Source: Dactylorhiza incarnata (lineage: Eukaryota > Streptophyta > Magnoliopsida > Asparagales > Orchidaceae). Taken from it: a DNA stretch of 64,000 bases. Below, in pieces: positions 1 through 64,000 of the stretch. The stretch's first letter is position 1; the number at the start of each line of letters is the position of its first letter. A program made the translations under genes and the position numbers. The stretch is from contig JAWHQI010000019.1 in NCBI GenBank assembly GCA_033032865.1, positions 14,240,001 to 14,304,000 on the forward strand. The letters run 5' to 3'. Under the pieces are notes generated by a model, which worked only from the letters and a program-made list of their open reading frames with translations, searched no databases and had not been told where the DNA came from.

Positions 1-32
1 ATCCTCCCGTGCTTCCTCAGTAAATCCGCGGC

Positions 33-890
33 TCACTGCTTCAACATCTCGGGGTCTCGCGAATCCCCTAAGAAGTCCTCCACCTGGTCCGGAAGGGGGG
101 ACATTTCGTCGTCGCCCAACTCAGAATCCGTAGGCGGATTTTCAGTATTGTCTGCGAGATATTACGAAGAGGTCAGATGGCGCGCGTAAGCCCGCGCAGG
201 GTTTCCGCGAGGTCAGGATACTTACCAAGCGGGTGGCGAGAGGTCGAGAGACGACCCTGGAACACGTTGCCGTAGTGAGGATAGAGAAATTTACCCAAGC
301 CGGCGGGGTAGGCTGCACTGTTGGTAGGAGGGATCTTCGGCGGCGCAGAGCCCCCGGTCTCCTCGCTCGTCAGGAGCTGAAATCCGGGCTTGTCTATGAT
401 TTTGTCAGGAGGCGGAAGCGGAGACGGAGGCCGCGACGTCTGGCGGGCCGGAGACTTCAGGTGCGAGACTGTAAAAAGTAAGGAACGGAGGTCAGTTGAC
501 AAGAAACATTCTGGCGCGCGAGATTAGGATCGTATCGGTAACGTCCTTCCCTGTGAGGTTCACATCCGCCTGCAGGCTTTTGCGAGATCCCTCCGCGGGT
601 TCTCAGCGTTCTCGCTCGGCAAAGCATCCTGCGAGTAGAAATGAATGACAGGCAAATTTATTAACACGAATGGGAGGGGTGGCTCGTACCTTCTCGTTAT
701 GGCGATCGTCGGGGGAGGAGTCCAACATCGCGGAGTCGTCCCCGGTTCGGCGAGCCGCCTTCGCCTTCTTAACTTTCGGCGACACGGCGGGAGAGGGCCG
801 GTTCATCCAGGCAGGAACCTTGGCCGTAGAAGGGAGCCCGCCGGCTCTCACCTCCCTCATGCGAGCCTTGATTTCTTCAGTAAGAGGCAT
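33..890 (-). CDS. Putative spliced antisense ORF of element A, no known domain
   Basis: I do not recognise a domain. The ATG is at 890-888, about 75 bases downstream of a minus-strand TATA box. Exon 1 (890-690) begins MPLTEEIKARMREVRAG and is basic and proline-containing. A candidate intron 689-629 has GT...CTCGCAG ends but is only 61 bp. A later exon (468-226, acceptor TTTTTACAG) ends at a perfect GTAAGT donor; intron 225-152 is 74 bp with a CTCGCAG acceptor. Joining these keeps the frame and gives an acidic tail (PPTDSELGDDEMSPLPDQ) up to a TGA at 35-33. The junction between the exon starting at 628 and the one starting at 468 does not keep frame with any GT donor I could find, so the gene may be broken there. 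Antisense ORFs of Tat elements are the best analogy. Confidence 0.42.
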
Positions 891-965
891 CTATAGACAG
901 CTACAGTGTCAGGCAAAGGGAAAAGAAAAGGAGTGGCGGCACACGCCCCTGGAGACTCGGGACGA

Positions 966-973
966 TATTTATA
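966..973 (-). promoter_or_regulatory. TATA box for the antisense ORF of element A
   Basis: On the minus strand the sequence reads TTATAAATATC, about 75 bases before the ATG at 890. The TCGCGA array lies directly upstream. Confidence 0.45.
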
Positions 974-1046
974 ACCCAGAGGGGGTCCCACCAAAGATTC
1001 CTGACAGATCATCAAATAACGGGCGAATATCAGGGGTTGGATGATT

Positions 1047-1377
1047 CTTCGCGATCACAAATGTCCTCGCGAAGAGCGGGGATTGTGTACAACCCCAATG
1101 TTCGCCATGCGGGGAGATTGTCTAAAGAAGGCAATGGGACGGAGCTCGCTACAGGGCGAGCGAGAAGGGTTTGGTTGCCGAGACAAGGGGTCGTTGAAGC
1201 CAAAGGGACTCACGCGAGAGGGGTCGCGAGGTCCAGGCCTCGCGAGACCGGACCTCGGCAGATACCGCTAGGAGGGGGCCTGCGAGGTCCTCGCAGGGCG
1301 ATCGCCTTGAAGAGTTACCATGAGCAGGACTCGCGAGAGGGACCGCGAGAGCACTCCATAGAATAGTTCTCGCAGTT
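1047..1377. repeat. Dispersed TCGCGA palindrome array
   Basis: About nine copies of TCGCGA or close variants (TTCGCGATC, CCTCGCGAAG, GTCGCGAGG, CCTCGCGAGACC, ACTCGCGAGAGG, ACCGCGAGAG) occur at irregular 10-80 bp spacing. The array lies between the minus-strand TATA box at 966-973 and the plus-strand LTR TATA box at 1541. Scattered GCGAG motifs continue to the left into the ORF region. Confidence 0.7.
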
Positions 1378-1411
1378 TCTGGCCCATAAGCCGATAGGGT
1401 CAAATTACTCT

Positions 1412-1848
1412 TGTTACCCTTGGTGGTCTGCCCTTAGCCTCTCCAAACAGCGGAGTTTGGCTGTTAGCAGACTCATTTGGGGTGCGGATAGTAAAACTAA
1501 AAGGCGGAATCCGGTTATTTGCAGACCACAAAACTAAGATCTATAAATAGACCTCAAAGGGCACCTTGGAAGAGGACCGGTTCAGAATCTTTGAGCCTTC
1601 TTCTCTCCTTAGGTCGCTTTGGTTTGGGCTCTCTAGCTCTCCAAGGTGCCTGAGTCTTAGCTTTGGCTTGGGAGGGGAAGCGCTCAACGATCTTCCGGGT
1701 TAGTGGAGGGACCTCCTTGCTGAGACCAGGGTCTTTGTTCTTTGTCCGAGTTATCTGCCTACCTCTTCCGAGGGACCGGTAAGGGCTAGCTGCCCCTCAA
1801 TTCGTTGAGGGCCCCGAGCTCCACAAGAGACCGAGAAATCGGTTTCAA
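1412..1848 (+). repeat. 3' LTR of element A
   Basis: It starts TGTTACC and ends TTTCAACA, so TGTT/AACA form the terminal inverted repeat. A clear TATA box (CTATAAATAG) lies at 1541-1550, with about 300 bp of R-U5 after it. Upstream is a TGCGGATAGTAAAAC motif that recurs before other TATA boxes in this window (TGCGTATAGTAAAA near 21697 and 45897; TGCGGATAGCAGA near 46035). The left boundary is the less certain one because no good polypurine tract precedes it. Confidence 0.5.
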
Positions 1849-2071
1849 CACCCTTATTATTTCAGTTAAATGATGTGAACATTTATATATATAGCATGTG
1901 ATTTGTGGACTTGAACTTCTATTGTTCGTTTATACTTTTCTTATTCTGTGATCGATATGGCCGGCAGGATCGGCGCTTTGTAGTGGCGACCTTCCCGTGT
2001 GTTGGTGTCACCGCAAAGCGGCGGTTCTGGGCATAAGACCCAATTTTGTAGCGAAAAAATGGGTTCTTACA
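1849..2071 (+). repeat. Truncated end of the 5' LTR of B
   Basis: This matches the final 220 bp of the 3' LTR, including TATATATAGCATGTGATTTG, GATCGATATGGCC and the terminal CTTACA. The rest of the LTR lies left of insertion A, outside the window. Confidence 0.8.
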
Positions 2072-2073
2072 AC

Positions 2074-2090
2074 TGGTATCAGAGAGAACC
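2074..2090 (+). other. Primer binding site of B (initiator Met tRNA type)
   Basis: TGGTATCAGAGAGAACC starts two bases after the LTR end. It matches the complement of the 3' end of plant initiator Met tRNA (TGGTATCAGAGC) with drift at the end. Confidence 0.8.
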
Positions 2091-3933
2091 TCGATCTGAG
2101 GAAAAGAAGTCCACATACGCTGGGCCACCCCCCGCGAGTTTAGTTTTAGGACAAACTAAGCAGCGGAAGCAATGGTGTGCCCATATGGGGAAATCACATG
2201 TAAAAGTCCACTTTTAACTGAATCTTTAGCCAAATCTCCTTACGAGTGGCAAGTTTTCTTTTGTAGCCTGCGACGAACCCTGCCCCGAGTAGGGAATACC
2301 TCCGACTACAAAAATCTCTTTTGATAGTCCTTTAGTCAATGAGTTAGACTCAACCCCACTAGGACACATGACTTACCAGGACAATTTATACCATGCCCTA
2401 GTCTGAAATAGACCGTAGGTATGAATTTGGTTAAGATACGAGGATACCCCAAAGAGATTAAACGAGGAGCTTAACATGAGAGTGACCACCTTAGCCATAA
2501 ACTCGGATGTCCCTAACTCACATACCAAGGATTATCCAAACTGATAGGACCGCCTTAAGGAGATTGACACATAAGCAGAATGGTATGAGACTCGTAGACT
2601 CAACCCTCGTATCAGTGACATGATTACATTGAGACACCCACCAAGAGAAACACTGAGGGTCGGATAAGAATTCAAGTTCGGAAGAGACCCGTTTGGGATT
2701 GGTTCACATGTTGACCCTGATAAGGTTATCGTAGAAGGTACCTTGAAGAGTCTAAAGTATGAAGCGTACCAACAAGTCTCAAGATAGAACCTCAAGTCTA
2801 AGGTTGTGTGCCCTAAGAATTGTTTGCATACCTAGGACGAATATATCATAGTGACACCGAAGATACATAGCCCAAAATAGATAGTGGCTTATCTTTTGTT
2901 GGGGCTTACCTTTTATTTATTGGGCAAATTAGTTACTAACTTGGATTTCACTTAGAACTAATTTAGAAAGCGTTGTGTCGTGAACATAGTGATTTTGAAG
3001 TGGATCATAACCGATGATACTCGGACGAATATGAGATTGTGTAAAAGTATGTTTTGAATGATGACCTGTAGTATTATCAGGACAATGGATAGACATCGTT
3101 GATCAAACAACGACTTAACCTTAGTAAGCATTAGAAATGTAAAGTTGCCAGGTTTGGTCACTTAGGGATGCAGAGGCCCTTTTGGAAGTTGGGAACTGAA
3201 ATTAGGGCTTGCAAGCTATAGTTATAGTTGAAAGTTCTTGTGGTTTGGGGCTTTCGGAAGTGACTAACTTATGATTTGTTAAAAAATCACACCCTATCAT
3301 GGTAGAAACTTTTAACTACAATAATAGCCCTTATACCTTGGGAGCTATGATGATGAATAACTAGAAATCTTAGACGATGACTTATTGGATTTAGAATCTA
3401 GTGTTTGAGTTTATTATGATAAGAACGATCTAAGTTTATCTTACTTTGGCCATTTGAAAGTGATCAAGATTAGCATATGTGGAAGTGTTAGGAATTTGGT
3501 GAAATAAACATGATGATATTTTCGTGATGAAATTGACTTGTGAAAAATCTTAGGGTTTCAAAAGATTTTACCCGTATACCTTATGAATCAAACTCCACAT
3601 AGAAAGTGATTGGGAGTTATCTTACAAACATTGATACAAATGTTGGTTGGTTAACTTATGTTCATAAGATTCACAAGTGCACCCCCTTAGAATTTGAGTA
3701 TGATTGGGATGTTTGATGATCTGATCAGTCCCAGCAATGGTAAGAACTGGATAAGTCATGGAGTGTAGAGGATTGATCATTCGGGCGTACTTGAAGGAAT
3801 AAGAATCTGAACGTGTAGAGAAACTTTATAGAGTCGTTGTCTACCCTTACAAACAAGAGCTTTAGTCACCTAAGAAATGGTGTTTTCCGGAGCATGTAGT
3901 TTCCTAAAATAAAGAAAGACAACATAGGTTTTG
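2091..3933 (+). other. Interior of B without recognisable coding sequence
   Basis: There is no long ORF on either strand and no gag, protease or reverse transcriptase motif that I can see. Composition is ordinary, with no tandem repeats. It is either a decayed gag-pol or unrelated sequence that replaced it. Confidence 0.55.
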
Positions 3934-4884
3934 TGATGCACTGTGAGGTCAGTCGACTTGTGAAGGCCAAGTGCAAGAGTCTTGGGGAACTAGCATAGTC
4001 ACTGCCCGTGTTTGAGTAGAAGCTCGAGGATATAATAATGGATTGTATTCACAGGTTACCACATCGCCACTCCATGCACAAGTTCATTTGGAACATCGAG
4101 GATAGATTGACCGAGGTAGCTAGGGTCATCCCGAGCTGGAAGGACGCTCCCATTGGTGTTTGATGGGATTTGTTGACCAGTTTGTCCATTATCGTGGTGT
4201 ATGTAGGACGATCGTGTCGGATCAGGATGGACGGGTTACGTCCAGGAAGTGAAGATCAGTCCAGGCTGATCTAGGTTCCTGGTTGACGTTCAACACAGCT
4301 TTCTACCCTCCGAGGGATGGAGGTGCAGAATTCCACCATCTGGGACCCAGGATGAGGATTTAAAGACACTTGGCTCTGAATTTGTAAAGGACACAGATGC
4401 CCAGGTGCGACTAATTCGTGTTAGGATGTTGGAAGCCCATAACAGGCAGGACAAGTATTACGATGCGCAACATCATGTAGTAGAGTTTCAGGTTGGAGAC
4501 CGGGTATCCCTGAAGTTATATCTAATGCATGGAGTCTCGCGGGTACGCAGGCAGAAGAAGCTTAGTCTAAGATAAATGGGGCTCTACAGGATCATGGAGT
4601 GGATCGGCCCGTTGGCTTATAGACTAGAGCTATCGCCGGAGGTAACGGGTTTGCATGACGTCTTCCACATCCCCTCCCTTAAGAGAGCTCTACAACAACC
4701 GAAGCAGCATATATCTATTACGGATGGGCCAGTAACTTCTGACCGATCAATTTGCGTGGAGCTGGTCAGGATAGATGGCATGAAGATGCGGGTCTTGTGG
4801 CGCAAGAAGATTCTGTGGGTAAAGGTCCTGTCGAGAAATCATGGACATGAGAAGCACACCTGGGAGCCACTAGAACCAATGTAG
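3934..4884 (+). pseudogene. Ty3/gypsy integrase remnant with C-terminal tail
   Basis: Translation with several stops and frame changes follows the integrase order of chromodomain-type gypsy elements: end of the zinc-binding part with VKAKCKSLGEL (about 3960), start of the catalytic core with LEDIIMD (first catalytic Asp, near 4030), the second-Asp block TIVSDQDGRVTS (near 4209), then a degraded FNTAFYP block. After that come VEFQVGDRV (about 4481) and an open stretch 4576-4884 containing GPLAYRLEL, GLHDVFHIPSL and a final HTWEPLEP, the tail that precedes or includes the chromodomain. Stops at about 4015, 4162 and 4573 and a lost glutamate region rule out activity. No reverse transcriptase was found upstream. 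Confidence 0.8.
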
Positions 4885-5021
4885 CAGAGATAGTCGGTGC
4901 TCTTTGAGTCAGGAATATCTTCCATTCTTTAGGGATGTTACGTTCAAGCACATGCGGTAGAAGCCCCGCAGACCTAACCTGAATTTCGGGGACGAAATTA
5001 TTTTTTTTGTTTATTGGAATT

Positions 5022-5231
5022 TGTAACATCCTTCAAACAACTAGACCCCTAGAGTGGTTTTGTCATGACTAGGTCATGACAAAACCCTAGGAAGCTTGAA
5101 GAGACCACTTGGCCTTTGCCAAGAAGAAGGAAACCACAGTGGTCTACAAATAGCAATTTCCAAATAATAAGCCTAAGGTTGGACTTTAGGGCCTCACCTT
5201 GACCCTTTGTCCCCACCATAACATACCTAAC
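5022..5231 (+). repeat. 3' LTR of B, segment 1 (5' terminus)
   Basis: It begins TGTAACATCC after a degenerate AATTTCGGGGACGAAATT block typical of the end of chromodomain gypsy elements. It aligns with LTR C at 36253. It contains a perfect palindrome at 5056-5086 (14-bp arms GGTTTTGTCATGAC, spacer TAG). It ends at the target site of E1; CTAAC at 5227-5231 pairs with CCAAC at 11231-11235 (4 of 5). Confidence 0.85.
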
Positions 5232-7023
5232 TGAAAGTGCATAGTGTGCCTCTGAGAATCCTCTAGAGGGGGGGGGGGGGGTGAATAGAGATTTAAATTT
5301 ATTTCTATCCTAACTGTGAAAATACAATAAACCTAAGTATTATGCTTCACAATATATTTCTAAGAATAAAGTTATTGCAATTTAATTAATAAAATAAAAA
5401 GGCAGAAAATGAAATCTAGTCTATGAGGGACAACACGAAAAATTAAAACCAAGAGGACACATATAACTTTTTATAGAGGTTCCCCAAAATGTGGGTACTC
5501 CCCTCTTCTACCACCTGGTAGGGTTGCACCACAGTGCACGAGTCTTTTGGTAAGGAGACTCTTAGAACCACTGATCTTTTGACAAAGAAATCATGAACCA
5601 CCAGATCTTTTGATAAGGAGATCTTGAACCACCAGATCTTTTGGTAAGGAGATCTTGAACCACTGAATCCTTTGAAGAGGGATTAACAAAACTCTTTTAC
5701 AGAAGAGGAGGAGAAAGAAAAAGAGGAAGGTTGTAGGAATTCTATTTTCAGAATTCTTATGATAGTTGTATGTGAAACAACTTTTGTCTTTTCACTGGAT
5801 CCGCTCTCGATAAACTTCTGCTTAAGATGGTGATGATTTGCAGAAGTTATGATTGTCAGATCCTATGTGATCCTACTGATTGAGATTTTACTGTTGTGTC
5901 GTAGTAATGAAGAACAGCTTTCAGATTCTCCTATCTTCTTTCTTATTGAACTCTGGCTGCAATATGATTGTGTTGATGAGCAGCCTTGCTATGTTCTGTT
6001 CTAGGTGAGAAGAAGAGCAGCAGTTGTTCCTTCTCTATTTTATCTGGTCTTAGGGTTCTTGAGGGAGAGAGGAAGGAGGGGTGCTCAATGGAACAATGTG
6101 GCCGATTGTAATAAGTGCCTTACTCTTCTCTTTCTTCTGTTGCCTTTTTTTGTCCCACTGTTGAATTTGAATTTTTATTCCCTTTTTGGTAAGTCCTGAA
6201 GGGTATATTTGTCTGGACAATAAATCCTTCCTTCTTTCTTTAATTCCCGACCCGTCCACCAACATTTAGGCTTGTTTCCAAGAAAGCTTTTCTCTGACCT
6301 CAGTTAATTCTTTATTCCATTTAAGGTAATTAAGGAGCCATTGGGGAATGGTCTTGAGAGAGGTGGGCCATGAGAGAGGGTCAGAAATGACAGATGAAAA
6401 GATTTCCCTTTTCAGACTGTATTCAACATAGCGTCGAGTTAACTTACTCTCTTATCGATGCAACTTCGAGTTCTTGTAGGAGCAGCTTCGATTTCATCTT
6501 TGCTCTAATTAAACTCTGCTAGTCAATGTTGTTTCGATATCTTATCGACGTAACCATCGAGTTGATATGCATGATTCTGAGCTTCATCATCTGCATCGAG
6601 ATGAGGTCGACGTTGCATCGACTTTAGTTGGCTTCGACAGATATCCCCTTCTACGTCGAGTTGAAGTAGAAGCTGCGTCGACTTCTCAAATTACTTCGAC
6701 AAGCCCATGACCTCTACGCCGACTTCTATTCGACGTGATGTCGACTTGAGTTACTTTGACAGAGGGGTTGAACCACTTAGACTTCTAGTCAGAGCAGCGT
6801 CGATATAGACTCGATGTTGCGTCGAGTTCTATTCGACGCAAATGTTAACTTAGCCAAAATTTTGCTTCCCTTGATCTAGTCTTGACACCCTAGGATGAGT
6901 GTGACATCCTAAGACATCTAATGACCAGATTACCCTTACTATACACTGGGTAATTCAATCCTAAGAAATAAAATCACTTTCAGATAATTTGTTAAGTTAA
7001 ATCAAAGGGTTTTTTTCCCAACA
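5232..7023 (-). repeat. 3' LTR of E1
   Basis: In sense it starts TGTTGGGAAAA (right edge) and ends GCACTTTCA (left edge). It contains a TCGACG/GCGTCGA array at 6425-6850, five tandem hairpins at 5540-5684 and a 14-G run (on plus) at 5269-5281 that reads CACCCCCC in sense. The tract AATAGGGGAAGA (minus, 7035-7024) before it is the polypurine tract. Confidence 0.85.
5540..5684 (-). repeat. Tandem covarying hairpins in the E1 LTR leader
   Basis: Five units of about 31 bp start at 5540, 5572, 5603, 5634 and 5665. In each, 5-6 bp arms flank a loop of about 10 bases resembling CCTTATCAAA. Arm pairs in sense are GAGTCT/AGACTC, TGATNT/AGATCA, AGATCT/AGATCT (twice) and AATCC/GGATT. The right LTR copy (9750-9894) has the same set, with the second pair fully complementary. 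Confidence 0.7.
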
Positions 7024-7255
7024 ATCTTCCCCTATTTATCTTAACAAAATTTACAAAATGAATAAAGTGATTTTACTTATTTTTTGCATAAATAAACATA
7101 AATGTATACAAGATAGACATATGAAAGATACAGACTCAAATCAATATGAAAGATATAGACTAAAATCATAACCCATGTTACACAATTGTCAATAAGTATA
7201 TAAATCATTATGTCTATTATCCAGGAAGTGTAAAACTTTACAAAATACCTGATCC

Positions 7256-8993
7256 TCACTGCTCCTTCTCAGGAGTCTTTCTTTTTCTTGAAAATACTTT
7301 TGAGGAGGCTTTTCTTGAGGCAACCTGCAAAGGCTCATTATTTTCTTCAGCAGTGTCTTTGGTAAGCTCCCCCTGACTTTGTGCATTTGTTTCAGCTTCC
7401 TGGGCAGCTTCCTCTGCTATCTGAGCAACTTCATCTAATGGATCTTTATCTTGAATCTCATCTTGAGCTGCAGCTGTGCTTATAGCAACCATCTTTGCAT
7501 GTAGGTTCCTCTGGACATCTGGGTTAGGCTCCCCCTATTTTGATGGCTTTCCTTGGACATCATCATCCAACCTTTCTGAATGCCCCCCTGAGCCCCCTGA
7601 AACTGTGCAACCTGAAAGGTAGTCACTTTGTCAGGAGCAGGCTCATTATCTTGGTCTTGTCCACTCAAAACTGGAGGAGGTATTTCTTCCTCTAATATGT
7701 TCTCCCCCTTCGTGACCTTGCTGGCCATAGAGGTTAAGAACTATTTTGTTACCATGGAGGAAGACACGAATTCTTTTATTCCCTGGAGGAATCTCTTTGA
7801 GTCTAGTAATTCAGCCTCCACCTGGGATTATTTTCTATCAAGCTTTCTTGCCTGGGTGGCCACCAGGTCTGCAAAGGTGGAGGATGCAATGGCCACAGCT
7901 TTTGAAATGACCTGCTCAAGGTCAATTGGATGGGTATGAGATGTAGATGGAGGAGGTGATGGAGGAAGCTCTTCTTGGATAGGGGTGAAAGGATGGTAAA
8001 CATTAGGAGAGTAATGAACTGATGGAGGTGGTGCAGGAGCAGGTTGATACCCTGGAATGGCAGTTGATGATAGTTGATGGGATGATTGAGGAGGTGGCTC
8101 AGGGGCTGAGGAGGATTGGTGCTATTATTGTTGTTGTTGGGGTGAATGTGGGGCTATAATATCATCCTGATGAGTATCTGGAACATTGTCCAGTGGAGGT
8201 GGAGAGTGAGCAGGAGGGATAGCATCCCTTGGAGGGTCTGGAGTGTGCCTTTCTGGCTCTTGATGAGGAGGAGATGGAGGAGGAGAGAATGGAGCTTGAC
8301 CAGGCTTCACTATTTGCCTGGTCCACTTGGAAAAGATCCCTATGCTAATCCTCTTCCAAGGAGGAATAGGCACTCCATTTGACTTACACACACTGAGATA
8401 GTGATGAAGCAGTACCTGAATCATGATCCTCGTGAAAGAATTTTCCTTATGGGCATACTTATGCCCAATCATCCTTAGGAGGCATTTCCCCAAACTGATC
8501 CTATTCTTCTGAACTAGATCTCCCATTATCTGAAGCTGTTGCTTTGGAACAGCATCATGTGCTGATATCTTACAGAGCAGCACTTTCCCTACAATATCTG
8601 CAAGAAATCTGTATTCTTCCCCAAGGTCAATCTTCTTCAGATTCATGGGATTGTCCTTCTTGAACTGCATAATCTCCAGGACCCTCTTGGTCCATCCCCT
8701 GATAATTCTTCTAATTCATTTCCAGGAAGAAAGTCATATGTTTGATTTAATATGCCCTCTGTTATCAGGACTTCTGTATCAGATATTTTTCCTTTAAGAG
8801 ATCCATCCTCTCCTATCTGAACATTATCTATGAACTCTGTTAGCTCCAAATCCAAGATCTTGCATCTTGTTGAAATGAGCTTGGTTAGGCCTGCATCCTG
8901 GAACAAGCCAAGAATATCTTTGAAGCTTTCTGCCGCTGCAATGAATGACTCAACATCCACGTCGAACCCGGAGTTAATCATGGGTGGAGCCAT
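7256..8993 (-). pseudogene. Env-like / putative plant transposon protein of E1, frameshifted
   Basis: ATG at 8993-8991 starts MAPPMINSGFDVDVESF, the same opening as the E2 ORF at 15824. The first frame runs to 8643, then a frameshift leads into a frame open to 8125 with IVGKVLLCKISAHDAVPK and KWTRQI, followed by a proline-rich segment. After a stop near 8128 the homology continues to about 7256 (conserved block FLTSMASKVTKGENILEEE near 7735-7690). The central block resembles the domain found in plant retrotransposon env-like or 'putative plant transposon' proteins. SIRE-type copia elements carry such an ORF after pol. No signal peptide or membrane segment is evident, so an envelope function is not supported by the sequence. 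Pol is absent upstream; a TCGACG array takes its place. Confidence 0.6.
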
Positions 8994-9099
8994 TTGAATT
9001 TGGTTGTACCTGCAAACACAAAGAAAAATGAGAGAGAAAGAGGCACGGGAGAGCTGGAGAGCAAGAGAGCAGGAGAAAGAGAATTCGAAAGCATAAATG

Positions 9100-9390
9100 T
9101 TTCGACGCAGTAATTGCTTAAAAGCAGATGAATCGCCGCTACTTAGGGTTTAGGTCGACGCTTTGTCGATATTACATATTATTTGGCGCGCAAGGCTGTG
9201 TCGAGATTTCTTCTAGAAGCAATTCTGCGCGCGCTGATATATCGACGTTGCATTGACTCATACTCGACGTAGCTTCGAGACTATTCAGAGACCTTAAGTC
9301 GACGTAGTCCTGCCGACGTTACGTCGATTTCCAATCGACGTGACTTCAAATTTAATCAGCAATTATTAAGTCGACGTATACCAATTAACA
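9100..9390 (-). repeat. TCGACG array upstream of the E1 env-like ORF
   Basis: At least eight TCGACG, GCGTCGA or one-base variants (for example near 9152, 9237, 9299, 9322, 9370) occur between the PBS and the ORF start, at 15-45 bp spacing. Between this array and the ATG the minus strand has a pyrimidine tract ending TTTGCAG at 9010, a possible 3' splice site 17 bases before the ATG. Confidence 0.65.
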
Positions 9391-9425
9391 CCCAGAGGAT
9401 CAAGGTGTTAGCCTTTATTGATCAA

Positions 9426-9441
9426 CCTCCCTCTGATACCA
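9426..9441 (-). other. Primer binding site of E1
   Basis: Minus strand TGGTATCAGAGGGAGG, two bases inside the right LTR. It is the initiator Met tRNA type. Confidence 0.85.
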
Positions 9442-9443
9442 AT

Positions 9444-11230
9444 TTAATGTGCACAGTGTGCTTCTGAGAATCCTCTAAGGGGGGGGGGGGGTGAATAGAG
9501 TTTTAAATTTATTTCTATCCTAACTGTGAAAATACAATAAACCTAAGTATTATGCTTCACAAGATATTTCTCAGAATAAAGTTATTGCAGTTTAAGTAAT
9601 AAAATAAAAAGACAGAAACTGAAATCTAGTCTATGAGGGACAACACAGAAAATTAACACCCAGAGGACACACAGAATTTTTTATAGAGGATCCCCAAAAT
9701 GTGGGTACTCCCCTCTTCCACCACTTGGTAGGGATGCACCACAGTGCCTGAGTCTTTTGGTAAGGAGACTCTTAGAACCACTGATCTTTTGACAAAGAGA
9801 TCATGAAACACCAGATCTTTTGATAAGGAGATCTTGAACCACCAGATCTTTTGGTAAGGAGATCTTGAACCACTGAATCCTTTGAAGTGGGATTAACAAA
9901 ACTCTTTTACAAAAGGCGAGGAGAAAGAAAAAGAGGAAGGTTGTAGGAATTCTGTTTTAAGAATTCTTATGATAGCTGTATGTGAAACAAGTTCTGTCTT
10001 TTCACTGGATCTACTCTTGATAAACTTCTCCTTAAGATGGTGATGATTTAAAGAAGTTATGATTGTGAGATCCTTTGTGATCCTGCTGATTGAGATCTGG
10101 CTATTGTGTAGTAGTGATGAAGAACAACTTTCAGATTCTCCTATCTTCTTTCTGATTGAACTCTGGTTGCTATATGATTGTGTTGATAATCAGCCTTGTT
10201 CTGTTCTGTTCTAGGTGAGAAGAAGACCAGCATTTGTTCCTTCTCTGTATTATCTTGTCTTAGTGTTCCTGAGGGAGAGAGGAAGGAGGGGTGCTCAATG
10301 GAAAGTGTGACCGATTGTAATAAGTGTCTTACTCTTCTCTTTCTTTTGTTGCCTTTTTTTGTCCCACTGTTGAATTTGAATTTTTATTCCCTTTTTGGTA
10401 AGTCCTGAAGGGTATATTTGTCTTGACAATAAATCCTTCCTTCTTTCTTTAATTCCCGACCCGTCCACCAACATTTAGGCTTATTTCTAAGAAAGCTTTT
10501 CTCTGACCTCAGTTAATTCTTTATTCCATTTAAGGTAATTAAGGAGTCGTTGGGGAACGGTCTTGAGAGAGGTGGGCCATGAGAGAGGGCCAAAAATGTC
10601 AGCTGAAAAGGTTTCCCTTTTCAGACTGTATTCGACGTAGCGTCGAGTTAACTTCCTCTCTTATCGACGCAACTTTGAGTTCTTGTAGGAGCAACTTCAA
10701 TTTCATCTTTGCTCTGATTGAACTCTGCTAGTCGACGTTGCATCGATATCTTATTGATGTAACCGTCGAGTTAATCTGCATGGTTCTGAGCTTCATCCTC
10801 TGCATCGAGATGAAGTCGACGTTGCATCGACTTTAGTTGGCTTCGACAGATATCCCCTTCTACGTCGAGTTGAAGTAGAAGCTGCGTCGACTTCTCAAAT
10901 TACTTCGACAAGCCCATGACCTCTACCTCGACTTCTATTCGACGTGACATCGACTTGAGTTACTTCGACAGAGGGGTTGAACCACTTAGACTTCTAGTAA
11001 GAGCAGCGTCGATATGGACTCGATGTTGCGTCGAGTTCTATTCGCCGAAAATGTTAACTTAGCCCAAATTTTGCTTCCCTTGATCTGGTCTTGACACCCT
11101 AGGTTGAGTCTGACATCCTAAGACATCTAATGACCAGATTACCCTTACTATACACTGGGTAATTCAATCCTAAGAAAAAAAATCACTTTTAGATAATTTG
11201 TTATGTTAAATAAAAGGGGTTTTCCCAACA
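9444..11230 (-). repeat. 5' LTR of E1
   Basis: This is a near-identical copy of 5232-7023, starting (plus) TTAATGTGCAC, a mutated form of TGAAAGTGCA, and ending TTTCCCAACA. The TCGACG array is at 10628-11050 and the hairpins at 9750-9894. Confidence 0.85.
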
Positions 11231-12479
11231 CCAACCTTTTAAGGGTTCCCTTAGAGCACTAAGGACCCATTGGGGTCAACCAAAGAGGCCAAGTTGACCA
11301 AAGTCAACTCTAACCTTAAATTGGCAAAGTAGCACAATAGGGTCAATTGGCCTCCACCATGCAAAATTGAGCTTCCCCCTACCCTTATAAGAATATCAGG
11401 AACCCAATGGACCAAAAAGCCCCATCATAGGGCCAACAATTTGGCCAATTTGACCTAAGTCAACTCTAGCCTTGTTTTGGTCAAATTGCCCTATTGTGGG
11501 TCAATTGGCCTCCACCTTGCCAAATTGACCCTACATAGACCTTCCTAACCCTTAGGTGAGGCGAATGTGTCACTAGCCGCCCATTGAGATCAACCCAAAT
11601 GGTCAAATTGACCAAAGTCAACTCCACCCTAAATTTAGGTCAAAATGACCTATTTTGACCTAATCAAGCCCAATCCACTTGGGCTAGACCTAATTGAGGT
11701 GATCCACTAGCTAATGGGCTTTGGAATTACTGAATTGACCATTCAATTTCAAAGAATTCGACTAGGAGAGAGAAAACACCATTTTCCCCAAAAATGTTGG
11801 AGAGAGAAAGAGAGGAGTAATGACATTTATGGCCAAGGGAGGCCAATTGATCTCCCAATTGATGGGGATTCATCTCCTCTTGCTGTTACAAGAATTTTAG
11901 GAGTTTTTCCTGCCCACATGGGGGCTGAAATGGGGAGTTTTCACCATGGCCAAAATTAGGCTTAATGGCCATTAATGGCGGAATCAAGGTGGTGGCTCCT
12001 CCTCTCCCCAAATTGATCCTTTTAAGAGCTTCAGAGGACTGAGAGGAGTGTTTTCCACCATTTACTTGGAGAAATCGGGCAACTTGGTGTAGAAGTACCA
12101 TGGCACATAAAGCTTTGGATCGGCCATGGAGGACCACCCAATCAGCAAGGAATCAACCCTCCACACAGGCCTGGTTCTTCTCCTCTTCTCCTATGGATAG
12201 ATCTACATCTAAATTCGACAAGGATTGGGGCCAATTGGTCCCCAATACAAATGGCCAAAATCTCCATTTTTGGAGATTTTCTTCTTGCCTAAACCATCGG
12301 TTCCGGCCACCACCAGCCTGCCAAGACCTCCCATCGTCGGCCACCACCTCAAGGAACGTGGTGGTGGAATTGGCCGGTCGGGGAGGGGCATGGGTGGCTG
12401 GGAAAACCAAGGTACAGAGGCTACAGGTCAGGGAAATCTCCACCCTTGGTTGGAGGAGGACGATGAAGGGATGCCTTTA
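11231..12479 (+). repeat. 3' LTR of B, segment 2
   Basis: It continues segment 1 and aligns with C (36455-36800 and 43395-44285). At 11270-11670 it has repeated GGTCAA and TTGACC motifs, including the palindrome TGGTCAAATTGACCA near 11610. No coding capacity is credible: short ORFs near 12100-12530 lie in LTR sequence shared with C. It ends at the E2 target site CTTTA (12475-12479). Confidence 0.8.
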
Positions 12480-12744
12480 TGAAAGTGCACAGTTTACCTC
12501 ACTAGAATTCTCTAGAGGGGGGGGGGGGGGGTGAATAGAGAATAAAAATTATTTTGTGCAAAGTTAATATATATATGTGTATGATCACAGATTAGAGCTT
12601 CCACACACCAACAAGAATTAAACAAGTAAAGAAAGTAAATGCAAGAAAAGAAATCACAGCACAACACAAGAAAATATAGTGGTTCCCCAAACTTTGGGTA
12701 GTCCACTCTTCTACCCCCTTGGTAGGAATTCACTATCTTGCACT

Positions 12745-12873
12745 GAGTCTTTTGATAAGGAGACTCTTAGAACCACCTTGAGTCTTTTGACAAGGAGACT
12801 CTTAGAACCACCCTGAGTCTTTTGACAAGGAGACTCTTAGAACCAGTACACTGAATTTTTTGAAGAGAGATTC
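12745..12873 (-). repeat. Tandem 35-bp hairpin units in the E2 leader
   Basis: Three exact-period units start at 12745, 12780 and 12815, each with GAGTCT/AGACTC arms around a 10-base loop CCTT(A/G)TCAAA in sense. A fourth, diverged unit (12853-12873) has GAAT/ATTC arms. The copy in the right LTR is at 18988-19115. The units lie downstream of the TATA box, so they should be in the transcript leader. Confidence 0.75.
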
Positions 12874-13200
12874 TAAAAACTCTTTTACAATATCTAAGTA
12901 AGAATAAGAAATAAGAAAGAAATAAGAACAAGAATGAATCTTCTTCCTAGCAAGAAGATTGGAAGCACAAGAAGTGAATTAAATCTTTCTTTTATAGAGA
13001 GAAGAAGATTTGTAGCTTTTCTCTCTTTGTGAGAGCTATCAGAACTTGCAGCAGAATGACTTCAGAAGCAGGAGAAGAAGATGTGCTTGAATATTGCTGC
13101 AGAACAATTTCTCAATTTTCTCTCTATACTTGGGAGCTCTTCCTCTTTTTCAAATTTAAAATGGTGAATCCCTTGTTCTCTTTTTCTGCCGACCTCCTCT

Positions 13201-13209
13201 TTATTTATA
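13201..13209 (-). promoter_or_regulatory. LTR TATA box of E2
   Basis: Minus strand TATAAATAA within GAGCTATAAATAAAGAGG. The TCGACG array begins about 270 bp upstream. The second copy is at 19438-19446. Confidence 0.7.
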
Positions 13210-13479
13210 GCTCTGTTAATTCAAAATAATACAGGAGGATAATCAATTATCAGTCAGAGAAATAGAAAGATGAAAATGTTTCCATAATATTTATTTCTGT
13301 AGAAGGAAAGAACTAATTCTGATTTCAAATAATGTCCAAATAAGTTTATTCAATTTAGCCAAGAATCAGATATAAGGAAAGAATGATTCAGAACGGCTAT
13401 AAAATATTGATATTTATTCCATACAAATCAGATCTACTGAAAGAAGGAAAGAGATCTGGCGCATATTTAAATCTGTCAT

Positions 13480-13725
13480 ATAAATCGACGTGCGTCGATT
13501 ACCATTCGACGTAAGCATCGAATTCATCCTGGCTGGACGTCGAGAGGAGAATAAGGAAGGTGCGTCGACTAAGGTGCGTCGACTTCTCTATATGCGTCGA
13601 CTAAAAATCAGAGTAGCGTCGACAACGATTACGTCGAAATCTTCCTAAAGTTACTTCGACTTAATCTGAAGGGAACGCCGACTTCATTTCGACGTTGCGT
13701 CGAATAGTATTCGACGCATATTTAC
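13480..13725 (-). repeat. TCGACG/GCGTCGA array in the E2 U3 region
   Basis: About fourteen TCGACG, GCGTCGA or TTCGACG motifs occur in about 245 bp, often paired as GCGTCGA...TCGACGC. The copy in the right LTR is at 19718-19960. The motif is absent from R-U5. Confidence 0.8.
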
Positions 13726-14322
13726 TTAACCTTGTTTTTCTTTCTTAGAATGCATATTCAACTTATTTCTAGGGGTTAAGAGAAATCATTTCTCCAACAA
13801 TCTCCCCCTATTTGTCTTAACCCTACTTAGAGAGAAATTGTATTAGCATAAAATCAATCCAGCACAGCATTTGTATAGAAATATGTCACTCAATCAAAAG
13901 TGAAATTTAGAAGAAGAGATCAAATTTTCCAGAATCATATAAACAGATGTCATGTTCACTCCAATTAGTACTCAACTATAGGGTAAAATATATCAGCATT
14001 GTTTTCAAATATTACTCAGGAGGGGTAGGAGGGGTCTTTCTCTTTCTCTTGAATACTACTGTTTTAGGAGAGGAGGGTTTCTATTTCTCATTTGTAGGAA
14101 GTTCACCTAGCTCCCCTGGGTCTCAGCCATTTGCTCCCCCTGAGTCTCAGCTTCAGTTAACACAGCATCTGGTTGCCCTCTTTCATTTTCAGCTTCATTC
14201 ATAATAGTATCCTTAGCTCCTACTTCAGCTAACACAGCTTCCAGCTCCCCCTGAAGTTCAGTTTCTTTATCTTTCTCACCATCTTCCTTTGCAGCCTCAT
14301 TTTCTGCTCTGCTTCCCTCCCC

Positions 14323-15824
14323 TTATAGTAGTGCCATTTGATTTGCAGCATCTCTTGCTATGTTTAGTACCTCTATTGTTTGTTCATCATTATGTAGCTC
14401 AGGTACTGTCTCATTCCTTAGGATTTTGTCAGATTTTGGAGAAGGAGGGGACTTGTGAGAGAGAGATTTAGAATTGGAGGGTTGCTCTTCATCTAGATTC
14501 TCCCCCTTCTTGACCTTCTTGGCCAGGGAGGTTAAGAAAGACCTTGTCACTCTAGAGGAAGAGAGAGGTCTTTAGGCCTTGCACAGAGGCACTGACCCCA
14601 TCTATTTGGGTGTGCATGTGAAGGATGGAGGAATGAATTTGGGAGCAATGCTCATCCAGCATCACTTGGAATTTTTCAGCTGCTGATTTGATGCACTGAG
14701 TGATGAGAGCCTCAGTGGATGCAGATGATTCATGGTGTGAAAGGTGAGGAGGTGATGATGGAGGAAGAGGTGATAGAGGAGGAGAGAAGTGAATTGATAC
14801 ATGAGGTATGGGTGATAATGGAGATAGAGAAGATGGGAAAATAGGAGGAGGAGGAGAAGGAGAAACTGTTGTCTGAGCAGGTGTTTGAGAAGAAGTAGGT
14901 AAAGTAGGAGTTGTGAGGGTGGTAGAGACTATTTGAGTGGATGATGGTGGTAGAGAAGAATTGTCTCTTTGAGGAGAGGGAGGAGGAGAAGGGTGAGCAT
15001 GAGAGTTAGGAGGAGAGGGAGTCCTTTCAGGAATGGAGCCAGGCTTGGGGATTTGCCTGGTCCATTTGGAGAAGAGGGCAATGGACATCCTCTTTCCAGG
15101 AGGGATAGGAATTCCTTTTGACCTACAGAGGTCAGGGAAGGAGTGGAAGAGTACTTGACTCATAATCCTCATGTAGGCATTCTCTTTGTGAGAATATCTA
15201 GAGCCTATTATCTTGAGTAGCCATGTGGCCCAGTCTACTTTCTTCTTCAGCACAAGGACCCCCATGATGTTCAGTTGGTGTTTGGGTACCGCATCATGTG
15301 CTGAGATTTTGCATAGTAGAACTTTCCCTACTATATCTGCCAACAATCTGTACTCATCAGAAAAGTCTATCTTTTTCAGATGGATTGGCCTATCTTTTGA
15401 GAAATTCATGGTGGTGAGTAAATGCTTGATTTCATCAGGTGTGAGTTCAATGGATTCATCACCTAATAGGGGAATAATTAAGACATGTTTAATCATTCTT
15501 TTAGAAGCTCATTTTCTTTCCTTATTTTATTTAAACAAAGATGATATTAGGATATACCTGATGGAAGATCAAAGGTGGTCCTTATGTGTTCGCAGATATT
15601 GATACAGGTGTCTCATGGATTGTGCCTGAAATTTCTCCTTGTTCAGTTATCTGAACATGAGCTATGAGCTCTGTGAGTTCTATCTCCAGAAGCTTGCATC
15701 TTGTTGAAATGAGCTTATTCAGACCAGCTTCAGTGAACTGAGCTATTATGCTCTTAAAGTTGTCGGCGGCGGCTTGGAAGGATTCCAGGTCAATGTCGAA
15801 GCCAGAGTTAGTCTTGGGAGCCAT
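14323..15824 (-). pseudogene. Env-like / putative plant transposon protein of E2
   Basis: ATG 15824-15822 begins MAPKTNSGFDIDLESFQAA and stays open to 15582. A one-base frame change lets the homology with E1 continue (FDLPSG), and a second open frame 15496-14552 holds HLKKIDF, IVGKVLLCKISAHDAVPK, WTRQIPKPG and a long Pro/Ser-rich segment (about 15040-14750), then a helical part ending near 14555. A third frame (14550-14323) has FLTSLAKKVKKGENLDEE, matching E1. The central block resembles the domain of plant retrotransposon env-like proteins. The position before the 3' LTR fits the third ORF of SIRE-type elements. A hydrophobic transmembrane segment is not evident. The two frame breaks may be mutations or an unrecognised short intron near 15560-15500. 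Confidence 0.6.
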
Positions 15825-15924
15825 TTTAGGTTAGAGAGAGAAGAAGAGACGGCTGGACTGAGGAGCAAGAAGGATGAAAGATGCAGAGGTCATGAAGGTT
15901 TCTAACTGAAGAGTCTATTTAAGT

Positions 15925-16180
15925 CAGGTGAAGCGTCGAAACAGGACTCAATTCGAGGCTTATTCGGTACTTCAGTGGATGTGACCGAAAATAATTTAGT
16001 CTTGCCGCTCGTTTTTATGAAGTCGACGTTACGTCGAGTGGAATTCGACATGAGCGTCGATTTAGTCTGTTCTAGGATGCAAGGGTTTCTTATCGACGTA
16101 TGCGTCGATAGTAGTCGACGCATGCGTCGATTGTACCTATTGATTTGAGTTATCGACGGTGCGTCGATTAAAAGTCGATG
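15925..16180 (-). repeat. TCGACG array before the E2 env-like ORF
   Basis: Around twelve TCGACG or GCGTCGA motifs occur just upstream (in sense) of the env-like ATG. Between array and ATG the minus strand has CTTAAATAGAC near 15915, a weak TATA-like box, and a pyrimidine-rich stretch ending CTCCTCAG at 15858. Confidence 0.7.
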
Positions 16181-16404
16181 TGACTTTTAATTTTCCTGAA
16201 AAGTTCTAGGTGTTTTTTTCTTTTTATCTTTTCTTAATCCTAAAGGTTTCTAAGTTAGCCTAGGACTGGGTTTTAAGACCAATTTGATTGATTATACCAA
16301 CACTTTTTGGCAAGGTGGCCATTTTTGTTGCATATGTAACACTTGAGTATCTTATTTTTGTGAGAGTTTGAGTTTAAAAGGGAATAGAAATGTTGACTAG
16401 GATA

Positions 16405-18621
16405 CTAGTGTTGATTAGGATAGAAGGTTTCATTAGGATGGGAAGTTTGGTTACCAAGTTTTGGGTAAAAATTTTGGTTAGAATGTTGATTAGGATAGAA
16501 ATCATTATCAGGATGAATGGGTCCTGAATGGGGGTTAAGATGGAAGAATTTTGGAATATAGGTATTCATGTTGCTCTGAGTTTTTATGCGTCGATATCTA
16601 TTCGACGTATGTTGATAGTTGCGTCGATTTATATTCGGCGCATTCCTCAGATTGCGTTGATCTGGTATCGACGCATGGAGGAAGTTGCGTCGATTTAATG
16701 TCGACGTATCTTTATTCAAGCGTCGAGTGGAGGTCGAGGCATCTGAGAGGTTACGTCGAGTAGAAGTCGACGCACTATCATTCATGCGTCGATATGAAGT
16801 CGACGCAACTGTGTCTTCATAGATTTTCATTTTACCTTTTTCTGTTTTTACTCCTTTGTATGTTGTTTCTTTTGGTTTAGTTGTCTCTTCAGATGAAGTT
16901 TGTGAGTCATCAGCTGAATAATATGATGTTTCATCAAATTTCTTTATTTCCTTGAAGAGGTGTTCTTTCCTATGTTGTGATTCTTTTTCTTGGTTTACTG
17001 ATTTGATGGGTTTAGTGAATTTTACAGGGCTCATCCAAGCAGGCTTGTTGGATGGAATTAGGCTGATTGATGGATCAGCCCCTAGCCCAAGATTTTTGTG
17101 TCTTAATGTTTGTTTTTCAGTGATTTCCTTAAGAGTTTGGCTTCTCATGTTTATTGATTCTTCAAAGGCCTTTGCCTGGGAAACCTTATCCTTAAGGAAC
17201 TGATTTTCTATTTTAGCCTTTTCTACCTCCTTTTCTATGATGTTAGCCCTTAATTCATAATCTTTAGAGCATTTAACTTCTCTGTTTCTCTGGTTTTTAG
17301 CTACAATGATTTGTTCTTTTAGATCTTTAATTTCTTGTGTTGCTTTTAGTTGATCTAGATAAATTACCATAAAATCATTTCTAAAGTTATCACTTTGAAA
17401 ATCTATTTCATCAAACATGCTTACCTCATCCTTATCCTCAGATTCCTCTATGAGAATAAGGCTATCTTCTTTTTCATCTTCAGAAGATATGCTTTCTTCT
17501 GATCCTGTTTCACTCCATGATTTATCATCATTCTTTGAGCCTTCAAAGGCCATCAAGCATAGGTCTTCTTGCCTAGATTCTTCATTGTCACTCTTAGAGG
17601 ATGAACTGTCCTCAGAGTCTGTTTCACTCCAGGCTTCTGCAATAAAGCCTCTTTCTTTCTTCTTCCCCTTTTTCTTGAGTTCTTTCTTTTTCAGATCTTT
17701 CTTTATTTCAGCATTCTCTGGACATTCTGGGGCAATATGTCCAGGTTTCCTGCAAGAATAACAAATAATTTCTTTAGTGGGGGTTTTGCCATACCTTGGT
17801 TTTGACTCCCTCCTTTTTGATCCATCTGTCTTGACCCATTTCTTAAATCTTCTGGCCAAGAAACTGAATAGTTCTTCTTCAGTGACAGGAGTTCCTTCTT
17901 CTGTTGCCTTTAGAGCAATGTTCCTGCCTTTTGAGGAAGTTGGAGTGTTTTCTCTTCTTTCCTTCTCTTCTCTAGTTTTCAGCAATTGCTCATAGGATCT
18001 GAGTTTTCCTAAGAGAGCATCTGTTGAAATTTCCCTTTGACCTCTTGTGTCTCTTATTGCCCATATCCTTGAGTCCCATGAGCTTGGGAGACTCATCAGC
18101 AATTTGTCATTGATCTCTGTGAGAGAGATTTCTCTATCCAAGTCTCTTAGTTGATTGATGATCAGACTGAATCTGTCATACATTTCAGAGATGCTTTCTT
18201 CATCCTTCTTTTGGAAGTTCTCATATTGAGAGATCAATAGGGCCTTCTTATCTTTCTTTTCATCAGCACTTCCTTCCACCATCTTTGTAAGAGCATCCCA
18301 AATTTCTTTGGATGATTCACAGTCAACAACCCTTTGAAAGATGTCATCTGAGAGAGTTGAGACAAGTATGTTCATGGCCTTTAGATCATATGTTCTTGCC
18401 TTCTTCTCATCTTCCGTCCACTCAGATCTTGGAACAAGTGTTTGTGTGACATTGCCACTTGCATCCTTTCTATAGGGCTTTGGGGGACCTGTCACAGTAA
18501 TATTAAACAAGTCAGCATCAATGGAGTTCATATAAATTCTGATTCTTGTTTTACAAACTGCAAACTTTTCAAGATTGCACATTGGTGGTCTGGTGGAAGC
18601 ATAATCTTTGATTTGTGCCAT
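16405..18621 (-). CDS. gag: Gag polyprotein of E2 (SIRE-like Ty1/copia)
   Basis: The 738-residue ORF starts at MAQIKDYASTRPPMCN shortly after the PBS. Residues about 60-225 form the copia gag capsid-like (UBN2-type) region, with conserved ISQYENFQKK and LTEINDKLL. The CX2CX4HX4C zinc knuckle is at residues 287-300 (CYSCRKPGHIAPEC) and should bind the RNA genome. A Ser/Glu-rich acidic region and a coiled coil (about 460-520) follow. Residues about 606-682 are seven 11-residue repeats of the type ASTSTRRNLSD, encoded by the TCGACG minisatellite, then an FYPN-rich tail. A single TAG (16407-16405) ends the ORF, but the same frame stays open to a second knuckle CYICNKNGHLAKKC (16341-16300). Product: virus-like particle coat. 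It is the only long intact ORF in the window. Confidence 0.88.
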   Translation of the reverse strand: MAQIKDYASTRPPMCNLEKFAVCKTRIRIYMNSIDADLFNITVTGPPKPYRKDASGNVTQTLVPRSEWTEDEKKARTYDLKAMNILVSTLSDDIFQRVVDCESSKEIWDALTKMVEGSADEKKDKKALLISQYENFQKKDEESISEMYDRFSLIINQLRDLDREISLTEINDKLLMSLPSSWDSRIWAIRDTRGQREISTDALLGKLRSYEQLLKTREEKERRENTPTSSKGRNIALKATEEGTPVTEEELFSFLARRFKKWVKTDGSKRRESKPRYGKTPTKEIICYSCRKPGHIAPECPENAEIKKDLKKKELKKKGKKKERGFIAEAWSETDSEDSSSSKSDNEESRQEDLCLMAFEGSKNDDKSWSETGSEESISSEDEKEDSLILIEESEDKDEVSMFDEIDFQSDNFRNDFMVIYLDQLKATQEIKDLKEQIIVAKNQRNREVKCSKDYELRANIIEKEVEKAKIENQFLKDKVSQAKAFEESINMRSQTLKEITEKQTLRHKNLGLGADPSISLIPSNKPAWMSPVKFTKPIKSVNQEKESQHRKEHLFKEIKKFDETSYYSADDSQTSSEETTKPKETTYKGVKTEKGKMKIYEDTVASTSYRRMNDSASTSTRRNLSDASTSTRRLNKDTSTLNRRNFLHASIPDQRNLRNAPNINRRNYQHTSNRYRRIKTQSNMNTYIPKFFHLNPHSGPIHPDNDFYPNQHSNQNFYPKLGNQTSHPNETFYPNQH
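16576..16806 (-). repeat. 33-bp coding minisatellite in E2 gag built on TCGACG
   Basis: Seven 33-bp units encode 11-residue repeats (A/T)S(T/N)xxRRNxxx. Each unit has GCGTCGA, a spacer of about eight bases, then TCGACGC, so the U3 palindrome motif reappears as codons for Ser-Thr and Arg-Arg. Confidence 0.82.
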
Positions 18622-18700
18622 GAAAATAATTTTCTAGAAAAATATATATATATACAAGAGGTAGGATCTTTTTGATCAAGGAGTTAACCTTTTAGATCAA

Positions 18701-18716
18701 CCTAGCTCTGATACCA
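18701..18716 (-). other. Primer binding site of E2
   Basis: Minus strand TGGTATCAGAGCTAGG, two bases from the LTR end. It is complementary to plant initiator Met tRNA. Confidence 0.9.
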
Positions 18717-18718
18717 AT

Positions 18719-20036
18719 TGAAAGTGCACAGTTTACCTCACTAGAATTCTCTAGAGGGGGGGGGGGGGGGTGAATAGAGAATAAAAATTATTTTGTGCAA
18801 AGTTAATATATATATATATGTGTATGATCACAGATTAGAGCTTCCACACACCAACAAGAATTAAACAAGTAAAGAAAGTAAATGCAAGAAAAGAAATCAC
18901 AGCACAACACAAGAAAATATAGTGGTTCCCCAAACTTTGGGTAGTCCACTCTTCTACCCCCTTGGTAGGAATTCACTATCTTGCACTGAGTCTTTTGATA
19001 AGGAGACTCTTAAAACCACCTTGAGTCTTTTGACAAGGAGACTCTTAGAACCACCCTGAGTCTTTTGACAAGGAGACTCTTAGAACCAGTACACTGAATT
19101 TTTTGAAGAGAGATTCTAAAAACTCTTTTACAATATCTAAGTAAGAAATAAGAAAGAAATAAGAACAAGAATGAATCTTCTTCATAGCAAGAAGATTGGA
19201 AGCACAAGAAGTGAATTAAATCTTTCTTCTATAGAGAGAAGAAGATTTGTAGCTTTTCTCTCTTTGTGAGAGCTATCAGAACTTTCAGCAGAATGACTTC
19301 AGAAGCAGGAGAAGAAGAAGTGCATGAATATTGCTGCAGAACAATTTCTCAATTTTCTCTCTATACTTGGGAGCTCTTCCTCTTTTTCAAATGTAAAATG
19401 GTGAATCCCTTGCTCTCTTTTTCTGCCGACCTCCTCTTTATTTATAGCTCTGTTAATTCAAAATAATACAGGAGGATAATCAATTATCAGTCAGAGAAAT
19501 AGAAAGATGAAAATGTTTCCATAATATTTATTTCTGTAGAAGGAAAGAACAAATTCTGATTTCAAATAATGTCCAAATAAGTTTATTCAATTTAGCCAAG
19601 AATCAGATATAAGGAAAGAATGATTCAGAACGGCTATAAAATATTGACATTTATTCCATACAAATCAGATCTACTGAAAGAAGGAAAGAGATCTGGCGCA
19701 TATTTAAATCTGTCATATAAATCGACGTGCGTCGATTACCATTCGACGTAAGCGTCGAATTCATCCTGGCTGGACGTATAGAGGAGAATAAGGAAGGTGC
19801 GTCGACTAAGGTGCGTTGACTTCTCTATATGCGTCGACTAAAAATCATAGTAGCGTCGACAACGATTGCGTCGAAATCTTCCTAAAGTTACTTCGACTTA
19901 ATCTGAAGGGAACGTCGACTTCATTTCGACGTTGCGTCGAATAGTATTCGACGCATATTTACTTAACCTTGTTTTTCTTTCTTAGAATGCATATTCAACT
20001 TATTTCTAGGGGTTAAGAGAAATCATTTCTCCAACA
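18719..20036 (-). repeat. 5' LTR of E2
   Basis: Near-identical to 12480-13799. TATA box at 19446-19438, TCGACG array at 19718-19960, hairpins at 18988-19115. Confidence 0.92.
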
Positions 20037-23000
20037 CTTTAGATTTGCTTTAAGATCTGTGCTCAGATCTTGTGATTAATATAATTGATATTTATATTTT
20101 CTGCCCCTTTACTGGCTGTTGTTAGAATTAGATATTAAAAATAATTAGGGCCCTCTACAAAAAAAGTGGCCAGCACCAAAGTTGTAGCCCTTGGAGTTTA
20201 CTTTATTTTAAAATTGATTTCAGCCCAAAAGGAGCAATGTAGCTCTCTGTAAGGCCATTTTGGTGGGACTGGTCCCTAGGGTAGGACAACCACTATTTCT
20301 TGAATAACTTTTGATTGGGAAATAATATTGACTTGAAAATTGAAACATAACATATTTGTACCTACAAACTTAACATATACAAAGATGGAAATTTTTGGAG
20401 AACATTTTTCTACGGTTTTTGTAATATTTAATAATCCATACATTAATTAATTATAGGGTCTAATGACCTCCAATACCCTCCAAATTTTGGTGGGTGCCTA
20501 TTAGGGTTATTATATGACACAGGTAAGAATTTCATCCCAATTGGGACTAATTTGGTTGGGTAATTAGTTAACCCAAGTTTGGCCAAACTAGGCCAAACTA
20601 GGTCAATAGTGTACATGATGGAATTAGGTGGTCAAATCTCATCAAAGTGGTGTGAAACTTTGGCCACTGGTTTAGGATCACATAAGACACCCTCATAAGT
20701 AATTTGGGGTGATGTGGGGTGGATATCCCTAGGAACCTAGTTCTAACCCAAGGGTTAAACTTTGAGCCTTTTGAAGGGCATAGGGGCATATATCCTTGAG
20801 TGGTCATGAAACTCGGTAGATGAGTTCATAGGTTGTAAATATGCCCTAGAAAATTTTAGGAGAATTTTAGGAACACTTATCCCCTCTGATTTAGATTATA
20901 ACCTTTTAAGGAACCTTTTTATAAGAGAAATTTACATGCTGAAATTATCTTGGATGTTGATGGAAGTTTTGTAGTACCCTCATAATCATGATATAGACCT
21001 CTGAGAATTTATGTGTAATTATTGAATGGATTTAATTAGCACTTCATTCACAAGTCATCTATTTTGTCTTAGGAATATGTTAATTACATGAGGGCAAATT
21101 ATCATCTAGAAAATTATGAAACTTGGTGGTAGAACATTTTAGGGCATTAGAGAGATCTGTTAATATTTGTATAATTTTTGGAATTAATTATCAGTAGGTT
21201 ACTTCACAATTTTTCCTAGTATGTGTTTAATTGGAATATTTATTTATGTGACTAATTAGTTTTGATAAATTCTGAAATTTGGCCATTAGACTTTTCTGAT
21301 TAATATAAAGGTCTGGTAAATTTCCCATAATTTTTGAACAAGTATTTTTGGTGGTCCCTTCTTTAAATTCTAATTTGGCATAATTATTCAATAATATAAT
21401 TACAGGACAATCCCTTACTACAAAATTGTGATGTTATGTATTTACTGTTATTTTGACTTCAAAGATTTTATATAATTTTGTGGAGGCCATATCATAAGAG
21501 GATTTTATACTTCATGTTCAATTTCATACTCGGTCAGTGCTGAGGAAAATTATAATAAATGCCAATTAAATAAGGAAAAATTTGATCCTCTAGATTTAGT
21601 CTTAGAATATCAAGATAGACTCTTAGTAGAAATCTTGAGTCAGTTGGATGAATATTTTGGGGTACCTCCCCTTATGCAACTCATATAACTCATTTGGTCT
21701 GCGTATAGTAAAACTGTAAAACTTGAGTAATTTGTGGATCATTAGGTGGGAATGGAAGATAGATGGTGTAACTAGTCTGGTAGAGAAGATGTGAGGTCAC
21801 TATTAGGGGTCTATATATTGAGTGTCCCCGATAAGTTATGGGGTAAGGTTGTGTTCGGGACCGACGAAAGATCGTCTTTCCCCTTAGGGGGTCATAAAAT
21901 ACTTATGGTAATCCAAGTTTAATGATAAGAAGGGTATACTTATGGGTAGTCACTAATAATATTAAGTGCCTTGTAAAGGGAGCTTTGGGGTGTCATCCCT
22001 TTATAGTTCCTAGTAACGTAGCCAGCCCCTTATAGTTCCTAGTACCATAGCCAGCCCCTCACAGGGTAGTCCTCGGGAAATCCATGGTTAACCCTAAATT
22101 GTAGGAGTAAGATGTTGTGCAAGATTAACTTAATAATACACTCACCCACACCCCTTTGTTATGGGTAGTTTGTTGGTTTGGTTTTTCGAGCGGTAGGCTC
22201 GGTGGTTATAGGCACGAACGGGTTGTTCTGGCGAGCCGGTGGCTCGAAAGGTTATTGTGACGGGCGCGTTAGCCCGGTGTGCTTATAGCTAAGAAATAGA
22301 TGGTAAATATGTTTGCATGTGCGTAAAGGTGGTGGGACTTGGGTATTGGACGGTCGTTCACACCGATGTCAATACGTTGACTCGACAAGTGTGGAATTTG
22401 CACTTAGCCATAAAAGTCTGGTGGTCTAGCCAGTAAGAGTACGCAGATGCTCCGCAGTTTTGCATTGAGGCGTACGAGAGGTCTAGTCTAGGTATTGTGA
22501 ATTCCAACCTAAAGGTGGGCGAGGCCCAACCCACCGCTTCTGTTTGCCACTATGGGAGTATCCTGGGAGTCTTTCTCGCTCTAAAAAGGGGGAACTAAAG
22601 GTTTGTGCGCATAGAGTCGAAGTGTGTGAGTTGCACTTGTGTGAACATAACATAAACTGCATAACTCTGCATATCATGGCATAAGCATTACATTTCAAAC
22701 CCCTACCCATATCGTATAAATCAGTATGGAATTTTTTATACAATAGGCCCTGCTAAACGACCCCTTCGTCTATAGGTTTATATGGGCATTCCTATAAATC
22801 AATGGTTACTTTTCTATTCTTTACTTGTCTTTACTTACTGCTCCGTACATGCTCTTTACTATGCTTTATTTATTGCTTCAATTATCTATATACACATGTG
22901 TAGCGGTAGAACTTTCCGTAGTTAGATTTACTGTCATCTGCTCTTTGTTTATACGCCTTGCCGTCCTCCGCTTCATTCCTCCTGCTCGGTTCCTAGGAGC

Positions 23001-23460
23001 CATTGGGGGAGGGGTGGGGAACATAAGGCTTAGTCTTTTTGACTAACGGTCGGTGGACCATATCATTTTAGGGGATCGAAGAGATGCAGCAGCACTAGAG
23101 GCCGGTGCAGATGGAGGCAGGACAGTCTAGTACAGGAGTATCAGTCTCAGGATCAGCAAGTGTTTAGTAGTTTGCTTCCGCGAGTGATCTTGTAGTGAGG
23201 ATATGATGTACAGGGCATGAGCCCTTTATTACTAATGTAACCCCTTTTTATTTCAGTTAAATGATGTGGACATTTATATATATAGCATGTGATTTGTGGA
23301 CTTGAACTTCTATTGTTCATATATACTTTTCTTCTTTTGTGATCGATATGGCCAGCAGGATCGACGCTTTGTAGTGGCGGCCTTCCCGTGTGTTGGTGTC
23401 ACCGCAAAGAGGTGGTTCTGGGCATAATACCCGGTTTTGTAGTGAAAAAGGGGTCTTACA
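20037..23460 (+). repeat. 3' LTR of B, segment 3
   Basis: It begins with the duplicated CTTTA of E2 and ends GTCTTACA. It aligns with C (44290-45985) up to about 21785, then with the 5' LTR remnant at its end. No ORF is credible. A TATA-like CTATATATTGAG lies near 21821. Four small hairpins lie at 22187-22276. The E2 insertion splits this LTR without other rearrangement. Confidence 0.8.
22187..22276 (+). repeat. Cluster of four small inverted repeats in the B LTR
   Basis: CGAGC/GCTCG (22187-22201), GAAC/GTTC (22216-22228), CGAGCC/GGCTCG (22232-22246) and CGGGC/GCCCG (22261-22276) have loops of 3-6 bases, mostly containing GGT or GTT. They lie downstream of the probable TATA box, so they are probably transcribed. 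Confidence 0.6.
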
Positions 23461-23711
23461 CCCCGACCACACCCTGTGGCATCACACCAGCCAGCGGACC
23501 ACGACCAAGCACGCCTCAGGTCAGTTGGTGATTAGGCCTATTACGAGAGGTTCTTATCAAGGAGGTCTGGGGAACGAGCCCCAGCATCAACAACCTGCCG
23601 TGCTGAGAACATGAGCGGAGATGGGTTAGGGTGCCTGGACTGCAGTCCTTCTGGCAGGCGTGCTTGTCCGTGGTCTGCTAGCTTTTGTGATGCCACAGGG
23701 TGCGGTCGGGG
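23461..23711. repeat. Foldback element with arms of about 58 bp
   Basis: The left arm (23461-23519) and right arm (23654-23711) are inverted copies: CCCTGTGGCATCACA on the left matches TGTGATGCCACAGGG on the right, and AAGCACGCCT matches AGGCGTGCTT. The spacer is about 135 bp without an ORF. It sits exactly between the end of LTR B and the E5 LTR remnant. It may be a MITE-like foldback or the damaged edge of the E5 LTR; I cannot tell. Confidence 0.6.
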
Positions 23712-24953
23712 GCCCGACGTCCTGCATCATGTCAATAACTATTCGGTGCAGCATCGACTACAGAGACCATTTCTAATCAGAGGATGATTTTGACGCAGCT
23801 TCCAGTAGAATTCAGAGGTGCGTCGATAAGAAGTCAAATGCAGTCGACGCTACGTCGAATACAGACAGAATTAGAAATTCTCCTTTATTCTTTTCTAAAA
23901 GTGATTCAGAGCTTATACATTTAAGTGTTTGGATTTCCGACGGGTCGATTATATCCAAGAATGCAAAGAAAGCTTATAGAGATACAATAAAGACATTCTC
24001 GGAAGATATTCAAAAAGGGATTTAACGGGATGACAACTGAAATAGAAAGATGATATTATAATTCCCTGGACATTCCAAGTAAGGATAAAACAGAAGAAGA
24101 AAGTGATTCAAACATTATTCGATAGCAGAATAATAATACAGAGGAAGATTCAAAATTACGTTGTTGATCATTCTGTCTTCTTCTTTCTCAAAGCTTTCTC
24201 TCTCAGACAAGAAACATAAAAATACTTCTCTGTTCAGCAACACTTCTTCTCTCTGCTACAATCAAGTGAAAGATTGGACAAAGCTTAATAATCATTTTCT
24301 TACGAAGGATTAATCTTCTACAAGAACCAGTCCATGGTGCCAAAAATCCTTAGAGAAATCTACTGAAAGAGGATTCAAATCAGAAGACAAATTTCTTCTT
24401 CTTCTTTCTTACTCTCTTCTTTCATATTGTAACTTGAGTAAAGAGTCTTAAGAATCCCTCTACAAAGGGTTCAGTTGGTTCAAGATCTCCTTACCAAAAG
24501 ATCTAGTGTGGTCCTAAGAGTCTCCTTATCAAAAGACTTAGTAGTTGGTTTTACAAGTTTCCTTATCAAAAGACTCAGTGGTTGGTTCTAAGAGTTTTCT
24601 TATCAAAAGACTCAGTGGTTGGTTCTAAGAGTCTCATTATTAAAAAAAAGTGGTTCTAAGAGTCTCCTTATCAAAAGACTCAGACACTGATTAATGTATT
24701 CCTACCAAGGTGGTAGAAGAGTGGATGTACACATAAGTTTTAGGGAACCACTATAGCTCTTGTCTTTGTGCTGTGAATTTATGTGATGTCCACTTGTTTT
24801 ATTTCGGTAATTTATGTTTATTTTATTCTGGACTGGTAATCTGAATGCATATTTGTTAGATTAATTTATTGTTGTGCAATATTTGAAGAAAAGTTTTATA
24901 TCTCTATTCACCCCCTCCCTCTAGAGAATACTTAGAGGTACTATGCATTTTCA
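23712..24953 (+). repeat. 5' LTR of E5 (5' end lost)
   Basis: It ends CTATGCATTTTCA before the PBS. It holds a decayed TCGACG array (about 23745-23870), a series of tandem hairpins (24440-24690) and CTATTCACCCCC near 24905. No TG start is visible, so the left end is truncated. Confidence 0.7.
24440..24690 (+). repeat. Tandem hairpin units in the E5 leader
   Basis: About seven units of about 33 bp occur. Arms include GAATCCC/GGGTTC (one G-T wobble), AGATCT/AGATCT and GAGTCT/AGACTC, with loops like CCTTATCAAA. Some later units are damaged on one arm. They are orthologous to the arrays in E1 and E2. Confidence 0.7.
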
Positions 24954-24955
24954 AT

Positions 24956-24971
24956 TTATATCAGAGCGAGG
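24956..24971 (+). other. Primer binding site of E5 (drifted)
   Basis: TTATATCAGAGCGAGG, three differences from the E2 form TGGTATCAGAGCTAGG, directly after the LTR end. Confidence 0.65.
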
Positions 24972-25050
24972 TTGATCATAAAAAGGTTAAAACCTTGATC
25001 AAAAGATCCTCTCACTCATAAATATTATATTTTAAAATTATTTTCACAAA

Positions 25051-26975
25051 ATGAGTTATAAGGACTATGCATCCATCAGACCACCAGTGTGTAACCTGAA
25101 AAACTTTACACTCAAGAAAGCTAGAATACAATTATATATGAACTCTATTGATGAAAACATTTTTGATGTCATTATTTCAGGTCCCCCAGCACTAGTCAGA
25201 AATGATGACAGTGGATCTGTGACATTGGAAACTATGCCCAGAGCTGGATGTACAGATGCTGTAAAGAAGTAAAAGGCATGTGATGCCAAGGCCATGAGCA
25301 TTCTGGTCTCTACAATGTCTGATGGCATTTTCCAGAATGTGGCTGACTGCAACTCAGCCAAAGAAATCTGGGAATCCCTTTCCAGATTGGTTGAGGGAAG
25401 TTCTGATGAAAGAAAGGACAGAAAGTCCCTTCTCATATCACAATATGAGAACTTCCAAAAGAAGTTTGAAGAGAATATGGCTGAAATGTTTGAGAGATTA
25501 AACATCATTATAAATGAGCCAAAAGGACTAGACAAAGAGATCTCTCTAACTGAGATAAATGACAAACTCCTCTTGTGCTTCCTAAGCACATGAGACTCAA
25601 GGATCTGGAACATTAGAGAGTCCAGATGTCATAAAAAATATCCACAGATGCTATGCTATGCAAGGTCAAGTCCTATGAGCTCCTACTAAAGAGCAGGGCT
25701 GAAACAAAAGCTAAGGAGAAACTCCCAACTCCTAAGTAAAGGACAATTGCTCTGAAGGCTGTTGATGATGGGCCTTCCACTTTTGAGGAAGAGATGTTCA
25801 GTCTCTTGGCCAAAAGATTCAGAAAGTGGGTCAAGTATGATGACTCCAGAAGGAAGGAAAGGAGCTCAAGCAAACCTAGGTTTGATAAGACTCATAAGCA
25901 AGAAATTATCTTCTTTGCCTGCAGAAAGCTAGGGCACATTGCCCTTGAATGTCCCGAGGAACAAAGGGATAGAAGCAGCTGCAAGAAGGAACACAAGAAG
26001 AAATCCTTCATGAAGAAGGATGAGAAGAAGGGAAAAGATTTCATTGCTGAAACCTGGAGTGACTTAGAGTTTGAGTCAAGTTCCTCTTCATCTAACAATG
26101 ATGAAGAGTGTGCATCTGAAGAAGCATGTTTAGTGGCTCTAGAAGATTCTACTAAAGAAAATCAGGTAACTATATTTGATGAATTTGATTTCTCTTCAGA
26201 AGACTTTAAAAACCGCTTTAAAGAATTTTGTCATGACTATATTAACAGTCAAAAGGAACTTAAAACAATTAAAGAAAAACTAGAAGATCTTAAGAAAGAA
26301 AATTTGTATTTAGTCAATTATGAATTAAGAAATCAGATGTATAGGAAAGAAACAGAAATAGATACACTAACTACTAAAAACTCTAACTAAAAAGAAGAGA
26401 TTACAAAGGCAAAAGCCATTGAAGACTCACTCAATGGGAGGAGACAAAAGCTCAAAGAAATTACACAAAATTTCTCCATTAGATTTAAACATCTGGGTCT
26501 AAGAGCAGATCCATCCACCATCACAATAATCCCTAGTAAACCTGCCTGGGAAAACCCTATAGTGTTCATTAGACCTAGTGTAAAACAAACTAATAACAAC
26601 CTAGAATCTTGTAAAGAATTAAATAACAACCCTAATACAATCACTGTGTTCAATGGGGTAAATATAAATGATCAAACATGAATTCTAGGTAAGTACCTCT
26701 TAGAAAATCCAATTAAAATTATAAAATTCTTAATAAAAGGAATTATGCGTCGAATAGAACTCGACGCAATTTTAAAAATGCGTCGAATGAAACTCAATGG
26801 ATTTCTGCATATGGTTCGACATCAACTCGAAGCAAGTATGAGGGTGCGTCAAATTCTACTCGACACAACCTATATTCTGCATTGACTTACTATCGACGCA
26901 ACTATGTAGACATGTCGAATTGCACTCGACGCAACTCTAAAGATACGTCAATTTCTTTTCGACGCAAGTTCCTAG
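25051..26975 (+). pseudogene. gag: Gag pseudogene of E5
   Basis: It starts MSYKDYASIRPPVCNLKNF, clearly related to E2 gag. In-frame stops at about 25270 and 25591 and frame changes around 25600-25790 break it. Homology resumes with SLLAKRFRKWVKYDDS and the zinc knuckle region, where the first Cys is lost (FFACRKLGHIALEC instead of a CX2C start). The acidic and coiled-coil parts run to about 26680. In another frame, 26745-26975 encodes 11-residue repeats (for example ASNRTRRNFKN) like those of E2. The second knuckle (CFCCSKFGHKAKHC) lies beyond E3, near 34612-34653. The protein cannot be made in one piece. Confidence 0.85.
26745..26970 (+). repeat. 33-bp coding minisatellite in the E5 gag remnant
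   Basis: About seven units with GCGTCGA...TCGACGCAA at about 33-bp period. One frame stays open across the whole array and gives repeats with (A/T)SNxTRRN. It is orthologous to 16576-16806 in E2. Confidence 0.75.
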
Positions 26976-27767
26976 TAAATAATTTCCAAACATCTAGATG
27001 TTGGATCGATATGCGCCCTTAGAGGGGGGGGGGGGGTGAATAAGCGTTTTAAAAACTTATATTATATTTTGAAATACTTGAAATAATAAGAGATCAAAAT
27101 AGTGATTTTGAATAAAGATCTAAATTGTTTTATAATGAAGGAGAGGATAGTAAACAATTTAGAGAAATGAAGATCAAATCAATTTTATTGCACAAAGAGA
27201 GACATGATTATTATTAATAAAATTGATTACAAAATTCGATTTCAATGACGCTAGAAATCAAGGCAAAATATGAAAGACTCTTTTTGTTTTCTATACCGAC
27301 TCGTATCCCCACGAACCGGTTGTCTTTAGCCGATCCTTCCCCGGATACGACCTCAAGCCGCTCTAGCCAATCCTTCCCCAGATATGTCCTCGAGCACCCC
27401 CTAGACCTAACCTAGATCAAGTCGCCAACACGAGGCGAGTTTCTGCTCTAAGTCCTACCCAGACCTAGTCGCCAACACAAGACGAGTTCACTAAACGATT
27501 ACAGAAAAGATCTGAAATAAAATGACAACAATATAAAAACTCCCTATATGGATCTCTTGGAGAAGTAGACGAAGACCCACATAGTATGATCGTAGTCGAT
27601 GCGGTCTTTCATCACGATGATGACGTGTGTTGAAATCTTCTCCATGGATCTCCTTAAGCCTTCATGGATTTGTGGGAGTATCTCTCTAAACCTTCCTCTA
27701 TATGAAGTGGCACGAAGCTCTGGAATTTGGGAGTCTAAGAGGATGAAGAAGACGGATCCAATGGGTC

Positions 27768-27776
27768 CTTTTTATA
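27768..27776 (-). promoter_or_regulatory. LTR TATA box of E3
   Basis: Minus strand GGCTATAAAAAGGACC, directly downstream of the GCTAGCGC array. The second copy is at 34138-34146. Confidence 0.65.
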
Positions 27777-27784
27777 GCCTTAGA

Positions 27785-28030
27785 GCTAGCGCCTGCGCTA
27801 TCGCTACCGCCAGCGCTATCCCAGATTAGGCAATATTCTCCACGTGAGAATCCTTCATTTTAATCAAGCTGCCCGCCTTCCTCTTGTGCTTTGCGCTACA
27901 GCCTGCGCTAGCAGATACCGCCTGCACTAGCTGCTACCGCCTGCATTAGCTGCTATCGCATGGTGCTAGCACCTTCTATAACTGCTTCCGAGATTTTCTT
28001 AAATTAGAGCTAGCGCTAGCGCTAGCCCCG
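27785..28030 (-). repeat. GCTAGC/GCGCTAGC array in the E3 U3
   Basis: About a dozen GCGCTA, GCTAGC or GCTAGCGC motifs, mixed with TACCGCC(T)GC, lie immediately upstream of the TATA box. The copy in the right LTR is at about 34150-34405. The same motif occurs once inside the element (30706-30728). Confidence 0.75.
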
Positions 28031-28198
28031 GCTCTTGCGGGCATGTTGGAATTTTGGCTTTAAATTTGGGCGCAACCTTCTTATGTTATCCTTGAGTCAT
28101 GTGGACTTGTTTTCCTGCATACTTAAACACACAAGATCAAATACACCTAAGATTTATTATTCTCAAACCTAGGAGATGTGGAACACCATGTTCCAACA

Positions 28199-31100
28199 AA
28201 CTCCCCCTTTTGATAATAACAAATCCATTAATGATAAATCAGAGCATTATTATATAAGCATGATGAAACTTACTTGTGTGTGTGTGAGAGTGATGACTTA
28301 GGATAATTATCGATTTTAGTATTTAGAATTGCCCCCCCCTTAATACATGCTCCCCCTAAGTGAATGATCCCCTAATATGTAAGCTATCATGTTAGTTTTC
28401 CATTTTGATAGCGGATTATATTTATCATGTTAGTTCTCCCCCTTTTGTTATTAGCAAAAGTTGGTAAGGAAGCAAAACACAATTTTTTTTGATAATAAGA
28501 TAAAGGCATGATCGAGCTTTTAGAGAGAAGGAAATGATAAGGAGTTTTAGAATAATTTTTATAGAAATAGATCAAAGTTTTTAGCTTAAAGATGAACAAT
28601 ATAACATTTGCCAAGTAATCAATATTATCATGTTAGTTTTCCCCTTTATATAAGAGTTTTAAGCATAAAAAGGTAATGATTTCTAAGTAACCAATCTACC
28701 CAGACAATATGTCTACACCCTAGCCCCGTACTAAGTGACGGATGGTCATGAGGAGCTGCATACATGCCGTAGGTTGGGGTGTTAGTCCCATATGCAAACA
28801 CTAGAAAATACTCAACCTAACACTCTTTCCCCCCAGTGCCTCGCAAGGCCCCACTGGAACCCTCCCCGGTTAAGGACAAGACATGACTTAGAGGTTAGGT
28901 TATCTAATGTCTACAACCCTACGACCCTGCTATGGTGAGATATGTAATCATGGATAATAATTATTGGAAACATTTAAGCGTTTTAAATCTAATTATAATT
29001 TCATAGCCCATGGGTTTTTATATTTTTGTTTGAATTTTTTGAAAAACTCACATAGCTATTTTGAAATCTATTATTAAATCAGAGTTTTTAGCATAAAAAT
29101 GATATACGTGTTTAGAATAACCAATATAAATTCTACCAAGCAAGTCTACTACTTGTTGAAAAAGGAATTTTGAGATTTAAGACTTTGATATAAGCATGAA
29201 AGCGCAAGGTAAAAAATATATGGTGATGATGCGGAAGACTTATAGAAATACAAGAAACATCTTTTTGTAATCATGATGATTCATAAGAAGAAAATAGGAG
29301 TTAAATTCAATAAGAGAAGATGTTATGCCATAAAATGATGTTATTTGGATAAAACTAATCTTATATAAATATCCAAGTTAAGGATAATATTTTGAAGGAA
29401 TATTTTTTTAAGCGAGTAAGATTTTCAATAAGATTTTCATGACAATAGTTAAGGAGTTCTATTTAAAAAAAAACTACTAAGGAAAGCATGATTGGACATA
29501 TTCCAGAAGATAGTGACTATAATGTTATTAATTTGCATTTCAAGTTAGGAAAAACATTGTAGAGATCATGCATTGCAATCTAGTGCTTTTACTAAAGCTT
29601 TTTAGAGAATTTATGTAAAGAAGCATTAGAGTCCAATTCTCATAATTAGAAGCTTTATGAGAGATAATGATGTGTATAAAAAGTGTTTTGATAAAAGTAT
29701 ACAAGTGATATAATCCAAAACACATGACTTATATAGTGAAGCAGAAACATTATTAAGCATGTAATCTTTTTAACTACTTCTACACATCAATTCTAGATTT
29801 GATACAAAGCACAAAAAGTACAACTACCAAGGTGCTTCGCCCACACAATGCTCATTAAGACTTATCAGGGAGCGAAGTAGTGCTTGGGGGATCACATATT
29901 TTATTTTCAATAAGAGTTTTTTTGTGTGATCTGGTGTACATAATAGAAGTGTATTGAAGTAGTTTGTACAAGACACTTTACAATTCTTTCCAAGGTGCTC
30001 AACCTCACAATGCTTATGAAGACTTATCAGGAGATTCAAGTAGTGCTTGGTGGAGTTATCTTTGTAATTTTATTATTGAATTTTTTGAGCAAGACAAAGT
30101 TCTCCGAATTCACTTATTTTTCTCAAACACTTATAATTTTGTAATTTCACTTCTATATGTGCAACAAAGTTTTGAATAATGTGTAGGTAATAGAGATAGA
30201 CATCTTAATATTATAAGCTACTACACTACACAATCATGTAGGATTAAGAATTATGGGCACATATAGTCTACCAAAAAGTGTGAGTGTAAAGAGATCATTG
30301 TCAAACATAACACATTACTCATACTTAGAGGCATACAAACACAATCCTACATAATTCACTATAGACTTTTTCATTGATCATAACAAGATTAAATTCTAAG
30401 CATGACAAGCCAAAACAATATTTAGAAAACTTGAGATTTTAAATTAAACATTTTTAGCCAACTTTAAAAGAACATGCTTGTCATTTTTGCCAAAGAAATG
30501 AAACATAGAAATCATTATTATTTTAATAAAACCTTAAAGAAATAAGCAAAGACATATTTTTTGTATTTTTGTATTTTGGAATTTTGTATTTGATTTTTCA
30601 AAAATCACATAATGGCATAAAGATAAAAATAGGCAGCACATATAAAAAACATATTTTTAGTAATTTTTCAAAATTTAAAAAACACCAAAAATTTGACACT
30701 CAAGCTAGCGCCGGCGCTAGCGCTAGCGCGACAAACAGTACACTGATTTTCAAGATTTTGGAAATTCTGATTACGGATCTTGATTAAGTGTCCCAAGAGT
30801 AGATTCATGCAGAAATTTCAGAATATTTGGAGATGTCTAGATAATGCAAATTGCATGAAAACATTAGCGATTTTGTATATGACTTTACCAACTAAACATT
30901 GCATGAGATATATTTTATTATATCTTCATTTTAATTTTTCTAAGGCTTATATTTGTTAATTATGGTGTAAGTTGAAAATGATAGGAGATGTAAGCACAAG
31001 ATATCATGTTCGAATAAGCCAAATAAGCATAACTTAAATAATTAGTATGATGTTTATGCAAAGAATATCATTGATAAGCCCTAGATAAAAGTACCCTGCC

Positions 31101-31856
31101 TGTATATATTGGTAAACATATAAAGCCTAACATAGACACAAATATTCTTTAGGTGACAAAGTTAGTATGATAAGTTTGAGAATAATGTTATGCCAAAGTT
31201 TGATAGTGTTTCAACTTATAGACCTAGAATGAAGTGAAGATTCTATTTGGTTTGATCTTATTGATATCAAGATGATTCTAAGGTCTAAACTTGAAATAAA
31301 TTACAATACACACATAATACACCAACTATGGTAAACAATTATAATACCAATTGTTATCATATAATTCATATACATGTGATAGAGATAGTTGTTTTTGGAT
31401 GATTTTTGATATGAATTATGATATGTGATTTTTAGAGAATTTTATCAAAGGACATCAATAGATCATGGTGGTGCATGTGGCATCAATATTTAAGACAATT
31501 AATCTTTCAATATGTCTTTTGTGATTTTCTTTATAATTTAGATAAATATCTCATAACAAATTTAGAGTTTGATTCATATGGATAATATAAGATATTTATA
31601 AACAATGAATATAAGAATAATAGATAGGTCATCAAAATAAAATATGATTTTGAATTTTGATCAATTTGATTTATAAACTCATTAAGTTTTAAGAGATAAG
31701 ATCATATTTCCTATAATATATAAGATGACCATAACATGATAGCTTAAACAATAAGAAAACAAAAAGAAAAATAGAAAGACATTAAAGCATATCATAAAGT
31801 AGAAAATTTGTATATTTCATTTTTGAAAATATTCTACTTCATGCATTTGGTGATAC
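28199..31856. other. AT-rich non-coding interior of E3
   Basis: No ORF or domain is credible in these 3.6 kb. Visible structure: a GC-richer island at about 28683-28930 and a duplicated 65-bp segment (29829-29893 and 29992-30055) with CCAAGGTGCT...ACTTATCAG...GTAGTGCTTGG in both. The region occupies the place of pol and is not recognisable as decayed pol. Confidence 0.6.
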
Positions 31857-33318
31857 CTAATGAATAAATGATTTAGGTATCCAAAGGGGACCAAGTGTGG
31901 TGGTTCCTTTGGGTACCCAAATATAACGAGATGACTTTTGGGGAGATGAAAATGAAAGAACCCTTTCAAGTGGAGTTAACGTTTCATCTTTAATTTTGGG
32001 TCTCCACTCATACTTAGGTTTAATGTTATTCTTATGCTTTAAATTTTCATTGTGATTATCTTTATTTTGAAAATTATAATTGAAAGTATCGTTCATATGA
32101 AATTTGTGTAGTTTTACTTTTAAGTTGGGAGAAATATTATTTTGTAAATAATGGTGCTTTTGATTTACAAATCCTTTCTGCTTCTTACTCCCATTATTAG
32201 ACTTAGTTAAGATGTTCATATTCATATTTAACTTGATTTTAGATATTTCTTGATATTGTGAATTTTTATTTATAATTTTCATAAGCAAGTTGATTTTTTA
32301 TTTTAATTCACCATTCTTGATCTTTAGATTATTCCTAGCTTTATTATAAGCTATTGTGCTATTTTTAAGAGTGGTAACAATAGAGTCAGTATGATTTTGA
32401 TAGTCATTTCTAAATTCCTCAAATGTTTCATCCATCTCTTTGATTTCAATTTTATAGCTTTTGCATGTAGCATAATCACTTTTCAAAGATAAATTTTCTA
32501 AACATAATTTTTCATTTTGTTCTTTTACAATTAATAGTTCTTTTTTCAAAATCCTTGAATTTTTCTTTATTATTATTACAATCAAAACACGGTTTTATAT
32601 TTTCAATTGAAGTGCAAGGTGGAGAATAATTAAACACATCAATCTTTGTTTCTACATTAATTTTAGCTTTTAAGTTTTTATTTTCTAAACGTAGTTTTGA
32701 ATTTAAGTTTTTTTAATTTCTTAATTTTACGCTTAAAAGTTTGTAGCAATTGTAATGCAGAAATATAATTGCAAAAGATGGAATTTGATTTCCTTAAAGC
32801 GCTTTTGGATGCGTTGAGATTTGAGCATAGAGTTCCTTTGTTATCTTTATCTTTTTGGCATTTGTCTTCTAAAGACACAATTTCTTCTTTTCCACTTGAT
32901 GTGCTCTCCATTGATTCATCATAAGAGGAGCTTTCTTGAACATCTTTGCAAGCTTTTATGTTCTCCAATTCTTGCGTTTGTTTTATACCTGTAGATGGAG
33001 AATCATAAATTATCTCAGGAAAATTCCACATCTCGTATGCAGTAGGAAAAGTATGAATGAGTTTGGAAATATTTCGATCTAACGCACAAAATAGACTATT
33101 CATAGATTTTGCATTTAAAACCATTTCATTTTTATTTAATATGCTAGGTGGCTTTTAATAGTAATATTCCAAACTTTTTCATCTAAAGCTTTAAGGAAAT
33201 TTTCCATTACTATTTTCCATCCTTTATAATTTCTTCCTTCAAATAAAGGTGGTTTAAGAGATTTTTCTTCTTCATAAAAATTTACCCCACTAGTAGAAGC
33301 GAGATCATGAGACGTCAT
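31857..33318 (-). pseudogene. gag: Gag remnant of E3 (SIRE-like copia)
   Basis: The ATG at 33318-33316, close to the PBS, begins MTSHDLASTSGVNFYEE and contains PPLFEGRNYKGWKIVMENFL, the copia gag N-terminal motif. After a stop at 33136 the capsid core is missing. Later frames 33124-32678, 32585-32298 (coiled coil, Glu/Lys-rich) and 32288-31857 follow. The last ends with YIWVPKGTTTLGPLWIPKSF, a block typical of the C-terminal part of SIRE-type gag just before protease. No zinc knuckle is seen. Internal deletion plus stops mean no working Gag. Confidence 0.7.
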
Positions 33319-33350
33319 TATTCCCGGTTGTTAAGCCGTTTGAAATAAAA

Positions 33351-33366
33351 CCTAGCTCTGACACCA
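33351..33366 (-). other. Primer binding site of E3
   Basis: Minus strand TGGTGTCAGAGCTAGG, one change from the initiator Met tRNA type. Confidence 0.8.
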
Positions 33367-33368
33367 CT

Positions 33369-34574
33369 TGTTGGATCGGCAGGCGCCCTTAGAGGGGGGG
33401 GGGGGGGTGAATAAGGGTCTTAAAAACTTATATTATATTTTGAAATACTTGAAATAATAAGAGATCAAAATAGTGATTTTGAATAAAGATCTAAATTGTT
33501 TTATAATGAAGGAGAGGATAGTAAACAATTTAGAGAAATGAAGATCAAATCAATTTTATTACACAAAGAGAGACATGATTATTATTAATAAAATTGATTA
33601 CAAAATTCGATTTCAATGACGCTAGAAATCAAGGCGAAATATGAAAGACTCTTTTTGTTTTCTATACCGACTCGTATCCCCACGAACCGGTTAGCTTTAG
33701 CCAATCCTTCCTCGGATACAGCCTCAAGACGCTCTAGCCAATCCTTCCCCGGATATGGCCTCGAGAACCCCTAGACCTAACCTAGATCTAGTCGCCAACA
33801 CGAGGCGAGCTTCTGCCCTAAGTCCTACCCAGACCTAGTCGCCAACACGAGGCGAGTTCACTAAACGATTACAGAAAAGATGTGAAATAAAATGACAACA
33901 ATATAAAAACTCCCTATATGGATCTCTTGGAGAAGTAGACGAAGACCCACAGAGTATGATCGTAGTCGATGCGGTCTTTCGTCACGATGATGATGCGTGT
34001 TGAAATCTTCTCCACGGATCTCCTTATGCCTTCATGGATTTGTGGGAGTATCTCTTTAAACCTTCCTCTATATGAAGTGGCACGAAGCTCTGGAATTTGG
34101 GAGTCTAAGAGGATGAACAAGACGGATCCAAGGGGTCCTTTTTATAGCCTTAGAGCTAGCGCATGCGCTATCGCTACCGTCGGCGCTATCCCAGATTAGG
34201 CAATATTCTCCGCGTGAGAATCCTTCATTTTAAGCAAGTCGGCCGCCTTCCTTTTGTGGTTTGCGCTACCGCCGGTGCTAGCGGATACCGCCTGCGCTAG
34301 CTGCTACTGCCTGTGTTAGCTGCTAATGCCTGGCGCTAGCACCTTCTATAACTGCTTCCGAGATTTTCTCAAATCAGAGCTAGCGTTAGCGCTAGCGCTA
34401 TCGCCGTCTCTAGCGGGCATGTTGGAATTTTGGCTTCAAATTTGGGCGCAACCTTCTTATGTTATCCTTGAGTCATGTGGACTTATTTTCCTGCACACTT
34501 AAACACACAAGATCAAATACACATATGATTTGTTATTCTCAAACCTAGGAGATGCGGAAGACCATGTTACAACA
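33369..34574 (-). repeat. 5' LTR of E3
   Basis: Copy of 26999-28198, including the GCTAGCGC array (about 34150-34405), TATA box (34146-34138) and a 13-14 G run near 33394-33407. Confidence 0.85.
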
Positions 34575-34579
34575 GTAGA

Positions 34580-36190
34580 CACCTTTCTCTTATTTCTACT
34601 TACAATTTTAGATGTTTTTGCTGTTCTAAATTTGGGCACAAAGCCAAACATTGCTGGCATAATAAATCTGCACTTGTTCACCTTAAGGGGTATACTGAAA
34701 GACCAACTTATTCTTTCATAACTTTATATGATGATAGAAGAAAGAGACCACATCAAGTGATGGTCTATACTAATGTTTAAATTCATGTGCAGAGAGGAGA
34801 CTGTTCTACCACAAACCAGCAGTGGTACCTGGACAGTAGATGCTCCATGCACATGACTAGAGCAAAAGAGGTGCTGGAAAACTTCAAGGCCAAGGAAGGC
34901 CCTAAGGTAATTTTTGGTAACTCCCACTTTGTACAGACCAGAGGATATGGTGTGCTCAGAGTTGGAGAAATCTCTTTCTCTAAAGTAGCTTATGTTGAAG
35001 TACTTCAACATAACCTCATTAGTTTTAGTCAATTATGTGATGGTGAATACAATGTTGTATTCACCAAGTTCTTATGTCATATAGTTAGCTCTATAACTAA
35101 CCAAATAATATTGACTGGACTTAAAAAGGGTAAGGTCTATGTAGTAGACATTGAGTATGCTAAGTCAGAAGTTGTTTATTTAACTCCTACCTAGAAAACA
35201 ATGAATTGTGGCATATGAGACTTAGTCATCTGAATTTTAAGACAATAGCTAAGCTATCCAAACTTAACTTAGTAAGAGGCTTACTAATTGGTAAGTTTAG
35301 GAAATACCATCCTTGTGGAGCCTGCCAACTAGGAAAGTAAACCAAGTCATCATTCAAACCAAGTGGTAAGAATGATTCTCCTAGAACCCTCTATCTGTTG
35401 CACATGGACCTGTTTGGTCCTATCTCCACTCAAAGCTTAGCAGGCAAGTCATATATATTAGTCATTGTAGATGACTTTTTCTAGATTCAGCTGGGTGTTC
35501 TTTCTAAAAGCTAAGTCAGACACCTTCAAGATCATCTCAAGATTCATTAGACAGATTCTATCTAAATTCAATACTCATGTTGCTATGATCAAGAGTGATC
35601 ATGGTACTGAGTTTGAAAATTAGTTAATTTGTAGATTCTGTGAGGATGAAGGGATACGACAAAGCTTCTTAGATCCTAGAACCCCCCAACAAAATGCGGT
35701 CGCTGAAAGAAATAATAGAAATCTAATTGAATCAGGAAGGACATTATTAGCCTAATCCAATTTGTGAAAGTCATTATTGGCTGAGATATTGAATACATCT
35801 AACTATGTTCTGAATAGAAGTCTCATCCACAAAACTAAGTTAAAGACTCCTTATGAGTTATTGAAGGGAAGGACACCTATAGTCATATAATTTAGAATTT
35901 TCGGGTGTACATGCTTCATTCTAAACAATGGAAAGTGCCAACTTGCCAAATTTGACAAGAAGGCTAATGATGGAATATTCTTGGGATACACCTCATCAAG
36001 GAAGGTCTATAAGTGTTATAATAATAGCTCTCTCAAAATTGAGGAGTCAATGCCTGTTGTGTTTGATGAGACTAACAAGTTCTCCAAGGGGAAGGAAATT
36101 TCCTTAAATGTCATCTTGCAAGAAGAAGACCAGCCGACTGATCAAGTTGAAAGAATGAACATCACAAATTATCCAGCAGATTGTTAAGAC
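34580..36190 (+). pseudogene. pol: Protease-integrase pseudogene of E5
   Basis: After the second gag zinc knuckle (about 34612-34653), the protease block WYLDSRCSMHMTRAKEVL (near 34820) has Asp-Ser-Arg where copia proteases have Asp-Ser/Thr-Gly. Next come the pre-integrase region (LWHMRLSHLNF, 35205), the zinc-binding CGACQLGK, the catalytic core with HMDLFGPIST (first Asp), IKSDHGTEFEN (second Asp, near 35590) and TPQQNAVAERNN (Glu, near 35690), and RIFGCTCF. There are stops at about 35192, 35338, 35623 and 35754 and frameshifts near 35480. The three catalytic acids survive but the frame does not. Reverse transcriptase is absent; LTR C starts at 36253. Confidence 0.85.
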
Positions 36191-37532
36191 AAAGGGAAAC
36201 ACCCAACTGATAATGAGTCACATGAAGACTCTTCTTCATATGATAATGACATTATAACATCCCCCAAACAACTAGACCCCTAGGATGGTTTTGTCATGAC
36301 TAGGTCATGACAAAACCCTAGGAAGTACAAAAGATCATAAGAGCTATGCTTGAAGGGAAGAGCACCTTGGTCTGCAAATAACAATTTTCAGTTACCAAAC
36401 TTAATGTTGGAATTTAGGGACTCACCTTGACCCTTTGACCCCACACCATGGCACACCTAATCCTTTGGAGGGTCCTTTAGAGCACCAAGGACCTATTGGG
36501 GTCAACCAAAGTGGTCAAGTTGACCAAAGTCAACCTTGACCCTAATAGGATCAAAGTAGCCTAATTAGGGTCATGTGGCATCCACCATGCCAAATTTACC
36601 TTGCCCCTACCATTATAGGGAAATTTGGGTCCCAATGGACCAAAAAGCCCCATCATGGGGCCTCCAAGTTGGCCAATTTAACCTAAGTCAACTATAGCCC
36701 TATTTTGGTCAAACTAGCCTATTAAGGGTCAGTTGACCCCCACCTTGCCAAATTAACCCTACCTAGACCTCCCTAACCCTTATGGGAGGCCAATGGGTCA
36801 CTATCCATGTTAAAAAACTTGAGGTCCGGAGGTGAAGTAAAATGCGGAACACACTTCACAAAACTTTCCATAAGTGTAACACAACAATGACAATGGGAAG
36901 AACGAATAGTGCTATGGTATTAACTATCTCTTTACAATTCGAGGCATACATGACGAGACATGATTCATAAGAATCACGGAGGAGAGAATCACAAAACAAA
37001 AAGGTAAACAAGCTGCTGCGACCTGACAACTTGAGACCGCCAGACCGCGCAAACAGACAAGCCAGAAGGTAGCCCCTGAGACCGCACGAACAGAACACAA
37101 GCCACACCTATCAGACCGTAACCACAGACCGCCCGACCTGCTGCTTTATTCCTCTGTTGAAAACAAATACTTCACACTTCTTGATCGCCCAGATCATACG
37201 GTCTCCAGATCATAGAAGAACCCGCGAACTCAGAACAAAGAACTGCTACATGCGACAGACCGCAACTCAAGATCGCCTGGCCACTAAAGACCGCCTGATC
37301 AACTGAGTCTGTTGCACAGACCAAGAACACCTAAACACAGTCTGCCCGGACTGGTTTATTCAAAGCTAGAAGAATGGACACAAGCTGGCCGCGAGCTGCT
37401 AGCCGCTAACCTATGAACAAACAAACCGGTCAGACAAAGATCTCAGACCACATGACCTCAAAGTGAGACCGGCACAATCAAGCCAACTTTTGGTTCTTAC
37501 AGTTCTCGTTATGAATGACGGGCCCTGCACCC

Positions 37533-37541
37533 CTATTTATA
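37533..37541 (-). promoter_or_regulatory. LTR TATA box of E4
   Basis: Minus strand GCCTATAAATAGGGG. The second copy is at 42917-42925. Confidence 0.75.
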
Positions 37542-37559
37542 GGCGAGAAGACGGATGTC

Positions 37560-37990
37560 GTCACCGCACAAACCAGGATACAATAACCGCCCATCAGATC
37601 ACGAGCGGTCTCATAAAACATACCGCCCGAGATCAGCAAAGCTAACAGCTCCTTATTAAACCATACGGTTATCACAAAACCGTCCGGTTACCGCGGTCTT
37701 CCAAAACATACCGCCCAGTCTTATTGCAAAAGCAAAACACTTCTTCAGTAACCCAGACTGACTAGAACAGTCGACAGACCGCTCGGTCACTGCAAGAAGG
37801 CATACCTACTTAAACACCTGGCCGACTTGAACAAGTCGCCACAACAACCCGCGCGAGCTGCTTGGATAAACAACAATCTCCCAGATCAGGCCGCCCAGAC
37901 AGATCGACAGACAGAACTGGCCAGAGCACCAACGCAGACCGCGCGGTCTTTGCGGTCTCTAACCTGCAGACCGCCCAGCACCATTCCACT
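37560..37990 (-). repeat. GACCGC/GCGGTC palindrome array in the E4 U3
   Basis: Includes full palindromes such as GACCGCGCGGTC (about 37938), GACCGCTCGGTC (about 37778) and ACCGTCCGGT (about 37680), plus many half sites. It lies just upstream of the TATA box. The copy in the right LTR is at 42945-43375. More half sites lie downstream of the TATA box (36990-37320). Confidence 0.8.
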
Positions 37991-37996
37991 TCCACT

Positions 37997-39426
37997 TTAA
38001 AAATTTAACACTCCCCCCTTGAAGTGGGAAGTGGAAGTCAGCCCAAGCAAACTCCGCAACCGACTAAATGGTCCCTTCGACAGCGACTTAGTGAATATGT
38101 CAGCAACTTTCTCCTTGCTCTGCACATGCTCCACAGTCATAGATCCCTCCAACACCTTCTCACGAATGAAATGGTGATGAATATCTATGTGCTTCGTATG
38201 TGAGTGACAAACTAGATTGTTCACCAGTTTGAGAGCACTCTCATTGTCACCACGTAGCAGAGTAGGACCTCGCACCTCCCTGTGAATGTCCTCCACAAGC
38301 CTCCTAAGCCAGATGGCTTCCTGAGCTGCCAAAGCTGACGCTTTGTACTCCGCTCTGTGGTAGAGACAGACACAAAATCCTGCTTCTTGCTGCACCATGA
38401 TATAGCTATAGAACCTGTCATAAAGACATATCCAGACGTCGATCTCCGATCATCCGAATCTCCTCCATAATCAGCATCCATGTACCCGTGCAAGCAAAAG
38501 CCCGAATCTCTCCCGTAGAAGAGACCCAAATCTGAGGTGGATTTGACATACTTCAATATACTCCTAGCCACCACAAGATGAGGCTTCCGAGGCTCTACCA
38601 TAAACCGACTCACCCTGCCAATTACATAAGCAATATCTGGCCTCGTGATCGTCAAGTATATCAAGCTTCTGACCAAAGCTCAGAACACCAAAGGATCGGT
38701 AAGAACCTTCCCTTCATCTCGTCGAAGATGAACTCCAACCTCCAGTGGAGTAGAGCTGCTCTTCCCCCCTTCCATGTCGAACCTCTTCATGATTCGATCT
38801 TCATAGCCCTTTTGGGAAACGAGCATACTGCTCTCTTTCCTCTCCACTTCGAGCCCAAGGAAATGGTGGAGCTTGCCCAAATCCTTCTTCTCAAATCTGA
38901 TAGCTAGCTCAGCACGAAGCCTAGCTACCTCCACTTCAGAATTCCCCGTGACGATCATATCGTCAATGTACAACAACACCAAAACCTGAAGCTTCCCCTT
39001 CTTCTTTACGAATAAGCTTGAATCTGAATCAGAAGCAAAGTATCCACATAACTTGAGGTATTCTGCGATCTTCCCGTACCACGCCCGAGGTGCTTGCTTC
39101 AAGACGTAAAGAACCTTCTTGAGCTTGCAAACATATCTTGGGTGCTCTTCAGATACATAACTAGGTGGTTGATCCATGAAGATATCCTTGTCAATCTTGC
39201 CATATAAGAAAGCGTTCTTCACGTCGAGTTGCCAAATCTTCCACCCTTGGCAAGCTGCCAATGCGATCACCACCCGGACCGAAGTCATCTTGGCAACGGG
39301 GCTAAACGTCTCTTCATAATCCTCCCCATACTTCTGAGAGAAACCTCGAGCTACAAGGCGAGCCTTGTACCGCTCAATACTTCCATCAGCCTTCTTCTTC
39401 AGTTTGAAAACCCACTTGCAAGTCAC
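37997..39426 (-). pseudogene. pol: Reverse transcriptase - RNase H of E4
   Basis: It opens VTCKWVFKLKKKADGSIERY and contains YKARLVARGFSQ, WQLDVKNAFLYG (first catalytic Asp) and the active site LLYIDDMIVTG. A stop at 38680 interrupts, in the same frame, the link to RNase H ([26 protein letters not shown] with a catalytic Asp). A one-base shift near 38357 moves the rest to another frame ([47 protein letters not shown]). It ends GGVLNF at 37997, inside the 3' LTR. It copies element RNA to DNA in the particle. All catalytic residues I looked for remain, so the damage looks recent. Confidence 0.9.
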
Positions 39427-40716
39427 CGGAGTAATACCATCAACTTAGGCACCAAGTCCCAAGTCTCATTCTTCCTGAGAGCAGCCATCTCTTCATCCAT
39501 GGCTCCTTCCCACTCCTTGACTCCAGTGGCATTTTCATAACAAGATGGCTCTCTCTCATCCAGGGGACCTGCGAAGAAACATGAGACAAAGCTCACCAAA
39601 TTCCCGTCCGTATACCGACCAGGTGGAATAATGGTCCTCTTGGACCTCCTCAGAGCTTGACTCTGAACCACCTCTTCCACTGCAGCTTCTGGACTAGCTC
39701 TCCTCTTAGGTAGACATGGAGCATCACTCCCCCTGCTTCCAGAACCCGAAGCACCTGACCCAGAGCTAGAAATACCTGATGCAGCTGGAGAAACAGGCAA
39801 CTCCACCAGAACTTCCCTTGCAGCTTCCTCTGGTCCACCATCCACCCTACTTCCTTGTAACTCAACAGAAGAGCTACCTTGGTATGACGCCAGCTCGTCG
39901 AATACCACATCCCTAGAGACCACATATCTCTGTGTATCGGGATCCATGCATCTCCACCCTTTCTTCGGGTCATCATAACCGCCGAACACTGGTTTTCTTG
40001 CCTTAGCATCTAGCTTCGTTCGAAGGGCATCCGGAACATGTACGTAGCAGGTAGAACCAAATACTCGAAAGTGTTCCACGCTTGGCTTCTCCTTGAACAT
40101 CAACTCATGAGGGGTCTTCATGTTGATGGGACTGAGAGGCATCTGGTTGATAACATAGGCCGCACAAGACATTCCCTCTTCCCAGAAGGACTTTGGGATA
40201 CTCTTGGCATGATGCCAACATTTGCAGGTCTCCATCAGGTGACAGATCTTCCGCTATGCAACTCCGTTCTGTTGTGGAGTGTGAGCATAAGAAATCTCCC
40301 TTTGGATTCCATGCTTCCCGCAGAAGTTAAAGAACGCCTTGGAGGTGAACTCCCCTCCATTGTCAGTTCTGAATCTCTTCACCCGCAGGTTTAGCCGACC
40401 TTCCACCAGCTCCATGAACTCCACAAACCTCTCGAATGCCTCCAACTTCTCCTTCAGAAAATATACCCAAGTATATCTGGTGAAGTCATCAACCAAAATC
40501 ATTAAAATACCTGCTACCTCCAAGACTGGCAGTGTTGGTAGGTCCAAACAGATCACCATGGATGCACTTCAATGGTCTTTTACATCTGCTTTGTGATTTG
40601 TCAAATGGAAGACGTTGAGTCTTACCAAACTGACAACCTACACAAACGTGACCATCCCCGAAAGATGACAGGCCAGGCAGACCTTTCACCAGGCCTCTTC
40701 CCACCATAACTTTCAA
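39423..40716 (-). pseudogene. pol: Integrase of E4, catalytic glutamate replaced by a stop
   Basis: Order: CVGCQFGKTQRLPF (zinc-binding end), HGDLFGPT (first Asp), a frameshift in a T run near 40506, LVDDFTRYTWVYFLKEK, RTDNGGEFTS (second Asp), TPQQNGVA then TAG at 40254-40256 exactly where the third catalytic residue (Glu) is expected, followed by RK. The frame then continues through MNMPLSPINMK-type linker blocks, FRVFGSTCYVHVPDA and a Ser-rich C-terminal domain to ETWDLVPK at 39423, where another frameshift leads into reverse transcriptase. Integrase inserts the cDNA into the host genome; this copy cannot. Confidence 0.9.
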
Positions 40717-42099
40717 CTAATCCATCCCAACATGCCCACGTCTTTCATGCCAGATAGCAGAGCTGTCATTATCCCTCATCTTATCAACATAAGAACTTGT
40801 TGAAAGAACAAACAAGTCCTTCACCCGTCTCCCAACATGAGTGACCTCAGCTTTCATCGCTGAAACATTTCAGAGAAATTTCACTTCTGTTGGACCGAAC
40901 AGAACGTGATAGCCAGCATCCACCGCATTGGTCACCGAGAAGAGGTTCTTCTTCATCCCCGGAACATGATAGACACTCTTCAACGTAAGAGTACCTCTAT
41001 CATCGTTCAATGAAACCACACCCTCCTTCTCAACTGCATCAATTGTATCATCAGCTGTAATGATAACGTCATTACCTGTATATGCCTGCAATGAGGAGAA
41101 CTTTGACTCATCCCTAGTGAGGTGATGACCACACCCAGAGTCCACTATCCAATCATCATGATAGTTGATGGAAGTCATAGCCCAAACTCATGTTCCCATC
41201 ATGAATGCACCTCCACCACCCCAACTACCTTCTGAATTGGAACCAAACTCCTCCTTTCCTACAGCATGTCCTGGCTGAAGATTGACCTTGCAGTCTCTTT
41301 TGAAATGACCAAGCTTATTGCACCTGAAGCATCTAGGTCCTTCCTGCTTCTTCCCATCACGCTTAGGAGCATAGCTCCTCTCCTGCTAATATGAAGTAGA
41401 CGGACTATCATCTCCAGATGTCTTCCTCTTCTTGTCCCATCTCTTCTTCTTGCCAGAAAAGAGAACCTCACCTTCTCCCCTAGAGACAGACATCCTAGCC
41501 ATTTGCTTAGCCAAACTTTCCTACGAAGCAAGTAAGTTCTCCATCTCCAGCAACGAAGGCTGATTGGCCCAGCCTTGAACAGAAGTAACAAAGGCCACAT
41601 ACTCCCTCCACAAGCCACGGATTATGTGCCTCTTCAGCTTAGCTTATGAGATAGGCTCATCCGGGTCCAAAGCTGATATCTCTGCGCAGAGGTTCTTCAT
41701 CTTCAAGAAGAACATTGAGTTAGACAGATTTCCCTGAGTTGCTTTCGCCATATCATTCTCCAAGAACTGTAGCCTAGCTACATTCTTCTTCTTCTTCTTG
41801 AACAAGCTATCCAAGGCTGTCCAAATTTCAGCAGCTGAACTACATCCGATGATGTGATCAAACAGCTCCGGTATGATAGCTTTCTTGAGAGTGAACTCCG
41901 CCTTAGCATTCGTTCTCCTCCAAGCCTTCACGAGCTCAACATTCCCTTCAGTAGGAATAACAGCTTGTCTTGATTCTCCTCCTACTACCTCCCACAAATC
42001 CTCGCCAAGAAGATAGCTCTCCATGCAAGACTTCCACTTCTTGAAGTTAGTCTGTGTAAGGAGCTCAATACCAAGACCTCTAGCATATCCTCCTTCCAT
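40717..42099 (-). pseudogene. gag: Gag-protease of E4
   Basis: ATG 42099 starts MEGGYARGLGIELLTQTNFKK, with the copia gag region up to about 41644 (SAAEIWTALDSLF, ENDMAKATQGNLSNSM). The frame then has stops at 41644, 41522, 41386 and 41194 but stays aligned: KKKRWDKKRK, the zinc knuckle CFRCNKLGHFKRDC (near 41335-41294), then protease WIVDSGCGHHLTRDES with an intact Asp-Ser-Gly near 41148. Further stops at 40870 and 40720 interrupt the pre-integrase segment. All parts lie in one frame, so gag and protease were originally a single polyprotein and the stops are substitutions, not indels. Confidence 0.88.
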
Positions 42100-42175
42100 T
42101 GCTATCCCACTAATTGCTAACCACTTGAGGAACCCGAGAGAAGTATCCGCAATTTCTGCTCAGCAACCTCAGCAA

Positions 42176-42191
42176 CCTCCCTCTGATACCA
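42176..42191 (-). other. Primer binding site of E4
   Basis: Minus strand TGGTATCAGAGGGAGG, immediately at the LTR edge. Confidence 0.9.
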
Positions 42192-43394
42192 TGTTAAAAA
42201 ACTTGAGGTCCGGAGGTGAAGTAAAATGCGGAACACACTTGACAAAACATTCCACAAGTGTAGCACAACAATGACATTGGGAAGAACGAATAGTGCTATG
42301 GTATTAACTATCTCTTTACAATTCGAGGTATACATGGCAAGACATGATTCATAATAATCACGGAGTAGAGAAGAACAAAACACAAAGGTAAACAAGCTAC
42401 TGCGACCTGACAACTTGAGACCGCCAGACCGCGCGAATAAACAAGCCAGACAGTAGCCCCTGAGACTGCGCAAACAGAGCATAAGCCGCACCTGTCAGAC
42501 AGCAACCACAGACCTCCCGACCTGCTGCTTTATTCCTCTGCTGAAAACAAACAGTTCGCACTTCTTGATCGCCCAGACCGCACGGTCTCCAGATCACAGA
42601 AGAATCCGCGAACTCAGAACAAAGAACTGCTACCTGCGACAGACCGCAACTCAAGATCGCCTGGCCACTTAAGACCGCCTGATCAACTGAGTCCACTGCA
42701 CAGACCAAGAACACCAAAACACAGTCCGCCCTGACTGGTTTTTTCAAAGCTGGAAGAAGGGAGACAAGCTGACCGCGAGATGCTAGCTGCTAACCTGTGA
42801 ATAAACAAACCGGTCAGACAAAGATCTCAGACCACATGACCTCAAAGTGAGACCAGCACAATCAAGCCAACTTTTGGTTCTTACAGTTCTCGTTATGAAT
42901 GACGGGCCCTGCACCCCTATTTATAGGCGAGAAGACGGATGTCATCACCGCACAAACCGGGATACAATAACCGCCCATCAGATCGCGAGCGGTCTCACAA
43001 AACAGACCGCCCGAGCTCAGCAAAGCTAACAACTCCTTATTGAACCATACGGTTATCACAAAACCGCTCGGTTACCGCGGTCTTCCAAAACAGACCGCCC
43101 GGTCTTATTGCAAAAGCAAAACACTTCTTCAGTAACCCAGACCGACTAGAACAGTCGACAAACCGCCCGGTCACTATAAGAAGGTAGACCTACTTAAACA
43201 CCTGGCCGACTTGAACAAGTCGCCAGAACAACCAGCGCTAGCTGCTTGGATAAACAGCGATCTCCTAGATCAGGCCGCCCAGACAGATCGACAGATAGAA
43301 CCAGCCAGAGCACCAGCACAAACCGCGCGGTCTCTGCGGTCTCTAACCTGTAGACAACCCAACACCATTCCACTTCCACTTCAAAAATTTAACA
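42192..43394 (-). repeat. 5' LTR of E4
   Basis: Same length (1203 bp) and order as 36808-38010, with substitutions of a few percent. Confidence 0.92.
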
Positions 43395-45985
43395 AGCCAC
43401 CCATTGGGGTCAACCCAAATGGTCAAATTGACCAAAGTCCACTCCACCCTAAATTTAGGCCAAAATGACCTATTTTGACCTAATCATGCCCAATCCATTT
43501 GGGCTAGAACCAATTGAGGTGGTCCACTAGCTAATGGGGTTGGGAGTTACTGAAATTGCCATTCAATTTCAAGAAATTTAGCAAGGAGAGAGAAACCCCC
43601 ATTTTCCCCAAAAATGGTGGAGAGAGAAATAGAGGATTAATGACATTCATGGCCAAGGGAGGCCAATTGATCTCCCAATTGATGGGGATTCATCTCCTCT
43701 GGCTGTTACAAGAAGTTTAGGGGGTTTTCCAGCCCTCAAGGGGGCTGAATTCTGTGGGTTTCACCATGGATGAAATTGGTCTTAAAGGCCAGTAATGGTG
43801 GAATCAAGGAGAGACCCTCCCTCTCCTCAAATTGTGTCTTTTAAAAGCTTCAGAGGACTGAGAGGATCATTCCCCCTCTTACCTAAAGAAATCGAGACAC
43901 TTGGTGTAGGAGTTCATATGGCATTAAGAGGCAAGGGATCGGTCATGGCCAATCGGAAAATGACAAGGGTTTCTCTCAATAGGTCCTCCCCACCTCCTCT
44001 CTCTCTTTGGATAGATCTACCCTCATTGGTGGCTCAATTTGGGGACAATTGGTCATGGATCGGGCTAACCGAAAGCTTTAGAAATGGAGCTTTTAATCCT
44101 GATCAAAAAGCCCTATTCCGGCCACCTTCGGCCAGCCAACCACCTCTAATCGCCGACCACCACCTCAACGGAGGTGGTGGCATTGGCCGTCCTGGGCGGT
44201 GTTCAGGTGGCTGGGAAAGTGGGGTTGAAGGTGGCCCAGGTGCGGGCAATCTTGGCCGTTGGCCAGAGGAAGAAGATGGATGAATTCTGTCCATTCTGCG
44301 CCAAGATTCGTGCGGGCTGATTATATTAATGTAATTAATAATAGTGCATTTTGTCACAGTTTATTGTAGTAGATAGAAATATTAACTAAAACTACTTAGG
44401 GACCTCTGATGGAAAAATGTTTAACATCAAATTTGTAGCCCCTGCAGCCTACTTTAATTCAAAATTAATTTCATGCAATTTGGTTTAGTGGTCTGACCAC
44501 AGCACTCAAAATGGTGCAACCTATACAAGGGGTTGACCAGAGCTTGATTTGTGTGCCCCCACTAAACCAGCCATCCAAATGTTCTGAAATTTGGAACTTA
44601 GCCTACATATACCCCACCCTTAACATATCCAAAAATGAGATGTTTTGGAGGACCTTTTTCTAAAGTTTTTGCAAACATTTAATAATTCATGTATGAATTA
44701 ATTTTAGGGGCTAGTGACATCCAAGCCCTACCAAATTTTGGTGGGAGGTCCTTAGGGTCATGATATGACTCTGGTAAAAATTTCATCCCAGTTGAGATTG
44801 ATTGGTTGGGTAATTAGTTAGCCCAAGATTGGTCAAACTATGGGTTAATAGGTCAAAAATGCACATGTTGGGTTTGAATGGTCAATCCGCATCCAAAGGT
44901 GATGAAATCTTGGCCACTTATTTAATGTCACATATAACACCCCTACAAAGGATTTTGGGTAATTTGGGGTGGATGTGTCCTAGGACCCTAGTTCAAACCT
45001 TAGGGTTGTACATTGAACCTATTGAAGGATATAAGGTGGTATCAAACTCTAGGTAATTTATCTAGAAATTTTAGAGACATTTATTCTCTCTGAATTAATT
45101 AAGGTTTATTTAGGGTACTTTCACAAGAAGGAACTACATGCTCATATAACCTAGGATGATTATGAAATTTTGTCAGTGAATTTTTATTGATGATATAAAC
45201 CTCTGATAATTTTTCTAAGAATTTTGAAGTATTATATATTGTACTTCATTCACAACCCCAATATTTGCCCTTGATGTATAAAAATTAATTATGGGTTTAA
45301 CACTCACTAGAAATTCATGAAACTTGGTCAGAGGACTTTTCAGGGCAAGTAAATTATATGTTAATTTTGGCATGATGTTTGGAAAAATTTATATGTGGTT
45401 CCCTTCACAAGATACCCTTGGACTTGTTTATTTAAAAACAAAATTATATGGTCAAATGAATTTAGAAAATTATGGAACTCCAGCAGTGAACTTTTCTAAC
45501 CATCTTGGACACCAGCTAATTTTCTTGTAATTTTTGAATAAGAGTTTCTAGTACTTCCCTTGTTAATCCTTTATTTTGATTAATTAGTTAATATTTTAAT
45601 TGAGGTCAAAATCTTTCTGGAAACTTGTGAAATTTATATATGGCTGTTATTTTACTGTTATATAGCTTTACAAATTTTAGTAAGGTCATATCTTATCAGA
45701 AAACCATACATGATGTTCAAGTCATAGGTTCTCTGATTTTGGAGAAATTATAATAATTACCAAATATAGTAGGAAAATTATGAATTTTTGGAGTTGGTCA
45801 TATAATGTCATAACACACCCCCAATAATAATCTTTAGTCATTTGGATGATTATTTGGAGTAGCTCCTCTCATGCACCTCATATAGCTCACTTGGTCTGCG
45901 TATAGTAAAATTGTAAAACTTGGGAAAGTTGTAGACCACTAGGTGGGAATGGGAGCTAGATGGTTTACCTAGTCTGGTTGAGGAA

Positions 45986-46750
45986 TGATCTCGACAAACC
46001 ATGTGCACTCTACGAATTCTGTTTTAACTTGGTTTGCGGATAGCAGATGCCGTGATCTTTCTTTTCTCATGATATAAATAGCTTAAACCTTTTAGGTTTT
46101 GAGTGTGCTCTCCCTTTGAAGTGATCCCGAGAGATGAACGGAAGCAGACGACCAACGACTTGCGATTTTTGACGGCGTGCCCTTACCCGTACGTAAAGTC
46201 TCTCGCCGACTAGTAGATCAAGAGGAATCATTCCTTTGGGATCTAGTCGTTACTTCTGGAGATTTAAGGGAATCGTTCCCGCAAGATCGTGCCGCCTCTT
46301 GATATCGATGGGAAGTGTTCCCATTCGGTTCTAGCCGCATTCCTTAGATTCGCCTCCTCTCCTTTAACAGATCTAGTAATCTGTGAAGACGTAGATGGCA
46401 TTCCTTCTCCGACCTAGCTCTTGTTTGATAAGAGTCTTGGGGTTCTCCTTTCTCGTGTGGACTTCTATAGAGGTGTGGACACAATTCTACACTAACTCCT
46501 TCGACGAGCAGTCCGACGTTGATGGAGCCGAAGGAAGCAAAAAGCAAGGACTTGGAATAGGATTCCGGATCCTAGAAGACTTTTCTTGGAGCTTTTGATT
46601 GAGTGTCGACTCAATCCCTAGAAGGTAATTTTATTGTTGCCTCAATTTCTTGATTCATGCTTTTAGCACGATCCACATGTCTCTTTGGGTTGTTCTTGAT
46701 ATATTCTGCTGCGCACATCTGATGTGTATACCATTAAGTAAAACCCAACA
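45986..46750 (+). repeat. 5' LTR of E6, truncated
   Basis: TATA box GATATAAATAGC near 46071-46080 with a GGTTTGCGGATAGCAGA motif 35 bp before it, then R-U5 ending GTATACCATTAAGTAAAACC and CAACA. Confidence 0.6.
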
Positions 46751-46751
46751 G

Positions 46752-46767
46752 TGGTATCAGAGCTAGG
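46752..46767 (+). other. Primer binding site of E6
   Basis: TGGTATCAGAGCTAGG, one base after the LTR end. Confidence 0.9.
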
Positions 46768-47584
46768 TTGCGTGTTAATTCCATGTTTCAGAAATTGTTC
46801 CCTTCGTAGTAACCGTATGCCTCTATGATAGTTTGTGAAACTAAAGACTAGAGAGATGAGCTTGTCTACTGCAATAAGGGTGTTTGCTTTTGCTAGCATC
46901 TGGTACATGTAAATCCGAAGGTTTAGAAATATACTAAATATTCAGATTTAATCCATATCATCAAGTGTTGATGGTTTTGTGCATCTGGAATGTATCTGGG
47001 TCATGCTTGGTCTGTTTGTGAAGATGTGTGCACATTGATTAAATGTTAATCGCTTATCTTAAAATCCCTTAACTAATATTAAGGATACGAATGCCTTCTG
47101 GTGGATGACACTCTTCCTGCCTCGATCGATGAAGTGTGGGCTTGCCAAAGCAAGGTCCATTAATCTATCTTGGTAAGGGTGCGAGCGGATAATTGTGATA
47201 TCCCACTGTCGACATCGGGTCCAACTTAACTAAGTGACCTGAAAGGTTGAGTGCTTAGAGGCATAGGGTTGGCATGCACCATATGATGGATGCAAATAAA
47301 GAGTTATTCACCAACCATACAAGAGTTGCATAATGATGCAATTGGCAAGTGTTATCTACCTAAATAACTGCATCGTGAGAGAAACGCCAAAGCGGACTCA
47401 TTGTGTTGGTGAAAAATGGATCTTGTCCACTAAGAGAGTAGCTCACATAAATTCTCCGGATTGATACTAAGGGTTATCGATTTGATTAAAATAGTGGGAG
47501 CCCTTTAATAAAAGTCCTTATTAAAATAAAATGTATTTTGAAATGTAGTACTAAAATGTTTTGCAAATTTATTGTAGAATTTCC

Positions 47585-47986
47585 ATGGCAAATACATTAC
47601 ACTCCACGTTGTCCCTGAGAGCCATCCTTGAGAAGGACAAGCTTAATGGGACGAACTTCCTCGACTGGTATATGAACCTGAGAATTGTTCTCAGGCAAGA
47701 GCGCATGCTCTATGTCTTGGAAGGGGATGCCCCCACAGAGCCAATCGGAAATGCTGCGCGAGCAGACATAGATGCTTACAAGAAGTATCAAGATGATACC
47801 TTGGAAGTGGAATTCCTCATGCTTGCTACCATGTCCTCTGAGCTTCAGAAGCAACATGAGAGCATGTGTGGTAATGAGATAATCGGGCACCTCAAGAAAA
47901 TGTTCGAGGGGCAAGCTCGACAAGAGAGGTTTGACATATCCAAGATATTATTTCAGTGCAAAATGGGAGCTCGAGACTCAGTAGGG
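47585..47986 (+). pseudogene. gag: Gag of E6, N-terminal part
   Basis: I chose ATG 47585 (MANTLHSTLSLRAILEKDKL) as the conserved gag start; an in-frame ATG at 47561 is also possible. NGTNFLDWYMNLRIVLRQER and the helical region to FDISKILFQCK are typical of copia gag (UBN2-type). The frame is open up to the E7 insertion, whose TAGGG target lies in the codons for Val-Gly. The 830-base leader 46768-47584 has no ORF. The remainder is at 52257. Confidence 0.85.
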
Positions 47987-48794
47987 TGATGCGCAAAACT
48001 ATATCCGCAAACGACAATGGCAAGTGTACCGTATCGAAAGTAGTATAGGTTTATAAAACCAAAGTCGTATTAGACTCGGGGCGGTTGAGAACTCTTACTT
48101 TAAGAAAGTCTCTATTATTTTATCAATAAATCTTTGAGTTGGATTTTGCACTAAAGAGGATTTAAAATAATGATTAACGCAATAACAAGAGCGATTAGCA
48201 CTTGATCATTGAATCACCTCGGAGATAAAAATAAGAAGAAAGAACAAAATCGCATTCTCTTAATAAAATAGCTTTGACCGTGGAGATTCCCGAATTATGA
48301 ACGCACCTTAGGTCGAGGATACGCCCAACTAAGATTAGGAATTTTATCCTCTTATTCCCATGACATATGATCTTTTTTTCTACATTTTTTTTATTTGCCA
48401 ACAAAGGGTAAGGGTAAAGAAATACTTCTAGTTTATAAATTAAACTATTTTGAGAGCAACTTTTTTAGTGGAATGAAATTTCCTAAGATCTTAAAGTTAA
48501 TAGAGAATATAATCAAAATCTAGAAATGTTTAGCCAATTTACCACAAAGTGAAGTTATTTAAAATTAAAATGAGAAGTGGTGCTAAATAGATTCTCTAAT
48601 CGAATTTAAAACATAAAATGTTTCTTAAAAACAAAATTACTTCAAATTTAAATTTAACAAATTATGATAAAACAAAATATTAGTCAAATCAAAAATGTAG
48701 GAATACTTATAATCAGACCTCAAACTAGATTTCTAGAAAAATAAAAACAACAAGTAAAAGGGAGATATATCTATAAATATATATATATATTATT

Positions 48795-48876
48795 CTTGGA
48801 CTTCCCAAGGTCTACCCGGTGAAGGGTTCGCAATGTACTAGGAGGTGCGATGGGAGTTCAAGCCCAAACCCCCCTT
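48795..48876 (-). repeat. 85-bp internal repeat of E7, copy 1
   Basis: CTTGGACTTCCCAAG, GTGAAGGGTTCGCAA, GTACTAGGAG and GGAGTTCAAGCC occur in the same order at 50424-50508. The two copies sit at the two ends of the interior, outside the ORF. Confidence 0.75.
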
Positions 48877-49201
48877 TCCAAGATATTAGATTTTTTATGA
48901 TTTTTATAAATATTTTTTTTCTCTTATAGATTGAAAAGAAAGCCTAGAAAGCTATTGTACACCCCTTACTTAAAATTAAACATTGTCCCCAATGTTTAAA
49001 ACTATGGATGAAGAATACGTGAAAGGGAAATGCATAAAAATGCATGAACATTTAAAGATAAGCAAGGGGTGCCTAGCTCCCAAGAGCGCTTTCTTTTTCC
49101 CGTCTTTAAGCTAGACGGTTATTGTTAGCTAAACGGAAATTGAAAAGAGAAGTGCACAGGAACTCCCTTAATTCACATTTAGGTGAATGTGTCGTCATCG
49201 G

Positions 49202-49808
49202 TCATCCGTCTACTCCTCCATTTATCATGTGATTCTCCTTTTGTCCTTGAATTTGAATATGTAAATCCAAATCACCTATACATACTTGAGGTGATTTGGA
49301 TATATAAAGATGAGTGGCATATGGATCATTGATTATTTGGGGTGGCAACGGCTCATCTTCAACCTGAAAATTATTAGTATAAAGAGAATCACAAATAAAC
49401 GAGTCAGAAAATTTTTCGCAAGGAGGAGGTGCTTGCAAAAATATATGATCAAGCTCCTGTTATTTATTTTCTAAAATAAAATTTTCTTTAGAAGAATCTA
49501 GTGCATTACCAAGGGAAATAAAATTTTCGGGCACAAGATTTACATGAATTTTCGGTTGAACTAAGATGGAAGAAATTTGCGTAAATTCATGACAAAGAAC
49601 AGAAGATCCGGGTGAAGTAAGAGAAGAAACTTGTTCTTCTTCTATTTCATCCTAGGTGCCCATGACATTAAGAAAATCTTGGTAAGAAAATTTTTCTTCA
49701 TCTTTGTAAATGAAGTTATGGGATTACATGAAAACACATGTTCCTCCATAACTAAATTATCAAAAGATGGAGAAAAAGTACTAGATGAAAAAATATGTTC
49801 CTCTAAAT

Positions 49809-49846
<38 letters not shown>

Positions 49847-50311
49847 AAATTGAACTGGTGGAAATTCCCCAAAATTAGAGCACGAAAATTGCGTCGCATA
49901 AGTGGAAAAATAAAAATTCGGATCTAAAGATTTATCTTCATCGCTCTGAGAACTATCCAGGTGAGCTTGCCACCAAGAATAATCTACTTCGGGGCTAGAG
50001 GAAAAATTATTAAAAACCGAAAAATTATTCTCGTGAAAATTGGAAAAAAGATTTTCATCAAAGTTTGAAAAATTATTTTCATGAAAAGAGGAAAAATTAT
50101 GATCGTAATTATTATCAAAATTATTTGCATAATATTGAGAAAAATTATTTTCATAATAATTATTATGAGAATATGAATGTAAATAACATTCCTCACTTTG
50201 ATGAGGCGCACCACAATAATAACAACTATTTTGGCGGTTTCGTGCGGCTTCCAAAAGATTGACTTTGTTTTGAAGCTCAGCAACTTTTACGGCCAATTCA
50301 GATAACTTCAT
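49202..50311 (-). pseudogene. Gag-like Asn-rich zinc-knuckle protein of E7
   Basis: ATG 50311 starts MKLSELAVKVAELQNKVN (short coiled coil), then a CX2CX3HX4C zinc knuckle, CYYCGAPHQSEEC (residues about 30-42), a form seen in gag of Tat/Athila-type gypsy elements. Residues about 47-105 are an Asn/Phe/Tyr-rich repeat of the type HENNFSNFDEN. A poly-proline run is encoded by 30 consecutive C in sense (49840-49811). Past the run the frame depends on its length; homologous-looking acidic sequence continues (EEHVFSCNP) in shifted frames down to about 49202. No capsid domain is seen. The role is probably nucleic acid binding; the product could assist packaging, but this is inference. Confidence 0.6.
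49811..49840 (-). repeat. 30-bp G homopolymer (poly-Pro codons in sense)
   Basis: An uninterrupted G run on the plus strand inside the gag-like ORF. Its exact length may be a sequencing artefact and it decides the reading frame downstream. Confidence 0.85.
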
Positions 50312-50423
50312 TTAATAAAATAAAAAAAAAACAACCTTCACTTAAATGAATGGAATTTTAGAAAATTATTATAATATAAATAAAATATTTATATTTTTTT
50401 TTTCAAAAAGCGGGTTAAGTTAG

Positions 50424-50508
50424 TCCCGGACTTCCCGAGGTCTACCTTGTGAAGGGTTCGCAAGGTACTAGGAGATGCGAATGGAGTTCAAGCCAAAATC
50501 TCCCTTTT
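50424..50508 (-). repeat. 85-bp internal repeat of E7, copy 2
   Basis: Partner of 48795-48876, lying just downstream of the PBS in sense, i.e. in the 5' leader. The small hairpin at its start keeps pairing potential in minus-strand RNA (CTCGG/CCGGG with one G-U pair; copy 1 CTTGG/CCAAG). Confidence 0.7.
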
Positions 50509-50626
50509 TGAGAATTAAAATTACGCCTTTTAAGATTTTTTTTTTAAAATTTTAAGAGAAAGGGGTGAGAAGAAAGAGAACGATAAAATTAATAGATATT
50601 TTTTTTCGAAATATCAACCGTGTTCC

Positions 50627-50643
50627 CCGGCAACGGCGCCAAA
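50627..50643 (-). other. Primer binding site of E7 (Asp tRNA type)
   Basis: Minus strand TGGCGCCGTTGCCGGGG, four bases from the LTR end; complement of the 3' end of plant Asp tRNA. Confidence 0.85.
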
Positions 50644-50647
50644 AACT

Positions 50648-52251
50648 TGATGCGCAAAACTATATCCGCAAACGACAATGACAAGTGTACCGTATCGAAA
50701 GTAGTATAGGTTTATAAAACCAAGGTCATATTAGACTCGGGGCGGTTGAGTACTCTTACTTTAAGAAAGTCTCTATTATTTTATCAATAAATCTTTGAGT
50801 TGGATTTTGCACTAAAGAGGATTTAAAATAATGATTAACACAATAACACGAGCGATTAGCACTTGATCTTTGAATCACCTCGGAGATAAAAATAAGAAGA
50901 ATGAACAAAATCACATTCACTTAATAAAATAGCTTTGACCGTGGAGATTCTCGAATTATGAACGCACCTTAGGTCGAGGATACACCCAACTAAAATTAGG
51001 AAATATCAACCGAATTCTCATTCTATAATCGATAACCTAATACTTGCTTTACGGGGTGAATCCCGTTAATGGCTTTTACTCCAATTCGGAAGGGTAACGT
51101 CATCCTCTCGCGAGGATTGCATTCTACTCTTTTTATCCTTGAGTGATCGATTTGTCTTACGAGCCTCTCGGCTAGCTAAAGAACGAAAACATGATCAAGA
51201 ATTATATATCAAAAATATAATCTCGTTATCTTAAAATCAAGGATAGATCTTAAGCTTTTTAGAAAAGAGAAAGAGCAATTCTAAATTACTTCAAAACTTT
51301 TATTATTTCTTGGATCATCTCGATCAAGTACTACTAATATTTTAGTTACTCATGGAGATTGAGGAATCAAAATACATAAAAGAGTACATAATAAAATAAG
51401 AGGAGAATAAGAAGTTAAGAGAACTAATTTTATTGATTTGCAAATGAAAATTACAAACTAAGGAATTGAGATTACGAACTATTTAATTGAAATTACAATT
51501 GCAAGAATAAAAAGAAGTACAAGAACTACTAAAACATGAAAATAAAACATGAAAAGAAGAGTCTAAGTCCTAAAAATTCGCCCCTGATCAGCTGGAGAGC
51601 TCTCTTTAAATAACTGAAAATTTGGTGTTACACGCCCTTGGTCACGCCCGTGACCAAGGGCGTGTAAGGGGCGTGATCAAAGCAGCAGCGGAGAGGGCTC
51701 CTTCTGGAGTAATTGTGGGCGTTACATGCGTGTCACGCCCCTGGGTCATGCTCGTGACCCTGGGGCATATAATCTTTAAAATAGGCTGATGGCGGGAGGC
51801 TTCGACGGTAAGTTGCGCGGGATGAGTCATGCACGTGTACTGGATGACACGCCCCCTGGTCACACCCATGACCTGGGGCGTGTAATTTTAATTGACGTAG
51901 CAGGCTTGTTCTGACCGAAGGAGGCGGGTCATGGCCGTGACCATTGGTCACGCCCCTAGGTCACGCCCGTGACCTGGGGCGTGGACTTGGCAAATTGCGC
52001 CCGGGGTGGTAGAATCGGGTCTGGAACACATCTATGCTGTCACGTCCCTTGGTCACGCCCGTGACCTTGGGCATGTACTTGACAATCTTGCTCAGAGTGC
52101 CTAGAAAACCTGAAAAACACAGAAACGCTTAAGTTAGTTTATGAAATAAAAAGGGAATGATTTATATGATATAATTCATATAATTTATATCATTTCAAAT
52201 TAAAAATATATTAAAACTATACTAAAAGATGAGTATATAAACTACTCATCA
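50648..52251 (-). repeat. 5' LTR of E7
   Basis: In sense: TGATGAGTAGTTTATATAC start, five long palindromes (52080-51628), a TATA-like TTATTTAAAG at 51613-51604, R-U5, and GCGCATCA end. Confidence 0.85.
51628..52080 (-). repeat. Five long palindromes centred on GTCACGCCCGTGAC in the E7 U3
   Basis: The first (51628-51667) has perfect 19-bp arms TTACACGCCCTTGGTCACG with a 2-bp spacer. Imperfect relatives start near 51729, 51846, 51945 and 52041, roughly every 100 bp. All carry ACGCCC(C)(T)TGGTCACG-like arms. The perfect one lies closest to the TATA box. Confidence 0.85.
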
Positions 52252-52256
52252 TAGGG

Positions 52257-52600
52257 ACTCATGTGCTCAAAATGATTGGGTATATAGAGAACCTTGAAAA
52301 ACTGGGTTTTCCCTTGGGCCAAGAGTCGGCCATAGATCTGATCTTGCAATCATTGCCCGACAGTTATGAGCAGTTCGTCTTGAACTATAGCATGAATGAA
52401 ATAGAAATAACACTGCCCGAGCTCCTTGACATGTTGAGAACTGTCGAGAACAACATGAAGATGGCCAAGCCTGCCAGCCCCATACTGATGGTGCATAAGG
52501 GCAAAGGCAAGGCCAGGGGATCTAAGAAGACGAAGATTGGATCTAAGTCTCATCTTGATCCCAAGTCTTCTGCACTGAAAAGGAAAGGTCTGGCGACAAC
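52257..52600 (+). pseudogene. gag: Gag of E6, continuation after E7
   Basis: The frame continues from 47986 across the duplicated TAGGG: THVLKMIGYIENLEKLGFPL, then DLILQSLPDSYEQFVLNYSM, ELLDMLRTVENNM and the basic HKGKGKARGSKKTK. These are the C-terminal half of the copia gag domain and the start of the linker. The expected zinc knuckle is not reached; after about 52590 the sequence no longer looks like copia gag. The E7 insertion is the main disabling event. Confidence 0.85.
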
Positions 52601-53030
52601 GCCCCGCCATATGTTCGTGACCAATTCCTTGACGATGCTGACTCGACGCATTATTTTGATCGCTGCCGCAACACTACATTTGGAGATTCGGATGGACGAT
52701 GCCGCAACACTACATTTGGAGACTCGGATAGACGGTGCCGCAACAACAATCATAGTGTACGTCATCGCCGCGACAACCATTTTGAAGAATGCCATCGCCG
52801 CACCGTCATGACGAACGCCTTCGCCGTTACAACCTTCGTCCGCGGCGCAAGATTAATAATTAATAATTATAATTATTTAATTATAATTATTAATTAAAAT
52901 TTTATCTATCTTTGTCTTTTATTTTTGGACTTGTTTATGTCCATGTTTATTTTAATTTTGGGCGGCGTTTAGCCATGCTCATGTTTTATTTTAATTATGG
53001 ACTACGTTTAGCCATGTTTGTTGGCTAGCC

Positions 53031-53038
53031 TATAAAAG
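53031..53038 (+). promoter_or_regulatory. TATA box of E8
   Basis: CCTATAAAAGGCC, a strong match, about 850 bp upstream of the PBS-like site. Confidence 0.55.
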
Positions 53039-53885
53039 GCCATCTTGTATTAGATTTTATGATTAAATGATAAGAAAAAAACCTAAACCCTAAATTTCCC
53101 TCTTGAGTTTCTCCCTCTCCTAGCCGCCCCTTCTCTCTTTCTTCCTTCATTGGATTTCGGCTCCTTCTTGGCCGCCCATCTCTCTTCCTCCCTCCTCTTG
53201 GCCACTGGCCACCACTTCTCCTTCCCCCTATTTCTTTTCTCCCTCAACTTCAGCCCCCTCTCATAGCCGCCCATCATACTCCCTCTTCTTGAGAAGTTTT
53301 GGCCAAGGTGAAGAAGGAAAAAGAATGGGTCGTGGCCCTGGGAAATCAAGATCCGGCGTGAAGCAATCAAGGCGAACAAGTTTCTCTCCATTCGACGCGA
53401 TTCAAGTGGATCCGTAGAAGAACGATTCAGGCGAGTGCATGCTTGAGGATAATCCCATCTCAAGCGGGGTAATGAAATTTCTACTCGTGAGAATTTTCGC
53501 TCTTGTTAATTTCTAGTCGTGGTTTTCTTCGATCAATTTGTGCGCTATTCTTATTTCTTTTAATTTTCGAAGAGGATTGGCGAACCTTGACTTTTTGTTG
53601 GGAGAAATCTACCCTTTTGAAATTGTAATTTTTGGTAGATCTCTTTTGGTACAACTCAAGCTCGTTCGGACCGGGTGGGTCCTTTTAGTCGGGAAGAATA
53701 TTGGCCTATAACCATCTATTCAACCTCTAGCGGCGTGACTACCCATACGTTAGCATCTAATTGATAAATATTGCGTTGCGTGTATGTTGCGAGTAATTTT
53801 ATGCGAGTGTAAAATTTGGGAGCGTTGAGGGAGAACGCGTGCGTATTCGTAGCGATCGTGTCGGAGAGCATAACCTGCATCAATT

Positions 53886-53901
53886 TGGTATTAGAGATAG
53901 G
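53886..53901 (+). other. PBS-like site of E8 (drifted)
   Basis: TGGTATTAGAGATAGG differs by two bases from the TGGTATCAGAGCTAGG form seen elsewhere in the window and follows a plausible LTR end. Confidence 0.5.
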
Positions 53902-55744
53902 TTCATGTCAATTTCTTAATTGAAGCATTCCTAAAGTTTTCTTATATCTCCAGTGTAACGCCCCGGGTTTTTTTTCCTTACAATTATTTTATTTAAGGCA
54001 TATAGGATTAATAATAATTTATCTAACGCGAAATATTAATTCAAGGCGTGGAGGCGAAATGGCGTTACCGTTTCGGGATCGTCGTCGTCGTCCGGCGAGT
54101 TATTTCTAGTTGGGGGCGTCAATGTGGTATTATGTATGTAATTGTGTATATATATACGCATATATGCATACATATAGAATTATAGGCATGCATGAGTATT
54201 TACTTATTAGCGTGCTACTAAATGTATTCGAATACAAATGTTCATGTGTTTGCGTGCTTGGAGTTTTATAGGGTGGTTGTTTAAAAGTATATGTATATAT
54301 ACGCATACATTAAGCGTTAAGGTGTAAAGATTATATTTAACGATTTATACAACTTAAATACATCATATATACATATGTATATGTATAAAATCAGGGATTC
54401 ATTAGGCTTTATGGGTGTATGCGGGTGGATATATTTATGCAAACGTATAATATACATATAAAAGTTATTTATAAATATAAAAGTTATTTATAAATATTAA
54501 AGTTATATATAGAATATATATATATAAGTTTTTATTTTATTTAATTATACATATAATAGTTAAACGCCCTCCCCCCTTCCCCAAGCTAATTCATTTTTCC
54601 TTCTCCCCCTCCCCGATGTTCCTGCAGTTGCCGAAGTGGAGTTGGCGGGGGTTAGGGTTTTGTCGGGAGTAGGCCGTCGGGAAAGGATTAGGGGCTGCCG
54701 GAGCTCGTTTTTCGTCGTCGGAGTGGGGGTGGTGGTGTGTTCTCTTCGGAGGCGGCGGCGGTGGTTAGGTCGTTCCGTCGTGGTATCGTTTCGCCGTGCG
54801 GAGTCGTTCCCGATCCAGGCAAGAAAACCATTTCCCCTTTCGATTCATTTCCTTCCTCTTCTTTTTTTGATCTTTGCTGAAATCGATTCATGAGTATGGA
54901 AGTTTTTTTTTTAAAGGAACCGTGACTCATGCTTCCAGTTATTTGTTAATGGGGGGTTGTATACATATAAAAATGGGGCTATATGCTTATAAACAAAACT
55001 ATCAAGAATAAGGATAAGATTTTGTTGGCTATATGCTCCTCATGATGCCTCAGTCAAAAGTTTGTACCTTTAGGACATCTTTGTCATGTTTGTTATGTCT
55101 TCCCCCATTAACTTTGTTTCTCAAGTGTCTTGCTCAGCGCCAAACCCAAATTGCTTCACTTAGTGATTTTTATGCTTGTCCTAAGATCTGGCAAACTGGG
55201 ACATTGCCTTCATTTTGTGATCAGAATCAAAATTTCATGAGACACTTCAGATGTTTGATCAACTGTCTGCTAACTCTGTGAGCTCAATCTTTACTTCCTT
55301 TGCATGTATATCTTCCTCCTTGATTGTTTGCATTTGGGGCTGATTCTTATGTGTGGGGGCTGCCTCATCCTTGTTGATTTAGGGGCTGCTGTCTTTAAAT
55401 TGGTGGCTGATGCTGTTTTTAAATGGGGGCTGCCTTGTTTCCTTTTTTTTTGTTAAAGGGGAGGGCTGCTGCTGTCTTTAAAGTGGGGGCTGCCTTATAT
55501 ACTTGTGCCTATTCTCTAATTGGGGCTGCTGTGTGCAAACCAGTTGGGATTCTTTTTAGAGGGCTGCATCTATTTCTGTTTTTCTTTCTTGTCTAACTAA
55601 GGGCTGCTGTTATTGTCATGTTGGGGGGCTGCTCTTATAATACCTATTATCTGGGGGCTGTTTTCATACTATCATGTTGGGGGGCTACTCTTATAATACC
55701 TATTAATTGGGGCTGTTTTCATGCTATCATGTTGGGGGGCTGCT

Positions 55745-57169
55745 TGATGCGATATTTCGGCAAGTGCACCGTTCGCGCAAGTAATAAAGTTTGGGAATAG
55801 GATCCCCGAGTGTCGGTCTCTTGAGGAATGCAGGTTGGGTAAACGAATCGTGTTGTGTGACTATTGTTACACAAGCGTAAACAAACACACAAAAAGGGGG
55901 GTTTTGGTTGGGTTTTCCCACTCTTAACAACAATGAAGGAAATGCGGGTCGAAAGCACCGCTTCGCAAGGCGAGATGGATGCAACGGCCGCGATGCCGTG
56001 CTTCGTGAGGCGGATGGAGCGTGCTCTAGTGCGGGAAGGTGAGGGTCGCAAACACCTCTTCACAAACGCCGTTAGCTCTTGCGAACGCGTATCGAACACC
56101 TTGAGTGCGTGAGTGAGTGAGTGGATGAGTGGAGGCGAAGCGATTCACAAGAAAGTAATGATGAGAAGAGGAGAAACATTCATTTCATTTAAACCAAATA
56201 TCATGAGATTCAAGTTTAAGAGATTCAAAGCTTACAACGAAGGAGAAAGGAAAGAGATAACCAATGGATGAAGACTAGCGGCCGTTCACGTCCGGAATGG
56301 TAGTTTGTCAAGCTACCTCCGCACTCGGGCGGACTGTGCTTCCGGTGTAGAGAAACTGTCACGATCTCTCTACGTGGTTCCGTCGTCTTCTACCTCAGGA
56401 TTCCTCTTCTTGTCACCGGACTGGAGTGGAGAACAGCTGCTTGAGGGCTTGCGGATGGTGGAGAATGCTCCCGGACAATGGAGAAATGCTTGGAATGGTT
56501 GGAGAGGACTTCCCCTTGCGTAGGAGATGAAGTGGAGGTGTCCAGGGATGGAAATCGCCCGCGTACGGACTGCCAATCGCGCTCCCGGCGGCTCGATCCC
56601 GCCCTAAAATCGGAACAGACAATATATAGGCGCTGGACTGAATACTGCGCACGGTCATTGGCACACGACCAGTGGTCGTGCGCACTGGAATTCTGCGATC
56701 GTGCGCGCTGCCTGGAGGGAGCCTGAAATGAAAGAAATTCATAAAATACATGTTCGCACGACCAATGATGCACGACCAGTGGTCGTGCGCACTATCGTAA
56801 ATGGTCGTGCGATAAGCCAGACAGAACTCATAAAATGGGCGTTAAGTGCGCACGATCAGTGGCGCACGACCAGTGGTCGTGCGCTATAGAGCCAGTGATC
56901 GTGCGCAGTGTTCCTGTACAGAATTGTACCGGGAACACCTGCACGACTCCTGTTCCAGCGTACAACACCAGTTTAGCCACTGAAGGTGGCACTTAACACT
57001 GCATGAAAACTAGTAACGAGAATGAACAAGAAATAACACCAAAACGGGCCTAGAAGTGCACTTAGCATGGAGTATTAAATAGGAATGAAAACATGTCTAA
57101 AGTGAAGTGCAAAGACTAGAAAATCGGCCCAGATGAGTCCAAAAATGTGTATATAATTGGGACTCATCA
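55745..57169 (-). mobile_element. E10: solo LTR inside the E9 5' LTR
   Basis: 1425 bp, plus TGATGCG...GACTCATCA, with perfect CTGCT duplication (55740-55744, 57170-57174). The 3' LTR of E9 has the empty site at about 63319-63325. The ends resemble those of the E7 LTR (TGATGCG...ACTCATCA), so a related Tat/Athila-type family is likely. In minus orientation a TATA-like TATATATT lies at 56628-56621, with the CACGACCA palindromes upstream. ORFs inside are not credible as genes. Confidence 0.88.
56640..56900 (-). repeat. CACGACCAGTGGTCGTG palindromes in the E10 U3
   Basis: Three exact 17-bp palindromes (56664-56680, 56771-56787, 56865-56881), about 100 bp apart, with further GTGCGCAC and GATCGTGCGC motifs between them. 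They lie immediately upstream of the TATA-like box. Confidence 0.85.
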
Positions 57170-59362
57170 CTGCTCTTATAATACCTGTTAATTGGGGGTT
57201 GTTTTCATACCTTATTGTTGGGGGCTGCCTTTGCAATACCTTGAAATGTGGGGGCTGTTTCCTTATACTTGTTAATTAGTAATGTGGGGGCTGCTTCTTA
57301 TCTTTATTAAATGGGGGTCGCTTCTCATCATTGATAATTTGGGGCTGCAATATATATATATATTTCTTCTTGTTATTGGGGGCTGCTGTTATGTTGATTA
57401 TGTTGGAAGTTCTTTGTAAATTCCAATGGTTTATGATAATAAACACTTGATATATAAATCTCTGCGCCTATACGCTAGGAAATTTTCTTGGTATAAACTT
57501 AAGTAAATTACCGATTCGTAAATTTTTCGGGTTTAAGTTTGAGGGCTAGGTATTTACTTAGGTTTATGCAAAGTTAAATTTCCTAGGCTATATGCTAGAG
57601 ATTTCGTTCTATTGGGAGAGTTTGAGCCTGTCAGCTCTTAGTTTTATGCGGGGTTTCTCCTTGGTCTTTATGTTATTGGTTAAATCTTGGACTTATCTAT
57701 TTAGTTAAGCATAAGTGGTCTTGCTCGGTAAATCTCCAAATCCTGCATTGTTCTTTTGTTGGCTATGTTCTGATGGTCTAGCCGGTTAAATTCCCTGGGA
57801 TTTTGTTTCCTAATTCCTGACGGGTACGGGGAATTAGATGCTAAACTCCCTGGGAATTTCTTTTGCTAGTTCTCGATGACACAACGAAATCATTTATTGC
57901 TAATGTGGATAGATGTGTGGTTGCATTTTGGGTTTCAAGCTCTTCACCCGTTCCAATTATTGAAACTTTCATTCTTACAGAAAAGTGATCATTTATGGTG
58001 TCTTGTCGTGCCCAATTCATTGCACAGCTTCGAGAAGTTCGTTGGGAGTCAAGTTTGGACTCACCAAGTGTTTTCAAATGAATCGTTGAGTAGTGTTTAT
58101 TTCTTTGTGACCCTATCCTTAGGGTGTTATGGTGCTGGTATCTCGGGTTACGTCCCGTGTCTTAATTGAAACTTAATTTGATTATTTAGAACCTTTGTCT
58201 TAAGCCTTGCACGGTGGGTAGTTTTGGGTGGCAGTGGATAGAGTACCACCACCCGGATTTGGTTTTTGGGTGGCAGTGGATAAAGGATCACGACTCGGTT
58301 TTGGGCTGCGGGCGTTAGTGGAGATACCACTGTCGTAGTACCTTCTTTTGGGGGACGATTTTCCCTCGAGCTGTTCAGTCTCAAGTTCTTAAACATATAT
58401 GCTTATATATGTGTATTATGATATTATATGTAAGACCATCACCTCTGAGCCGCAATGGCGGACACGTGGTGGGCTTTGATTGTGTTGACTATTACCTTCT
58501 GGTGTAGGCTTTTCTTCTTACCGAGTGCACTCGTGTGAGCTGGCTCGGGTTGTTGTAAGATTATAGATGTTTACCTGCTTAGTTTTCCTTTCTGCACTCT
58601 CTTATTTCTCTTACTGCTAAATCTTGGTTTTCTTGCACCCTCTTGGGCTGAGGCATTCTTTTCTTATGAATGTCTCAGGTTCAGGTTTTTAGCCGCCGCA
58701 GGAGTTAGAGTGACGTCGTTCAGTGTTCCTGTCGAGGCCCTTCCCCTCTTAGGTAAGGGGCAGTTGCTTAGTTGTTGTCTCTCCTTTAGCTGTTTTTTTC
58801 CTTCTTCCCTGCGGGTTCGTGTCAGCTGTTGGCGCCCGTATGGTTTTTTTTGTCTAGATTACTTACTGTTTGCTTTGCTGTTACTTTGAGTACTTCACTT
58901 ACTTGCTCTCTGGGAAGCCTTTTCACTAATGTGTAGTAGTTGCTTTATTGATATAAAAACGTCGTTCTTGCATATCATGCTTTTAAATAAAGATCGCATA
59001 CTTTGAAATTCGTAGAAAAATCATTTCTTACTATACTAAACCTAGAGATGTGCATATCATTTCTGGAAATGTTTATTTTCTTGCTCATGTAGGCTAAAAG
59101 AAACAAACCTATTTTCTGCTGCGTATGTATAGTTTTCTACTTGTGGACTAGATGATCCACCAGACCGAGGGACGCGGTCTTAAGCTAAAATGAAAATTTC
59201 TCTTTTAATCCAATCACATATATGTCTTTTATAAAATTATCGTAAAGAGTGTTTGCCTGAGCGTCTGTAGTCGTCTCCTGCAGGCGTGACATCACGACGC
59301 GTATTTTTCCCTTGCTCTGATATTACGTATTATATTTTGGGAAAAATGCGGGTTGTGACAGT

Positions 59363-59378
59363 TGGTATCAGAGGGAGG
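59363..59378 (+). other. Primer binding site of E9
   Basis: TGGTATCAGAGGGAGG, two bases after the LTR end. Confidence 0.9.
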
Positions 59379-60055
59379 TTAGCCGGGTTGCTGTGATAGT
59401 TTGGTTGCCCGGTTAACCGCCTGGTGAGAATCGTCATTCATTGCATACACACACCGAAGGGTCATCAGTATGTCTTGGCTGAAGCATGAACACTACACTC
59501 ATAGCATGATAAGAAGTATACGGGGCATATTATGTAGTATGGGATGCATAATATGTGTTTGTATATGAATCCTCATAGGTGACAACATACGACTGTTATG
59601 TAGTATGGGATGCATTACGTAGGTCGCATGCGTGTCCATTAGATTTTCTTTTTCTTTGCATGCGATAATATGTAGTATGGGATGCATAAGATCGCATGTG
59701 TACGCCGCTCATAGCATGCATTAAGGCCTTTTTTAGATTGCATAGCACTGCATATGCATCATAACATAGCATTAGCACACGTGCCAAGCTAAAGACATAC
59801 ATGATGACGCTCGTACACACATGATTTGTAATAAAATTTGGCATTCATGCATTATTTTATATGCACATAAGTTGATAGGATGATGGTGTATCATCCTAAG
59901 TTTAGCATAACATCATTTCATAAATTCCTAGAGCAAGGTAACAGCAAGAGCAAGTATCTACTCTTTCCTGGTCTGTATCGAGTTAGGAAATTCTAGTTCC
60001 TAGCTGTTGTGTCTTAAGCTGGGTGTATTGTGGTGTTCGTTCGTAATTGCAGTCG
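59379..60055 (+). other. 5' leader of E9
   Basis: No ORF. Contains several copies of TATGTAGTATGGGATGCAT (about 59530, 59597, 59670), giving a short dispersed repeat of 65-70 bp period. Confidence 0.6.
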
Positions 60056-61245
60056 ATGACTCCAGAGCGTCGTGCGTCGGAGTCGTCTCTCCAGTTAGAT
60101 GGGGATCCCTTAGGTGCGCTTAGTGAGGCGGTGACTAAGGAGTTGCGTCAGAGTATCGAGGCGTTGTCGAGGCAAATGGTTGTGAAACAAGCGCAGTTTT
60201 TCTGCCCAGGTGTTTTCAGGATTAAGGTGTTGACCTAGTTTATTCGTTGGCTTGCGAGTGTGGATTTGTATTTTGTTATCTCAATACTGTGCGAGTTAAG
60301 GTAGAGGATGTTGAGCGTGCCTTCTTTTGGATTTGAGTTTTACTCAATGTTTTGGCTATAGAGCTTCGCAGGCAGTCATCGTTAGGTTATCGATTGTTGA
60401 GCAGTTTTTCCCCACAGGTGATTTCAGGTTAGATTCCGATCTAACTCTTAGCTTTCAGCGTTTGTACTAGATTGTTTTCGCTCGATTTGTTGCGTATCCA
60501 ATTTTATAGGAGAGTTGAAGGTATGTAACCTTTAGACATACGTTCCTTCTCGATTCTGGTTCTTCCCGCTCGTGTGTGGCTAGGTCTTTAGTAGAGCGTC
60601 GTGGTTTGACCCTCTATCGGGTTGGTGATCCCCTTAGGGTTAAGTTTCCCATCTGTTGTTTCTGTGGTGTCGAATCAGGGCTTTTAGAGTTTTCCTGTCC
60701 TCTTAGGTGGTTTCGTAACTTTTGTTAATCTAAAGGTGCTAGACCTGGAGTTTTCGTCGTGATTGTGGGTTTGGGCTGGTTGTCCAGGTGTGATGCTATT
60801 ATCCAACGCAAGGTAAAGCGTTTGGTCTTTAAGCTGGACATCGGTCGACCCTTGAGCGTGTTTGGTTTTCCGCGCTATGTTTTCCCGCGACTATTGCCGC
60901 ATTGTGTGCCAGGAGCCTTTAGTTTCCAATGATGTTGCTTACCTTGTTTCTATATTAGAAACTTGTAGTAGTTTTTTGTGTATCGAGGATTTTCTTCCCT
61001 GTGGTGCGAGATCTCGCTGATGTTTTTGTCGTTAGTCTCCCTGGTTTTCTACCTATGCGGGTTGGGGAGTTTGTTTCTGACCTTGAGCCGGGTACTTGTC
61101 CTATTGCTAAGACACCGTACCCTTTGGGCCCGCGTGTGTTGTGAGAGTTGCGCACTCAGTTAGATGAGTGGTTGCAGTGTTGCTTTTTCTGGCCTAGATC
61201 CTCGCCTGGAGTGCTCTCGTCTTGTTCGTGGAAAAGAAAGTAGTT
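60056..61245 (+). pseudogene. Gag-pol remnant of E9 (Ty3/gypsy)
   Basis: ATG 60056 starts MTPERRASESSLQLDGDPLG, a gag-like opening, and breaks off by 60238. Around 60760-60870 GLGWLSRCDAIIQRKVKRLV matches the end of the gypsy protease region. At 61001-61200 DLADVFVVSLPGF, PGTCPIAKTPYPLGP and, after a stop, ELRTQLDEWLQ followed by RPRSSPG correspond to the N-terminal part of the reverse transcriptase. The catalytic part of reverse transcriptase, RNase H and integrase are gone. 61246-61500 shows nothing recognisable before the TTTCGGGACGAAAC block. Confidence 0.8.
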
Positions 61246-61529
61246 CGGTATTTTCGAAGGCCGATCTTCGTGTAGGCTTCCTTTAGTTGGGGATCTGCTT
61301 ATCGGTCGTTCGGCGACCCATTTTCTGTCCTCGGTTTGGACATTTCGAGTTCTTGGTATCGTCCTTTTCTCTTTGGGTAATCATATCCGCATCTGCTTTC
61401 CTAACCCTTTTTGGTTAGCGTTTCTATCTAGCAAGTGTGAGCTTGCCACTCCCTTTGTACCTTTCATACGATGTCTTTTAAGTTTCGGTTCTAAGTTTCG
61501 GGACGAAACTTCCTTCTTGGTGGGGTGAC

Positions 61530-64000
61530 TGTAACGCCCCGGGTTTTTTTTCCTTATAATTATTTTATTTAAGGCATATGGGATTAATAATAATTTATCT
61601 AACGCGAAATATTAATTCAAGGCGTGGAGGCGAAAGGGCGTTACCGTTTCGGGATCGTCGTCGTCGTCCGGCGAGTTATTTCTAGTTGGGGGCGTCAATG
61701 TGGTATTATGTATGTAATTGTGTATATATATACGCATATATGTATACATATAGAATTATAGGCATGCATGAGTATTTACTTATTAGCGTGCTACTAAATG
61801 TATTCGAATACAGATGTTCATGTGTTTGCGTGCTTGGAGTTTTATAGGGGGGTTGCTTAAAAGTATATGTATATATACGCATACATTAAGCGTTAAGGTG
61901 CAAAGATTATAATTAACGATTTATACAACTTAAATACAACATATATACATATGTATATGTATAAAATCTGGGATTCATTAGGCTTTATGGGTGTATGCGG
62001 GTGGATATATTTATGCAAACGTATAATATACATATAAAAGTTATTTATATATATAAAAGTTATTTATAAATATAAAAGTTATATATAGAATATATATATA
62101 TATAAGTTTTTATTTTATTTAATTATACATATAATAGTTAAACGCCCTCCCCCCTTCCCCAAGCTAATTCATTTTTCCTTCTCCCCCTCCCAGATGTTCC
62201 TGCAGTTGCCGAAGTGGAGTTTGCGGGGGTTAGGGTTTTGTCGGGCGTAGGCCGTCGGGAAAGGATTAGGGGCTGCCGGAGCTCGTTTTTCGTCGCCGGA
62301 GTAGGTGTGGTGGTGTGTTCTCGTCGGAGGCGGCGGCGGCGGTGGTGAGGTCGTTCCGTCGTGGTAACGTTTCGCCGTGCGGAGTCGTTCCCGATCTAGG
62401 CAAGAAAACCATTTCCCCTTTCGATTCGTTTCCTTCCTCTTCTTTTTTTGATCTTTGCTGAAATCGATTCATGAGTATGGAAGTTTTTTTTTAAAAGGAA
62501 CCGTGACTCATGCTTCCAGTTATTTGTTAATGGGGGGCTGTATACATATAAAAATGGGGGCTATATGCTTATAAACAAAACTATCAAGAATAAGGATAAG
62601 ATTTTGTTGGCTATATGCTCCTCATGATGCCTCAATCAAAAGTTTGTACCTTTAGGACATCTTTGTCATGTTTGTTATGTCTTCCCCCATTAACTTTGTT
62701 TCTCAAGTGTCTTGCTCAGCGCCAAACCCAAATTGCTTCACTTAGTGATTTTTATGCTTGTCCTAAGATCTGGCAAACTGGGACATTGCCTTCATTTTGT
62801 GATCAGAATCAAAATTTCATGAGACACTTCAGATGTTTGATCAACTGTCTGCTAACTCTGTGAGCTCAATCTTTACTTCCTTTGCATGCATATCTTCCTC
62901 CTTGATTGTTTGCATTTGGGGCTGATTCTTATGTGTGGGGCTGCCTCATCCTTGTTGATTTAGGGGCTGCTGTCTTTAAATTGGGGGCTGATGCTGTTTT
63001 TAAATGGGGCTGCCTTGTTTCCTTTTTTTTTTGTTAAAGGGGAGGGCTGGTGCTGTCTTTAAAGTGGGGGCTGCCTTATATACTTGTGCCTATACTCTAA
63101 TTGGGGCTGCTGTGTGCAAACCAGTTGGGATTCTTTTTAGAGGGCTGCATCTATTTCTGTTTTTCTTCCTTGTCTAACTAAGGGCTGCTGTTATTGTCAT
63201 GTTGGGGGGCTGCTCTTATAATACCTATTATCTGGGGGTTGTTTTCATACTATCATGTTGGGGGGCTGCTCTTATAATACCTATTAATTGGGGCTGTTTT
63301 CATGCTATCATGTTGGGGGGCTGCTCTTATAATACCTGTTAATTGGGGGTTGTTTTCATACCTTATTGTTGGGGACTGCCTTTGCAATACCTTGAAATGT
63401 GGGGGCTGTTTCCTTATACTTGTTAATTAGTAATGTGGGGGCTGCTTCTTATCTTTATTAAATGGGGGCCGCTTCTCATCATTGATAATTTGGGGCTGCA
63501 ATATATATATATATATATATTTCTTCTTGTTATTGGGGGCTGCCTTTGTATGTTAAGGTTGGGGGAAATCCTTTTATTAAGGCTGTTAGTTTGTTTGGGA
63601 GCTGCTCTTGCCTTTGTCTAATAAGGGGCTGCTGTTATGTTGATTATGTTGGAAGTTCTTTGTAAATTCCCATGGTTTATGATAATAAACACTTGATATA
63701 TAAACCTCTGCGCCTATACGCTAGGAAATTTTCTTGGTATAAACTTATGTAAATTACCGATTCGTAAATTTTCCGGGTTTAAGTTTGAGGGCTAGGTATT
63801 TACTTAGGTTTATGCAAAGTTAAATTTCCTAGGCTATATGCTAGAGATTTCGTTCTATTGGGAGAGTTTGAGCCTGTCATCTCTTAGTTTTATGCGGGGT
63901 TTCTCCTTGGTCTTTATGTTATTGGTTAAATCTTGGACTTATCTGTTTAGTTAAGCATAAGTGGTCTTGCTCGGTAAATCTCCAAATCCTGCATTGTTCT
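61530..64000 (+). repeat. 3' LTR of E9 (runs out of the window)
   Basis: TGTAACGCCCCGGG start after GGTGGGGTGAC. Nearly identical to 53954 onward. It shows the uninterrupted E10 target site near 63319 and an extra stretch of about 85 bp at about 63540-63625. Confidence 0.9.

Follow-up and report, generated by a model that had tools for sequence, protein, structure and literature searches.

Do unrelated retrotransposon families each carry a palindromic word of their own, repeated as an array beside the promoter, and what might such arrays do? The question arises from a 64-kb stretch of Dactylorhiza incarnata DNA (hereafter the window), in which the initial annotation had located six arrays (A, E2, E3, E4, E7 and E10) and described them as family-private, rapidly diverging and placed in the U3 or a spacer, directly upstream of a TATA box. 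All six clusters sit where it had placed them.

Array enrichment across the window

We compared 17 regions with 1,000 dinucleotide shuffles each. The count of the top hexamer exceeded every shuffle in 16 of them, including, in this control run within the window, all six previously named arrays; the remaining region, within the gag of E24, gave p = 0.002. Inverted hexamer pairs, scored with a gap of up to 8, were enriched over the dinucleotide shuffles at p ≤ 0.006 in 10 of the 17 regions, namely A, both U3s of each of E2, E3 and E4, E7, E10 and one internal array of E2. The E2 gag array gave p = 0.025, and six regions missed 0.05: both U3s of L5 (0.09 and 0.18) and its internal array (0.06), the E24 gag array (0.44) and the R-U5 of the two E4 LTRs (1.0 and 0.30). 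By a third score, long perfect-arm palindromes, A (0.08), both L5 U3s, the gag arrays of E2 and E24, and E4 R-U5 were not significant. In a blind scan applying hexamer counts and inverted pairs together, 23 of 425 scan windows passed, with 21 of 50 array windows against 2 of 350 non-array windows, and none of the 141 non-array windows with a GC content of at least 0.42. The arrays are genuine.

Neither simpler statistic was retained on its own. Inverted pairs alone reached p ≤ 0.01 in 52 of the 425 scan windows against about 4 expected, and 21 of the 350 non-array windows were among those 52, so this score was too general; perfect-palindrome density ranked AT-rich windows highest and was replaced by the combination of shuffles, hexamer counts and inverted hexamer pairs. 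Two windows (ATACAT) of a Tekay-like LTR at 53954 pass both tests of the scan; the sequence there is AT-rich and microsatellite-like and is not counted as a motif array. An array-free control was sought in a copia element whose primer site is at 46752, and its LTR start was not found.

Each word is concentrated in its own arrays, at 16–49 copies per kb against 0–4 in the other arrays. The half-sites occur in both orientations at irregular spacing and are not tandem units. In E2, E3, E7 and E10 the arrays occupy the first LTR half, as they mostly do in E4. E2, E3, E4 and L5 each carry them in their two LTRs, and the two copies of X, a gypsy family described below, both have them. Privacy, as claimed in the initial annotation, is borne out by these densities between families; it fails for TCGACG, which is not private to E2 and is common to the related L5 and E24.

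Sirevirus-like elements and the TCGACG word

Palindromic RM boxes have been described in Sireviruses (Bousios et al. 2010, PMC2829016). In the available parts of that report, RMs are palindromic words, repeated in multiple copies within the upper LTR half, ahead of the TATA box and of ENV; they are CpG-rich and mostly differ between elements, and a CGG-CCG core is common to 12 of the 13 published words. In the same parts, classic copia elements are without RMs, gypsy elements are not treated, and the inverted repeat at the PPT/3′ LTR junction is not Sirevirus-specific. The Sirevirus part of the present pattern was already published in 2010. The arrays here are likewise CpG-rich, multicopy, palindromic words in the upper LTR half, mostly different from one element to the next.

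Judged by their sequence, E2, L5 and E3 show Sirevirus hallmarks. In E2 the PPT AGGGGGAG is exact and stands 10 bp ahead of the 3′ LTR, and the attachment site is AT/TG; L5 has AT/TG and the PPT with one base changed, and E3 has the exact PPT at −10, but TT/TG. As in Sireviruses, the three also have extra PPTs (three, three and two further copies of AGGGGGAG in E2, L5 and E3, within 708 bp of the 3′ LTR), an inverted repeat around the PPT/3′ LTR junction (arms of 14–17 bp, one or two mismatches) and a polyC signal of 13–15 C near the LTR 3′ end, starting 39–52 bases from it. The CGG-CCG core is absent from TCGACG (E2 and L5) and from GCTAGCGC, the word of E3, the array of which also contains GCGGTAGC; no RT was found in the scanned ORFs of these three elements. 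E3 lies on the minus strand, with its array at 27785–28030 in the 3′ LTR (26999–28198), directly upstream of TATAAAAAGG, and at 34155–34400 in the 5′ LTR (33369–34574), and a small internal array at 30704–30722.

The TCGACG word recurs in U3s and internally. On the minus strand, E2 carries it in the U3 of the 3′ LTR (12480–13799; array 13480–13725) and in the 5′ LTR (18719–20036; array 19715–19962), in an internal array (15925–16175; words at 15934–16162) upstream of a third ORF, and within the gag ORF (16580–16810; words at 16589–16800), where it forms an 11-residue repeat. L5, also on the minus strand, carries clusters in its 3′ LTR (5231–7023; 6425–6840) and 5′ LTR (9442–11230; 10625–11036), and an internal array (8955–9380; 8960–9371). 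On the plus strand, the gag of E24, interrupted by E3, holds another (26740–26970; 26748–26959). The presence of the word inside gag in E2 and E24 is unlike the Sirevirus case. Besides U3, arrays of these elements also occupy internal positions, in E2, L5, E24 and, on a small scale, E3.

The U3s of E2 and L5 can be aligned only as short scattered pieces. Across 120 codons of the third ORF that they share, 58 of about 79 synonymous sites differ, as against 61 of about 281 nonsynonymous sites, and on this comparison the ORF is kept under constraint in both elements. The word has remained unchanged among E2, L5 and E24 despite this synonymous divergence; rapid divergence of the words accordingly holds between distant families and not within this lineage, a set of elements that gives a starting point for gauging how long such a word persists.

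This retention bears on a neutral origin, by which the arrays would be by-products of short duplications and inversions, or of hairpin-templated copying during reverse transcription, tolerated in U3. Such an origin would fit the partial tandem units (2–3.4 copies) that TRF reported in the A, E2, E3 and E10 arrays (none in those of L5, E4, E7 and X), as well as the excess of inverted pairs outside arrays. Between the LTRs of one copy, moreover, the array changes at least as fast as the remainder of the LTR: faster in E3 (p = 0.001) and E2 (p = 0.02), with no difference in L5 and E4. However, a neutral by-product does not predict that TCGACG is kept in L5, E2 and E24 beyond the reach of U3 alignment, both in U3 and internally, and we consider this explanation decidedly unlikely.

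The third ORF of E2 (14552–15508, minus strand) is in the ENV position and has a putative product of 318 aa. An element-encoded regulator might read the word, in E2 and L5 the product of this ORF, perhaps in an anti-silencing role like that of VANC for VANDAL. The available parts of two reports (PMC5735166, PMC10398659) describe VANC proteins that bind family-specific short words, clustered in noncoding regions and differing between related families. The arrays here are also clustered, family-specific short words; VANDALs, however, are DNA transposons with their words in tandem repeats, whereas the present arrays are mostly not head-to-tail tandem repeats. Constraint on the third ORF in both elements and the arrays ahead of it would suit an encoded regulator, as would the reduced state of the elements, L5 having an internal region of only 2.4 kb and E2 no pol domain in the two long ORFs scanned. 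Set against this, the E2 product has no Pfam match up to E = 10, no homologue at E ≤ 0.001 among 3,045 candidates and a weak structure model (pLDDT 49); the L5 ORF stops short of its C-terminal helix; and a third ORF of this kind is known here from E2 and L5, not from E4, X or E7. We hold an encoded regulator to be very improbable. Still less probable is its broadest form, in which several lineages (Sirevirus, other copia, chromovirus and Athila-like gypsy) would each have evolved a private palindromic U3 address read by a lineage-encoded factor, the third ORF in the Sirevirus-like lineage, as a VANC-like code for activation or anti-silencing; on that reading, the reduced L5 and E2 would have retained the ORF along with the boxes ahead of it for this reason.

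Arrays outside the Sireviruses and their position relative to TATA

E4 (minus strand) carries a GACCGC/GCGGTC array in the U3 of its 3′ LTR (36809–38010; array 37560–37990) and in its 5′ LTR (42193–43394; array 42935–43370), with half-sites in R-U5 at 37030–37300 and 42410–42685, respectively. Copies of AGACCG/CGGTCT in U3 (470 bp) versus R-U5 (732 bp) number 7 versus 9 and 8 versus 6. The expectation that the words would be absent or rarer in R-U5 is met as regards density but not absence, and the inverted pairs are mostly confined to U3. The domain search places E4 in Ty1/copia (RVT_2, 4.8e-66; Retrotran_gag_2, 1e-12). At its 3′ LTR GGGGGGAG abuts TG, no second AGGGGGAG occurs within 1.7 kb and no C run of at least 8 was found; the element does have a short inverted repeat of 11 bp. 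On these sequence features, E4 is a copia element outside the Sireviruses, without their main hallmarks.

A gypsy family with the word GGTCAA, designated X, was absent from the initial annotation and has two copies in the window, both on the plus strand. The GGTCAA/TTGACC array lies at 11260–11740 in copy 1, within a 3′ LTR starting at 5022, and at 36420–36760 in copy 2, of which the LTR starts near 36257 and resumes beyond E4 at 43395–43520. Its assignment to Ty3/gypsy follows from a gypsy-type integrase C-terminus adjoining the LTR (SH3_Tf2-1, 4.1e-9, at 4576–4881, just before 5022); we take it to be chromovirus or Tekay-like. Inverted half-site arrays therefore occur in the U3s of both copia (E4) and gypsy (X), as had been proposed.

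The 5′ LTR of E7 (50648–52251, minus strand) has a GGTCACG-CGTGACC array at 51628–52080. No gypsy domain was found in E7, and a homologue search with its gag-like ORF (32 candidates) gave nothing at E ≤ 0.001. Its primer site is TGGCGCCGTTGCCGGGGA, presumably that of Athila-like elements, and E7 is probably a gypsy element. E10 (55745–57169, minus strand) is a solo LTR with the TSD CTGCT and no internal region, and has a CACGACCA-TGGTCGTG array at 56640–56900. A is a CGCGAG/CTCGCG cluster (1047–1377, no strand assigned) in an unclassified insertion, the end of which, near 1849, falls inside the LTR of another element. We set aside its interpretation as an LTR, for neither a PBS nor a further LTR was found; on the minus strand, a short ATG frame near position 890 has no Pfam match.

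E4, X and E7 carry arrays yet lie outside the Sireviruses. By their sequences, E4 and X seem to extend the Sirevirus-type pattern, and E7 probably does so. Boxes of this type had been described as Sirevirus-specific among the copia elements compared at that time; the same architecture, with other words, occurs in these three. A limited literature search, which is no proof of absence, returned no account of such palindromic arrays in the U3 of gypsy elements.

The consensus TATAWAWR comes about 10 bp after the last hexamer in E3, 64 bp after it in E4, 275 bp in E2 (where a weak TTTAAATA lies at 13 bp) and some 950 bp in L5. In E7 and E10 there is no TATAWAWR, only TATTTAAAG and TATATAT close by, and their TATA adjacency is probable. 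X has no TATA near the array, and A has TATA-like sites on both strands. The location directly upstream of a TATA box is therefore canonical, within 100 bp, only in E3 and E4; it is ambiguous in E2 and not evident in L5, X and A.

Proposed binding half-sites, and hairpins

Most likely, each array groups half-sites that a dimeric regulator would bind, and its tendency to form hairpins follows from that arrangement. Enrichment of hexamers and inverted pairs over shuffles, family-private words, irregularly spaced half-sites in both orientations, position in the first LTR half, retention of TCGACG across poorly alignable U3s and the Sirevirus precedent (PMC2829016, in its available parts) all point to binding. 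Against it stand the canonical TATA adjacency in E3 and E4 only, the E4 half-sites in R-U5, the words in E2 and E24 coding sequence, and the array change between a copy's LTRs noted above.

Excess fold stability is real. Thirteen arrays fold with z of −1.8 to −6.8, compared with −0.84 to +0.67 for eight chosen control stretches; in a scan, the median z was −3.40 for 25 array windows and −0.64 for 215 non-array windows; and the E7 array contains a perfect hairpin with 19-bp arms. Selection might then act on the hairpin, as structure at the RNA 3′ end with its U3 or as DNA cruciforms, the word itself being irrelevant. Yet one E3 U3 is weakly structured (8 of 150 shuffles equally stable), and structure alone would need less than one word per family. 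Moreover, the word persists without above-chance close inverted pairing in the L5 U3s, E24 gag and E4 R-U5. Selection for the hairpin is accordingly unlikely, and because of this persistence, binding sites fit best among the mechanisms that the initial annotation had offered.

With binding half-sites, we propose that the U3 promoter part of the LTR holds putative sites in both orientations, and that a separate sequence-specific, probably dimeric, factor would read the half-site of each family and drive or tune LTR transcription. These boxes recur ahead of the third ORF in the E2/L5 lineage, as if serving an internal promoter. Since inverted half-sites lie close together, U3 transcripts would be hairpin-prone and, by analogy with maize Sireviruses, may be small-RNA hotspots. 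Maize Sireviruses are reported as such hotspots in the available parts of two papers (PMC5311732, PMC10760457); the likeness lies in the strong predicted structure of the U3 arrays, known here from sequence alone. If the pattern is general, the word of each family would be a ready probe for its controlling factor, and regulation and hairpin-driven silencing would be linked in one place. Repeated U3 activator boxes are also a feature of Tnt1 subfamilies. The Tnt1 U3 varies between subfamilies, according to the available part of one report (PMC10794571). The present arrays resemble it in having family- or subfamily-specific repeated U3 motifs, a likeness at the level of description.

Nested elements carrying the arrays

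Self-comparison combined with boundary reading revealed that the window consists of nested LTR elements, many of them on the minus strand; the types of element suggest plant DNA. Both LTRs are present in L5 (5231-7023 and 9442-11230; identity about 93%), E2 (12480-13799 and 18719-20036; 98%), E3 (26999-28198 and 33369-34574; 94%) and E4 (about 36809-38010 and 42193-43394; 92%). The E7 insertion (47987-52251; target duplication TAGGG) has one long LTR (50648-52251), of whose partner a 355-bp remnant is left, and its internal region contains 30 consecutive G on the plus strand (49811-49840), which a minus-strand frame reads as polyproline. The solo LTR E10 (55745-57169; target duplication CTGCT) sits within one of the two LTRs of a Tekay-like element; the empty site is seen in the other. 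A 55-bp tandem repeat of GGGGGCTG units (55616-55744 and 63197-63411) differs in copy number between these two Tekay-like LTRs.

The element X occurs twice. Copy 1, whose LTR start lies at 5022, is interrupted by L5 and E2; copy 2, with its LTR start near 36257, is interrupted by E4. The matching pieces share 78-83% identity. Near the LTR start (5022-5100 and 36257-36330), both copies carry an identical perfect inverted repeat, GGTTTTGTCATGAC-TAG-GTCATGACAAAACC, in a stretch of only about 80% identity. At the end of copy 1 lies a 56-bp inverted repeat (87.5%), about 250 bp across in total (23461-23711) and perhaps a small inverted-repeat transposon. Copy-level evidence in this window comprises two LTRs each of E2, E3, E4 and L5, two copies of X, and one copy each of E7, E10 and A, an unclassified insertion ending near 1849.

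Family words and their excess over chance

The arrays are clusters of one short palindromic word or its half-sites, namely CGCGAG (A), CGTCGA (L5 and E2), GGTCAA (X), GCGCTA (E3), AGACCG (E4), GGTCAC (E7) and CACGAC (E10). On both strands, word density is 16-49 per kb in the own arrays, 0-4 in other arrays and 0.12-0.48 in the rest of the window. The initial annotation assigned a private word to each unrelated family; these densities agree, but CGTCGA is common to L5, E2 and E24, whose gag or R-U5 sequences show them to be related. A 31-37-bp R-U5 tandem repeat of the GAGTCTCCTTATCAAAAGACTC type (5472-5663, 12675-12845 and 24440-24683) is also common to these three elements, with varying copy number.

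We compared top-hexamer counts, inverted hexamer pairs and long perfect-arm palindromes in 17 regions with 1,000 dinucleotide shuffles each. The top hexamer exceeded all shuffles in 16 regions and reached p=0.002 in the remaining one, the E24 gag, confirming the arrays at the sites originally named. Inverted hexamer pairs were enriched in 10 of the 17 regions (p<=0.006) and in the E2 gag array (0.025), and stayed above 0.05 in six: both L5 U3s, L5 internal, E24 gag and both E4 R-U5 clusters. For long perfect-arm palindromes, no significant excess was seen in A (0.08), the U3s of L5, the gag arrays of E2 and E24, or the R-U5 of E4.

Furthermore, 425 windows of 300 bp were scanned blind against 300 shuffles each, and 23 passed on both hexamer count and inverted pairs. 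With 25 small-overlap windows left out, 21/50 array windows passed vs 2/350 non-array windows, and none of the 141 non-array windows with GC >=0.42 did; the array list includes internal arrays from the motif map and the X arrays found by the same scan, and 20 passing windows are left when the three X windows are removed. Inverted pairs alone exceed expectation beyond the arrays too (52/425 windows at p<=0.01, about 4 expected).

Position in the LTR and element class

The arrays had been placed directly upstream of a TATA box. This holds for E3 and E4, where TATAWAWR lies about 10 and 64 bp, respectively, downstream of the last hexamer. E2 is ambiguous (275 bp, with a weak TTTAAATA at 13 bp), the sole match in L5 is about 950 bp downstream, and X has no TATA near the array. 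E7 and E10 have no TATAWAWR match, only the TATA-like TATTTAAAG and TATATAT close by. In A, the plus strand carries TATAAATAG 164 bp beyond the array, and the minus strand carries TTATAAATA at a distance of about 70 bp. As to the proposed scarcity in R-U5, inverted pairs lie in the first LTR half in E2 (14/14 and 16/16), E3 (11/11 and 7/7), E7 (18/19), E10 (12/12) and mostly E4 (5/7 and 5/6), and are not concentrated there in L5 (5/9 and 3/6). However, R-U5 of E4 holds 9 and 6 word copies vs 7 and 8 in its shorter U3; its GCGGTC has a single orientation in all 12 R-U5 copies of both LTRs, whereas U3 has both orientations.

A Sirevirus PPT at -10 was found in E2, L5 (one base off) and E3 (TT/TG), along with extra PPTs, an inverted repeat and a polyC signal. 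E4 is a copia element by its RVT_2 and gag matches, with a short inverted repeat and no Sirevirus PPT/attachment site, extra PPTs or polyC run. In X, a gypsy-type integrase C-terminus adjoins the LTR. Arrays in both copia and gypsy, as originally suggested, are borne out by E4 and X; E7 is a probable gypsy through a primer binding site that we take to be Athila-like, and E10 and A lack coding evidence of class.

Bousios et al. 2010 (PMC2829016) describe repeated-motif (RM) boxes that are palindromic, lie upstream of TATA and of ENV and occur in 13 of 21 Sireviruses. Their words mostly differ from one element to the next, and the classic copia elements compared there have none. Given this published pattern, E2, L5 and E3 are further cases of it. 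E4 and X extend an RM-like pattern past Sireviruses, and E7 and E10 probably do likewise.

Predicted hairpins, divergence and proposed word recognition

Hairpins accompany the arrays. Predicted RNA folds of 13 LTR arrays (150 shuffles each) gave z of -1.8 to -6.8 vs -0.84 to +0.67 in eight chosen control stretches; in the weakest, one E3 U3, 8/150 shuffles were as stable. In a rough scan with 30 shuffles for each of 256 windows (250 bp; 16 small-overlap windows left out), median z was -3.40 in 25 array windows vs -0.64 in 215 non-array windows, and z<=-3.35 was reached by 14/25 vs 8/215.

We favor the reading that the U3 promoter arrays are half-site clusters for a putative dimeric factor, which would differ in each family and may come from the host or from the element. 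Recognition of the word is favored because it persists where close inverted pairing does not exceed chance (L5 U3, E24 gag and E4 R-U5). VANC/VANDAL, as presented in PMC5735166 and PMC10398659, is a parallel in function, with no family match.

LTR pairs of E2, E3, E4 and L5 gave no sign of array protection after insertion. Arrays differ more than the remaining LTR in E3 (26/251 vs 43/948 sites, p=0.001) and E2 (7/241 vs 10/1,073, p=0.02), and L5 and E4 diverge alike in both parts. This is expected of dead copies, yet lends no support either.

Between E2 and L5, R-U5 is 81% identical over 171 bp, while the U3s align only as short scattered pieces. Over 120 codons, their third ORF, which in E2 stands at the position of ENV, has changed at 58 of about 79 synonymous sites and at 61 of about 281 nonsynonymous ones; the dS of 3 is saturated and only indicative. 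Since the U3s barely align and synonymous sites are largely changed, CGTCGA has been retained longer than the surrounding sequence. In E2 this word also lies upstream of the third ORF. The same word, read on the other strand as TCGACG, occurs within gag coding sequence, with 11 copies in an 11-residue repeat in E2 (16580-16810) and six copies in E24 (26740-26970), placing a noncoding-type array inside a coding region. The third ORF itself (L5 8125-8715; E2 14552-15508) gave no Pfam match, no homologue in a search with the E2 copy and a structure model too weak for use; nonsynonymous changes in it are few although synonymous sites are saturated, which points to constraint.
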